A DNA stretch of 64,000 bases, from the NCBI RefSeq assembly GCF_020382885.2, contig NC_058504.1, positions 10,654,519 through 10,718,518 of the forward strand, given 5' to 3'. The notes under the pieces are model-generated. The model did no database searches, was not told the origin of the DNA, and saw only the letters and a program-made list of their open reading frames with translations. This DNA is from Scatophagus argus (lineage: Eukaryota > Chordata > Actinopteri > Scatophagidae). A program made the translations under genes and the position numbers. Of the stretch, positions 1 through 64,000 are shown one piece after another (position 1 is the stretch's first letter; each line of letters begins with the position of its first letter).

Positions 1-2797
1 ATGTTTCATGAACATTTTGGACCACTTACCTCTGTGCTTGTAGATTACAAGTTGTCTTGAACAATGAACTTAAATGAACAGATGTGAAGTACAGCTGCAA
101 TAATTCACTGTTTAAGTTACACTCTGGTTGTATACATGACTGAGAAACAGAGAGGGTAATTGGTACACGGTAAGGAAGACAGTGCTCTCGTGGTCAGGTT
201 GTGTTCCTTTCTGTCCAACCCCCTCTTTGCTTTAAATGTCAATTTTCAGTCTGTTTCTGTGTTACAACGTTTTCAAGCCTGAAAGCTGCACAGACCTCAC
301 TGCTGAGTGTAGTTTTTTTGGAGGGGAGGTAGGGTGATGCTATAGGACAAACAGTTCTGAATAGGAAATATACACATATACCTCACTAATCAAACAATAC
401 CCAGAAATCCAGTGGATCCTGTTCACGTTCATCATTACCTTATAGTGTCTCTGTTCTCTGTACTGGAACCGTTTTCAGAACCGCAAAGCTGCCAAACAAC
501 TGTCTTCAATCAACCTTCCATCCTCCAAAACATAATTAAGGTCTTTTTAGGCACCATAAAACTATGGAAATGTCAAACTTCTATTCCCTGTAATTTAACA
601 GCTGATTTATCCTTCCTCCTTATTTTGCCTTCATATACATTTGTTTTTAATCTTTACCGTTCTGCTCCCTCTTACCTCCACCTACACACTATCTCTCTTT
701 ATCACAGCCTTGTTTCTCTGTTTGTAATTGAAGAATGCAGTTGTATGCTGAATATTTTTAACTAAAGACAAAAGAGACATTAAACTATAAGCAGTGGAGA
801 GCCATATAATGGTTAAATCATATTGTAAAGCAAAAAGATAGGCCTCTAGTTTGACTGAGGTCGTGTTACATTTTGGGCCGAGTGAATTTTGTCACGTACC
901 AGCCATGTAAGCTAACTAGCTAACTTTGAGTTCAATTTCGAAATTCATTCATTAACATCCAAAGGAAACAAAACCACAAGCACCTGAACGTGGAGCTCCC
1001 TCACAGTAATTTGACTGGAAACAGCTTTATCTTAAAAAAAATCAAGGAAACATCTCTTCATCACTTTCAAAGTGCCTAATTGTTCAGTGATGGCTTTCAG
1101 AAGTGTTTCATTTAAACGAATCAATGCCCTCTTGACTATTATTAACTAAGATTTACTGTGAAATTTGTTTATTTTTTTGTGTGTGTTATGAAGGCTGCAG
1201 AAAAGATGTAATTCAAGTTGCACTAGTGGTGAGTGTTATGTATCATGTAACTGAAGTCCCACAATTTGAATAAAAACTACTACAGAGGACTTAAACTCTG
1301 ACAACCATATTGGAGCCTCAGCCTTTTGGTTAACAATGGCTGCAAAAGGCTGATTGTGCTTCTACGCACAATATAAACATATTTGTCTCAAAAATTTTAT
1401 TTGAGTTGTTTAGTCTTTGTGAGTGTGTGGGTTTTTATTTTTGTTTTGTTTTTGTTTTTTTGTTTTGTTTTGTTTTTTTTGGGTGGGTGGGTGGTTACTG
1501 TGGGTTAATGTGAACTCTGTTAATTTTTGAAGAAGCAACGCAGAGTAAAAAAACAAGACGTGAGTTACGGCGTTTTGAAAATGTATCCACCTTAAAGTTA
1601 CTGAACAGCTTTGGTACACCAGAACCAGATTTGAGTTGCTAGATTCGAGACATAAGAGCCAAGCTTGTATAGTGAGTTTTTCCGGATCATTATTAATTAT
1701 TAGATAATTATTTTTCTTTTTTGTAGTCAGTATGGTTACATGTATTGTCAATCCTGGATCTGTCCTAACAGCCTCCTTGCTTGATTTCACCCGACTCTGA
1801 CTTACTTGGTGTCTGCTCAGAAGCACTTGAGTGCTCCTTTTTAATTAGAACACTTATGTATCAGCACATGTACTTTATATACTTTGTAATGGTTTTTGAT
1901 TAACCATTGTTGTGTTAGTTTGTTTTTGATAATTATTTTTTTGTTTGTTGGTGTCTTTGGTGATACATTTAAATGACTACTGGAAAAAGACAGAAGTGTC
2001 GAGTTGCTGTATCTGTTCAGATTTGAAATAATATATCGAAGTGAAGGAGCTGAATGAATGAACAATGACACAGTACAGCTGGATGGTTGCGTGATGTGAA
2101 CCAGTGTTTAGCTTGACAAAGTCTCTTTCGTCTATGCAGCATCGCTGGGCTCATGGTCCACTCCCTCTGCCCATTTCGCCCTCCATACACATCAGTCTCT
2201 ATGGGATGGTGTTTACTTGGATTCCCAAGTTTGTCAAGCATTTGTCTCCTGTAGCACCCAGAGCTGTAGCCTACACCAGTTTGTGGACCAGCTAAACCCA
2301 CAGTAGAGCCCTTTTTCTAAGTCAAAAAACCACATGTTTTACTGGGTTTAGCCACTTCGCCTGACAGTCAAAACGGTGATAACTTAACATTTCTTTCCTG
2401 TGCTTGCTTTTCTTTCTCTACTCGTGCTATCCTGGGGCACATGTTATTCAGGTAAGAGTTACAGAGTGGCACATGTGGCACATAAGTAAGAACAGGCTGA
2501 TATCAAACTGCCTAACACGTGACAAAGTGAAGCTGGCTAGGCTCTATTTGATTTCTGGGTTGTGAAATTCTTCTAAAGTTAGTGCAACGCAGGTCATAAG
2601 AACAAAAATCATGTTTATGTTGCATGAATTGCCAACTAATGGGTCATATTCACTTGTTTACTCAGTTTTTATTCATCGCTGTCTTCATTTCATTTAGCAT
2701 TTGGCTGAATTAACTGCTGGTTTCTATCGGCCAGTTGGCAAGAGAACAGAACCTGGCCTCTCGGTCCAACATCATTAGACGTTTACCTCTCGCAGAA

Positions 2798-2832
2798 CCC
2801 CCCCCCCCCCCCCCCCACCCCCCACCCCCCCA
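2798..2832. repeat. Poly-C / CCCCA low-complexity tract
   Basis: About 35 bases are almost pure C on the plus strand, broken by three single A residues. It is a simple-sequence tract and a likely site of length variation or sequencing error. Confidence 0.9.
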
Positions 2833-5800
2833 CCTGACTTGAAGTCCATCCAAACTATTGCAACATGGAGGCTTGTTATTCAGCTCTGCAAATGTGCCAT
2901 TTCTCTGCTCCTCTGACCTCAATCTCTGCTTACTGTTTAACTGCTTTTCCTCAGTCCGAAACCATACAAACAACATGAAAAACTGGATAGCTGAAGCTCT
3001 TGTACCATTTTCATCAAGAATACGTTTTCACAGTTTATTTTGTATTTTCGTTTTTAGTCACACCTGAATAATGTGTAAACCTTTATATGCTCCTTATGTT
3101 GTCAGACCCCTGTGTTATTCATGACTATTTCTCATTATCTTGACTGTAAGCATTGTGTTTTGACAGCTATAAATACTTTTTCTGGTGATATATTCTCATT
3201 CTGTATGGTTCCCAGGGCAACACTTGGGCCAGGCCTTTCCACAGCCTTACATGTTGAAATATGAATAATATTTCAGTGCAGGGCTCTGCTAAACATTCCT
3301 TCATTAACAAACAAAAGGTTGCTGCAGTTAAACCTCTATTGCCTGTCCTCTTCTTAAAGCTGTCAGCCTCTGTCCTCCCTATATAAGCTATACCTTGTTT
3401 CATATAAAAACACATTTCCGCTTTCGTCATTTTACAAAATTTTCATTTTCTAAGTCCAGTGATGCCGCAAGATCTGAAATTAAGTCACGCTGCTAGAGAA
3501 AATAATAGAATTTTTGTGTATTTGTCAAAGTAATTTTAAATCTGTATCAGAAGAGGCACATTTTTTTTTTTTTTATTAAACCAACAATAAAGATGTAATA
3601 TGAAAACTACCCATGCTGCAATTGTCAGTCTCTTTTGTTTTGTTGCTCCACTTCCACATCAGACACGGTAAAGGTGCTCAGGTTGTCCTCACCATGCGGT
3701 CATGTGAGATCATGTGCCCTTTCAATGCACAAAGCCGTGGAGACGTCATCACGACACGAGTCAAACGGTAAGAAAACACCACACTCTGCTGCAGTTTAGG
3801 GACGTGCTGAATGTGACTTCAGACCTTTGATCTGCTCATTATCACCACAGCAACGTGGTCGTTCATTCAGGCATTAAGTCCTCGCTTGACTCCCCATAAC
3901 CCTATTTGACCAAAGTAGGCTATCTCACAGCCTGGCAGCCAATCCTGCGCGGCATTTAAGGTCACGCTTCACTGAATCAGTTGCAAACAGCTGAGTTCTT
4001 TATATACATACAGTGAGCTATTGTGTACACATCGCTAGGCAAAGAATAAATCACTTGTTGACTCTGTCTGAGCCGAGGGCTGTTTTTTCCCTTTTAGATA
4101 AATAAGTATTAACAGAATGAAGAATTATCCTCCATGAGTTATGAGCGAATAAAAATACTCTACTTAATGACTGTTCTTCAGTTGTCTTTTCAGCTTCTTC
4201 TCCACTTATTTCATCCAAGCGTCTATGAATATGTAATTGTTTTTCATTTCCAAAGTTTAACTGATGGGCACAAGACGTCTCCTACATCACTGTAAAGTCC
4301 ATTCTCAGTGTAAGTGCGCAGGATGCTTCAAGTTTCTACATAACCCTTTTGTATGCACAAAACATTTTGTGAAAATTTTGCACAAATTTTTACACTTTAA
4401 GTAGATGAATGTGAAACAGATTTCTGGTGTCACACTCTGCACGTACATCATTCTGCACCGTGAGGTTCAAACTTTCAAATGAAGGAACAAGAAGAAGAAA
4501 AAAAACACACCTTTCTGACTTTTTAAGCATTTTGATTTTACCTTGGACATCGGAGAATTTATGTCTTTCTACTGTTGTTGATCTAAAAAAAAAAAAAATG
4601 CAAAAATTATGTAATTCTTTACATTCTTTACATTTTAAGATGGATATTTTTACAGTGTGGGCCATTGAACAGGCATCTGTGCAGTTTACTTCTGTTTTAT
4701 TCTGGGAGATAAATCGAGATAATCAGCTGACATAGCTAATTACACAAAATTCAGTCTTGGATTAGAGTGTGAAAAATCACCATGGAGCTGAGTGGCTGAA
4801 GGGCTATGAAACTGGTTTTCATTTAATGTCTTATTTCACACTTTAGATAAAAGCTATGAGATGGACGTGCACAAGCTGTATAGATGTAGACTGTAGCCTA
4901 CGTCTGTGTGTCCACACAGCTAACAGATACCCACTAGGTGTCTCTGTAGAAACAAGTGTAGAAAATCACTGCGTCAGTGCAGTAACTAATGTATGACTGT
5001 AGAATGTCCATCAGGGGTCCCTCCTACCTCATTTTCTGTGAGTAAAACATAATGATTGAATTTACTTGCAGGATGTGGCTATCCACAAGGTACCCCAGAA
5101 TCTGAGACCATAAAGACCCAGAGAAGTACCGATGAGTTCTGTTGAATTTAGATGATAACGTATGCCTGTACGTGTTGCCTTTAGAGAAAAAATGCAAAAT
5201 AAACCCTTCAGGATACAGCTGTAAAAGAGGTCTGCAATTATTTTAAGTGGGTGTTATTTAGAAAGACCTTCTTACAAAGCTTGAAAATAATGATTGTTAT
5301 TATTAGTTAATATGGCAGCATATCTTTTTCATAACCCAAGAAAAAAGCAAAGCAAACAGAAAGAACCCAAACAAATCTGAGAACATGTGGGAGTTAACAT
5401 AAGTACGACAGGCCACACAAAGTATACATAAAACACCACATGAATACAACAAAGTATATAATTACATTAAAACAGAAAAGGGGGTAGGAATATTTTATAA
5501 ATTATGTTTCATTGTTTCATTCTGTATGATGAGCGACTTCATTTTAATGCTAAACTGGATTACTTACTTAAAAACATTAACTTATTGCTTCGTATGATAC
5601 TTAATTAGTAATAATATTTAATTTAATTAATGTTTACTGTCGTGGTGAAATGTTCGAGTTTTTCGGGTTAACTTGTCGTCATATTGGAAACTTATGAAGA
5701 TGTCCCTTACAACCAGTACACACAGAAAGTGTATGAGTGTGTGATTCGACTTCCTGGTAACTGCAAATGATACTGTTTCAGTGTGAAATATGACTACGGG

Positions 5801-8500
5801 CTTCATGTCAGTAAGAGAAAATACTTTCACTCTTCCTCTTCCACAGAATGTGTTGGATGGAGGTTATTTCTCAACAAACGGTTAGGAGTATATTGTATTG
5901 CTATGCAGCCATTCACAGATTTTGGCAGGATTTTCACAGAAGTATGAAAATTCTGAAAAAAATCCAGATGTACGTTGTAGCTGTGTTGTCACATTAAACT
6001 GCGTTGTCAATGTGACCACGAAGAAAAAACAAAAAGAAGAAGAAAAGGGTAGATAAGGCCTACTTCTGGTTTGCATTATCTTGCAGCCAGGAGCCTCTGG
6101 ATCCTCATGGGGCCCTCAGGACCACGTCAAGGAACTGATGTAAGAGAGGATGATAAAACTCAGGTCATTTCTTCTGTTGTGCTACTCTGTTTACTTTCCT
6201 GCCACTTCATGGCACTTCCTCCACAATCTGCCAAAAAGGAAACAGGTTCTTTCACACTGCTGTTGCATATTAGCAGAGAGCTGTGACAATCACTCACAGG
6301 TCAGAATCTGAAACTTAAGGTCACAGCTAAGACACAGTTTTCATTACACCTGGTAGCACTTGGCTGGTAACTTGAACTTGTCCTTGTGGATAACTTGTAA
6401 AAAATCCTATTCCTTTCATTTCTTCGAAAAACGATGATAATGAAAGCCATATTTTTTTTAAATGAATGTATGTAATATGTATGTGTGTAATGTACATGTA
6501 TTTCTACAGCTTTGTGTTGGCAAATTTGGGGTTCTGGTCTGTTGCAAACTGAAAGAGGAAGAAAAAAGAGGAAAGGCAGCACTCATTGAAGGAACTTTGC
6601 TGAACCACAAAATCTGAGACATTAACAAACAGGAGTTTTCAAAGCTCTTCACTTGAAATGATTAAATTATCATTAAATCAGTTTTTAGCAATGTCATTTC
6701 TTTGCAAAAAGTGAGGTGACGAGGTGATGCTTGATGGTTGCTGTGCTTACCTTGCTCACAGAAAGCTGAATTCCCCTCATGGTAGCAGTTTGAGTCCGGC
6801 CTACAGTCCTTTGCTGAATGTCCTCCCCTGTCTCTTGCCCGCCATTTCCTGTGGCTCTCTCTGATTGTCCTGTCCGTTAAAGACATAAATGTTCCAAAAA
6901 ATATGATACAAGTTAATTAACAAGAACTTTGACAATCTCTTCCCAACTTTGCTGCTTTTCTTTGTTTGACATGGTAGTTCATGGAGTCCCTCTGGGGGTT
7001 TGGGACAGTTAGCTGGACAAAACGAACAATTTGAAGACATGAAATTGAACTAATCTGAGGGGCATTTTGAGGTTTTATTATTTTATATATTGTACTAAAT
7101 GCTAATATCTGTGATGAAAAAAATTCTCTGTTGATTAACTGTCTGGAGCACATCTTAATGCGTCTGCAGCAAGTCGATGTCTGCCTTAAAGGTATCACAT
7201 TCATTTGGTCAGCAAAAACGTTAAATGTGAGCAGCATTTGGAGATAATGAGCATCACGTGAAAGCCTTCGTTATGGCCCAAGGGAGTCTGTGTTTGTTGT
7301 TGTTGCTTCTTTCATGTGCTGTGAACACAAACCCAGGAGCTGATGATCACACCTGGGCAGCAGGCCATGGCCTCTGCTCACCTCTGTTTCATTTGGTTCA
7401 GATCATGTGAAGTAACTATCATTCACTTGCATACAGGTGCTCTGTCTGTTACTGAGATTGGGGATAGTGTGTTGTTGTTTTCACAGAGATAAAGTGTGAG
7501 AGCCAGACATAATGTGCTACTGCCATGTCTCTGCCAACGCATGTCCTGTCCGGTATGACTTTGTCCTCCAAATGAAACACACCCCCCCCACCCACTCGGA
7601 AACTTCCTCTGCTGATAACGACGTGATAAAAGCCTGGTCGGACTCACAAACCTACTGCTCGTGTTTTCATGTTTCACACAGTCAGGCCCAAAACATACAG
7701 TTTAAGACACAAGCATGCACACACTGTTGTTCTTACTGCTTCCCTCCCGGTCACCTCATGACTCCATCCTTGTCTGTGAACGTACTTGTTTTTCACGACT
7801 GGGTAGCTTTAACTTTTAACAGAACAATGTTGGAGCACAGTCGCTCATTGTTTCTGAAGTGAGGGTCTGTTGGAGGTGGATAAGTCAAAACAACAGATGA
7901 GGAACATTTTGGACTAAAGGCAGAGGGAGCACAGAAAGAACAGAGATAATGTGTGTTGTTAAGAGGGAAACAAAATAAAAAAAAGTAAAGGGAGAGAGCT
8001 CTGCAGCCTTTGCTGACACAGAAATGACAAACAGGACGAGAAGCATCAAGAAGTGTTGTTCACATTCTTGTTTGTCACGTCACCTGAATCTGGTTGTGAG
8101 TTGTGAAAGCACATACGATTGTTCATTTTGTCTGTCAGGTAAAACAAGAAAGTGTGTTTTTCTTGTGTGCTTGTGTGCACGCCTGAAATAAAGGCCAGTG
8201 AAACCCTTCAAGATTCATTGTTTTTATAAACTCTAATAAAGCAGAAAAAGGACATTAATATAAACTAATCCAGCAATATACATCGACCATTCAAACTTTA
8301 TACATCCATCTTAGTCTGAAATATTTACATTCACAAGGTCTGTTCTGTGATGAGCCCAGCCATATACTGCAAAGGGAAACCAAATACTGTTTAACTCTTT
8401 TCTGTTGACATCAGTCTTGATTCTGTGCTCTTCTTCTCATGAAATGACTCAACACCATGTCGTCAAAAAGGAGGAAATGTAAAATGATGCTGGGACAAAC

Positions 8501-8548
8501 TAATTTCCCTCTTCAGGGATCAATAATGTTGAATTGAATTGAATTGAA
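8501..8548 (+). repeat. Decayed retrotransposon 3' tail with GAATT repeats
   Basis: The phrase AATTTCCCTCTTCAGGGAT followed by CAATAATG and a short (GAATT) repeat looks like the 3' terminus common to fish non-LTR retrotransposons and their SINEs, ending in a microsatellite. A related tail occurs at 10946-11018. The family assignment rests on resemblance only. Confidence 0.4.
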
Positions 8549-8730
8549 AATGTAAACAAAGCTGTGGCCACTGAAGTAATAGCTTCTCAGATTCTCATAA
8601 TATATACCTTAACAAGTGCTCTACGTGACAATATAAATGTTTTCCTCACTTGCCGAAATGAAACAGGAATACATTATGCTACTACAATGTTGCTTGCATG
8701 GCATATGCGGTATATGTTTAGCCAGTGGCG

Positions 8731-10545
8731 TCAAAGCCCCTGCTGCGTATCACAGCCCAGGACCTCCAGACGCAGGGCGATGTGGTTGATCCAACCCCGT
8801 GGGTGGATACGGATGAAGCGGCCGAACAGAGGGGGATCAAACATAGCGTGAGCCTCTTCGTCTGGATCAGTGTTTCCTGTGAAGATCTAAGGAAAGAAAA
8901 CGGGGGAAGAAATAAAGAAACAGAAAGACAATAGAGGGGTGTTTAGCAGATTAGATACAGTAAATACATTCTCTCAGGTTAAGCAGATTTAAGATTTCAA
9001 GAATCATACCAGCATTCACTCCACTGTGTGCCACTAAAAGGTGGAAACACACTTACATTACATTACAGCCCCACATTACAGAGTAGCAGTGAGGGGAAAC
9101 TCTGAGGTGCTCCTGGGTTAATGTGTAATGAAGGAAAAAGTGACTAAAGAACATGTTAGTCATTGCACTTTTATGGACCTTTTTTTTTAATGACGCAGTA
9201 GTCAGGCAGGAACCTGGATCACATTAGCAGCAGCTCTGAGACTGGTCGAAACTCTCAGTGTGCACTTGTACCTTTTCTCTTTGGGAGTTCTCCTCTAACA
9301 CACTGCTCCAGGAGCGTCCATCATGGCTGACCGTGACCGAGAACTCTGTCACCATCATCTGGGTCAGCAGTGATCGTGCTCCTTGGGTCACAACACCTGT
9401 GATGCGCCTTATTTTATTCAAGTCAACCTGCAGCCACTCATGGGGGTTGTCGTTCTGGGGTGAAAATGGCACAACAAACATATTTAGATCATGCATACCA
9501 AGGTCCACATTCCTTAAATTAGGTTAAAATAAATGTTTTTCTTTCCTGTGTTCATTTTACTTTGTAATTTCTTTTAGACTCACAGTATATGACATTATGC
9601 ACAGAAGAATTATGAAAGATTATGAGATAATATGACCAGAAATCCAAATGCAAATGCATATTGTAACCGACAATCTACAGTTCAGTGCTGCAAAGTGTGA
9701 AAACGATATGTCGAGGAGGAACTACAGAGCAAAATCATAAAAGGATAGAGAGAAGAGAGTAAAAGGGTAACACGGGTTCCTGTTCCTCCAACTTCACTTG
9801 GTGTTGGTGTTTCGCATTTTATTTGAGACATGAAAAAATGTCGACTTTGTAAAACTAGGAATTCAAAGTTTGTAACTGTGAGCTTAAATATCAAGCGAAC
9901 ACCAGCTTAAAATACGTGTTTGTGGTGTCCTCCAGCTCTCATCTCGCTACAGTGATGTAAAAGCGTACTTCAGCCAGTGACATCAGTGTCAGGTGTGGCT
10001 ACAGGTGCAACAGAGCAGAGACTTGATAACTTTAAAGCACTGGCAGGCTGGCTGTTCTCCCCTGTTTCCAGGCTTCATGCTAAGCTAATCTAACCGTCTC
10101 CTGGTGGTGGCACCATATTTAATGGACACATAGAGCGGTGTCAATCTTCTCATCTAACTTTGAGCAAGACAGCATGTATCCAAGAATATAAAGCTATATT
10201 TTGAGAGGTTATTTTTTGTCTTTTTTTGCCTCTTATTGGATAGAACATTGTAAAGGCAGACAGGAAGCAACGACAGAAAGAGAGAGATCGTCACAGCCCA
10301 AGTGAAAGTTCATTGACTTAATCTGTTGTGCAAGAATAAAGATTAAACTCTACTATACAGTGTATGTCTATCTGTGTATTTGTGTATTTCACCTTTGGCC
10401 TCCAGGCATTGGCGCTCCCTTCCAGATGCAGGCGGGCGAGATCGGGGGACCAGCTTCGCAGCAGAGAGGAGTAAAATGAGGAGGCACTAAAGCTGCTGTC
10501 AGAAATCAACCTCTTTTGGAGCCCGAGGGGGAGAGAGCAGCCTGG

Positions 10546-10582
<37 letters not shown>

Positions 10583-13500
10583 AGAGTCATTCACAGCAAA
10601 GTAAAGTTAACTCTGCGATAAATTCTGCTGCTGTGAGTACAACTCACTGTTGAGGTCACAGCCCAGCAGCTCCAGTCGGAGAGCAGGATTTTGTTTGAAG
10701 TCCACCGGCTGAATCCTGACATAACGAGCCACAAATGGTGGAGCAAAGCTGTTGTATTTCACCCTGGAGCTGTCCATGTTGCCATAAAATACCTAAAATA
10801 AAGAAACTGTTCAGCTCAGGGATGCTGATCCATACAGAGTCCAATATCACAGGTGATACCATAGGTCAAACATACTGGTGCCTGCTGGTGATGCTCTTGT
10901 AACTTGCTGTTTTTATTCTATTGCGGTTGATGCTGCTGTAGCGCAACAATTTCCCAGGATGAATAAAGTCGATCTATCTATCGATCGATCTATCTATCTA
11001 TCTATCGATCTATCTACGATGAAATCAATCTGATCAAACTCCTATGTTCAGCTGTTGAACAGCGACCATTTTTTGCTGCAATAAACCTTTTCTTAATGTT
11101 TGTATCTTCAGATGTTATAAATGCACAGCCAATAAAGGCTTCCAAATTGTATATTACAAAATGGGGCAAAATGTACATCAGAATAGCAATCTAAAGTATC
11201 TTTCGTTTGATTTCTTTTTTGACTGGTGGTTGCTTCCAGTCAAACATTCAGCGTTTACAAGAATGCAGAATTTGTTATTAATGAACCACTTGACAGGTAA
11301 TTAAAAGATGTGTAGGATGCTTTTAGTTTGAAATCATTTTAATGATGCATTTTCAGCTATAGTAAATAGTAAATGCTAATATAAAGTGCTTTGCAGGTGC
11401 ATGTTTACATTTTGTGTGTGGTGTCCAGAGGACATACTTTTATCTGGCTGGTAATGTTTCCCCTGTAAGTGGTCCAGGTCTCCTGGTTCAGGCTGTAGGA
11501 GACGGTAAAGAATGTGACGTAGTTATCTCTTAGCCTTGCCCTGACTCCCTGTGTCTGCACACCATGCAGCAGAGTGGGCCTCTGAAGATCAACCTAAAAC
11601 CACAAGTGAACTTTAATTACAAAGAATATACAGTTCAGATCTTGCATTGGGTACACTGGAACATCATATAATGTGGCACATACAGTGTACAGCAGCAGAA
11701 AGGGTGCGGATCTTACCTGTAGCCATGACAACTTGTTTCTGCCCATCCAGGCATTGATATAACCAGACTGATCCAGCCTCGCCAGCCTTGGCTGCCAGTT
11801 ATCTGGACACATGTGTAAATACGATTATAGAACTTACTGTGGGTCAATTCCAGGCTTTCAGGTTTCACAAATATGCCTGGTGGCCACCAGAAAGAATATT
11901 TTCATTTTTCAGTGCAGTGGATATTAGTAGTAATTACTTCCTCTCTCTGTGACCAATGTTAAGAGTATTCTTGGTGTGTTTGCCCTGTTAAATGAAAGTT
12001 TTAAAAAACACCACCTTACCTATGTGATCTGACGCTGTGATCTGGGAATCGTCAATCCTTCCTGATTTCATCCCCAGAGGTGAGACACATCCTGCATGTC
12101 AGTACAAGAAAAATCCTCAATAGCTCAATAACTCATGTCACATTTCCAGATGTAGACAATTAACAAAAAATTCCCCAAATTCACTTCTGAACATTGCATC
12201 GTCTGTTTTTCACACTTTAAGAAATGATGACATGTGTGACTCTACGGGTTTACCCCAGAAATTTGACCTAGCAATATCGGAAGTCCTCACAAATTGAATA
12301 AAAAAAACCCCACCAATTACACAATAACAAGATGCTTTACTATGTGGAAAATGTGGGAAAAGTCTTTAACAGATTCATACAATGTCAAGAAATGAAACTG
12401 ATGATGAAACTTCAAAATGCAGTGAAATGAGTGTTTAATACAACCATAAGGAATCAAGTTCCTTGTCTTGCAAATGTCCCTTCATTCCTTCAAAAGCCTA
12501 AAGGTTTACAGCACAACTCGACTGCTTTGCTCAATGCATACCACAAAATAAGATGATGAATTGACACAAATGATGAGTGATGATGAATGAGAAAAATGTT
12601 GAAGGTGGTGCCATAGGAATGTAATGTCACTATTGAATCAAAAAGGTGTATCACTGACAATTTTATGCCGAGTCAGGCTCAGATATAGTTTATAATATGT
12701 CTGTCTGTCATAGTCAATCTATACTTTACCTGACCCATGTATATTGGCTCAGCTATACTCTAAGCTGGATTTTATCACTAGCATAATAAAGTGTAGCACT
12801 TAACATCAGTATCTTAGCATGTTGTCACATTAACATTCCCATGTTGTTATGTTTAGTATGTTCTGCTAACCCACCAAACTGTATTTAGAACTAATCTTTT
12901 TTTTTTTTTTTTTAATCATTGTTACTTAGCCAGTGACATTTGTACAGCATAGTAGCATGCCTTAATGTATTGGCAAATAATGCTAAAGTTTAGCATGTTA
13001 GCATGCTACTTTCAGAATTTCATTACATCTGAGACTCACAGGAATTCAGTTTTAGGGGTTTCCTTTTGTGAACTGCAGTGTTGGAAAAGAGAAAATTTGG
13101 CCTATTGGTGGCAATAAATCAGTCCTGAAAATCCACTGCTCTAATTAGCAATTAGATTATGTATCATATTACATCATAAATATTAATGTTATATACATGT
13201 TTTCACAGATACGTGACACAGCGTGTACCCACGTGGATTATAGACCAGTAGTTTGGCCCTCATGCCAGCCAGCTGATAGTCCCCTATAGTGCACTCCACC
13301 AGCCATGTGCCAACTGTGGGGGGTCTCATCTCCACTGTGCCAAACACTCCTGGGTGACAGAGAGCAATGCAGTACATTTGAGTTAAGATAAGTTAGAGTC
13401 AGCTTATTTTCTACTGTTTCCTTTTCCCACTTGGTACATACCCTGCCAGGATTCAAAATATCAGAACGGGAAAATGCTCTTATGTTTGGCCTATTTCACA

Positions 13501-16500
13501 GAGCTTCCGTCATTAGTACTTCACAATAAAAATTGTATGTATTGCAATGGGAACATACTATTTGACATCGGTGTCCTTTAACTGAAACTCACAATATTTG
13601 TGTAAATGCCAGGATAAACATAATCTGTTATTATTATGTGTGTGATACATGAGAGGAACACAGTGTATGCATAAATCTATATAAAGTTTATAGGTATGAA
13701 ACACAATACATATGTATGTGTCTTTACCTGGGAAGAGGTTGTAGATCCCCATACGATGTTCCTCTTTAGTGTGGACAGTGAAAGGCAAACCATGGAAGTG
13801 TACAGCGTGGTACTCTCCGTCACTTCCTACATTCAGCAGGTGCCATCTGACTTGCTGGTGCTGGGCGACCAACAGACCTGGAAGCGTCTCTGCCACGTAG
13901 CCATTTATCGCTATCGAAAAAGGGAGGTATTATTTCTGAGAAACCACACAAACCCAAACCCAAAACTTAGAGATTACAGTATGATTATAACGTGATGTCA
14001 CTTAGCAAGCTTTTTGTCTCCACCTGCAAACTTGTTGCTGATGTGGTACCAGGGGTCCTCGGTGTTGGCCTGACAAGGTGGAGCACAGTGCCGCTGCAGG
14101 TTCTCCTCCATGTACCAGCTTTTAGTTTCATCAAACGTGTGAAAAAGGAGGGAAAACTCCTGGATGTCTGGCTGCGTGTACCGACGTGTGCGGAGGGTGC
14201 CGGGTTTACAGATCACCAGTGGACCAATCAGACCCGAATGAAGGTCCCTGTTCTGGAACACAGCAAAGAAGTGTTTCTTTTATTCTCTTCTATTTCTTTT
14301 GCTTGGATAGGATTTTATACAGATTTTGGGACTGTTCTTATTAAGTTACAGACAACTGATTAAAAGTTACACTACATTTATAAACACGGTAAATGCACAC
14401 AAAATAAAAACAAACTAAGTTAAAATTACTGCTGCCTCACTTAATGCTGCACACCTAAAAATATTATAAAATATAATAATCTTCACGCATACTGTGTGAA
14501 CAATGTGCCAATGAAGAAAAAAAAACAAAAAAAACCCCAAACAAACACAAATTCTTTCTTTAATGCACATACACATTAAAGTGTGCAGTATATAGTGTAT
14601 ATCTATAGAAGATCAAGCTGAGACAGGCTACTGGAGAAGACCGAAACAGACCTTGTTCACAGTGGAGTAGTAAGCCCCAGTCTTGCAGTCAAATTCAGTG
14701 TCTGCTGGTCCTTGTTTTTTGGTTATTTTCCAGTTATATGTCCGCGCCTCCCCAGGAGCCACAGGCTCTCCTGGGACCCCAGGTGGAGCAGAGAAGGCAT
14801 GGGTTTGGACAATGCCAGCCCCTTGACTGTGGTCATAGACTCCCTGAAGGTGAAAGGAGTAAGGCCTGGATGCCTTGTTCTTGAAGATCACCTTGAACAA
14901 GACAGAGAGACAACAGATGGATCAACAAGTAAAAAAAAATAAATGAGAGGGACTTTTTATCAAACAGAGAACTACATGATCTAGTTATGTTCACATTTGT
15001 TTCATTAAACACTAAAACCAAAGCTCGTCAAAGTAGAAGTAGCTTCTGACTACAGATGAAAACAAAATTTGTCTCTTTGATTCATTTTTGCTCGGTTACA
15101 GACTCACAGTGAGGAGATCATTAGTCTCTGTTCTGATGAAAGGTCCCATGATTCCCAGGTGTTCCTGGAGCTCTCCTCTGCCTACGGGATCAAGGAAAGC
15201 TTCATCCTTGTAGGCACGAAACACCACCTTCTTATACTCTGGCAGGAACTTCCTCATCCCTCGACGCACCTCTCTAAAGAGATTAGTTGAATTGATAATA
15301 CTGATAGCAATCAACAACTCTTTGTTCATTGTGAAATCATGTTGATTTTACCCTGTGTCATAACAATGCAAGAGGCTGCACAGGTGGAGCCATTCTGTTT
15401 AAAACTTGATAATCAATAAAATGTGCCGTTCAATTGGAGTTTGATGGGTTTAAAGGCATACAAGATGCCAAAACATCCGTGTTGTATTAAGAAAACACTC
15501 ACATTACTACTGCTGATGGTTCTGTAAGTGCGGAGGGGATGACAGGCAGAACATGTCACTTAGTTCAGTTGTCTGCTTGTTTCACAGCCTATGTACAGTA
15601 AGGTATTCTGGCTGTTTGGGGCAATGAACACAAACGATCTTGCGGTCAAATTGGCTCATGTATGAGGCAAAAGTTCGCGTTGCTTTCTGTGAACACAAGC
15701 ACAATCTTAATTGTGCAAGACATTTGGTTGTTTAACAGTGTTCTCTGTTTTTTTGAAACACAGATGATAGGCTAGCTGTTTCCGCCTATCTCCACTGTTT
15801 GTGCTAAGCTAAGCTTCAATCCGGCACATATGTGAGAAATATTTTCATCTCTCTTGGCAACAAAACGACTATTTGCAACACTTCAAACAGTTCCCTTTTA
15901 TGTCCATGGATGAAAAATTGTTCCTACATGGGTTTGATGAGTTGGTGAGGTTTTCTGATGCCGTAGTCCCAGGTGATCTCTTCTGCAGCAATGTAGTAGT
16001 GGCGATATCTGACCTCTCCAGAGCGTGGATCCACATAATCCATTGCAAATCCATCTGATGTGCTGTTCACCTATGATAAAATTTACCATTTACTCTGGGT
16101 TAAGGGGAAGTGTTTCAATTTGTGGCATTTAGTATCAACAAATGGAATTATGTGTACTAAGATATGCTCACACAGAAAATAGTACCTCTTGGTTGTAGTC
16201 ATCATACTCAAGCAACATATCAATCCCTGTTGTGTTGCCGTTAGTAATAGTGTAGTTATATTTCCGATCCTTCAGATATGCTTTAAGTTGCTTAGGCTTA
16301 GACCGCATGTGGTTTTGATCCCTCTCCTCTGAACTGGTTGGTTTTATACTGGAGGCTGTCTTGTTCGGCAGTGGACTGTTGTTCGTTAAGGACTTGTCGC
16401 TCTCTTCAAGCTCTCCTTTTGTCCCATTATTTACATTTGACATTTCGCTCCTTTCCTCAGCTTTTACCTCTGAAACAGTGTCAGTCCTATTTTCCACAGC

Positions 16501-19500
16501 CTGTTCTCCAATTTCTATCTGAGTTCCTCCATCTTCTGAGGCTCCAGAACCGATATCTGTCCCATTGCGCTCTGCTTGCCTTCTCTGTCTGACACCTCTC
16601 GCTCTTTCATGCTCAGTCTCATTCTGAGAATTGGCCCACTCCCCATCTATCTCTATTTCCTCCAAGATATCCTGTGGGATTTCTTCCTCCAACACCATTT
16701 TGGGTTTTGCTCCTTCCTGTGATGTTATTCTCATTTTCCTCAGCTGACATCTTGACTGTCCTTCAGACCCAGCCTCCTCAGGTTTATCATCAGTGACATT
16801 GTGACGTGAGCCATTCACTGATTGAGCACTTTTACTAGTGAGGGGTTTCTTGCACACTCGAACCAACATTGTTCGATTTTGAGGTCTTCTGCCCCTCGGC
16901 GTCATATCTATCCAATCGATATAGTCAGAGATATCTTCGTCTCTATCATGATCGACCAGTGGGAGCTCTCCATTGTCGCAAGGACGGACAGTGTAACGGA
17001 TGCTCATCCCCCGGCTCTTGAGGGTGCCATCAAAGGCACTAATCTCCCATTCACCTGAGAGAAGACATAGATAAGAATTAATGTGACTCAGGGGCAACAC
17101 TGAGTCACATTTCTGCACTCCAACTATTTATTTTCAGAATGTAGGCTTTTATTTCAGTCTTATAAATCATTATAATTATTTTTATTTGTTTCTGTAGTTT
17201 GTAGAAAAATAGTTAGTAGTTAGTAGTAGTAGCTGTCCACCTTATTCTTTTAATACTATCACGACTGGAGTGCGCCAAATCAAGAAATTTACACATAATG
17301 GCTTTAATTATTAACAGTCATAATTCTACTTGACAAATACCATATTTAGACCAAAATTAACCAATAACCAACAAATGACCAATAAATAGTAGTACCTTCT
17401 GCATTTGACGTGGGAATGAAGGCCATTTATACCTTTCCCCGTGACGACAAAGGTCAGATTTTAGCAGGATTTAGTGTGTTTTTATAAGCTGTGTTAGTGA
17501 TGCTGTTTGAGGTGGGTTCTTTCATACAGATATTTACTCAGATTATCTGGTAACTGTCAGAGCATTTAGGTATGACAGGCAAGAACAAGAACATTATCTT
17601 AGGTAATTCAGTCTGAGAGAAAACAAACGACTAAATCTTCAGTCTCACCCAACAGCTCAGGCTCCAAGGGAACCGTTACACCAGTCATGGGGAAGAGGGT
17701 GAGGACGGACTGATAGAGGTCTTGGTACTGAAAGAGGTTTCCCGTGAAATAAACAGAGAGGAAGTCACTCTGGGTGCCAACGCTGGCCACATGCCAGAAG
17801 GCGACGTCAGTTTTACATAACACAAACTGACGCCCACTGAACATGAAGCCGTTTACACCTGGAGGTCAAAGGAAATTCACAGTGTTTAATATTGAGAATC
17901 TGATAGCTTAATATATAATGGGATGATTTTTTCAAAACAATCATGCAAACCTTCACCAACAACAACAAATGGAAGTGCAGTAATGCCTGTTAGGGCATTT
18001 ACTTAAAAAAAAAACAAATCTCTTTTAAACAGTTATAAAATGTTATTTTAAAATCGAATGGCAATGTGAAAATAACATGACAATGAAAGGGTCACTCATA
18101 ATGAATTATCATTCAAATTTCCAGCTACTCTTGACTTTTTAAGAGTTTCAGCTCATAATTTAGCTGTCTGACCTGTAACTCCAAAGCTATAAAGCCACAT
18201 ATTTCTCCCTGGAGTTGGCAGAAACCAAAAACAAATAGAGTCATTATTGGACAAACATCTGCCAGATGGTCAGAAACTCTAATCCCAATGAATGCTAATG
18301 GGTGACGACTGTGTCACTTTTTTAAAAATCTCATATAATGAATTCTGTCCATATTTCTTGATGTTCCAAAGGAATGCTTAATGAACTTGCAACGCTTTAG
18401 AAGAATTAATAAAATCAATACATTTGTGTAATATTGATATAAATGTGAGTCTGAGATGAACTTACTGTAAATGACATTGGAGTTGTAGACCTCAGGGTCA
18501 GTGATGTTAGGGGAGTTTTTGCTGGACTTCTCCATGTTTTCCTTGACATACCAACTTCTGTTCTCATCAAACACAGCAAATATCACGCTCCACTCTTTAT
18601 CTGGTCCAATCTGCATAGAACAGATTCATTAAAAGAGACAAGGTATTATATATTAATGCAGGTGCGAGACAGCATTGCTGCAATGCCTCAATCTTTTTAC
18701 ATTTTTAAAGGATTTGTTGCAATGATTCCTCTTGGGTGAGCAGCCTGTAAAAACTGCCATGTGTGCAGCTTGAGAATATTTATCATTACATGAATGTTTT
18801 TCTTACCAGGCGTCCCCTGGTGTCAATGGCGTCGCTCTTGCAGATGAGCAAGGTGCCCACCAGCCCAGAGGCCAAGTCCCTGTCGGGGGAGACGGTGCTC
18901 TGATACAGCTGTGTCAGACACTGGGGGTCTCTGTTCAAAGGCCCATCATCTGTTGTTAGCCTCCAAACGTAACCAAACGTCCCATTGGGGGGCACTCCCA
19001 TGGAGCGCAAGTCCTTCTCTGCCACTGTTTCGATGAGATTACATGAATCTTTAGTGTCGGCAATTTGTAGAATTGCAGAAAATGACGTAAGCAGAAGATC
19101 AACAGTGAACACTAAAGATCGCGCATCAAGTAACAAGTATAATATGCTGAAAATATAAGACATTCATATTTTGGCAGAATTACAAGTTTTGAGAATTGTC
19201 AGAATTACAAGTTCCAGTGATTGATGGAGGCAAGATGTGTTTGGCTAGCAGGGGCTTGAGATATCTATGACTAACCTTCATGTTACATGAATCTACACTC
19301 CACTGTCACTGACATGAGCTGGAGCTGTGTGTACATCAGTAGGCAAAACCTTTGTGGTAGACATTAAACTTATTGGTTTTTCCTTCAACCTCTGCTCATC
19401 TAACTTGGGTGGGGAAGTGTGTTTGAAGGGCAATAGTCCTCTTCAGCCCTGTTCTGCAGTAGTCCTCAAGATTGTGCTAGGTAGGCTACATTTAAGAAAT

Positions 19501-22500
19501 CCAATTAAAAGCCTGACCAGTTTAAAAATTCCCCTTAAAACTTCTCCTTTACTGGGCTTTTTTGTCGAAAGTGCTCAAATTCTGGAAAAAAACCCCCAAT
19601 AACAACCAAATAACACAGAGCTTTGTTTTGTTCATGCTAAAGCTTACCATTTGTGGATCCTCGCAGGAGATAGATCTTGGTAAGGCCATTGGGGTAGATA
19701 TTGAAAGGGCGACTGGCCAGGTTTTTCAAAGTGATCTGGAGATGCAATTTAAACCATAAACAAGTGATAAACAAGAAGTCACACAAAGAGCTACTACTGT
19801 TTTTCTACGTTTCTGTTGAAAAATCTGATGACAAAAGTACAATTTGCACATCTTCTGTCCTCAAACAACTGACTCACGTGGATTTGATCATTGACTTTTC
19901 CTTTCAGAAGTGGACCCAGCAGAGTCTCTGCAGTAGACTTCCTCTGAGTGAAAGACCTGTCGGTGTACTCCACATACACTGCCTTTTTATACCTGTAGCC
20001 CAGGTGATGGGGAGCAGCAGGAAGATATTCAGACTGCAGCTCACTGATATGTCAAAAGAGAACACAAACATTTCCAATCAGTTCCAATCAATGCTCAACA
20101 TCTAGCAGTTCATTCTTCTCCTTATCCATGTCGCCTACCTGTCTGTTGGTTTGAGATGAGGAGCGTAGTCCCAGGTGACCTCTTCAATGGCGATGTAATG
20201 CTCCCAGATTTTAGACTGCTGTCCCCCGCTGGATCTGGCTTGCACTTGTGGCTTCCTAGGCTGAAAGCTTATAATGTTGAAGTAATCCTCACTGTCTTCT
20301 TCACTGTACTCTTCACTATCGTCCTGGTGTTTGACATTACGCAAGTCGGGTCCCGGCAGAGTGACGGGGTCAGGACATTTCTCCACCGTGAAGAAAGCGT
20401 TCATACCATCTGGATAGAGAAGTAGTGCACAGTACCAGTCAGTCATCATTTAAATTGTGAAATTGTGAAATTATTTTGAAAGAGATTGTCCTCTTACCGT
20501 GGCGGTGAGCATGTATCTGACAGCTGATAAGGAAGCGACCTAAAGTAGCAGGTCTCATTTCTGCAGAGATGAATGTCATAGGGGTCACCTCCATGGTGAC
20601 TTTACGATGGGTCAGCACCTAAAAAAATATACAACCAATCAAGCCAATAATTATTAGATTTTTATAAAGACAATAAATACTAAATTATGACAGGGGAAGC
20701 TTTGGGAAAAGCCCATATTTCCTTTTTTGATCCCCAATAGTGTGTGTATGTGTGTGTGTGTGTGTGTGGGGGGGGGGGGTAGACTAGACTGATTATTGGC
20801 CTGACCAATGATCAGATCTGTATTCACCACTCAGTGACTGCTCACAACGTCCTGCCCACAAGACTTGGCTACAGGCAAAGAGACTGGAGCAGACTGCTGG
20901 GTGGGTTAATATATAATAATACATCATAATTGTTCATAACAGTTGATTTATATTTGCCATTAATAATCTGAATTTGCAAAGTAATGAGTAACTAAAAATA
21001 TTAAATGTATTAGAATTAAAAAGTACAGTATTTGACTCGCAAATGTTGTGGAGTGGAAGTACAAAGTAGCAGAAATTGAAAATACTCAAGTAAAGTATAG
21101 GTACCTCGAAACTGTAATTAAACACAGCACTTGAGTAAATGTACCTAGTTACATCCCATAAATGGTTATTCTAAATTCTGACAAGAAGATTTTCATTTTT
21201 ACTGCAGTCGTAGATTCCAAATATTGGTATCATGTATGAATCTGGAGCCAGGACACAATCAGCTCAGGTTAGCTGCAGTTAGACTGGAAATAGAAGTAGA
21301 AATGGTAAACTTTAAGCTGGAAGGTGCTTATTGGAACTTAGTCAGAGCCAGGATGACTGTTTCCCCCTACTTTCAGGTCTTCATGCTAAGCTAAGCTAAT
21401 CACCTGGCTCCAGATCATTACGTCAGGTACAGAGACAGGTCTGGTATCAGTCTTGACATCTGACACTAAGAAAGAAAACATATTTCTATAAATGTCAATC
21501 ACAGAGCTGTCAGAAGCAAATACAGTCTGATGCTGAGTACGAACAGTAAGTATACTTCTTTTTACTAAATTCATTTAAACTTAATGTCATTCTTGGCACA
21601 GTGCTTTCAGCTAATAGAAATCACCCTTACGCAGCATGTGTTGATGTTCTATTTTAGAGAAAATCTGATTTTGGAAAGACATGTAAGAATAAACGCGGAG
21701 TCTATTTATCAGATTTTTTTTCAAATTGCTAGTAGCTATAGTAAAATGTTTAGTTTAGGAGTTAAATCTCATTTGCCTGTGACTGCGTTTTGTGTGAATA
21801 CTTGAGTTACCTCCAGAGAGTGATCCTGAAACTGAATGGAGTGGATTTCTGGAGCCGTGCCTATCCCAATCACATGCCAGATCACATGATTACGGCCCTG
21901 ACAAATTTTTAAACCTGGAGACACACACAAACAGAGAGAGAGAGAGACGGGGAGAAGATGAGGACAAATTCCTGTGTGGACCACATGGGGTGCAGCCACT
22001 GATGCACAGTGTCAGCAACACTTAACGTTACAACACAACTTCATGGAACAAACTCTCTGTGTACAGCCAGCCCGGTTCATTACCGGGTAACGTCGAGTTG
22101 ACATAACCATTGATGGTGTGGTATTCCTTCCTGGTCCTGGTCTTCTTGAACCTCTCCCTGCTCATCCTCTCTCCCACTTCTCCATACCAGCTCTTGGTCT
22201 CATCGAACACCGCAAACATCAGCACAAAAGCTGGATTTCTCCTCTGGCCGTCATCAGCAAAGGCACCTGGGAAAAACCACGTGTGATGAAAGGTATGAGA
22301 ATACACTCATTCATGCGCGCTCTTTGTGTAACTCATCACTTTATCTTTAGGCCATTAACTCCTGCACTGTAATTAGGTCTAGCGTCACTCAAAAAAACGT
22401 TCTAAAACTGCAATTCCAACTTGCATTTTGTGTTCCTTCACGTGTTTATGTGTAATGAAACGAGCTGACATTTACTCATTAATCAATGTAAATAAAAGAT

Positions 22501-25500
22501 TTAAAGTCACAATACGGACAAGACTTCATTGAGGTTTGTTGGAGACATTAGATACTGTGTCTGTGAAAGACCATAACAAATCAAAGCCACCCTTTGCACT
22601 AAAACACACTGACTTGATTTGCAGATGAGCAGGGCACCAATGAGTCCTGAGTTGACATCTCGCACTGTGTCCACCTGTGATGAGTAGGAGTAGGTGAGGC
22701 ACTCGGGGTCACTGACGGTGGGACCGTCCTTTGGACTGATGTCCCACACATACTCGTAGTATCCTCCAGGAAAGACGGCATCATCCTCCTTCTCCTGGCC
22801 TGCTGTGGAGTCATCATACCCAGCTCCTGGAAGGGAAAAAACACAGTATGACTCCTCCATGTTCATTCAGCAGGAGAGGTGAGTCGAAGACAGGAAACTT
22901 CTTCACAAGAGCGTGTTAAAGCTGGCTCGGTTTTACTTACTTACTCATAATAATTATGATTTGAAAGATATACTTTACAGAGGAACAAACAGGTAGAGAA
23001 AACAGTGTTTTGAGAAATTTTAAAATGACCACTTTCTCAATAAAAACTGTCAGACACAAAGGTAAAAGTAAGACCACAAAATGCTGCTGTAAAAACATCC
23101 AGAGGAAGCACTGGCTCTTGATAATGTTCAGTATTGACTTGTATCAGACATGTCCACACACACACTCACCCACAAGCAGCAGCCTTTTTATTCACCCTTA
23201 ATACTAGACATTTATGTGATTATGGCTGCTTCAAGATGGCTCATTCCTGAATGTGACAGGTGCAGCTTTTCAGATTATAATAAACTCCTTTGTAGGAATG
23301 TACACCATGGCAGGAAGCAATGAGCCATTTACAGGAACTGACTGCTCTGGATCTGCAGCAGTATTAGGACATATGCCAGCGCCTTCTGTGAAAGGTATTA
23401 AGGGTGTTACAATAAAAAGCTTCTCGGATCGGGATATTTGTTTATTTTACTTTACAGTCAGGTACTGAAATTCACAGGCAAGTAAAATGAGACATTATAA
23501 CCACACTGGATCTGTATGTGTGGTGAATTCTCAGAACTCACGTTGTAAGGCTGACTAGTTGGCTCGAACATGCTGCACAGCCGCTGCACAGCCTCTGCAC
23601 AGGCAAGATAGCGATAAACGTTGCTTGCCGTAATTTCTAAAAAAATAAGGAGGCGACCTTTTTTTTCTTGACTGTGGTCCAATTTACACTTTTAAAATGC
23701 CTCAGTTAGCGTAGGAATGATTATTTCTACAGTGTGATATGGTACATATATGTAGTATTTTGACATTTACGTCCTTGCCTTTGCCATGAATTGCTTCTCT
23801 GTTCTCTTTTTTTCTCAAACCAAAGAAGATCAGACTTGGACCTTCCCTTGAAACAGTTACAGCAGGATTTTTATGCTTTTGCCATTGACTCATCAATGCT
23901 GTAACATGGACCTGAGAGTGAGTCAAAACGCTGAGTCAAAAAATGAGCAAGAAGAACAGGATGCTCCTGACTACTGTTTAGTGTGTGGTGGGGAGAATGA
24001 GAGAAAGTCAAAAACTTTACAACCTTCAGATTGTTTCCAGTAGGTGATCCCCACAGGGCTGATACTGTAGGGCTGAGAGGCCAGGTTTTTGAAGTGGACC
24101 ACCACCCTGTCACCCGCCTGGGCAACAATCACTGGACCTTGAATTCCTGCGACCAGAAAACACAATAAGAAGATGTGCATATGACCCCCCCCCCCCCCCC
24201 ACACACACACACACACACTTTCAAAGCTGAAGACACATGCTGCGAAGCAGAACTGACAGCTAGCACATTTTGTTATTTGTCTTAAAAAGAGAGGAGTATG
24301 AACCACAGACAGAAATGTGATGTAATGACACAAACCTTATTTGATTAGGACAGGGCTCTTCAAATGGCGGCCCCCGGGCCGGATGCGGCCCGCGAGATGC
24401 CCCGCAGTGGCCCTCGAAGTGTAATTTATTACATGAGCAAATCCGGCAGATACGTCTGTAAACAGTCAGCGGGGAAAGTGATAACGAGCGGATAGATTTT
24501 TTTCTGTGTTGTACCTACATTTGCCTATAGGTGGCGCCTTTAAATTATGTTCTGTGGATGTTAGGTGTGTACCTTGGTTCGTGCACATCATAACGTTACT
24601 GACGTTCGCCAAATCCAGGTTGTTCTAAAACACTGCCGCCTCTTTGGTGCATGAAATGCGAAAATATTCCCCACAAAGAAATGGCACAAAGACACAACTG
24701 TGCACCATAAATGTTATTTGTCAACTCATCCATTTTTTCTTTTTGCACAATATAGCCTACTTGCCACTCCAAATGATAGGCCTATTTATCTCATGGACAG
24801 TGGAGTCCGTTTAAAAATTTAACCATGGTGGCCAGTAGGCCTACATTACAATTAAATATCTACTCGTAGTCCTAACGTTACCTGTTTTGGTCGGAAATAT
24901 ATTTTGACGGACCGCTCAAACTTGTCACTTTGACACTTTCTAGGCCAGCAACAAGACAAAATGTCTCTATCTACCTTAAAAAAAAGGAAAGTTGACTCAG
25001 AGAATAGGCAGTTCAACAAAGAATGGACAGAGAAATATGCGTTTATTGAGGTCAATGTGAAACCTGTGTGCCTAATCTGCAACGAGTGCCTCGCCGTGTC
25101 AAAAGAGTTTAATTTGAGAAGGCATTTTAAGACAAAGCATGCTAACTTTGACACTACTTTCCCACCGGGCTCCGTTGCCCGGAGGCAGAGGATATTGGGG
25201 CTTACATCTGGTTATGAGCAAAGACGTCGCATACTGTTTCGGGCCTGGACGGATCAAGAGAGGACAACGGCAGCATCTTTGCGAGTGGCATGGATATTGG
25301 GCAAAAAGAAAAGGCCGTTTACAGACTCTGAGACAGTCAAGGAGTGTATGCTGGCATCCATTGAGGAGATTGTAGCAGATGAGAAAACCAGAAAAAGCAT
25401 AGTCGAATTGATCAAGCAAATTCCATTATCTGACACTACAAATATGAGGCGAGTCGAGTGCCTTGCATCGGACGTTTTCGAGACGCTTTTGGACAAACTG

Positions 25501-28295
25501 AGGAAGGCCGAGGTGATGTCTTTGGCTGTGGATGAGTCGACAGATAACAGCGATATTGCACAGTTGTGCCTCTATGTGCGATTTTTTGATGGTGAATGTT
25601 TTCGCGAGGATTTGCTTGGACTAATTCCCATGGAGGGGCACACTACTGGTGAAATTCTATTCACCAAAATTACTTCGTTCTTTGAGGAAAACAACCTGGA
25701 TTTAGCGCACATCAATATGCTGGTGACAGACGGTGCCCCTTCCATGGCGGGCAGGGATCAGGGGCTCGCTGCGAGGATGGCTGCCGTGGCTCCTCAGTTG
25801 AGATCGCTACATTGCCTCATTCACCAAAGCCTCTTGTGTGCCAAGCTCAGTGGTGAGTTAAAACAGACCATGGACTCTGTCATGGCAATTATAAACTTTA
25901 TCCGGTGCACCTCCAGTTTACAGCACCGCCTTTTCCGTAAGCTTTTGAAGGACACAGCTGCTGAATATAAAGATTTGCTCATTCACAATGACATTAGATG
26001 GCTTAGCAAAGGCAACGCATTGAAACGGTTTAGTGAACTAAGAGAGGAGATTGTGCAGTTTCTCAAGGCTTCGAAATTGAAAAAAGCTGGCAAGTTTCTG
26101 GCACTAATGGAAAATGATGAGTTTAATGCTACTGTTTGCTTTTTGAGTGACGTTTTCCATCATTTGAACCAACTCAACATGGAGTTGCAGGGCAGAGGTA
26201 AAACAGCCGCGGAACTTGTGGAGAAACTTCACGCTTTTCAAAGAAAGCTCTCACTGTTCTCTGCTGATCTTTGTTCTGGAAAGATGCTCCACTTCCCCAC
26301 ACTGAGGCAATCTGGCCTGCAAATTGCTGAGCTGATGCCAAACTTTATTGACTCGTTGAAAAAAAACTTTGCCACCAGGTTTGGTAATTTCAGCATCTCC
26401 AGTGAAGTGATGAGATTTGTGAAGGACCCTTTCTGTGTTAATGTTGAGACAGACTTTGCATTGAAAGGAAAGGAGGTGGTATCATCTCTGGATGAGGGGT
26501 CTTTGCAGCTAGAACTCATTGACATGCAGTCATCAGATGACTTGCGACAGTCATTTCAGCAGGCAGGTTTTGAAAAATTCTGGACCCATTTAGTCAGCCA
26601 TGACAAATTTCCACACTTAAGGGGTCTTGCACTTTTTCTTCTGACAATGTTTGGCTCAACATACACATGTGAGTCATCATTCTCACACATGAATGCAATT
26701 AAAACTCACAATCGCATATCACTCACTGACCAGCATCTGCATCACTGCATGCGTATTGCCCTGACAACATATACACCTGACTTCACTGCTCTCGCTCAGT
26801 CAAAAACATGCCATTTCTCTCATTAAATAGCACACTGTTGGCAAACTACATGCAACAAACTGTTATTTTGTTTAATATAAACAGAGGCATAATATGCCAG
26901 TTTGTTTGCTGGTTTTATTGTTCTTTTTGTTGAGGCAGTTTCTCAGTTATAGACTATGGATGTAATTCTAATATTGCTCACCTATGTACAATTTGCAGCA
27001 TACATGCACTGGTTTTATTTTTTGTTGTTTCATGTCACTGAAATGAGTGCAATCTTAAATGTCCGATATTAGGCCTATTCATTGAAAAAAAAAACTCTAC
27101 CATCAGGTTTGGTAATTTCAGCATCTCCAGTGAAGTGATGAGATTTGTGAAGGACCCTTTCTGTGTTATGTTGAGACAGACTTTGAATGAGGGGTCTAGA
27201 ACTCATTGAAGCAGGCAGTTTTTGAAAATTTCCCCATTTAGTTAGTCAGCCAAGACAAATTTCCACACTCAAGGGGGCTTGCACTTTTTCTTTTTGTTGG
27301 GTGTTGAGGCAATTTCTCAGTTATAGCCTATGAATGTAATTGTAATACTGTTCACCTAACCTGAGTGATGTAATTTGCAACATAGGCCTACACATGCACT
27401 TTGGTTTTATTTTTTGTTATTTCATGTCACTCAAATGAGTGCAATTTGATAGTGATAGTGATATTGCTGGTGTCTATTAATAAAGACAAATGTGAGAACA
27501 GCACTGTGAATTCATGGGGAAGTCTGTTTTATTTATTCGAAGGAAAAAGTTGTATTCAGTTACCAATTGTTGTGTTAATTACTTTATTTGTTACTACGGT
27601 TAGTCATATTCTCCGGCCCCTTGTTTTGCTTCAGTTTGATGAACTGGCCCCAGACCCAAATTAATTGAATAGCCCTGGATTAGGAGATTATCAGAAGAGG
27701 AGACCTACCTGTCCATGCTGGCCTCGGCCTGGGGACCGTGTATGTGGAGTCGGTGTATTCCCTGTAAACGGCCTTGATGTATTTTTGAGGAATATCTTTA
27801 AATTTCCTGAAAAACAAACAAACAAAACAAAACAAATGAAATAATAAGAAAACTCTCAGGGAACACTTAAAAAAACAAATCGCTTTTGTTTTGCACATTC
27901 AACACCTATGCTCAATTGTAAATTTATCTTAATTTTGAATTTGCAAAGCTGTAAATTTGCCCTTATTTTAACCATAAAAAGGCTTAACTGTAGGTTACTG
28001 ATATTTATTGCCAGATTCACCACCCACCCCCAGCAGATCTAGGTTTTGGAAACTGGCAGCGAGGTCTAAATGTCATATCAGAGTGGGCTGCCTAAATTAA
28101 ACAAGTACATATTCACCTTTGGTCGGACGCTGGGTCAACACTGTCCAGATGGATATAATCCCAACCGATTTCTACAGCTGCTATGTAATACTCCCTCACA
28201 GCAGCGGCAGGTATCTGCGCTTCTCCGCCGGTGAAGAAGAAGAAGAAGAAGGAGAGCAGCAGCAGCGGCGGCGGCGGCAGGAGTGTGCCTGTCAT
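8731..28295 (-). CDS. f8: Coagulation factor VIII, 27 coding exons, 1670 aa
   Basis: Procofactor of the intrinsic clotting pathway; once cleaved by thrombin it supports factor IXa on phospholipid. Exons, 5' to 3': 28117-28295, 27709-27806, 24024-24146, 22614-22826, 22084-22266, 21811-21914, 20498-20618, 20139-20409, 19878-20043, 19648-19735, 18807-19024, 18466-18610, 17649-17858, 16186-17054, 15928-16070, 15108-15273, 14652-14891, 14024-14252, 13728-13910, 13233-13349, 12020-12091, 11717-11802, 11438-11593, 10648-10792, 10393-10541, 9272-9454, 8731-8886. All junctions keep frame (5013 nt with stop) and all introns begin GT and end AG. The domain order is signal peptide, A1-a1-A2-a2-B-a3-A3-C1-C2. 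I prefer factor VIII over factor V because of the long acidic a1 and a3 segments, the WDYAPHL motif opening A2, the C2 phrase SWSPDLARLHLEG, and exon lengths 123, 213, 210, 229, 183, 117, 72, 86, 156, 145 and 149 that match human F8 as I recall it. The start is the only ATG in the open first exon (28295), followed directly by a signal peptide. hAT copy 1 lies in intron 2. Confidence 0.95.
8887..9271 (-). other. f8 intron 26; nothing recognised
   Basis: Intron of 385 bp with normal GT and AG ends. I see no repeat or RNA gene inside. Confidence 0.6.
10025..10200 (+). repeat. Teleost interspersed repeat, GCTAAGCTAA family, copy 1
   Basis: The phrases CCCTGTTTCCAGGCTTCATG, GCTAAGCTAATCTAACC and CTTCTCATCTAACTTTGAGC match a short repeat I recognise as widespread in percomorph genomes. 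Related copies lie at about 15735-15880 and 21225-21500, all in f8 introns. The borders are approximate. Confidence 0.55.
10547..10580. repeat. (CA)17 microsatellite at the f8 exon 25 acceptor
   Basis: Thirty-four bases of pure CA on the plus strand, read as (TG)17 on the coding strand. Only five bases (GACCAG minus its final G of the tract) separate it from the start of exon 25 at 10541, so it occupies the usual polypyrimidine position. Confidence 0.95.
10946..11018 (+). repeat. Retrotransposon tail with GATC/CTAT microsatellite
   Basis: CAACAATTTCCCAGGATGAATAAAGT is followed by a run of CTAT and CGAT units. This is the 3' terminus typical of fish non-LTR elements. No body of the element is recognisable upstream. 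It lies in f8 intron 23. Confidence 0.55.
12770..13110. repeat. Probable teleost interspersed repeat with TTAGCATG motifs
   Basis: f8 intron 20 holds a stretch with several copies of TTAGCATGTTAGCATGC-like words and a T-rich centre near 12898-12914, a pattern common in fish short interspersed elements. The edges and family are uncertain. Confidence 0.4.
13233..16070 (-). other. f8: f8 a3 segment and A3 domain (exons 15-20)
   Basis: Exon 15 completes a3 with FAMDYVDPR before SGEVRYRHYYIAAEE. The Arg is the probable thrombin site matching human Arg1689, and the nearby Tyr could be the sulfated von Willebrand factor contact. A3 continues with EYKKVVFRAYKDEAF, FKNKASRPYSFHLQG, SGLIGPLVICKPG, FDETKSWYMEENLQR and INGYVAETLPGL. 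In the A3 copper-like loop CTIGDYQLAGM the Cys and Met are kept, but both His of the human loop are Tyr and Leu. Human exon 14 runs into A3 as one exon; here an intron (16071-16185) splits the a3 region. Confidence 0.88.
15735..15880 (+). repeat. Teleost interspersed repeat, GCTAAGCTAA family, copy 2
   Basis: GCTAGCTGTTTCCGCCTATC, GTGCTAAGCTAAGCTTC and TTCATCTCTCTTGGCAACAAA follow the same order as the copy near 10025. It ends about 50 bp from the donor of f8 exon 15 (15928). Confidence 0.5.
16186..17054 (-). other. f8: f8 exon 14: end of A2, a2 linker and compact B domain
   Basis: The exon opens with GEWEISAFDGTLKSRGM (A2 end). The acidic a2 segment DHDRDEDISDYIDWIDMTPR follows, with a candidate thrombin site after DMTPR. 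The B domain is only about 240 residues, against roughly 900 in human factor VIII. It is hydrophilic and has about eleven N-glycosylation sequons, among them NRT, NGS, NVT, NET, NGT, NNS, NKT, NYT and NTT. The basic run RARGVRQRRQAER contains an RXXR furin-type site, which could be the heavy/light chain processing point. The exon ends in the first part of the acidic a3 segment (LLEYDDYNQE). Confidence 0.85.
17055..17648 (-). other. f8 intron 13; nothing recognised
   Basis: AT-rich intron of 594 bp with canonical splice ends. I see no repeat family or coding sequence. Confidence 0.55.
17859..18465 (-). other. f8 intron 12; nothing recognised
   Basis: Intron of 607 bp, AT-rich, with a GTAAGT donor after exon 12. 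I see no further feature. Confidence 0.55.
19025..19647 (-). other. f8 intron 10; nothing recognised
   Basis: Intron of 623 bp between the exons coding the middle of A2. No repeat or RNA gene is recognised. Confidence 0.55.
20748..20780. repeat. (GT)n(G)n microsatellite in f8 intron 6
   Basis: A short GT run followed by about ten G residues. It is a simple-sequence tract with no wider feature around it. Confidence 0.8.
21225..21500 (+). repeat. Teleost interspersed repeat, GCTAAGCTAA family, copy 3
   Basis: CTTCATGCTAAGCTAAGCTAA preceded by GACTGTTTCCCCCTACTTTC is the same core as the copies near 10025 and 15735. It lies in f8 intron 6. The borders are approximate. Confidence 0.5.
22827..24023 (-). 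other. f8 intron 3; nothing recognised
   Basis: Intron of 1197 bp. The open frames inside are short and show no homology I recognise, and no transposon termini are seen. Confidence 0.5.
24184..24219. repeat. (C)n(CA)n tract near the f8 exon 3 acceptor
   Basis: About 17 C residues are followed by a CA run. On the coding strand this is (TG)n(G)n, ending about 38 bp before the exon 3 acceptor (exon starts 24146) and outside the immediate splice signal. Confidence 0.9.
24343..24350. repeat. Left target-site duplication of hAT copy 1
   Basis: GATTAGGA directly precedes the element and is repeated exactly at 27678-27685. A perfect 8-bp duplication is the hAT hallmark. Confidence 0.97.
24598..24733 (-). 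repeat. Inverted, decayed fragment of the transposase gene in the hAT leader
   Basis: Read on the minus strand, 24658-24733 resembles 25529-25605, about 24643-24657 resembles 25654-25669, and 24598-24628 resembles 25681-25713, in the same order with a deletion between the first two. Shared words include CACAACTGTGCA, AAATCCAGGTTGTT and GACTCATCCA. The same structure is present in copy 2 (33116-33251) and copy 3 (38607-38742). Confidence 0.85.
24961..26826 (+). CDS. hAT transposase, 621 aa, intact (copy 1)
   Basis: DNA transposase for cut-and-paste movement, in one uninterrupted exon. The N terminus is basic (KKRKVD, nuclear-signal-like). A BED-type zinc finger follows, with Cys37, Cys40, His55 and His60. 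The RNase H-like core has candidate catalytic acids at Asp191 (AVDESTD), Asp257 (VTDGAPSM) and Glu571 ([12 protein letters not shown]), the hAT triad positions. A Cys/His motif HCLIHQ and an RW motif ([12 protein letters not shown]) lie between. The C terminus is the usual hAT dimerisation block. It resembles the group that gave rise to host genes such as SCAND3/ZBED9 and GTF2IRD2. Identical proteins are coded at 31023-32888 and 38970-40835. No stop, frameshift or missing key residue is seen, so the enzyme may be active. Confidence 0.95.
   Translation: MSLSTLKKRKVDSENRQFNKEWTEKYAFIEVNVKPVCLICNECLAVSKEFNLRRHFKTKHANFDTTFPPGSVARRQRILGLTSGYEQRRRILFRAWTDQERTTAASLRVAWILGKKKRPFTDSETVKECMLASIEEIVADEKTRKSIVELIKQIPLSDTTNMRRVECLASDVFETLLDKLRKAEVMSLAVDESTDNSDIAQLCLYVRFFDGECFREDLLGLIPMEGHTTGEILFTKITSFFEENNLDLAHINMLVTDGAPSMAGRDQGLAARMAAVAPQLRSLHCLIHQSLLCAKLSGELKQTMDSVMAIINFIRCTSSLQHRLFRKLLKDTAAEYKDLLIHNDIRWLSKGNALKRFSELREEIVQFLKASKLKKAGKFLALMENDEFNATVCFLSDVFHHLNQLNMELQGRGKTAAELVEKLHAFQRKLSLFSADLCSGKMLHFPTLRQSGLQIAELMPNFIDSLKKNFATRFGNFSISSEVMRFVKDPFCVNVETDFALKGKEVVSSLDEGSLQLELIDMQSSDDLRQSFQQAGFEKFWTHLVSHDKFPHLRGLALFLLTMFGSTYTCESSFSHMNAIKTHNRISLTDQHLHHCMRIALTTYTPDFTALAQSKTCHFSH
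27080..27465 (+). repeat. Degenerate direct duplicate of the transposase 3' end
   Basis: This stretch repeats, with several deletions, the element's own 26350-26640 and then 26927-27062. Examples are GGTTTGGTAATTTCAGCATC and GAGGCAATTTCTCAGTTATA. The frame is lost, so it is not coding. It is present in all three copies (30384-30769 and 41089-41474), so it predates the recent spread. Confidence 0.88.
27479..27484 (+). terminator. Polyadenylation signal of hAT copy 1
   Basis: AATAAA about 650 bp after the transposase stop and about 190 bp before the right terminus. The equivalents are 30365-30370 (minus) in copy 2 and 41488-41493 in copy 3. Confidence 0.55.
27678..27685. repeat. Right target-site duplication of hAT copy 1
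   Basis: GATTAGGA, identical to 24343-24350. It lies 17 bp from the first base of the f8 intron 2 donor (27703-27708). Confidence 0.97.
28233..28280 (-). repeat. Triplet repeats inside the f8 signal-peptide codons
   Basis: On the coding strand, (CCG)4, (CTG)3, CTC, TCC and (TTC)6 follow one another, coding Pro4-Leu4-Ser-Phe6. The tracts are pure enough to be expected to vary in length, which would change the hydrophobic core without shifting the frame. Confidence 0.9.
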
Positions 28296-28756
28296 CGCAG
28301 CGGTGTGCGCGCCTCTCAGCTCCGCCGTGTCCCGGCTCAAGCACTGCTGCGCGTCCTGTGGACTCGACTATTTGAAGGGAAGGAGGTGGGGTGGAGAGAA
28401 GACAAGCAGCTTAACAGGGAAGCTGAGGCTGGACGTGGGGGCGTGTGGTGGTAGTTGGAGATACGTATGTGGGTGGACTCAGGGTGTTCTCAGATGAGAC
28501 TTTATTATTCAGGGGGATACATTGTTCTTGGACACACCATGCATGCTGCACTCATAAAGTACGGGGCCGAGCACGCTTGGGCATTATGCATTTAACAGCT
28601 GACTTCTTTCGTTCCACTTTTTCTTAAGGCACCCACTGTGAAGGCTTTGTTTGCTGTAACTAACGTTATTTAATCATTTATTAGCAGTTATAGTTATAAA
28701 TTAATGAAACAAGTGTTGTGTTGCCAGGATGTGAAAGGTTCCTTTGTCTGGTGTTA
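28296..28756 (-). promoter_or_regulatory. f8 5' untranslated and promoter region (inferred)
   Basis: DNA immediately upstream of the f8 ATG. The first 100 bp are GC-rich with CpG sites. I see no convincing TATA box or transcription start. The assignment rests on position only. Confidence 0.4.
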
Positions 28757-28985
28757 GGGTGTCGCAATATATCCACCGTGATGTTAAAAAAAATGAAATA
28801 CTGATATAGTATGAATAATACATGCATTAATAACGTCATGTACGTAATACAGTTCAGATGTTAGGAGTGTAATCCAAAAAAAGGTACAAAACACAGAATA
28901 AACAGAGTTAAGGATGAGATATCGAGAGATATCACGGTAATATCGGGAATTCTTTTGACCACGATAATCTAATATCGTGACACCT
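28757..28985. mobile_element. Probable short non-autonomous DNA element (MITE)
   Basis: The left end GGGTGTCGCAATAT and the right end, read inward, AGGTGTCACGATAT form imperfect terminal inverted repeats around an AT-rich body with several ATATCG words. It resembles common fish MITEs. I could not find a matching target duplication. Confidence 0.4.
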
Positions 28986-30163
28986 CTGAATCATTTTCAC
29001 CAGAATACTAAGAACTTCATATTTGTACCTGCACACTTATTGTTTATGAATACGACACGTAACTGATGTGTTGCCAAGTAACACAGAGTAAACGCCAGCA
29101 TCAGAACGACTGTTGTTATTAGCAGTTATTGATCACTGATTTATAAACCGTTAATAAAAATTAGATTGTATTCATTAACCCTTTACTAAGGCTTATGGCT
29201 ATGGCTTCAGATGTTTTTTAAAGCCAGACCGTCTGTTTGAATGCGTGGTGTGCTGTCAATGTTTTAATACATGACAGCACTAGAAAAGAGTAATAAAACA
29301 CAAATAAGATTGAATTTACCCTGAGCAATGTGAGAGAAGCATATTTTTGTACACTACACTGTCACCTTGCGGCTAATATTGGGTACTGCAGAGCTTGTGT
29401 ATTTTGCATTGGGCTGATGAGGCAGCGTTGATTAACTCTTTGTAAATTAAGAGGCCGGGTACAATAAATGGTTTCAGTATTTTAATGCAAATGTAAAAAG
29501 TCGAACAAGTCGAGGGACAAGCTTACTCAGTGACTCACTGATGTTACATGTGTATAAAACAAATTTAAATAGTAGCCTAAGTAAAAACAGTAGCAAAACA
29601 AACCATAGCAAAACATCACACACTTTTTAACTTACAAGATCATTTCAGATCAAAAGGATTATATTTTACAACAGTTAGGAGGTCAACCTTAAGATGTTTT
29701 TTTTTTTTAAATAGACTAGCACAGGACACAATTTATTCAAAAATGATGTGACAAAAAAAAACAATGTGTGTGTGCAGTTAATGAAAGCTGAAAAACCGGT
29801 AACTGTCAGACTTGACAGACACTGAGACTACATTCCTCCAGGATAAGAGAGGAGACGGTTTTAAAACTTTGTTTTGTCATTGTTCAACGCAAAACTATGA
29901 AAATAATGCTTTTTTTCCCACAGATTTCGACATCTCTCTAAGCATGTGTCCTTTTAAACCCAAAATCTAATTTAAGGCACACTGAGGTACTATAACCAGC
30001 TGCATGCAAACATAAAAATAAAAATGTCATGTCAGAGAGTCTGTCCAAAAGCAGTGCTTTCCAAGTGAGCACTGAAAGGTATTTGATATACTTTGCCTGG
30101 TTTGACATTCATCAACCCAAACTTTGCTTATGGATATAGAAAAAAAACATGGATATTATAATA
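28986..30163. other. f8-MORC intergenic DNA; nothing else recognised
   Basis: AT-rich sequence between the f8 promoter side and hAT copy 2. No exon or clear repeat is seen apart from A- and T-runs. Before the transposon arrived the MORC stop and the f8 start codon were only about 1.9 kb apart. Confidence 0.5.
29732..29737 (-). terminator. Possible original polyadenylation signal of the MORC gene
   Basis: TTTATT on the plus strand is AATAAA on the minus strand. It is the first such signal downstream of the MORC stop once the hAT copy is ignored, about 440 bp from the stop in the pre-insertion sequence. The transposon's own signal at 30365-30370 now comes first. Confidence 0.4.
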
Positions 30164-30171
30164 GTATTGAT
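30164..30171. repeat. Left target-site duplication of hAT copy 2
   Basis: GTATTGAT, repeated exactly at 33499-33506. Confidence 0.97.
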
Positions 30172-33100
30172 CAGGGCTATTCAATTAATTTGGGTCTGGG
30201 GCCAGTTCATCAAACTGAAGCAAAACAAGGGGCCGGAGAATATGACTAACCGTAGTAACAAATAAAGTAATTAACACAACAATTGGTAACTGAATACAAC
30301 TTTTTCCTTCGAATAAATAAAACAGACTTCCCCATGAATTCACAGTGCTGTTCTCACATTTGTCTTTATTAATAGACACCAGCAATATCACTATCACTAT
30401 CAAATTGCACTCATTTGAGTGACATGAAATAACAAAAAATAAAACCAAAGTGCATGTGTAGGCCTATGTTGCAAATTACATCACTCAGGTTAGGTGAACA
30501 GTATTACAATTACATTCATAGGCTATAACTGAGAAATTGCCTCAACACCCAACAAAAAGAAAAAGTGCAAGCCCCCTTGAGTGTGGAAATTTGTCTTGGC
30601 TGACTAACTAAATGGGGAAATTTTCAAAAACTGCCTGCTTCAATGAGTTCTAGACCCCTCATTCAAAGTCTGTCTCAACATAACACAGAAAGGGTCCTTC
30701 ACAAATCTCATCACTTCACTGGAGATGCTGAAATTACCAAACCTGATGGTAGAGTTTTTTTTTTCAATGAATAGGCCTAATATCGGACATTTAAGATTGC
30801 ACTCATTTCAGTGACATGAAACAACAAAAAATAAAACCAGTGCATGTATGCTGCAAATTGTACATAGGTGAGCAATATTAGAATTACATCCATAGTCTAT
30901 AACTGAGAAACTGCCTCAACAAAAAGAACAATAAAACCAGCAAACAAACTGGCATATTATGCCTCTGTTTATATTAAACAAAATAACAGTTTGTTGCATG
31001 TAGTTTGCCAACAGTGTGCTATTTAATGAGAGAAATGGCATGTTTTTGACTGAGCGAGAGCAGTGAAGTCAGGTGTATATGTTGTCAGGGCAATACGCAT
31101 GCAGTGATGCAGATGCTGGTCAGTGAGTGATATGCGATTGTGAGTTTTAATTGCATTCATGTGTGAGAATGATGACTCACATGTGTATGTTGAGCCAAAC
31201 ATTGTCAGAAGAAAAAGTGCAAGACCCCTTAAGTGTGGAAATTTGTCATGGCTGACTAAATGGGTCCAGAATTTTTCAAAACCTGCCTGCTGAAATGACT
31301 GTCGCAAGTCATCTGATGACTGCATGTCAATGAGTTCTAGCTGCAAAGACCCCTCATCCAGAGATGATACCACCTCCTTTCCTTTCAATGCAAAGTCTGT
31401 CTCAACATTAACACAGAAAGGGTCCTTCACAAATCTCATCACTTCACTGGAGATGCTGAAATTACCAAACCTGGTGGCAAAGTTTTTTTTCAACGAGTCA
31501 ATAAAGTTTGGCATCAGCTCAGCAATTTGCAGGCCAGATTGCCTCAGTGTGGGGAAGTGGAGCATCTTTCCAGAACAAAGATCAGCAGAGAACAGTGAGA
31601 GCTTTCTTTGAAAAGCGTGAAGTTTCTCCACAAGTTCCGCGGCTGTTTTACCTCTGCCCTGCAACTCCATGTTGAGTTGGTTCAAATGATGGAAAACGTC
31701 ACTCAAAAAGCAAACAGTAGCATTAAACTCATCATTTTCCATTAGTGCCAGAAACTTGCCAGCTTTTTTCAATTTCGAAGCCTTGAGAAACTGCACAATC
31801 TCCTCTCTTAGTTCACTAAACCGTTTCAATGCGTTGCCTTTGCTAAGCCATCTAATGTCATTGTGAATGAGCAAATCTTTATATTCAGCAGCTGTGTCCT
31901 TCAAAAGCTTACGGAAAAGGCGGTGCTGTAAACTGGAGGTGCACCGGATAAAGTTTATAATTGCCATGACAGAGTCCATGGTCTGTTTTAACTCACCACT
32001 GAGCTTGGCACACAAGAGGCTTTGGTGAATGAGGCAATGTAGCGATCTCAACTGAGGAGCCACGGCAGCCATCCTCGCAGCGAGCCCCTGATCCCTGCCC
32101 GCCATGGAAGGGGCACCGTCTGTCACCAGCATATTGATGTGCGCTAAATCCAGGTTGTTTTCCTCAAAGAACGAAGTAATTTTGGTGAATAGAATTTCAC
32201 CAGTAGTGTGCCCCTCCATGGGAATTAGTCCAAGCAAATCCTCGCGAAAACATTCACCATCAAAAAATCGCACATAGAGGCACAACTGTGCAATATCGCT
32301 GTTATCTGTCGACTCATCCACAGCCAAAGACATCACCTCGGCCTTCCTCAGTTTGTCCAAAAGCGTCTCGAAAACGTCCGATGCAAGGCACTCGACTCGC
32401 CTCATATTTGTAGTGTCAGATAATGGAATTTGCTTGATCAATTCGACTATGCTTTTTCTGGTTTTCTCATCTGCTACAATCTCCTCAATGGATGCCAGCA
32501 TACACTCCTTGACTGTCTCAGAGTCTGTAAACGGCCTTTTCTTTTTGCCCAATATCCATGCCACTCGCAAAGATGCTGCCGTTGTCCTCTCTTGATCCGT
32601 CCAGGCCCGAAACAGTATGCGACGTCTTTGCTCATAACCAGATGTAAGCCCCAATATCCTCTGCCTCCGGGCAACGGAGCCCGGTGGGAAAGTAGTGTCA
32701 AAGTTAGCATGCTTTGTCTTAAAATGCCTTCTCAAATTAAACTCTTTTGACACGGCGAGGCACTCGTTGCAGATTAGGCACACAGGTTTCACATTGACCT
32801 CAATAAACGCATATTTCTCTGTCCATTCTTTGTTGAACTGCCTATTCTCTGAGTCAACTTTCCTTTTTTTTAAGGTAGATAGAGACATTTTGTCTTGTTG
32901 CTGGCCTAGAAAGTGTCAAAGTGACAAGTTTGAGCGGTCCGTCAAAATATATTTCCGACCAAAACAGGTAACGTTAGGACTACGAGTAGATATTTAATTG
33001 TAATGTAGGCCTACTGGCCACCATGGTTAAATTTTTAAACGGACTCCACTGTCCATGAGATAAATAGGCCTATCATTTGGAGTGGCAAGTAGGCTATATT

Positions 33101-33498
33101 GTGCAAAAAGAAAAAATGGATGAGTTGACAAATAACATTTATGGTGCACAGTTGTGTCTTTGTGCCATTTCTTTGTGGGGAATATTTTCGCATTTCATGC
33201 ACCAAAGAGGCGGCAGTGTTTTAGAACAACCTGGATTTGGCGAACGTCAGTAACGTTATGATGTGCACGAACCAAGGTACACACCTAACATCCACAGAAC
33301 ATAATTTAAAGGCGCCACCTATAGGCAAATGTAGGTACAACACAGAAAAAAATCTATCCGCTCGTTATCACTTTCCCCGCTGACTGTTTACAGACGTATC
33401 TGCCGGATTTGCTCATGTAATAAATTACACTTCGAGGGCCACTGCGGGGCATCTCGCGGGCCGCATCCGGCCCGGGGGCCGCCATTTGAAGAGCCCTG
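30172..33498 (-). mobile_element. hAT DNA transposon, copy 2, 3327 bp, complete, in the MORC 3' UTR
   Basis: Reverse-orientation copy of the element at 24351-27677, with the same length, the same termini and its own 8-bp duplication GTATTGAT. It lies directly downstream of the MORC stop codon (33506-33508) and in the same orientation as MORC. Its right duplication includes the last base of that stop. With copy 1 it forms a 3.3-kb inverted repeat around f8 exons 1 and 2 (spacer 27678-30171). Confidence 0.97.
31023..32888 (-). CDS. hAT transposase, 621 aa, intact (copy 2)
   Basis: Encodes the same protein as 24961-26826 without any residue change: BED finger (Cys37, Cys40, His55, His60), Asp191, Asp257, Glu571 and the hAT C-terminal block. 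It starts 617 nt after the MORC stop on the same strand. A MORC transcript that reads into the element would therefore carry this frame as a downstream cistron. Confidence 0.95.
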   Translation of the reverse strand: MSLSTLKKRKVDSENRQFNKEWTEKYAFIEVNVKPVCLICNECLAVSKEFNLRRHFKTKHANFDTTFPPGSVARRQRILGLTSGYEQRRRILFRAWTDQERTTAASLRVAWILGKKKRPFTDSETVKECMLASIEEIVADEKTRKSIVELIKQIPLSDTTNMRRVECLASDVFETLLDKLRKAEVMSLAVDESTDNSDIAQLCLYVRFFDGECFREDLLGLIPMEGHTTGEILFTKITSFFEENNLDLAHINMLVTDGAPSMAGRDQGLAARMAAVAPQLRSLHCLIHQSLLCAKLSGELKQTMDSVMAIINFIRCTSSLQHRLFRKLLKDTAAEYKDLLIHNDIRWLSKGNALKRFSELREEIVQFLKASKLKKAGKFLALMENDEFNATVCFLSDVFHHLNQLNMELQGRGKTAAELVEKLHAFQRKLSLFSADLCSGKMLHFPTLRQSGLQIAELMPNFIDSLKKNFATRFGNFSISSEVMRFVKDPFCVNVETDFALKGKEVVSSLDEGSLQLELIDMQSSDDLRQSFQQAGFEKFWTHLVSHDKFPHLRGLALFLLTMFGSTYTCESSFSHMNAIKTHNRISLTDQHLHHCMRIALTTYTPDFTALAQSKTCHFSH

Positions 33499-33506
33499 GT
33501 ATTGAT
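33499..33506. repeat. Right target-site duplication of hAT copy 2, overlapping the MORC stop
   Basis: GTATTGAT. On the minus strand its first base is the A of the MORC TGA stop, so the insertion regenerated the stop codon exactly. Confidence 0.95.
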
Positions 33507-33728
33507 CATGGTTTCAGTGAGTTGACCTCTATGATCTGCTGCAGGATGTTGTCTATGTCCGTGGTCTCCAGACTGATGCCAGCGAGGTCCAGTTGAGGCA
33601 AGAGAGCCGTAAGAAGGACCAACACGTTGTTACGGATACCGCGAAGGCTCTCCTGTGGTGATCTGATTGGAGAACAGCTTCATCATTATTCAAGCGATTA
33701 AGCATGTTCAGCCACTCAGGTGAAAATG

Positions 33729-33773
<45 letters not shown>

Positions 33774-36700
33774 GTACAAAAAAGGACGTTCGTTTTTTGG
33801 ATGTGGCAATAAAACAAACATCCGCACAGACGGCATCTGACATTCATACTAAGACTGTTTGGATTCGTTTATCTGTTAGATTGTACGTCTCTGCACGCAA
33901 ATGTAAAGCTGCCAGCTACAGGAGATGATTCTAAAATCGCAGACACTACACCGTATGTATACACAGACAGATGGTCATCTATGAAACCACCTGTTTGACA
34001 TGCGTCATGTGTGTCTGGGACTCCCACCTGCTGTCTTCACAGGCCTCACTGTCACTGGATCTCATCCTGCTCTGAGTTTCTGACTTCTTCCTGGGTTCCT
34101 TCTCCTCCGGCTGCTCCTTTGACCCACATAGAGCTCTCTGAAGTCCTGGAGCCTGGGCCGTGCTACTAGACGACGTAGAGCTCTGATGCAGATACACAAG
34201 GACAGTGGGAGATTATAGAGAAGTTGCCATTAGACCTTCTTTGGCATGTCTGGACATGCTTAGATGTACTAGATGAAAACATTTATGTCAAACATTTTAT
34301 GTCTCATCAGTGGGTTGTTTTCTTTTTTTTTTTTGTTTGTTTGTTCATATGTGATGATTGTGGTCACAAGCATTTAAAATGTTGTTAAGCACTGATTTTC
34401 ATACACCACATTAAGCGCCGTTAGAGTCATCATTACTTAGGGTATATTTAGCCAGCAACAAATTTAGTGTCATTTTCCTTACAGTGAGATGGTTTGCACT
34501 GAACTGTTAAGCAAATTTTAAACCACAATATTCTGCAAAAACATTAATGAGATGTTTCCTTTAGCTGGGTCAGTGACAACTTGAATGCTTGCTATACTGT
34601 TGAAGTCCACTGCTATGTATGAGTGAGCGCATATGATTCAATTTACAATTCCCACTGCGATTTGTCACGAGCATGATGAGCCTGAAATACTGTGCATAAA
34701 CTCTGCTGACCTCAGCCGTGTCCGTCTGGCAGCCGACCTCTCTGCTGGCTGTGGAGGCAGGTGGTGTCACCAGGCCTCCGTCTGGCTTTTCAGTGCCGCC
34801 ACCAGCAATGGTCATTGTGCCTTGAGTTATCTTTGTGATTTCCAAACCTAGAAGCCTCCGTAGCCTCTGGGCTTCTTTCTCCAGCCCTGCCAGCTTCTGA
34901 ACGTTAGCTTCCCGGTCACTCCCCTCGAGAGACTGAGGTCTGCTCCGCTGTCCTTCTGTTCGACTCAGCGGAGACACCATCACAGTTTGGGTGGAGGGGA
35001 GTGAATGGGTCCAGGTCAGGTTGGTGACGACTCGCTGTGCTGTGTCACCCGGTTTCTCTACTCTGCTGCTGCTGTCCTGCTTTTCGCTGTCTGAAGACAG
35101 TGTCTCCGGCACGTTTGTTTGTTTCTCAGGCCTCACCGCTTCTGCTGCATTTTCTGAGTCAGGCTGTTGTTCGTCCAAAAGACGTAGCTTCTTTGTCACA
35201 CAGTACATTAATGATCCCGATTTCCTTTTGTAGCTGTAGAAAACAAAAGCACAGTGCGGAAAATTAACCTGCAGGCACTTTGAACAATTAAAAATCTGTG
35301 TAGCACTGAGCATTTCATGGGCTTTATTTTGTTGTCAAAGTTGTGTTATAATAGTATAATAATGCAGCTGAAAACAAAGACATCTCTGACATTTTTTTGG
35401 ATTATTTTCTGGCTGAAAACAATGCAAAGATGGTCAATCAGAACCCAATCATAAAATAACTTACTCTGCCTTTAGGAATATAGTATTGTCGCTGTATAAT
35501 TGGGAAAATGAGAATGCTAGTGAATTAAAAGACGTTAAATAATTGAAAGGCTAAATAAATAATACAAAGTATAATGTTTTTAGATGACCACATTAGCTAA
35601 ACTCTCAGCAATATTTTCCAACTCTTACCTTCACCATCAATCCCAACCTGAGCTTTTTTCATGTACTACTTTTATTTTTTTTAATCCAAAATTAAAAGCA
35701 TGTCCAGAGTAATGTGAGTAATTATTTTAATGGCCAGCTCAAATTAAGCAGCCCGTCACAATGTCTCCGCACTGGAGGACCACCCTCGACTTATTTGGCT
35801 CAGTGCTCTCAAAAAATTATATAACTGTGAACAAAGTGAGGTTTTTAAACTGGGCATTTAAATAGTCTGTGGAGGGAGAATGCTGGTTGTTGTACAAGGA
35901 CATGTCAGTATCAGTGATTTTAGCTACCTGGAAGGCAAATAATAATGAAAAACACTGACATAGTAAAAAAAAAAACAAAAAAGAAAAAAAAAGTCGAAAC
36001 ATTTCTGTCTATCTGTGATCCTGCTTAAAGGAGGAAAAAATACAATGTTAAACCTGCAGATGAGAAAAGACAGCCTTGACTTGCATGAAACACAATCTAC
36101 CTTGACGTGTCTGCGTTCTCTCTTTCCATCGACTCCATGTTTGTGTCCTTCTGTTTCTTTCTTTGTTTATTTTCAAGCCCGAGAACATTTGTCTCATTTT
36201 CCACATGCACCCGTCCTTGAACCCCGTCTTTAACGGCTGTCTCTCCTCCAGCGAGTTTCTGTTGTGTGTGTGCATCATCACTTGTGTGTGTGTCTGAATC
36301 ATAATCTCTCTGTTCTTGTTCTATGGTGTCTTCCTCTGTCTGGCATTCATCTGGCGTTCTCACAGACTGGAAGGTGGGCTGCCCGGGCTCTGATGAACTG
36401 CGTGAGAGGATTTGATGTTTATCGACTTGGTCCTGCAACGCACACACCTGTAACACAAGCAATCGAGCACACTTACAGTGTTTACAGTCCAGAAGTATTG
36501 CAGGGAAACAGTACTTTTATCAAAAGGAAAGTTGCCTAAAATGTAGAACTTTTCACGAACCTCCAGTGATTTTTCTCGTTTTCTGCTTTTGGGATGTTCT
36601 CTGCAAGAAGAGAAATTTAAGAGATACTAAGACAGGCAGACATTCTATATATGGTCAGGTGAATGGGAAATTATATTTTATAGATAAGGTGTTATCATGA

Positions 36701-39700
36701 AAATAATATCCACTTGCCATTTAAGTGCACAATAACAAGTTTTGTCACTCAGTTTTACTCATTTATAATCCCAAACCCTTGGACACCTGAGATGTATTAC
36801 AGTGTGCTATAATTACAACCATTAAGAAAACTGGAGCAGGTCATTTCTGATTGGCTGTTTTGTCTAAAATCGGTTACTATGGAATTAGGGAAGCACTGGA
36901 ATAATAGTATGTAATGCAGCCTACATACTGTATAGTCTGTACTTGATTAGCTTGCAACTTCGCTATGTAGCTAATCTCTGCCAGCTTGGCTATCTAAACT
37001 AGTTAGCTAATCTGATGATTCCAGTTTCTAACAAGCCATCAAGACCCAGTAATTCAAAATAATGTTTATATTTGATGAGAAACATTTTTGGCTCAAAATT
37101 GACACACTGACAACCAAAAACAGAAGAACTGACTAATTTCTCACGTCAATCCTTCTTTTTCTGGTCGTTATAAGTCAGAGTATAGAAAACCCAGACTTTT
37201 CTCTCTTCATCAGTCACATGGGCAACCACCGGAAGAAAAAGAGTGTGAAACTGACAGATAGAGACCACAAAATGGCACCTGAACCCGCAGGCATGCATAC
37301 AGACGTGCATAAAGTGTAGAAGTGTGAAACATCTGTCCAGTTATAAATTCTCACATGCACAGTTTAAAAGGTTAAGAGAAATAGGAACTTACTGCTTCTT
37401 GTGGTTCTTCTGGTAGCTGGGCGTTAACAACTCCTCACTGTCTTCTGCTTCCTCTGGTGCAGAACAGCTTCTGAAAGACCAAGAGACTGGTCTTAGCAAC
37501 TCAACTACTGCTAAAGTTAGGCTCAGAGCCTTCCTGTTGCAGCCCCAAAACACGCACATACAAATACAGTGGTCTCCTCTGTCTTGAGCCCTTCGTGATA
37601 ACTTTCAACTGGCAGCAAACAATATTTTTTTGTGCAATTTAATGGCTAAAGAATAATGACATCACCTGTGTTTAGACTGGTTCCACAGGAAACACTAATT
37701 ATGTCTGCCTTTGTGAAAATGATGGCTACCTGGAGCTCCAGTCGCCGTTGGCATCTTAACACCATGAAGACGCCCCAAGCCTTAGGGGCAAGTGTGTCTT
37801 TGTTATTCATGAAAATACTGTAGAAATAAACACCTGTAACGTGGATTGGGGTTCTGGCTGCAGGTCCAGCTTTCAGGAGCCACGTTGTAATGATTTGTGG
37901 GGACGCTTCGCCACTTGAGGCACTCTTCACACTGTAACCACATGGGAGCCCTGTAAATACAGACATATAGGTGTGGAAAATGTCAGTCAGAGGCAGCGTT
38001 GGGCCCAACCCATTTTTACAACCGGCCCACCCAAAACAGTGAGGAGACTATATATTTTCTTGACACACTAGCACAGTCCACGTGGGCAATTCATAATACA
38101 AAGGCTGTTCAGCAGCAGGAAAAAACCTGTTTGAGAACTCTACCCAGTGTTCTCGGCTAGAGTTAATTAACTCGCTGACTTTGATTTAGAAAAGGCTTTT
38201 AAAGAGGAATCACGTCAGTTTAGAATGCAGTCAGTGTTTAATTTTATATCTGCAAATGGATTTGCTATTGAGACTAGAAGAACCTGGAAAACAGTGCAGG
38301 CCAGACAGGAAGTAGCGGTGGAAATTCCTGCCTGACTTGATTGTATCTATGCCTTAAAGCAGGGCTCTTCAAATGGCGGCCCCCGGGCCGGATGCGGCCC
38401 GCGAGATGCCCCGCAGTGGCCCTCGAAGTGTAATTTATTACATGAGCAAATCCGGCAGATACGTCTGTAAACAGTCAGCGGGGAAAGTGATAACGAGCGG
38501 ATAGATTTTTTTCTGTGTTGTACCTACATTTGCCTATAGGTGGCGCCTTTAAATTATGTTCTGTGGATGTTAGGTGTGTACCTTGGTTCGTGCACATCAT
38601 AACGTTACTGACGTTCGCCAAATCCAGGTTGTTCTAAAACACTGCCGCCTCTTTGGTGCATGAAATGCGAAAATATTCCCCACAAAGAAATGGCACAAAG
38701 ACACAACTGTGCACCATAAATGTTATTTGTCAACTCATCCATTTTTTCTTTTTGCACAATATAGCCTACTTGCCACTCCAAATGATAGGCCTATTTATCT
38801 CATGGACAGTGGAGTCCGTTTAAAAATTTAACCATGGTGGCCAGTAGGCCTACATTACAATTAAATATCTACTCGTAGTCCTAACGTTACCTGTTTTGGT
38901 CGGAAATATATTTTGACGGACCGCTCAAACTTGTCACTTTGACACTTTCTAGGCCAGCAACAAGACAAAATGTCTCTATCTACCTTAAAAAAAAGGAAAG
39001 TTGACTCAGAGAATAGGCAGTTCAACAAAGAATGGACAGAGAAATATGCGTTTATTGAGGTCAATGTGAAACCTGTGTGCCTAATCTGCAACGAGTGCCT
39101 CGCCGTGTCAAAAGAGTTTAATTTGAGAAGGCATTTTAAGACAAAGCATGCTAACTTTGACACTACTTTCCCACCGGGCTCCGTTGCCCGGAGGCAGAGG
39201 ATATTGGGGCTTACATCTGGTTATGAGCAAAGACGTCGCATACTGTTTCGGGCCTGGACGGATCAAGAGAGGACAACGGCAGCATCTTTGCGAGTGGCAT
39301 GGATATTGGGCAAAAAGAAAAGGCCGTTTACAGACTCTGAGACAGTCAAGGAGTGTATGCTGGCATCCATTGAGGAGATTGTAGCAGATGAGAAAACCAG
39401 AAAAAGCATAGTCGAATTGATCAAGCAAATTCCATTATCTGACACTACAAATATGAGGCGAGTCGAGTGCCTTGCATCGGACGTTTTCGAGACGCTTTTG
39501 GACAAACTGAGGAAGGCCGAGGTGATGTCTTTGGCTGTGGATGAGTCGACAGATAACAGCGATATTGCACAGTTGTGCCTCTATGTGCGATTTTTTGATG
39601 GTGAATGTTTTCGCGAGGATTTGCTTGGACTAATTCCCATGGAGGGGCACACTACTGGTGAAATTCTATTCACCAAAATTACTTCGTTCTTTGAGGAAAA

Positions 39701-42700
39701 CAACCTGGATTTAGCGCACATCAATATGCTGGTGACAGACGGTGCCCCTTCCATGGCGGGCAGGGATCAGGGGCTCGCTGCGAGGATGGCTGCCGTGGCT
39801 CCTCAGTTGAGATCGCTACATTGCCTCATTCACCAAAGCCTCTTGTGTGCCAAGCTCAGTGGTGAGTTAAAACAGACCATGGACTCTGTCATGGCAATTA
39901 TAAACTTTATCCGGTGCACCTCCAGTTTACAGCACCGCCTTTTCCGTAAGCTTTTGAAGGACACAGCTGCTGAATATAAAGATTTGCTCATTCACAATGA
40001 CATTAGATGGCTTAGCAAAGGCAACGCATTGAAACGGTTTAGTGAACTAAGAGAGGAGATTGTGCAGTTTCTCAAGGCTTCGAAATTGAAAAAAGCTGGC
40101 AAGTTTCTGGCACTAATGGAAAATGATGAGTTTAATGCTACTGTTTGCTTTTTGAGTGACGTTTTCCATCATTTGAACCAACTCAACATGGAGTTGCAGG
40201 GCAGAGGTAAAACAGCCGCGGAACTTGTGGAGAAACTTCACGCTTTTCAAAGAAAGCTCTCACTGTTCTCTGCTGATCTTTGTTCTGGAAAGATGCTCCA
40301 CTTCCCCACACTGAGGCAATCTGGCCTGCAAATTGCTGAGCTGATGCCAAACTTTATTGACTCGTTGAAAAAAAACTTTGCCACCAGGTTTGGTAATTTC
40401 AGCATCTCCAGTGAAGTGATGAGATTTGTGAAGGACCCTTTCTGTGTTAATGTTGAGACAGACTTTGCATTGAAAGGAAAGGAGGTGGTATCATCTCTGG
40501 ATGAGGGGTCTTTGCAGCTAGAACTCATTGACATGCAGTCATCAGATGACTTGCGACAGTCATTTCAGCAGGCAGGTTTTGAAAAATTCTGGACCCATTT
40601 AGTCAGCCATGACAAATTTCCACACTTAAGGGGTCTTGCACTTTTTCTTCTGACAATGTTTGGCTCAACATACACATGTGAGTCATCATTCTCACACATG
40701 AATGCAATTAAAACTCACAATCGCATATCACTCACTGACCAGCATCTGCATCACTGCATGCGTATTGCCCTGACAACATATACACCTGACTTCACTGCTC
40801 TCGCTCAGTCAAAAACATGCCATTTCTCTCATTAAATAGCACACTGTTGGCAAACTACATGCAACAAACTGTTATTTTGTTTAATATAAACAGAGGCATA
40901 ATATGCCAGTTTGTTTGCTGGTTTTATTGTTCTTTTTGTTGAGGCAGTTTCTCAGTTATAGACTATGGATGTAATTCTAATATTGCTCACCTATGTACAA
41001 TTTGCAGCATACATGCACTGGTTTTATTTTTTGTTGTTTCATGTCACTGAAATGAGTGCAATCTTAAATGTCCGATATTAGGCCTATTCATTGAAAAAAA
41101 AAACTCTACCATCAGGTTTGGTAATTTCAGCATCTCCAGTGAAGTGATGAGATTTGTGAAGGACCCTTTCTGTGTTATGTTGAGACAGACTTTGAATGAG
41201 GGGTCTAGAACTCATTGAAGCAGGCAGTTTTTGAAAATTTCCCCATTTAGTTAGTCAGCCAAGACAAATTTCCACACTCAAGGGGGCTTGCACTTTTTCT
41301 TTTTGTTGGGTGTTGAGGCAATTTCTCAGTTATAGCCTATGAATGTAATTGTAATACTGTTCACCTAACCTGAGTGATGTAATTTGCAACATAGGCCTAC
41401 ACATGCACTTTGGTTTTATTTTTTGTTATTTCATGTCACTCAAATGAGTGCAATTTGATAGTGATAGTGATATTGCTGGTGTCTATTAATAAAGACAAAT
41501 GTGAGAACAGCACTGTGAATTCATGGGGAAGTCTGTTTTATTTATTCGAAGGAAAAAGTTGTATTCAGTTACCAATTGTTGTGTTAATTACTTTATTTGT
41601 TACTACGGTTAGTCATATTCTCCGGCCCCTTGTTTTGCTTCAGTTTGATGAACTGGCCCCAGACCCAAATTAATTGAATAGCCCTGCCTTAAAGCATACA
41701 GATCAAGGGAAAGTCTCTATAAGCCATCCAGCCATCCAAAAGGTATTTCCTGAATTCAAATTAAATCACTGTTGCAGGTAAATACCAAGCTATCTGAGCA
41801 TTGAAAATGTTTTAGAAAAAGAATTTAAAAAGTGTAATAATCAACCATTCAAAACTAAAGTCATCAGGCTGCAAAGACTGTCAGTGAGCAGAAATACATT
41901 CACTAAAAACAATATTATTAGATCTATTTTCAAACTCTCTCAGCAAGTCCACATTAGTGTACCTGAATGTGTCCGTTCAAAAGCTACACACAGGAAAATA
42001 TTTCCTGTTAACCCGTGTATATTCTCTCGTTCTGTGTACAAGCTCTTTTGAAGCTCTCTGCCTCAGCATGTTTAATCTACTGTACTGTCAAGTGAGCAGC
42101 TCTGGGAACAGCGTCTCAACTCTCAGGTTTCAAGCTCTTGTTTCATGCTATTTTCACTTTCATTTGAATCGACAACTTCCTGCACGAGAGGTTTATCAAG
42201 TGACCTGCATCTAAAAGGCTTGCAGAGCTTGCAGGACCGTAGAACTTTCTAAACGCGTTTCATGGATTTTACAAGTCGCGAAGACACTTGTAGGCGAGGA
42301 GAAGAATATTCACTACTTGCACAGCTATTGTCAGGAAACAGACAACACTCACTTGTCATCGTCAGGCTCATCTTCGTTTTCATCTCTGTCTAGAGCCTGA
42401 AACTCTCGCTCTCTGGCCTTCTTCTCTGTCACCTCTCTCCAGTAGTCATTGAGTTTTAGGCCCAAAGCACCGAGAGTGAGTCTTGAGAGAAGAAAAAGGA
42501 AAAGACAGTCAATTTCTTTTAATGATTTTACTTGAGGTCGTAAACACAACAGCGCAAGTAAGATATTAGGCATATATTTCAAGGGTCTGTCTCATGGTGT
42601 GGGATTTCAGCTGCGATCAGCTTCCCTGCTGTAAAACACTCTAATCTGATGCCACATATGCAGAAAATAATGTAAACATATTTACACCGTGCAGCATTTT

Positions 42701-45700
42701 CATCCCTTATCTGCTGCTTGTCAAACATTCACCTGATCTGCTAGTTATCTCCGTAATCTCACATGAAGAAAACCTCTTGCGTGTTTGTTTTGCATGTGTG
42801 TGTTGTACCTGTATTCTTTGGTGTATTCAAAGTCTTGTTTGTTGTGAGCAGGTTTGAGAAAGTTACACTCGATGATACCGATGACTCCAACTCCTGCCCT
42901 TTGACCTGATGTCTGTGGGACATTAGGAATTAAGTAAAGGCAGGTTTCTATTAATATTACATTTGGAGGACTGCAGTGTGCTCATCATGCGTAGGAGATT
43001 CCTTTTCCTCTACCTTCAGCTGGCAGCCCACTTTCTCGTAGGCTTTGATGAGCCGGTTCTTGTGGTACATCATGATGCCATAGTGGTCTTTGTTTTTCAG
43101 GCTCATCCCGAAGGTCACCTTCACCTTCTCTTTCTGACAGACACCGGTTAAGGTTAATAGTGCAGGACGTTGGTGTATTAATGCAAATTAATGACAAAAT
43201 GAAAATTTAAATGACAGGGGGTAGTTTAATAGCAGTATTATGGGGAAAATTGTCTGAAATTGAACTGCACGTGTAGTTGTAGATATAAAATAAAGCAACA
43301 TTCTGCATCTGAAGGGTTTTTATCTTGCCTCAGGTTTAGTTTGGGAGATCTGGTATTAAAAGTTTTGATAAATATGAACTGTAGAAAAATAAATTAACAT
43401 TTTCGGAGCCATCTATTTTTGCAGTACATTTGAATTGTGTTGAAAAGCCTGTTTGGTAAATCCTTAACCTTCGTCAAAACCTTTGAATCTTGCATTGTGC
43501 AACATTGTGTGTGAAGCACTAATAATGTCTGTAGTAGTTATTATGCAAATACAATACATGAGCACATTCTTGCTGATGTAATAATTTGATGTTAGCTTTG
43601 CAAACATGTCACGATAATAGCCAGCAGTTGAACTGGGTGTGGCCTGCATTCAACAAATAAAAAAATGCAGTTAGAGGAGACGTTAAAGAGTAGAAATATT
43701 TGAGTTTCAATCATCTTAAATAACTAATATAACGAATACAAAACACTACATTTGAAGAGTCCGGCTCTTGCCATGGTTCTTTATATTCCAGCTGTGTGTT
43801 ATGTGTCTTTTACAGACTTCCACAAAGGACACACCTGTGTATTCTTGCTCATAGCTTCTCTGGTAAGCCTTCCCTGTCCTCACTCCTGTCTCTTCGAGAT
43901 GCACTCTAGGAAAGGACATAAAGGAGTTGAACCCCACAACTCAAAAGTGTAACACCATCCACACAAGCAGACAATGGTGTAAGGATACGCTGAAGTGGGG
44001 TTTGTACACGTCATGCTCAATGTGTTTGAGCCTCTTCGAAACCAGTTTAGCAGCAGTCTTCTTCCCTCTCAGAATAATCTGTGTCCTCGGCTTCAGGTAC
44101 AAGATACTGAGGTAGGCCTGAGGTGATCAGAGAAAGAGAAAGAGAGAGAGAGGGAGAGAGAACGTAAAAAATAAAGACATTTTAAATTCAGAACACCAAC
44201 TGCGCACGACATCTAAACAGAAACCTTAGAATGATTCTGAGATTGTCAAAATACCCAATGTGGTTTACAAATCATTAAGGATTTGAATCTGGCTTTTACA
44301 TGAAACTGGGGCAGTGTTACCATTAAACCACAGCTACATACTAGGTAGTAAAAAAATGCTCTGGTTTGTGCTTGAAACTGGCATACACACCCAGCCACTC
44401 ACGCACTTTTGTATGGGACTTATATTTGCTATGTACGGTAGGGACTTACCCAAATCTTAACCACAACCACTACATCTCTTACCTTGACATCTACACACTC
44501 GTATATTGACATCAAAATCATGTAGACTGTTGTACAAACAGCTCATACAAAAAGCAGTTTCACTGATAAAGCTCCAGTTGAAAGGATTTGAAAGCTCCAG
44601 GACAGCTAAATGGACCTTGCGTTAGTACTGTTTTGTTAAGTGCTGTTTCTGAGGTCACAAGTGAACTTTCAACCATTTGAGAAGTGCTCAGACAAATGGA
44701 AATATAAACAACTACTGCACAATTCCACTACAGATGGGCAAAGTCCTTCTCTGATAGGATCGAAAGCTTCAGAACAGCTACTGAATGGACCCTGTGGTGT
44801 GACTCAGTCATTAGCACATTTATACTGAAAGTGCGGTATAATCATTTATCATACTTAAATCCAGCATATAATTCCTGGTATGATTAATAATACATTTATT
44901 TGTAGGCACTTTTCAAAACACCCAAGGTCACATTAAAAGGCATAGAAAATTAAAGCACAGAAACAACACTACATTAACATTAAAACTATTTCAATGTATA
45001 AAATCATTGAAAACGGAGAAATTGGAAAGGCTGGAAAGTAAACAAGTAAAGCATCAGACTGAATATGCCATTTTAAAGAGATGAGTTTTGAGATGTGCTT
45101 TGAAAGTGGAGAGGAAATCAATATTACGGTGGTCTGGAGGGCAGGGAAGGGGGACAGAGCAGCTGAAGGTCCTAAACCCCATAGCGGTCTGGCAGGCTGA
45201 CGGAACAGCGAAGTGAACGGAAGAAGAAGACCTGTGGGAGTATGTGTTCATGTGAAGAAGTTCAGAGAGGTAAAAAGGAGTGAGGTTATGGATGGCCTTA
45301 AAAGTGAGAAGCAGAATTTTGAAATCAATTCGGTATTTGACCGGGTGCCAGTGGCGCTGCTGGAGGACAGGAGTGATGTGATTAACGGAGAATGTTCTGG
45401 TGATGGTGCGAGCGGCAGAGTTCTGGACCAGTTGCAGTTTACGGATGGACTTCAGAGGGAGCCCAAAAAGCAGAGAGTTGCGTTAATCGATACAGGATGT
45501 GATCAGTGGCGTGAAGGTGATCGATATCACGTAAATGAAAATATTGTTGCTGTCCGACGAAAGAAACGTACCTCCACTTCAGTTTTTTGACATTTTACAT
45601 TGTAGGGCAAGTCCGCATTCCTCCCTAACCACTGATGTGTTGGGTATTAATACGACCATCAGTCAAACATCAGTCAAAAAAATGCTCCTGGAAAAAACAA

Positions 45701-48700
45701 ATTTTGGAGATACCCAGACTCCCAGACTCTTGACTCAAGGGGAGAGAAAAACTGAGGTGTTATCGATATTTATGTAGAAGGTGTCAGATTTTAATCGGGT
45801 TCATTTTGTGTCAATTAGGAGAACGCCAGTTTTGTCACTGTTTTGTTTGAGAAAGTTATCTGGAAGCCATGTTTTGATTTCCTGTAGACAATCAGTGAAG
45901 GACGGGAGTGAGAGGGTACAAGAGGGTTTGGTGGACAAGTACAGCTTTGTGTCATCCACGTAACAGTGGAATTGGATGTTAAATTTGCGAAAGATGAGGC
46001 CAAGAGGAAGGAGATAGATGATAAACAGAAGGGGACCCAGGACAGAACCCTGGGGAACACCGGTAGTGATTAAAAATGTATGGGATTTGAAGGTTTTGAG
46101 TTGAATGTACGATGTGCGTTCAGAGAGATAAGTTTTAAACCAGTTCAAGGGTATGTTTGTGAATACAATAACTATTGCAAACACAAGATCATCACCGCAA
46201 ATGTCAGCCTTTACACTGGACAAATAAGATCTACAGGATAGAAAGCACATTACTGTACAAAACAGGAACAGGGTGCCGTTTTGTCAGCAGAACCTGAGCA
46301 GAAGCTGTCAGAGTTTCTTGCAATATAAGGAGAAGGAATAGATCAGAAGAAATGTCAGGAGAGGAGGGAGGTCTAGTGACAATGTCTTCATGTGATGGGA
46401 ACAGGCAGGCTTATGTCTGATTACACAAGTCACATAGTTTTCTCTCCACTCACCCTGAGACTGTAGTGCATTTCTGGGATGTTGTGTTCGGCTCTCAGGG
46501 ATCCACTGCTCCTGAGACCCTTCTTCAGCTCCTCGATCTGAATCGGGGGCAAACGGAAGTCACTCTCATCTGTCTCAAAGTCAATCTCTGGCTTGCCATC
46601 TTTGGCCCTTCAGGACAACGTCAAAGAGAGCATGTGTTAAAATAGGCAAAGGCACACTTTTTAAATCACTGCTCTCAAACTAGTTTTTTAAGAATGGATT
46701 TTTATATGAAAGATTTTCCAGTTGTAATTTTGTTTTGAATTTGTTATGCAGAACCTTGACAATAATGATCACAGTGGAGAGCCTTTATGACTCCAGTGTA
46801 AAGAGTAAGTGAAAAACATGAACATCTCTCTTGGCGGCAATTAAAGCAAAGAGATGTTTGCTTAGAAAAACCGCAAGGAAAATTGCCTTCAGACCTTTCG
46901 ATATAATTTTTTCGGCACTTCGTATGATGAGGGTGTGAGGGTTGGTTCTTGAACATGTATTGCTTTGCACACATTTGTATAAAAGCACGCTTAAACAAAT
47001 ATCTTATGAGTGTTCGTCCTTATTTGCCTCTCTGAGTCTGCGTTTGCATATTCATTAAGCTCACATGCTGTACACAAGACATACAAAAAAACCTGTAGCT
47101 ACACTCAAACCAACAATTTTTGCATGAACTCAAGCTACATGAACTGACCAACATTATAATAAATATGCTTATTGGCTGAAATACTAGTTTACAAATTCTG
47201 CCTTACAGAAGCTACCACTACTTTTGAACAATTTGTCTAACCAAACTTTGAATTACTAACATGCAGGCTGAAAAAAAAATCTCTTATCGTTTACTTTCAA
47301 CCCAAATTCTGCACGAGCAAACGTATAACTCAGACCTGCGGATGTTCCAGATTAATATCTTGGTGCCTTTTTTGGAGAGAATGGAGTCAAAGTGTGCATG
47401 TATCTGATCCAGGGACGTGATGATGGAGTTTTGAAGGATGGCTGCCAGACTGGCCTCCGAGTCCTCAGTCATCACCAGAGACTGTGACAATGAGTTAAGG
47501 TCAGGCCTATTTGTATAAAAGTCAATCACAATGTGACTAACATCTTGATAATTTGCAGTAATTGCACCAAGGAATCATGAAGACGTCCACAAACAGAACC
47601 ACAATCACACATAAATAACACATCTTTGTATTTGTTCCTTCTCACGCCCTAGTCTATCATGAAGGATATTGGTTTGTTGGTTGAAGGGGACGATGGGAAC
47701 AATGACGGCCTGGGCCTTGATGTTTTCCAGGTAGGTCTGAGACAGCATTCCCACAGTCTGGCAGCCACCATTCTTGGTGAAGATGAGCGCGTCGCGGCCC
47801 AGACGCATGGAGCCAGACTTAAAACCGTTCCCGTACACGCCGATGGCTTGCTGACTGGCCTTACTTGACCCCTTTTCTGTAAAACCAAAGCTGGACATAA
47901 GGGTGAAAGGGAGGGTGAGAAAGTAAAGGTGTGTGATTGTGTGTATATTAGAGATCATTACTGTAACTAAGTGTTATTTTTATTGCAGTACAACTTCCAA
48001 TAATAAACAGTCATGTTAGTCATAGTCATAAAAAGTAACAACAGTCAAACAAAAGGTGTCCTCATGTGGCTTGTTCTTGTGCACACATACTATATGTGTA
48101 CACAATGCATGCATGTGTTTCTCACCTGAGCATCTTGTGTAGTTTGTTGGGGGTCATGCCGCTGCCATTATCAGTGAAAGTTAGACAGGGGTGGCCGGCT
48201 TCCTCTACTACATCGATCCAGATCTGTTTAGCGGATACGCCGGGATCGGAGGCATTGTCTACAGCACGAGCGAAAGAAATCAATTAACAAAAAGGGAAAG
48301 AAACATGAGTGTGGGGTGGGTTTCTCATTGACCGAGTCAGTGTTTCTGCTGAGTAGTCTAAGAGGAAGGAAGACACGCATGTATGCATTCAGGCATGATT
48401 CTACGTCTTAAAACCTGCTCGTCTGAGATACACGACAATCTCGCACTAAAGATTTTACCTGGAAAATTTCAAGGATTTATTATAATCCAGATCTTATTTT
48501 TGAATAGTTTCGTTTGGCCATTCAGTTGACAGTTTAGCCAAACCATCAAAGACAGCAAAAGAAATGCTGTCATTGATTCCTCATCGTACAGGAAAACTGC
48601 ATACAAACGACTCCCTAATAACTTGGCATTTCATCCGGGGACACTGCCTTACGCCTTGTGTTGCGTGCCTGATAAGCATTCACGTCAGGTCGCATCGGGT

Positions 48701-50894
48701 CGTATCTGCACCTGTCACTTTTCCCACGTAATTTTGATGGAACCAGATCCAATCCGTGTGACAAAATGCCTTGACAGCTGAGAATCCCAATCTCATGCAA
48801 ATGCTAGCTAGCTAACGCTTGTCTTATTTGTGATGTGAAAAACAGTAAATTTATCATATTCAGTGCCCCGTAGTGCTGTTTTCCAGGCCCCTGTGGTTGT
48901 CATATTTCATGGGACCCATGTGAGTGCAGTTGCCACGGGAACGCAGCTGCTGAGGCTTTGGCCATAGGGAAGTGCGCGTGGTTTCATCTAAAGTGGTTTG
49001 GAACAACAGTGCACAAGGTTGCCTCATCACTATTTGGATAAACCTAAAAAAGTTGACTATTAACACCAGTCTTCGTCCAATTCTGAGTTCAAACAGAGAT
49101 GATATTTGTCATTTAGATGCACTAGTAAGTAGCAATCGTATCACTGCAATGTTCTACTTTCCTACACATTGCCTGCACTCAGAGCTTCTGACTCATTTGC
49201 AAGCAAAAGTCATGTTTTGAGTCATAAAGGAGCTCTAGAACTGTTGTTCCAAATACAGACTATACTTCTGCATTTTTGTTTGTCACTTTTCGCATAGTAG
49301 TCGGGTGTAATGCAGGACTTTTACCCAACAGACTTGGGTGCGCGCCCAGACGTTCCAGTTATTTGACTTATTTTTACTTAATGCACACAAGTTAATTTGT
49401 GTCACATAGGGCCTACATAAAGTTACATTACGTAAAATTACTGTCACTGTCACGAAGGCGACTGGGGTTTGTGTCCTGCGTGAAACCAAAAGTCAATCCT
49501 GATTTTTTTCAACTTATGTATGCGAGTTACTTAACGTATAACATACATAACTCATGTATGTAATGCCACTTATGTACATAATATACCTAACTTAGATCAT
49601 ATACCTTATTTTTTTTTCATAAACCTAATCACACACACTTGTCTCACGGGACTTCCACTATTTATTCTTGCTAAATTGACTGTGAATTGAGAATGTGTAC
49701 TTTTGATGCCTCATTGAGGACTAAATGCTGACACAGTGAACAGTGGACTGACTGGTCTATTACACGCTATGGCACCAAGTGGGACTCTTTGGACAGCATG
49801 TACAATACAGGTACTGATGTAGAAGGACAAAAAAAAAGCTCAACATTTCTAGCAGTTCTTCTCCTCTCCTTGCTTGACACCACTAACGTGTATAAAATCT
49901 ATCCAAGCCATCCCTCGAACGCTCTCAACGGACACATCACGCAGAGAGAAAGCGGTGATGCGATACACCAGAGCGCGTCCACTTTCACACAGCAGGCTTC
50001 ACCTCCCACTGTTGTTCATGCTGCAGTTCAGCAGCCAACAGACAGTCGGCACGTCTGCACCAATGAGAGAGCACAGAGTGGGGAAATGACAATGTTGACA
50101 GCCCAGGAACAGACGCGGTATCACGTGGAGGCGCAAATCATCGATCGATGGTCGCAGTTCTGATCCACACTTTGTCCCTTATAACACATTTACGCGACAA
50201 AAAAAAAGCTACGGTGACTCCACGCAAAACTATTCACCAGTGTCTGAGCATGAGAAATAAGCTGTTAGATATTAGGACAATCCTTGCCATATCCATGAGA
50301 AAACCGAGAACGTAAAAATGCTAATAAGCTCGCTTGTTTTTATTCAACAACACAGCCCAGTTATAACCACAGCGCCCCAAAGCCTCTCGTCTGCCACAGT
50401 CCACACACCGTGAAGCAGTAATACAATCGCTGGAGTAAAGAAAGAGGAAGTCCATTTGGTCCATTTTAGCATCAACACAGTACACTTAAAAGTGCGAGAG
50501 CGCGAAAGACGTGCACGACACGAAACCACGAAAAGTCGCAGCAGCAGCAACAAGTCGGAGCGCCAACGCGCCAGCAGGTGCACGCAGATGTGCGCATTCA
50601 AGCTTCTGTGTGCTTTTTTTTTTCTCCATAACTTGACCCACCTATTAATTCGGCAACTGCGCTGAAGGGCCAGGTATGACTTGTGGAGTTGCTGTTCAGG
50701 AAGGAAGGACTCATCTTGAAAAGAAATTAAAATCAAGTTTCATTTGTCAGCTGTCATTCTCCCGCCCCCCTCCTGCAGTAAAAGTCATTTTGCAAGCAAA
50801 TAAGCACAGAATCCACGTCAACATGCCGAGACATGACACAGTAGTGAATACATACGGAACTCAGGCGAATCCCATGCTCGCTCAGCCTCGCCAT
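33506..50894 (-). CDS. MORC-family GHKL ATPase with CW zinc finger (MORC3/MORC4 type), 17 exons, 897 aa
   Basis: Nuclear ATPase of the Microrchidia family, which clamps DNA on ATP binding and reads methylated histone H3K4 through its CW finger. Exons: 50856-50894, 50642-50714, 48126-48258, 47670-47890, 47336-47483, 46454-46607, 43989-44117, 43014-43133, 42809-42912, 42353-42481, 37834-37950, 37393-37470, 36561-36600, 36101-36447, 34711-35233, 33991-34182, 33506-33652. The frame holds throughout (2694 nt with stop). The start [13 protein letters not shown] matches the family N terminus. The sequence [17 protein letters not shown] and the phrase [11 protein letters not shown] lean to MORC4, while other parts are equally close to MORC3. 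Fish also carry duplicated morc3 genes, so I give no symbol. Introns 4 and 7 have U12-type signals. hAT copies lie in intron 10 and at the stop codon, and a LINE relic is in intron 6. Confidence 0.93.
33731..33772. repeat. (GA)n microsatellite in MORC intron 16
   Basis: About 42 bases of GA dinucleotides (21 units), close to the donor side of the last intron. Confidence 0.95.
34183..34710 (-). other. MORC intron 15; nothing recognised
   Basis: Intron of 528 bp with a short T-run near 34322. No repeat family or coding sequence is seen. Confidence 0.5.
35234..36100 (-). other. MORC intron 14; nothing recognised
   Basis: AT-rich intron of 867 bp with an A-rich stretch near 35965-35992. No further feature is seen. 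Confidence 0.5.
36601..37392 (-). other. MORC intron 12; nothing recognised
   Basis: Intron of 792 bp with no recognisable repeat termini or exon. Confidence 0.5.
37393..37950 (-). other. MORC CW-type zinc finger (exons 11-12)
   Basis: Exon 11 codes [17 protein letters not shown] and, further on, [15 protein letters not shown]; the next exon starts SCSAPEE. The four zinc cysteines are in QCEEC (two), WTC and SC. The aromatic cage Trp of MWLQC and the KWR motif of CW domains are present. A short acidic linker follows. In MORC3/4 this module binds H3K4me peptides; here that is inferred from the family. Confidence 0.9.
38352..38359. repeat. Left target-site duplication of hAT copy 3
   Basis: CCTTAAAG, repeated exactly at 41687-41694. 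Confidence 0.97.
38360..41686 (+). mobile_element. hAT DNA transposon, copy 3, 3327 bp, complete, in MORC intron 10
   Basis: Third full-length copy, in the same orientation as copy 1 and antisense to MORC. It has its own 8-bp duplication CCTTAAAG, the same termini (CAGGGCTCTTC and CAGGGCTATTC) and the same internal fragments. The differing duplications show that each copy inserted separately. Confidence 0.97.
38970..40835 (+). CDS. hAT transposase, 621 aa, intact (copy 3)
   Basis: Encodes the same protein as the other two copies, with the BED finger and the Asp191, Asp257, Glu571 triad unchanged. It is read against the direction of MORC, so expression would need the element's own promoter or an antisense transcript. 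Confidence 0.95.
   Translation: MSLSTLKKRKVDSENRQFNKEWTEKYAFIEVNVKPVCLICNECLAVSKEFNLRRHFKTKHANFDTTFPPGSVARRQRILGLTSGYEQRRRILFRAWTDQERTTAASLRVAWILGKKKRPFTDSETVKECMLASIEEIVADEKTRKSIVELIKQIPLSDTTNMRRVECLASDVFETLLDKLRKAEVMSLAVDESTDNSDIAQLCLYVRFFDGECFREDLLGLIPMEGHTTGEILFTKITSFFEENNLDLAHINMLVTDGAPSMAGRDQGLAARMAAVAPQLRSLHCLIHQSLLCAKLSGELKQTMDSVMAIINFIRCTSSLQHRLFRKLLKDTAAEYKDLLIHNDIRWLSKGNALKRFSELREEIVQFLKASKLKKAGKFLALMENDEFNATVCFLSDVFHHLNQLNMELQGRGKTAAELVEKLHAFQRKLSLFSADLCSGKMLHFPTLRQSGLQIAELMPNFIDSLKKNFATRFGNFSISSEVMRFVKDPFCVNVETDFALKGKEVVSSLDEGSLQLELIDMQSSDDLRQSFQQAGFEKFWTHLVSHDKFPHLRGLALFLLTMFGSTYTCESSFSHMNAIKTHNRISLTDQHLHHCMRIALTTYTPDFTALAQSKTCHFSH
41687..41694. repeat. Right target-site duplication of hAT copy 3
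   Basis: CCTTAAAG, identical to 38352-38359. Confidence 0.97.
41695..42352 (-). other. Remainder of MORC intron 10; nothing recognised
   Basis: About 660 bp between hAT copy 3 and exon 10. The open frames are short and unrecognised. Confidence 0.5.
43134..43988 (-). other. MORC intron 7, U12-type GT-AG intron
   Basis: The donor on the coding strand is GTATCCTTAC (right at 43988), a match to the minor-spliceosome 5' splice site. The branch motif CCTTAAC lies 13 nt before the acceptor CAG, with no long pyrimidine tract between. The join [12 protein letters not shown] keeps frame and family alignment. I see nothing else in the intron. Confidence 0.85.
44885..46250 (-). mobile_element. 5'-truncated non-LTR retrotransposon (L2/CR1-like) relic
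   Basis: Read on the minus strand, 45801-46250 codes a reverse transcriptase segment with [20 protein letters not shown] and the catalytic YVDD. Beyond frameshifts, the C-terminal part reads [19 protein letters not shown], then [19 protein letters not shown], then [19 protein letters not shown]. There is no N-terminal endonuclease, so it is 5' truncated and broken. It lies in MORC intron 6, in the sense orientation. The 3' border near 44885 is approximate. Confidence 0.8.
46608..47335 (-). other. MORC intron 5; nothing recognised
   Basis: Intron of 728 bp with ordinary GT and AG ends; no repeat recognised. Confidence 0.5.
47484..47669 (-). other. MORC intron 4, U12-type AT-AC intron, 186 bp
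   Basis: The coding-strand donor is ATATCCTTCA at 47669 downward, the branch motif is CCTTAAC, and 10 nt later comes the acceptor AC (47484-47485). The join gives [18 protein letters not shown] in frame. No GT-AG pairing I could find keeps frame here: the nearest GT (GTGAGA) leads to a stop. All three minor-spliceosome signals are present. Confidence 0.9.
48259..50641 (-). other. MORC intron 2; no other feature recognised
   Basis: Intron of 2.4 kb. The open frames at 49789-50163 (plus) and 50344-50736 (minus) show no known domain; the second merely overlaps exon 2 in another frame. An imperfect repeat of ATGTATGTAA-like words occurs at about 49515-49565. Confidence 0.5.
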
Positions 50895-52698
50895 GTTTCG
50901 CGTCTGACTGTTTTCTCCTGTTGTCTTCTTCTCTGCGCGCAGGCACGTAACAAAACGCCAAGGGCGGACCGTCCTCGCATAGGAAGTCAAGTGACAGATG
51001 AAGAAAAAAAAAAAAAAAAAAAAAAGAAAGAAGAAGATTTCGCAGTGTAACTTTAAACGGCGACTAGAGCGTTTCTCACCTCTCACCTTATCTTGCCAAC
51101 TTACTGACAATGCTGCACTTTTCAAACACTTTTCCCTTCCATATCAGCTTTCACATGGAAGCAATGTCAAAATAAAAGGACAGGTCTCCTTGCTCTGTTG
51201 TCACTGTTATCTCTTTGGGAGGCATTAATAAGGTATACAATTGATGAACTAATGAATTAAAAGAGTAGTTGTTGGGGTGGGGGCAGGAGAAACTGAAGTG
51301 CTGGTACAGGATTTGAGAAATAAACTTGTCACCCACATTTCGAGTGTGAAAGACACTTTGTTACACCTTTCAGAGGCCACGAGAAGCCTTCAGTATTTCA
51401 GAATGATCCCTGAGGTGGGAGCTCCTGGTCTCCCTCAACAGGCAATATGCTGGTGTCTTTTACACAATAGGCTGCCTGAAGGCATCTGTACAGAGGCCAA
51501 CTGTGAGGGGGGAAAAAAGAAGACAACTTGTAACAAACCAGCTTAACACCTACTATTTAGGTTTTCTCTCTCTCTCGCAGTGGCCCCAGCTCTGTTTCCT
51601 GCAGCTAACTGCTCTGACTTGCTGTATGGAGAGACTCCTATCAGACCAGAAGGCATCCCTCACAATGCAGCTCAAACATAACAGATAATCCACATGCACT
51701 TATCCTGCAATAATATAAAATATGGCACATCATAGCTTTAAATCTTGATTTATGAGCCAGTTCTTTAAGGTTTTCTTTAAGACATTTCACAGCTTGTTGG
51801 CCGTTTTTCTTTTTCTTTTTTTCGTGTTTGTGTCTTTTGAACACGTGTCTATTTTAATAAGCTGTGTAACTTTTGCTAAACAGGAGCTGCTGTGACCACA
51901 AGTGGCAGTTAAAAGGTGAAGGCAAATGTTAAGGCAAAGCGTGGGCTAACATTAGCATCATTACAGAGGACACAAAGTCATTGGTCTTGCTAAACGACTA
52001 CTGAACAGAAAGAGCGTTTTGTTTTTATTTTTGTTTAAAATCGCTTTTGAATTATTTTTTGAATTTGTGATAAAAGAATACCCTGACTGATGATCAGAGA
52101 GGAGATTTATGCAGACAAGCTGACACTCAGAGAGCTCATTGTGTTACACAGATCTGACAGTTAGTTTTTGTTAAACAGGATTTTATTTTGGGTAACCTGG
52201 ATGTAATTAGTGTATGCACACTGCCTGTTTCTCAACGCTCTTGTCAAACTCACTGGCTGTACAAGTCTGACAAGTTTTGAGCCTTTTGAATCTGCACTGT
52301 CTATGCTTGAGTACTAGGACTTATGAGAATATATATATATATATATCCCCTCTCCTATGGTGCATGTGTATGTGTCTTCCTCAAGCTCAGGTCCGGTCCT
52401 CTACCCGAGGCCTGGGAGTTTGAGGGTTCTGGGATTGCACTCTTCTGGACAGAGACCACTGATGCTTCGGCTTCTCTCGTGCCTGAGGTAGGCCGATAGC
52501 ATTAAGGATTTAGCCTAAAGGGTCTGCGCTGGATATGTAGCCCCGCCCTGACCGGGCTTTGTAATCAGTGGTGTTACCCACGTAACTTAGATTTAAAATA
52601 AGACCTGGTCCGCAACCCTGACAGACAAGCAATATAGAAAATGGATGGACGAAAAGACAATGAGGAAATAAGGGGAGAAGCATTGCTCTTTTTCTTTT
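50895..52698. promoter_or_regulatory. MORC upstream region and MORC-pmt spacer
   Basis: Contains the inferred MORC promoter just above 50894 (no TATA box seen; several GCG/CGC sites), an A-run at about 51004-51025, a TA/AT microsatellite near 52329-52346 and a probable repeat at 52345-52640. The gap between the MORC start codon and the pmt stop is 1.8 kb. No gene is seen. Confidence 0.4.
52345..52640. repeat. Probable teleost interspersed repeat
   Basis: The words CTCAGGTCCGGTCCTCTACC, GCCTGGGAGTTTGAGGGTTC and, at the far end, ATAGAAAATGGATGGACG are ones I recognise from multicopy fish elements. The last is a common retrotransposon tail word. Family and exact borders are not established. Confidence 0.4.
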
Positions 52699-52704
52699 TT
52701 TATT
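52699..52704 (-). terminator. Candidate polyadenylation signal of pmt
   Basis: AATAAA on the minus strand begins 28 bp after the pmt stop codon. If used, the 3' untranslated region is very short. No second signal was weighed. Confidence 0.45.
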
Positions 52705-52731
52705 TACTATTGCTATTTTTAGTACAATCAC

Positions 52732-54976
52732 TCAGTCCTTTGTTGCATGGAAGAGTCCCCATCTTTGGTCTCCACTGTTGGAACGTCCTAGTTTCTCTTT
52801 CCATCCATTCACTATTGCAAAGTAGTCTTCTTCAGAGAATTCCTGCCGGGGGTGGAGGAAATGATGAGCAGTCATTCACAGAATTAGGAAGGAATTTGGA
52901 TTTGGGTTGGCTTCATCAGGTTGAAACCAACCATGGATGATTGTGATGATGTGTGCGCAAGCAAAGCCTTGTAATTTTGTGCGTTTGTGTGAGCGCGCTA
53001 ACCTCAGTGAACTCCTTCTTGATGGTCTCAGCTCTCTGCAGCTCTGTCTCGATCACTTGGATGAACTGGGCTGTCCGGTCTTCTGCCCGAACATTACAGA
53101 AACCGGCTTCTTCAAGGAACTGCAGGAGAAGAGGCAAAGGAGATGAAGCAGAGAGGGATCAGCGCTAACAACAGACGGACAGTAGTTAGCAACACATCCA
53201 CAGAGAGTGCCACCAGGGGAAAACTTTTACTTTTTATTAGTTGCTCAATATGCATATGTAGTTGTTTGACATAATCTTCACTTCACCTTTGTGTGCTTGA
53301 AAGCATTAAACCATTAACATATCGGTCAGCAAGGTAACTTTATAGTTAAAGGACTGGACTCATTATACTGTTTTTTCTTTCCCTGCATTTTGTACCTTTA
53401 ATAGAAAGAGGACAGCGCACATATGACAGGAAACAAGGAGAAGGAGATGAGGAAAGATGTGAAACAAAGGTTCCCGGCCACAATCGAACCAATTACCCAT
53501 AAGTCACCAGGATGTGTGACTCTTTAAAGAATGCTGCAGCGTTTTAGATTTCATCAGTATAATAACACCACTTCGGTAATCCCTTCAAGTGAACATAATG
53601 TCTGTGTTGATTATTTATCAAAGTCTCCTTATTGTTTATGTGGTAGAGCAGACATTAGACCTGACAGATTTGAAAAGTATGAAGTGCATTATTACACAAC
53701 AGCATAATGCAGTTTTGTAAAAATAAAAGGAGATGTGACATAAAGGATTGTTATCGACTCTTTCAAGTCTTTCAAGGAGAGTGGGACATTTTGCAGTTGG
53801 AAAATGTACTTGTTGGTGCTCCCTGGTGGACAAACTATGTAAAGCTGACAGCGCTTCACATCAACAGGTGGAGCAACTTGATTGATTTATTAACACAGAA
53901 TTAAGAGCTTACCTTTTAACTTATAAAAGTTTGGACATCAGTTAGCTTATATATTGGCTCAGAAGTGGGAGAACAGACACTGCAGCGTACCCAAGTCTCA
54001 GCTATACTTTATGTGCCACTCTTCTCGTCACATACCGGTAAAGAGGACCAAAGGACTGGGCTCTTCACAGTCCAATCACAAACTATTGCATAATGGATCT
54101 GCTGTATGTTTACCTTGCCATACTGTGAGGGTGTATAGAGAATGTAGCCTCTCTGTTTGACGTAGGCCTCGAACACTGGCGACCAGGGCTTCTCCCCGCA
54201 GCAGTAGTCACTGATAAGCAACTGGCCACCTGGCTTTAACCATGACTGAACACAAAGAGGGAGAGTGAATAAAAAAAAAATAAGTCAGTAAAGTCAGATG
54301 TCATAAAGTAACATGAAAATAAAACAAATTTCCCAGAGAAACATGTATATGACATAATAATGTCGCTCGTATATGTTTTGTAAGATTTAATAGATTTCCT
54401 CTCAGACTAAAAATTGAAAGAAAGATCTGAACAGCAGCGAACTGAAAATGTGGTCTTGAAGCTTATGTAGAAGATGCTCACATGGAAACGTTTGAAGAGG
54501 GACAGTTTGTCATCTATGTGCAGAATTGTGTCTCTGCTGTAGATCACATCAAAAGAACCTTCTGGGAACGTCCTCTTAGTGGCATCAGCCACCTCAAACT
54601 GGACCTGAGGTGGAGCACATGGCATTATTGATTTATTTAAGCAAACCATTATCTATGATATTCAAACCTATAGGATGAGGAACATTTAGACCTACTGAGG
54701 GGAGCTTCTCAGAGATCGCCCTCTCCATGGCGATGTTCACCATGTTGTCTGACAGGTCCAGGCCATGTACTTGCACTCCAAAGGTCTGAAGGGTTACATG
54801 ATGAAACAGCATTATTACAGCCATTTCAATCTCTCTTTCACCATTATTCGGATAACCCCAACTATGCCAGAATCCTCGGCTCTTACCTTTGCCATGTAGA
54901 AGTCTCCTCCGCCGATGCCACAGCCAACATCAAGAACCTTCTGCCCTGGCTTCAGGTTCAGGAGGTCCACAAACTC
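52732..54976 (-). other. pmt: pmt C-terminal methyltransferase domain (exons 7-12)
   Basis: Motif I is [18 protein letters not shown]. It is followed by [60 protein letters not shown] and YGK. The last exons give [19 protein letters not shown] and [17 protein letters not shown], ending [10 protein letters not shown]. In plants the corresponding half performs the second and third methylations. The exon 11 donor GTTAGC is weak but is the one that keeps frame. Confidence 0.88.
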
Positions 54977-57900
54977 CTGATAGAACAACAACAAGTTTCA
55001 TTCTTTAGTTTCATTAAAACCCCAAAGATAAACCTGCACTGACGTGTTCAGTAACTCCAGTGGTTGAGAGATAAGGATGATGATTAGGACAGATGTGATA
55101 TTAAGCAGCGGAGATTTTAAGTGTTTATTTTTTTATTATTTTGTTTGCGACTCTTCTGTTGCTGCTGAAGTACATTTGAAGCCTTTATTTGTAAGAAGCC
55201 ACACTATCAATCTATCACACTCTGAGATGGTATTTAAGAACAGCAGTGCTTTGAGCTACACTATATAGACAGGGTTGGGCTGGGGCCCTTACCTCCACTG
55301 AAGGGAAATCTTTTCATTTTGGACAATGCTATGCTTACAACTTTGTGGCAACAGTTAGGGAAAGATCATTTTCTATTCCAGCATGACTGTGTCCAAGTGC
55401 ACAAAGCAAAGCTCCATAAAGACATGGGTGTATGAGTTTGGTGTGGAAGAACTTGACTTGACACAGAGTCCTGACCACAACCCCATCCAACACCTTTGGG
55501 ATGAACTGGAATGGAGACTGTGAGCCAAACCTTTTGGTCCAGCATCAGCGCCTGAGCTCACAAAGGCTCTACTGCATGAATGGGAAGCTGTTATAGCTAC
55601 AAAACTGTATATATATTTAGAATTTTCATTTCATTCTCAACTTCAGTCTCATAGGTCATTTGTTTGCTGAGCTTTTCACTTTTGAAATCACACTGATTTG
55701 TTCAGTATTCTTGTTGCATCCTCTCACAAAGGCACCTTTTTATTCCCTCCAGTCAATTTCGTTACCTTTGTGGTGTTAAACCCCCCTGTGCTGACGTAAC
55801 CGGCCCCGAACATCTTCTCGTAGCGCAGAATGCCACGGCTGGTGTACTGCTGGTTGTCCAGGAACTGCTGGAAGGTGCTGAAACCGTTCTGGGTGTTTGA
55901 GGAGCGGGGAACCTTCTCCAGCAGCCAGCACATCTGGTTTGGGTTGTTTTTCATCTGGAAAAGGAGGAAGAAGAAGACATGATAGAAAGGATGGAGATGC
56001 CTCCAGATCATGCCTCCATCACACACTGCTATGGCCTCCTACTTTATACTTTAAATTTTATTTGACATTTCAGAAGACTTAAATGACTCTACCTCAATGT
56101 AGGTCTTCACGTTCTTTTTTAACACAATGTCAAAGCCAAACTTTTGGCCCCCCTCTGGCCCTTCTTCTATTGACGATACCAGGTGGCTGTACTGTGCGTC
56201 AGTGCGGTAGCAGGTAGGGTTGAAGTCCCTCTTGGAGTCACCTTGGTAGAAAGTTACAAGCTGAAATGAGTCCTTCTCGCATTTGTAAAGAAAAATCTAT
56301 TTGCTATTCCTGCTGAACATTCAGAATCAACAGAAAAAGACTTATATACATCGTTTTAAGAGACAAAATTGAATCTAGACTACAACACTTTTTTTGTCAT
56401 GTTCCAAATTTAAAACAGAACCTTGAATTGAATGTGAATCTTAATTATTGTAATGAATTTCTCTAGTCAGATTCAGTTTGTATCAATGTTTACGTCGTTA
56501 TTATGATGAAAGAGAGACGAACATGTCTTGATTGCTAGCCCAGTACCTGACCGGTGGTTGCAGGACTCTCTGAAGAAAAGAAAGCCACCGGGTCGCAGCC
56601 AGCCCAGCATCTTCTCCATAAGGGACTTCAGCTCCTCGTCACTCACGTACATCAGCAGCCAGTTGGAGAAGATGAAGTCAATGCTGAGGAGAACAGGAAC
56701 AGACACACTAAATACAAGGTATAATTTTAATTTAATTTTAACCACACACGTTAACTGTAGGACTTTTTGTTAAATCTATCTGTTTGTATTTGAAACAACA
56801 GCAATTTAGCATCTCCAATAAATACGATCCAGTTTTGTGTTAGTTTTAAGCTATTTTTTTGGTAAAAATAGTCACATAATGTCACTTTAGTTAGCATCAG
56901 CTGACAAATCAAATTGATGCCCTGATGATGTCACTAAATGAAAACTTAAAGAATCTGCATAATTATTACAGTACTAACGCTACAGGTGTCTTAACGCACA
57001 CCTGTTCGGGGGGACTTCCAGCTTTGTGACGTCAGCTTGCATGAAGGTGACGTTACTGTGGTGACCGTTGTCCTGCCTGTTCCTCTCCACAAAGCTTTCC
57101 ATGAAGTCCACGGCAGTCACATGGTCGGCCACGGTCAGCAGGTGGCGGGTGTAACGACTGTCGAGACACGCGTCAGTATAAATCTATCCAGCCTTCATTA
57201 TCAATCCATCACGAAGCATTCAATCAAAATATTTGTATTAAAATTCATTGTATTAAAATTCATTGTATTAAAATTCATTGTAACAATGTTAATTCATTGT
57301 TGTGCAAGGATTCTTGCACAGAAATAAGGTCCTGTTCTCCCAGCTTTGTAGAGACAGGCAGTCTCTCAGTCCTAGATTATTATCTGTGAGCGTGTTATGG
57401 TGTTATCCACTGTGAAATCTCACGATGCCACCTGTCATTCTGCTTTAGATTCATAACTGGTGACTGCACTTTAACAAAACCTGGGCTGGATTTCTTGCAT
57501 TCCAATAAGAAAGCATCATTGGCTTCGGTCTTTGGCAATACCTTCACCTAACCCTAACCTCAGCCTAACCTTAAAGCACGTCTTCAGCCTAATATTCTAG
57601 AATTTATGTTGTGGGGACTTGCATTTTGTCCCCATAAGTCAGGCGGGTCCTCATCATGTGACTGTGTAAACAGATTTTTGTCCCCACAGGTACAGCTTTG
57701 CGCTCACCCAATGCCAGCTCCCAGCTCCAGCACTTTGTATCCAGCCAGGCAGGGCAGCATGGACAGGATCTCAGGAAGCTCCTGCTGGGTCAGCTCCTTG
57801 GCACGAGAGTCCAGCATCATCTCCTCTACTGTGGCGCCCTTTGAGTGCTCCTTCCAAAACTCTGTCATGTTTCTACGAGCTGTGAAGCACACAGGTGCCC

Positions 57901-59892
57901 AGATTAGACTGGCAAAAAGGCATCTGGACACAAATGAAACTAACAGAATATTCACTCTTACAGGGTGAACCAGAAATTGTTTACAGCTTTCTTTCTGCTG
58001 GGTAAAATATAAAGGGAACTAGTGGTGAAGAAAGTATTCAAAACCTTTACTTAAGTAAAAGTAGCAATACCTCATCTTAAAAAAATTACAAGTAAAGGTC
58101 CTGCATTCAAAGGCTTACTTAAGTATAATTAGAAAAGTACTGTCAGCAAAATGTATTTAAAGAATCAAAACTAAAAGCAATCATTTCACTGAAAGAAGCT
58201 TAGTTTTAGGGAGCTATATAGTATTATAATACAGGATGATTATTACTTACACACTAATATGTAACTAATCTTTCACTGCTGTAGCTCGGAGAAAACTTAA
58301 TTTAGCTATTCTGTATAGTGTCTGACAGTCTAACCTGCAGCCCTCCACCTCCAATCTCATGAAAACATTTCTTACATCCTAAAATCCATATTTTCTTAAA
58401 AGAAGTTTAAAAACTACTATATTCAAACAGTTGAATTTATTGAAACAATGAGGCAGGTTGTTACAGAAGATTTACGGAAAATGAACAACGAATGAAAAAC
58501 TGTGAAAATACTTGAAAGTGCAGGTTGGAATATTCTTACTGCGCTGACAGTTTTTCACTTTTAGTGCACAAAATCATTGACTCAGTTACAGAGCAAAGCG
58601 ACTTGACATGGAGATTTTGTGCACTAAGCAATATTTTATATTTCAGAAGCAGATCAGAAATCAGATTTATATGAGAAATCTTGCTGTAAAGTAAGCAGCC
58701 ACTATAGCTGCCAAATAAAGGCAGCGCAGTGAAGTAGAAATCTGATGTAGCATGAAGCAAAATCAGTCTTATTAATCTCCTTTTACCGCAGTGGGATCAC
58801 GGATATCCATTTGATGAAGTATTCATAATTGTGTCTCAAATGCAAGCACAGAACGGAAAATACATGTAGCTCTGCTGATCGTGTTTTCTCTGAAATATGT
58901 GGCAAAGTTCAAAGACAACTGCCTGTGAATCATCTATCAAGTAGTTCAGAAAAAAAACAACCTGTTTTCTTTTAATATAAAATATATGTCCAAGCAGTAA
59001 ACTGCTGTTTAAAAGTGACATTTTTACAAAAAATGTACTTTAATACATAACTTTTTTTACTGTTCTTCAGACAAATGTCTAGCACCCGGATTAACCTTTA
59101 CTCAAACCTGATTACGGCAAACTATCTCAAAACAATATGCAGCACATCTGCAGACTGCGGAGGTTTACACTTTTTCTCCATCACAGTTTCAAAAGTGATT
59201 CATGCTTTTGTCAGTAGCGCGCGCAGTATGTTCTACTTCCACGAGACACTCTGCCAAAAGGGAGAATGCTGGATAATGTGGCAAATATAAAAATAAATGA
59301 ACAAAAAAAATCCGCAAACTCTCAATGACGAAATCCTCAGGTGTCTGGATTTATCAGCAAAGCTATTGGTCTGTAATGTGTTCCAGCACACAATGCAACA
59401 AGCTTCAGGAAATGATGCAATGATGTAGTGGTATGTAATAAAGAAATATGGTCTACCATGACCGAAACAATTTACAGTAAAAACTAAAAAAAAAGAAAAC
59501 ACAAGCCTTTCTTTCCCTTTCCTGATCATTTGTTGCTTGACATCCAGAGACAACTCATAAATCAATCAATCACGGCACAGCAAACAACATTAAAAGTCTT
59601 CACAGTCCTCTGTGTGGGTCCACATGAAGTACTAGGAAGTTAACTTTGACACAGGATAAAGCTACAGGTTCATCTGACAGCTCACTCAAATCACTGACAC
59701 ATTCCAGCACAGCGTTCACAGTAGGATTACTTCCACCGGCTGAACACTTGACACAAAACAACATGTGGCAGCACTAATGAAGTCCACATGTCGGTGGCAT
59801 CAGGCTCCAACACCAAACATCAAGAAAGCAGACACAAATCAAACTGTCACACCACAGGAACACAGTTTCACTCTGCTCATACCTTTTTCCAT
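52732..59892 (-). CDS. pmt: Phosphoethanolamine N-methyltransferase, 12 exons, 491 aa
   Basis: Cytosolic SAM-dependent enzyme that methylates phosphoethanolamine three times to phosphocholine, feeding phosphatidylcholine synthesis. Exons: 59883-59892, 57708-57879, 57002-57157, 56547-56683, 56093-56241, 55766-55954, 54887-54976, 54696-54785, 54482-54604, 54114-54245, 53003-53119, 52732-52842. The frame holds (1476 nt). The protein has two class I methyltransferase domains: an N-terminal one with [14 protein letters not shown] and [11 protein letters not shown], and a C-terminal one with [16 protein letters not shown] and [11 protein letters not shown]. The 491-aa length equals that of two-domain plant enzymes as I recall. 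The first coding exon has only ten bases (MEK plus one base). It was chosen because it supplies an ATG in good context (ATCATGG), a GTATGA donor and the right phase for [14 protein letters not shown]. The inner Met at 57868 is an alternative start. Mammals lack this gene, whereas fish keep it. Confidence 0.94.
53385..53530 (-). mobile_element. Probable tRNA-derived SINE fragment in pmt intron 10
   Basis: GGTTCCCGGCCACAATCGAACC resembles a Pol III B box in reverse orientation, and the flanking GGAAACAAGGAGAAGGAGATG text matches a very common percomorph repeat. It is truncated or decayed and no clear target duplication is seen. Confidence 0.45.
55270..55620 (+). mobile_element. Degenerate Tc1/mariner-like transposon fragment
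   Basis: In pmt intron 6 the plus strand reads [19 protein letters not shown], the signature around the last catalytic acid of Tc1-like transposases, followed by a stop and decayed sequence. Upstream text such as GGCAACAGTTAGGGAAAGATC also fits the family. No intact reading frame or terminal repeat is present. A related scrap lies at 62985-63075. Confidence 0.65.
57235..57279. repeat. Tandem repeat, 15-bp unit, three copies
   Basis: GTATTAAAATTCATT occurs three times head to tail in pmt intron 2, and a fourth partial unit follows. Confidence 0.9.
57610..57688. mobile_element. Short palindromic-ended element next to the pmt exon 2 donor
   Basis: 79 bp bounded by TGTGGGGAC and its exact complement GTCCCCACA. 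It resembles a repeat I recognise from many fish genomes (GTGACTGTGTAAACAGATTT core). It ends 13 bp from the donor GTGAGC (57702-57707) of pmt exon 2. Confidence 0.55.
57880..59882 (-). other. pmt intron 1; nothing recognised
   Basis: 2.0-kb AT-rich intron separating the ten-base coding exon from exon 2. I see no known repeat body or RNA gene. The frame at 59233-59565 has no recognisable domain. Confidence 0.5.
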
Positions 59893-60060
59893 GATGGTCT
59901 TTAGCTGATTTATCCTTATTTATAAATTAGCCTCCAATAGCTACCTAATCTGGCAATTAATGTCTTAATTATATATATATAAAAGGTTACTGTAAGCAAC
60001 CCCTCTCTGTCAGAGTGGAGGTTTCAGCCTGTGTGGGAGCTCCTTAAATAGCAGCAGGAC
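59893..60060 (-). promoter_or_regulatory. pmt 5' UTR and possible TATA-type promoter
   Basis: Two TATA-like words precede the ATG on the coding strand: TTTTATATATATATAA (59972-59987) and CTATTTAAGG (about 60042-60051). The second would place a start about 120 bp upstream of the ATG. This is position and motif only. Confidence 0.3.
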
Positions 60061-63000
60061 CGTGGAGGAGATGGTCGCCAGGTAGGAAACTGGCCATTAG
60101 GATGCGCCAAATGTGAGGGCATGGGAGAGAGAGGAGGGGGGTGTTCATGAATAATCATACGAGGACAAGGGTCTCCAGCCTATCAGAAGCTCGTTTATGG
60201 ACGTGATTCCCCTGACAGCGTGAACACATAATAAGCGTCCATAAAAGACCTCAGACTGTTGCCAAACGTTGATAAGTTAGCGCGTCAGTGAAGTACACTC
60301 ACATCTGTTGGCTTACGTTGAATAGCGCTGTTTCTCCCAGCCACGGCTTCCCTCCCCGGCTCCGGGTCCGCCGCGTCTCAGATGTGCTGACGAGGAGGAA
60401 ATGTCCCGTGGCATGCGCCGATTACGCAACATTGCCTCATGGTGCAGCTGTTAAGGTGGAGAGCACAGAGCGCTGAGCCGCCCTCCCCTTACTATCACGC
60501 CAGATAATTTAGTGTTTTACTGTCATTTTCTGATTAGTCCACTATCCACGGGAGGTCGTGTGGGAGGAGCAGTTGTCAGAATTAGAGACGATTGTCCATG
60601 TGCAAAAAACAAACAAAACAAACAACAAAAACTGCCAAGCTGTCAGGGGCTACATGAGCCTTCTTAATATATTAATACGTATATATACAGTCAATATATA
60701 TCGGCTATCCAGCCAAAGGCACAGCCTGGTTGATGTCATGTGTAAGGGACAGGTAACAGGTAACAATTAATGCATCATTTCCTCCTTCTTTAAGATGAGT
60801 TATATACGTTTACGTGTTTACTGTTGCGCATAAGGACAGACTCTTCTACCTTTCACAATAAAAGCCTGACACTGACATACCGGTAGGCAGACACATGTAT
60901 CAATATTAGTATATAGTAGTATATTTAGCAGTTAAGACAAGGTAATACAATTCATACTTAATCCTCATTATTGCCACATATATTATTGGCTAAAATACTT
61001 TCAAATTATTTTGTTTTCCAAAGCCACCTTTTATTTACATTCATCAGATTAGCTTATTTGCATTTAGATTAGATTTACATTATTTGCAGTCATATATTGT
61101 TGTGGTGCAAACACACAGACTAGATTATCATTATTTCTAAGTCTAACAGTTGCCAAAATTGCTACCATTAATAACAGTTTACATTTATTTTTCACCTGCT
61201 ACAGCTGATGGTTTTCCACAGCCACAGTGTGTGAAAGGAGGCCTGGTTTGGACACTGCAGCAACTTTACTTCCTTCTAACAAACACAACACCAGCAAATT
61301 ATTCTGGTTGTTTCTACTGTGTCTCCTTCTCTCTACATACAAATTATGGAAACCAAGAGTGGAAATGGTAATTTTATTTTGTTAATTTTCATACTCAGTC
61401 GCCACCAGTACAGCTGGATCTGAATTAGGAATAATATTTTGGTCAAACAAACAAACAAACAAACATTCCAAAGTTAGCTCAATACATGTTGTACTAAATG
61501 GAATAAATGCACCAGATGTGCTATTTTGAGTCAAGACTTGATGAATATTGTATTGTGATACAGTCTGTTATAGGCATGACTCAGCACGCATTACCGTAGA
61601 TCTGACATTGAATTAGAGAGCGAGAGAGGGAAGGGCTTTTGGAGCTAAAGCAGTGTGTTATCATTTTATGCGCGCATGCACTCGTGGATGCGTGTTTGTG
61701 TGTATGTGCAATTTATTGTTTGTTTGACTTTTTGCCCAGTTCCAACTCAAACATATCCAAAGGTCACTGTAACCGGACTGAGCTAAATGAGGTCAGCAGT
61801 GGTTTTCTGGGACTTTAAGGCCCAGATAGTGGCTCAGAAAGTCCCTGTGTATAACCAACATGGACTAAGAGCGTGTGTTTAATGTGAATAAAGATGTGTG
61901 GTGTTTGGGTTTGAATGGATTTTGAATGTGGTTCATGTAATTGCATTTATACTCACTGTCCATTTCTGCTGGCTATGTCCTCAGCTGTGTTATCCCTGTA
62001 GTAATTACTTACTTACTATTTATGAACTACTACATAATATATCGAGACTGTTACGTTAATCCTCGACCTTGGAAACAACTAAACAAGTCTTTGAACAAGG
62101 TTTATTCAGTAACTGTTCTGGAGTCCATCACGGACAACAAGTATTTAAAACACTCAGAAGAATGAACGTTTGAACAACTACATTTCCATGACAACCCTTG
62201 TTAGTGAGACCAAAAGCTCCAGACTGGCCATACAAAATAGACCTTTCGGTGTGACTGTATTAACAGTATAATACATATTTTAAAATCAGACAAACCTGGT
62301 GTTTACACTGAAGCAAATTTGTAAATTGCAATAATTAGAAACACCAATGGTAGTAGTATTTTTAAACATCAACAACATTCACAGCATGAGGAAGAACTGA
62401 GACCCAAAGCAGCACATTTATGTGAAAATTAATATGATGTACTGGTTCATTAAGTTAGAAGATCTGAAACAAAGAAGCTTAGACAGTTTGATGATTCTTG
62501 GGGCCATTTGAGCAGACACGTGGTGTACAGTATAGCTGTGTTAAAGCTATGTTGATGTAACCCACACACTGGTAGGAGATTTGCCATCAAACGCTGAACA
62601 TCACGTAACAGAGACGAGTTATGCGTTTGAACAAAAAGAGCTGAGGAGGAAAATAATTTTGGAAGCGCAGGTTGAAGAGTCTAAATCTCCCACTGCAGTG
62701 AAGAGTCTGTAAATGATTAGTCACAGTGGTATTATTATTGTTGGCACAGCTGTTGTGAAAGGCTCACTTCTTAAATTAAAGCGACACGTTCTGCAAGGAA
62801 AAAACACATTCAGAGCCATCGTTCGCAGTCTGATTTTCGTTGCTGCTGGTGTTGTATTTGTAGCCATCCAGGCTAACAAGAGACTACTAACTACTACTAA
62901 GTCTTTTCACATATTTCATTTGTAACAAAATATTCAAAATGGACATTGATGTTTAACATGTAAATATTTCATACATAATATGGACAAAAGTATCCAGACA

Positions 63001-64000
63001 CATGGGGCTGTTTTTCACAGGTTGGGCTTGGCCCCTCTCTTCCAGTGAAGGAAAATCTTAATGCTTCAAGTCCCTGTTGGTGCAATGGTTTAAACCGATC
63101 ACATTAAGTGCATTAGCATATTTATTAAGGGACAAGATTGAACTGAAACTCTCCAAGGGAGGGCACCAAAGTAAACAAAACAAAACAAAACACACTCACT
63201 CTTGTCCACTAGATGTCAGGAAAGGCACACAAAAATATTCATGACTGCTGGTAGCACAGCAGGTGCATGCAGGCAGCGGCTGTGGAGTGTGAGAGCATAT
63301 GAGGAGGGACTCATGTACTGAAGAACCTTGGCAGCAAAGTCATTTGTTTCTTCTACTGTCATTACAATTTCATAATAAAGGAGAGCAGAAGCGACTGTTG
63401 ACAGATTTTAAGCATCTAAAGTTTGGAAAGCAGCAAAGCAGGACGCTAATTACATCATAACGTTAAATTTAGCACAAAGAAAAACTTCATCAAAGCCTAT
63501 ATAACACTCAACAAACAGTTTCATGGTTAGTTTATAGGCTTGTATACAGAATAGGGAATCCTGGATGCACACTTTGAATCGTTCCTGTAAAGGCAGCTGA
63601 TCCACTGAGCCGTGCTATGACTTTATATATTTTTGAAGGTTAAAGTCACATTCGACTCTCCGCTTTCAGGGCATTTCACAAAATTCTAATTCAAACGTGG
63701 CTGTAAAGCAGCAGGCATCAACAGCTGTTACATATGAAGTAGGAGGAGAATCACTGTCATGCTTCATAACATCAAAATATGACATGGTGCATTCGGGATG
63801 AGGTCTAAGGCACCTTTCAGTCCGGGGTGTGTGCCGGCTTTACATTCCTTGCACGGACAGACGTGTAATGATAATAGCAGCCCACTGTGATCATCACTTG
63901 TAAATATTCATGAGGCCTTTCATGTGGAGACAGTTTGTTTTGTTTTGTGTGCTACGCTCCAAAATTAGCAACTTCCCCTGGGACTGGAGCGTATCTCTGT
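60061..64000. other. Region upstream of pmt; no gene recognised
   Basis: CpG-containing DNA at about 60330-60480, then AT-rich sequence. The short frames (for example 60288-60476 and 61941-62165 plus) show no known domain. A scrap of Tc1-like repeat lies at 62985-63075. Confidence 0.5.
62985..63075 (+). mobile_element. Tc1-like repeat scrap
   Basis: GGACAAAAGTATCCAGACAC and TTCCAGTGAAGGAAAATCTTA are words of a widespread fish Tc1-derived repeat. Part of it (CCACTGAAGGGAAATCTTTT) is shared with 55270-55620. No coding capacity remains. Confidence 0.45.

Follow-up and report, generated by a model that had tools for sequence, protein, structure and literature searches.

Three identical copies of a very young hAT transposon within 17 kb of a fish genome suggest short-range transposition

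Results

The 64,000-nt stretch of Scatophagus argus DNA that we analysed (the window) holds three insertions of one element, which is best read from its sequence as an autonomous-looking, very young Charlie/Buster-like hAT DNA transposon. We propose, with a probability of roughly 80%, that one founder arrived in this MORC3-like/factor VIII-like region and that short-range transposition then gave the local copies.

The coordinates at which a first-pass annotation had placed three equal-length, identical copies proved exact (Table 1): copies a, b and c are 3327 bp each and showed 0 differences in all three pairwise comparisons once copy b had been reverse-complemented; this copy is inverted relative to a and c, a point absent from the annotation. 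This base-by-base alignment, which the annotation had set as a check, excludes divergence of several percent and agrees with its view that the insertions are too recent to have diverged. Neighbouring copies are separated by 2.5 kb and 4.9 kb, and all three lie within 17 kb. We also found the distinct 8-bp target-site duplication (TSD) reported for each copy, perfect in every case and different from the other two. When the two spacers and the two outer flanks were compared with one another, five of six pairs gave no match, and the remaining pair gave three matches of 34–58 bp, at the site of an (AG)n microsatellite. Because each copy has its own TSDs and unrelated flanks, the three are separate insertions, as had been claimed. 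Alternative transposition between neighbouring ends was considered and rejected, since each copy's own two TSDs match.

Table 1. Positions of the element copies, their parts and the neighbouring host-gene features, numbered from the first base of the window
Feature	Position	Strand	Remark
hAT element, copy a	24351..27677	+	3327 bp
hAT element, copy b	30172..33498	-	3327 bp
hAT element, copy c	38360..41686	+	3327 bp
TSD, copy a, left	24343..24350		GATTAGGA
TSD, copy a, right	27678..27685		GATTAGGA
TSD, copy b, left	30164..30171		GTATTGAT
TSD, copy b, right	33499..33506		GTATTGAT
TSD, copy c, left	38352..38359		CCTTAAAG
TSD, copy c, right	41687..41694		CCTTAAAG
Transposase ORF, copy a	24961..26826	+	621 aa, single open frame
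Transposase ORF, copy b	31023..32888	-	same 621 aa
Transposase ORF, copy c	38970..40835	+	same 621 aa
Direct repeat 1, in ORF of copy a	26359..26461	+	element 2009-2111; shares 95% identity with repeat 2
Direct repeat 2, 3′ noncoding part of copy a	27087..27188	+	element 2737-2838
Inverted 75-77 bp ORF piece, 5′ noncoding part of copy a	24658..24732	-	
T at element position 368, copy a	24718	+	
T at element position 368, copy b	33131	-	
T at element position 368, copy c	38727	+	
Exon 2, factor VIII-like gene	27709..27806	-	
Exon 1 (coding part), factor VIII-like gene	28117..28295	-	
TGA stop codon, MORC3-like gene	33506..33508	-	
CW zinc-finger exon, MORC3-like gene	37834..37950	-	
Site of copy a			intron 2, factor VIII-like gene; antisense; 31 nt beyond exon-2 splice donor side
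Site of copy b			7 bp 3′ of MORC3-like stop codon; same direction as gene
Site of copy c			MORC3-like intron; antisense; 409 nt 5′ of CW zinc-finger exon

The two ends of the element (CAGGGCTCTTCAAATG / CAGGGCTATTCAATTA) mismatch only at positions 8 and 14 within their first 15 bases, forming imperfect terminal inverted repeats (TIRs) of 16 bp that start with CAGGGCT and fall within the 10–25 bp of the hAT superfamily. Translations of the three ORFs were identical, in line with the earlier report of one 621-aa transposase without a residue change. The predicted protein, read as an RNase H-like transposase, carries the DDE, CxxH and RW residues D191, D257, C285, H288, R346, W347 and E571, which we take to be catalytic and which are named after known hAT motifs. 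In an alignment of 16 proteins (the element and 15 relatives from the same genome), D191, C285, H288, R346 and E571 were invariant and D257 and W347 were kept in at least 90%, a pattern consistent with the claim that the catalytic residues are intact; E571 is the only motif residue placed by alignment to Hermes. The C-terminal hAT dimerisation region was recognised by Pfam (Dimer_Tnp_hAT, 28 bits vs a cut-off of 21.4); matches to DUF4371 and zf-C2H2_12 were both under their curated cut-offs, and NCBIfam gave a sub-threshold match only. A profile matched four Hermes sequences weakly (E 0.0012–0.002; best single stretch i-Evalue 0.19), and a single-sequence AlphaFold2 model of the transposase had a mean pLDDT of 36.6, too low for use. 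Together, the 8-bp TSDs, short TIRs, dimerisation region and DDE, CxxH and RW residues are those of the hAT superfamily. Besides two direct repeats, the element contains an inverted piece of its own ORF (element 308–382 vs 1179–1255, 79% identity).

A whole-genome copy search, suggested by the first-pass annotation, covered 570.7 Mb in 48 contigs and recovered at least nine near-identical copies, a lower bound, with three in the window and six single insertions elsewhere (contig C8 at 2.53 Mb and at 23.61 Mb, and contigs C6, C14, C4 and C15). Perfect 8-bp TSDs were found at all nine, and eight of these TSDs have a central TA (nnnTAnnn; a chance probability of 1.4e-9, given how often TA occurs in the window), the sole exception being that of copy b (GTATTGAT). 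The 500-bp flanks of the nine copies showed no match between different copies, and the only hit joined the two sides of one single copy. At the C8 copy at 2.53 Mb, a 73% match over 67 bp crosses the joined empty site (L027), too weak to rely on.

Six of the nine copies are full length with an identical 621-aa ORF, and the other three have in common a 728-bp deletion between direct repeats, which recombination between repeats 1 and 2 would explain. The C14 and C15 copies have a further 1-bp deletion at 628 in common, leaving a 32-aa frame. None of these deleted and frameshifted copies can encode a full transposase; because their damage is shared although the sites are different and each has its own TSD, they moved after being damaged. 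Transposase from the full-length copies may well have mobilised the deleted ones. Each non-local copy differs from the local three by 1 to 8 substitutions, a count that takes in the changes clustered in the C4 copy; the C8 copy at 23.61 Mb is undamaged-looking and without private changes.

The presence of three of nine copies within 17 kb is not chance: with nine copies in 570.7 Mb, 1.5e-7 triples would be expected in such a span, and still only 2.9e-4 with 100 copies assumed. Since the genomic copy number is low, the argument for local spread is quantitative. In addition, the three local copies carry T at element position 368 (T368), where all six others have C, and the change is not a CpG change. 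T is the derived state, because the element's internal inverted copy of this stretch carries C, and the local three form one sub-lineage because T368 is common to them and absent from the six others. The possible local hopping raised by the annotation is now the leading explanation.

We weighed this against a regional target preference, by which independent arrivals would have hit the stretch three times, its chromatin being open in the germline. All three insertions lie in or at genes, and hAT elements favour TA-centred targets of the kind seen at eight of nine sites here, which would suit such a preference; however, the T368 sub-lineage would need to have landed only here, and three hits in so short a span require an extreme hotspot, so we regard this account as unlikely. 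The data thus suggest that short-range jumps, not local target preference, produced the cluster.

Segmental duplication or gene conversion that homogenised older, separate insertions appears very improbable. Neighbouring repeats can be homogenised by conversion, and the assembly does hold hAT arrays from segmental duplication: two related elements on contig C4 (L023 and L024), 25 kb apart and 99.9% alike through their flanks, served as a contrast control and are, judged by their sequence, a segmental duplication. Unlike that pair, copies a–c have no flank in common, and duplication was rejected for them; conversion would have had to break off precisely at the two termini of each of the three, with little divergence to erase given the few substitutions among family members. 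Least credible of all is an assembly artefact in which the assembler made three copies out of one or two real ones or polished away real small differences: a repeat that had been collapsed or over-polished would likewise show perfect identity, but the same assembly preserves differences between family copies elsewhere, T368 among them, and an assembler's paste-up of one copy is unlikely because the flanks and perfect TSDs are distinct, one copy is inverted, the window is without any N and the 570.7 Mb lie in only 48 contigs.

A viral home for the element was also rejected, as none of three pattern matches in viral contigs was confirmed by tblastn, and phage sequences gave no match to the element. 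Of the 22 pattern matches in prokaryote genomes, one (L050), on a 3144-bp contig from an archaeal metagenome bin, codes for a 36% relative and is probably eukaryotic contamination.

Discussion

Under the short-range reading, one element would have landed in the MORC3-like/factor VIII-like region, where it acquired T368 or already carried it, and would then have given rise to two more copies within 17 kb by cut-and-paste transposition. The local gain in copies may reflect jumps made around the time of replication, or donor gaps repaired with the sister chromatid as template. The order of jumps is unreadable because there are zero differences among the local copies, and since other individuals may carry T368 copies at other sites, the donor of each jump was not necessarily local. 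We regard the element as a candidate for one that is still able to move.

Short-range transposition with a gain in copies occurs with Ac/Ds of maize, a plant element likened here by mechanism and not by sequence. More than half of maize Ac reinsertions fell within 1.7 Mb, according to the available text of PMC2753552. Tol2 of medaka is an active fish hAT for which the accessible parts of two reports describe local reinsertion, one 153 kb away in Xenopus (PMC2753552, PMC2848417). By the figures of the former source, only about 15% of Tol2 reintegrations hit the donor chromosome, and roughly one in three of these fell within 1 Mb, so that jumps of a few kb would be unusual even for a hAT element (PMC2753552). 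Tol2 jumps followed induced remobilisation, whereas those proposed here would be natural and span 2.5 and 4.9 kb. Tol2 also belongs to the Ac group, which has another target consensus than the Buster-type element here, as far as the available text sets it out (PMC3499496). The same portions give an nnnTAnnn preference for the Buster group, for example TcBuster (PMC3499496), seen here at eight of nine TSDs; the likeness to TcBuster is one of target consensus.

Literature searches listed no paper on this element, which may nonetheless already stand in Repbase, Dfam or print. It presumably resembles the GTF2IRD2-like elements, its likeness to hAT-6 being one of description and not of sequence comparison. 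The hAT-6/GTF2IRD2-like (Charlie8-like) elements have in common with it their length, a single ORF with DDE/RW, 8-bp TSDs and short TIRs, and likewise occur in fishes, as the available parts of the reports describe them (PMC10641963, PMC11008031). The former reports intact, partly horizontally transferred vertebrate elements of this kind (PMC10641963, in its available text). A local cluster with a private variant was not found described for hAT-6-like elements in those portions of the two papers (PMC10641963, PMC11008031).

In vertebrates, DNA transposons that are both intact and very young are seldom found, and they may serve as gene-transfer tools. Here, the private T368 supplies a pedigree for local spread. 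Six same-protein copies, the C8 copy at 23.61 Mb and, at three other sites, non-autonomous derivatives form a compact natural system in which to study the local copy gain of cut-and-paste elements and any consequences of inserting next to a silencer gene.

The insertions strike a MORC3-like gene (copies b and c) and intron 2 of a factor VIII-like gene (copy a), and these genes support the annotation's assignment of the element to a vertebrate host. In Pfam, neither of the two largest host ORFs had a match, nor did the factor VIII-like peptide or an ORF overlapping the CW exon (read in another frame), and three frames of 14351-24350 gave nothing; a 254-aa host ORF had no PDB match, and scanning the window with Rfam and for tRNAs yielded no hits. 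MORC3-like genes silence transposable elements in mice, according to the accessible text of PMC8555065. If the insertions lower germline MORC3-like output, the cluster would impair the very gene that silences it, favouring more jumps. That a naturally active hAT with jumps biased to a few kb has, by local spread, struck a MORC3-like silencer gene is nevertheless a long shot in our estimation. Copy b carries its own AATAAA signal, and the last plus-strand base of its right TSD is the complement of the A in the MORC3-like TGA stop codon.

Three Identical Copies Within 17 kb

The first-pass annotation had described three identical 3327-bp hAT copies in this region, each with its own 8-bp duplication and the same 621-aa frame, and its coordinates for them proved exact (see table). 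When the copies were aligned base by base, with copy b, which is opposite in orientation to a and c, reverse-complemented first, we found 0 differences over 3327 bp in all three pairwise comparisons; the 621-aa ORF was the same in each, and the duplications were perfect and different in each. Flanking and intervening DNA was unrelated, except for short matches coinciding with an (AG)n microsatellite. Zero changes in 3 × 3327 bp limit mean divergence from the common source to at most 3.0e-4 per site (95% upper bound), and at a fish germline mutation rate of some 5e-9 per site and generation the copies would go back no further than a few tens of thousands of generations. Judged by its sequence, the element appears to be an intact, very young vertebrate hAT, ordinary in kind and found in an unusually clear situation.

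Positions of hAT family copies and related features
Feature	Location	Strand	Remark
Copy a	window 24351-27677	+	3327 bp
Copy b	window 30172-33498	-	3327 bp
Copy c	window 38360-41686	+	3327 bp
Single copy	C8:23.61 Mb		3327 bp
Single copy	C6:24.25 Mb		3327 bp
Single copy	C4:5.15 Mb		3316 bp
Short copy (L040)	C8:2.53 Mb		2598-2599 bp
Short copy (L042)	C14:20.71 Mb		2598-2599 bp
Short copy (L044)	C15:4.52 Mb		2598-2599 bp
Direct repeat 1	element 2009-2111		in ORF
Direct repeat 2	element 2737-2838		behind ORF
Inverted ORF piece	copy a 24658-24732		also b, c
Repeats behind ORF	copy a 27087-27445		also b, c
CW exon	window 37950-37834	-	MORC gene
RVT_1 match	window 45804-46283	-	MORC gene region
Relics	C1:1.50 Mb (L048), C14:23.29 Mb (L049)
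Related array	C4:19.317 (L023), 19.325, 19.334, 19.342 Mb (L024)

Family Across the Genome and Probable Local Spread

A genome-wide count of copies and their divergence, which the first-pass annotation had proposed, covered 570,666,677 bases in 48 contigs, with the window at C12:10,654,519-10,718,518. Searches with the element's first 600 bp (10 of 10 candidates scored), last 851 bp (12 of 12) and transposase protein (71 of 778) agreed on at least nine copies, three of them within 17 kb. All nine had perfect target site duplications, eight with a central TA. The next-best matches among the 71 protein candidates scored reached at most 79% identity: decayed remnants lie on C1 (79%) and C14 (77%), and relatives that are still intact on C7 (58%) and C22 (56%, a partial match). 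No copies of intermediate age were found among the scored candidates, and this gap would fit a recent invasion or revival of the family.

Nine copies placed uniformly would give 1.5e-7 expected triples within 14,009 bp, the distance observed from the first start to the last, by a formula that matched simulation at larger spans; at 100 copies the expectation was 2.9e-4, and about 2000 copies would be required to expect one. At element position 368, which involves no CpG, all three local copies carried T and the six others C. The inverted 5′ piece of the element's own ORF covers this position, and because the ORF version has C, T is the derived base. Sharing a derived base found in no other of the nine copies, a-c form one sub-lineage found only in this region. 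One third of the known copies lie within 17 kb, linked by a private base. Local hopping, the probable explanation, is of a known kind, since passages in the Tol2 literature document it for hAT elements (PMC2753552, PMC2848417); what stands out is how tightly the copies cluster in a genome that arose naturally.

A separate array of related hAT elements on C4 (38% protein identity) has one orientation and a spacing of ~8-9 kb. Because the 99.9% likeness of L023 and L024 extends through their flanks, this array is the product of segmental duplication, not hopping.

Full-Length and Deleted Copies

Six of the nine copies were full length with the same 621-aa frame. The three short copies lacked the same 728 bp between two direct repeats, repeat 1 running into repeat 2, the kind of junction expected if the two repeats had recombined or had been joined during repair. 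The lost region includes E571 and the dimerisation domain, and the C14 and C15 copies also share a frameshift, a one-base deletion at 628, with a 32-aa frame remaining. These copies are a young non-autonomous lineage: they occupy different sites with their own duplications and therefore moved after the damage, from which we infer that transposase was supplied from elsewhere. With the C8:23.61 Mb copy as reference, since it lacks private changes, the short copies carried 9 substitutions and the six long ones 3 (Fisher P 0.001; position 368 counted once, and a cluster of six mismatches next to a net loss of 11 bp in the C4 copy omitted). The short copies therefore probably inserted earlier than the long ones.

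Transposase and Internal Repeats

In Pfam, Dimer_Tnp_hAT scored above its cut-off, and DUF4371 and zf-C2H2_12 below theirs. When the protein was aligned with 15 relatives encoded in this genome, D191 and E571 of the DDE triad, C285 and H288 (CxxH) and R346 (RW) were invariant, and D257 and W347 nearly so. A PDB search with the single sequence gave no relevant match and structure modelling no usable fold; the alignment profile matched Hermes transposase (E 0.0012), all four sequences up to E 1 being Hermes, and aligned the E of the triad. A 36% hAT relative (619 query residues matched) occurred on a 3144-bp contig (L050) assigned to a metagenome bin of the archaeon Candidatus Bathycorpusculum; eukaryotic contamination is the probable source.

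Near its 5′ end the element carries an inverted 75-bp piece of its own ORF (79%), which could pair with transposase RNA, and behind the ORF, stretches of its end and of the 3′ part occur a second time (80-95%). Such repeat-rich self-copying in noncoding parts suggests faulty gap repair. The decayed sibling-family relics L048 and L049 (DNA ~76-87% alike over matched pieces) keep the 3′ end; none of the matches to them revealed a distinct second copy of the ORF end, and the duplication behind the ORF is therefore probably a later event, within the young family.

Host Genes

Two host genes lie on the minus strand. One, with Morc6_S5 matches at 1e-17 and 2.3e-10 and weak ATPase matches below cut-off, is a MORC gene whose CW exon best matched MORC3 (5.7e-10; MORC4, 2e-6). 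The other is factor VIII-like, its exon 1-2 peptide matching factor VIII at 6.1e-16 and ceruloplasmin at 1.3e-13. Copy c sits within the MORC gene on the 5′ side of its CW exon, the start of copy b is 7 bp beyond the MORC stop, and copy a follows exon 2 of the factor VIII-like gene at a distance of 31 nt. MORC3 is reported to silence transposable elements in mouse stem cells (PMC8555065), and one might speculate that the insertions affect transposon silencing through the MORC gene. The MORC region also holds a reverse transcriptase fragment (Pfam RVT_1, 5.7e-14), which marks an older retroelement.
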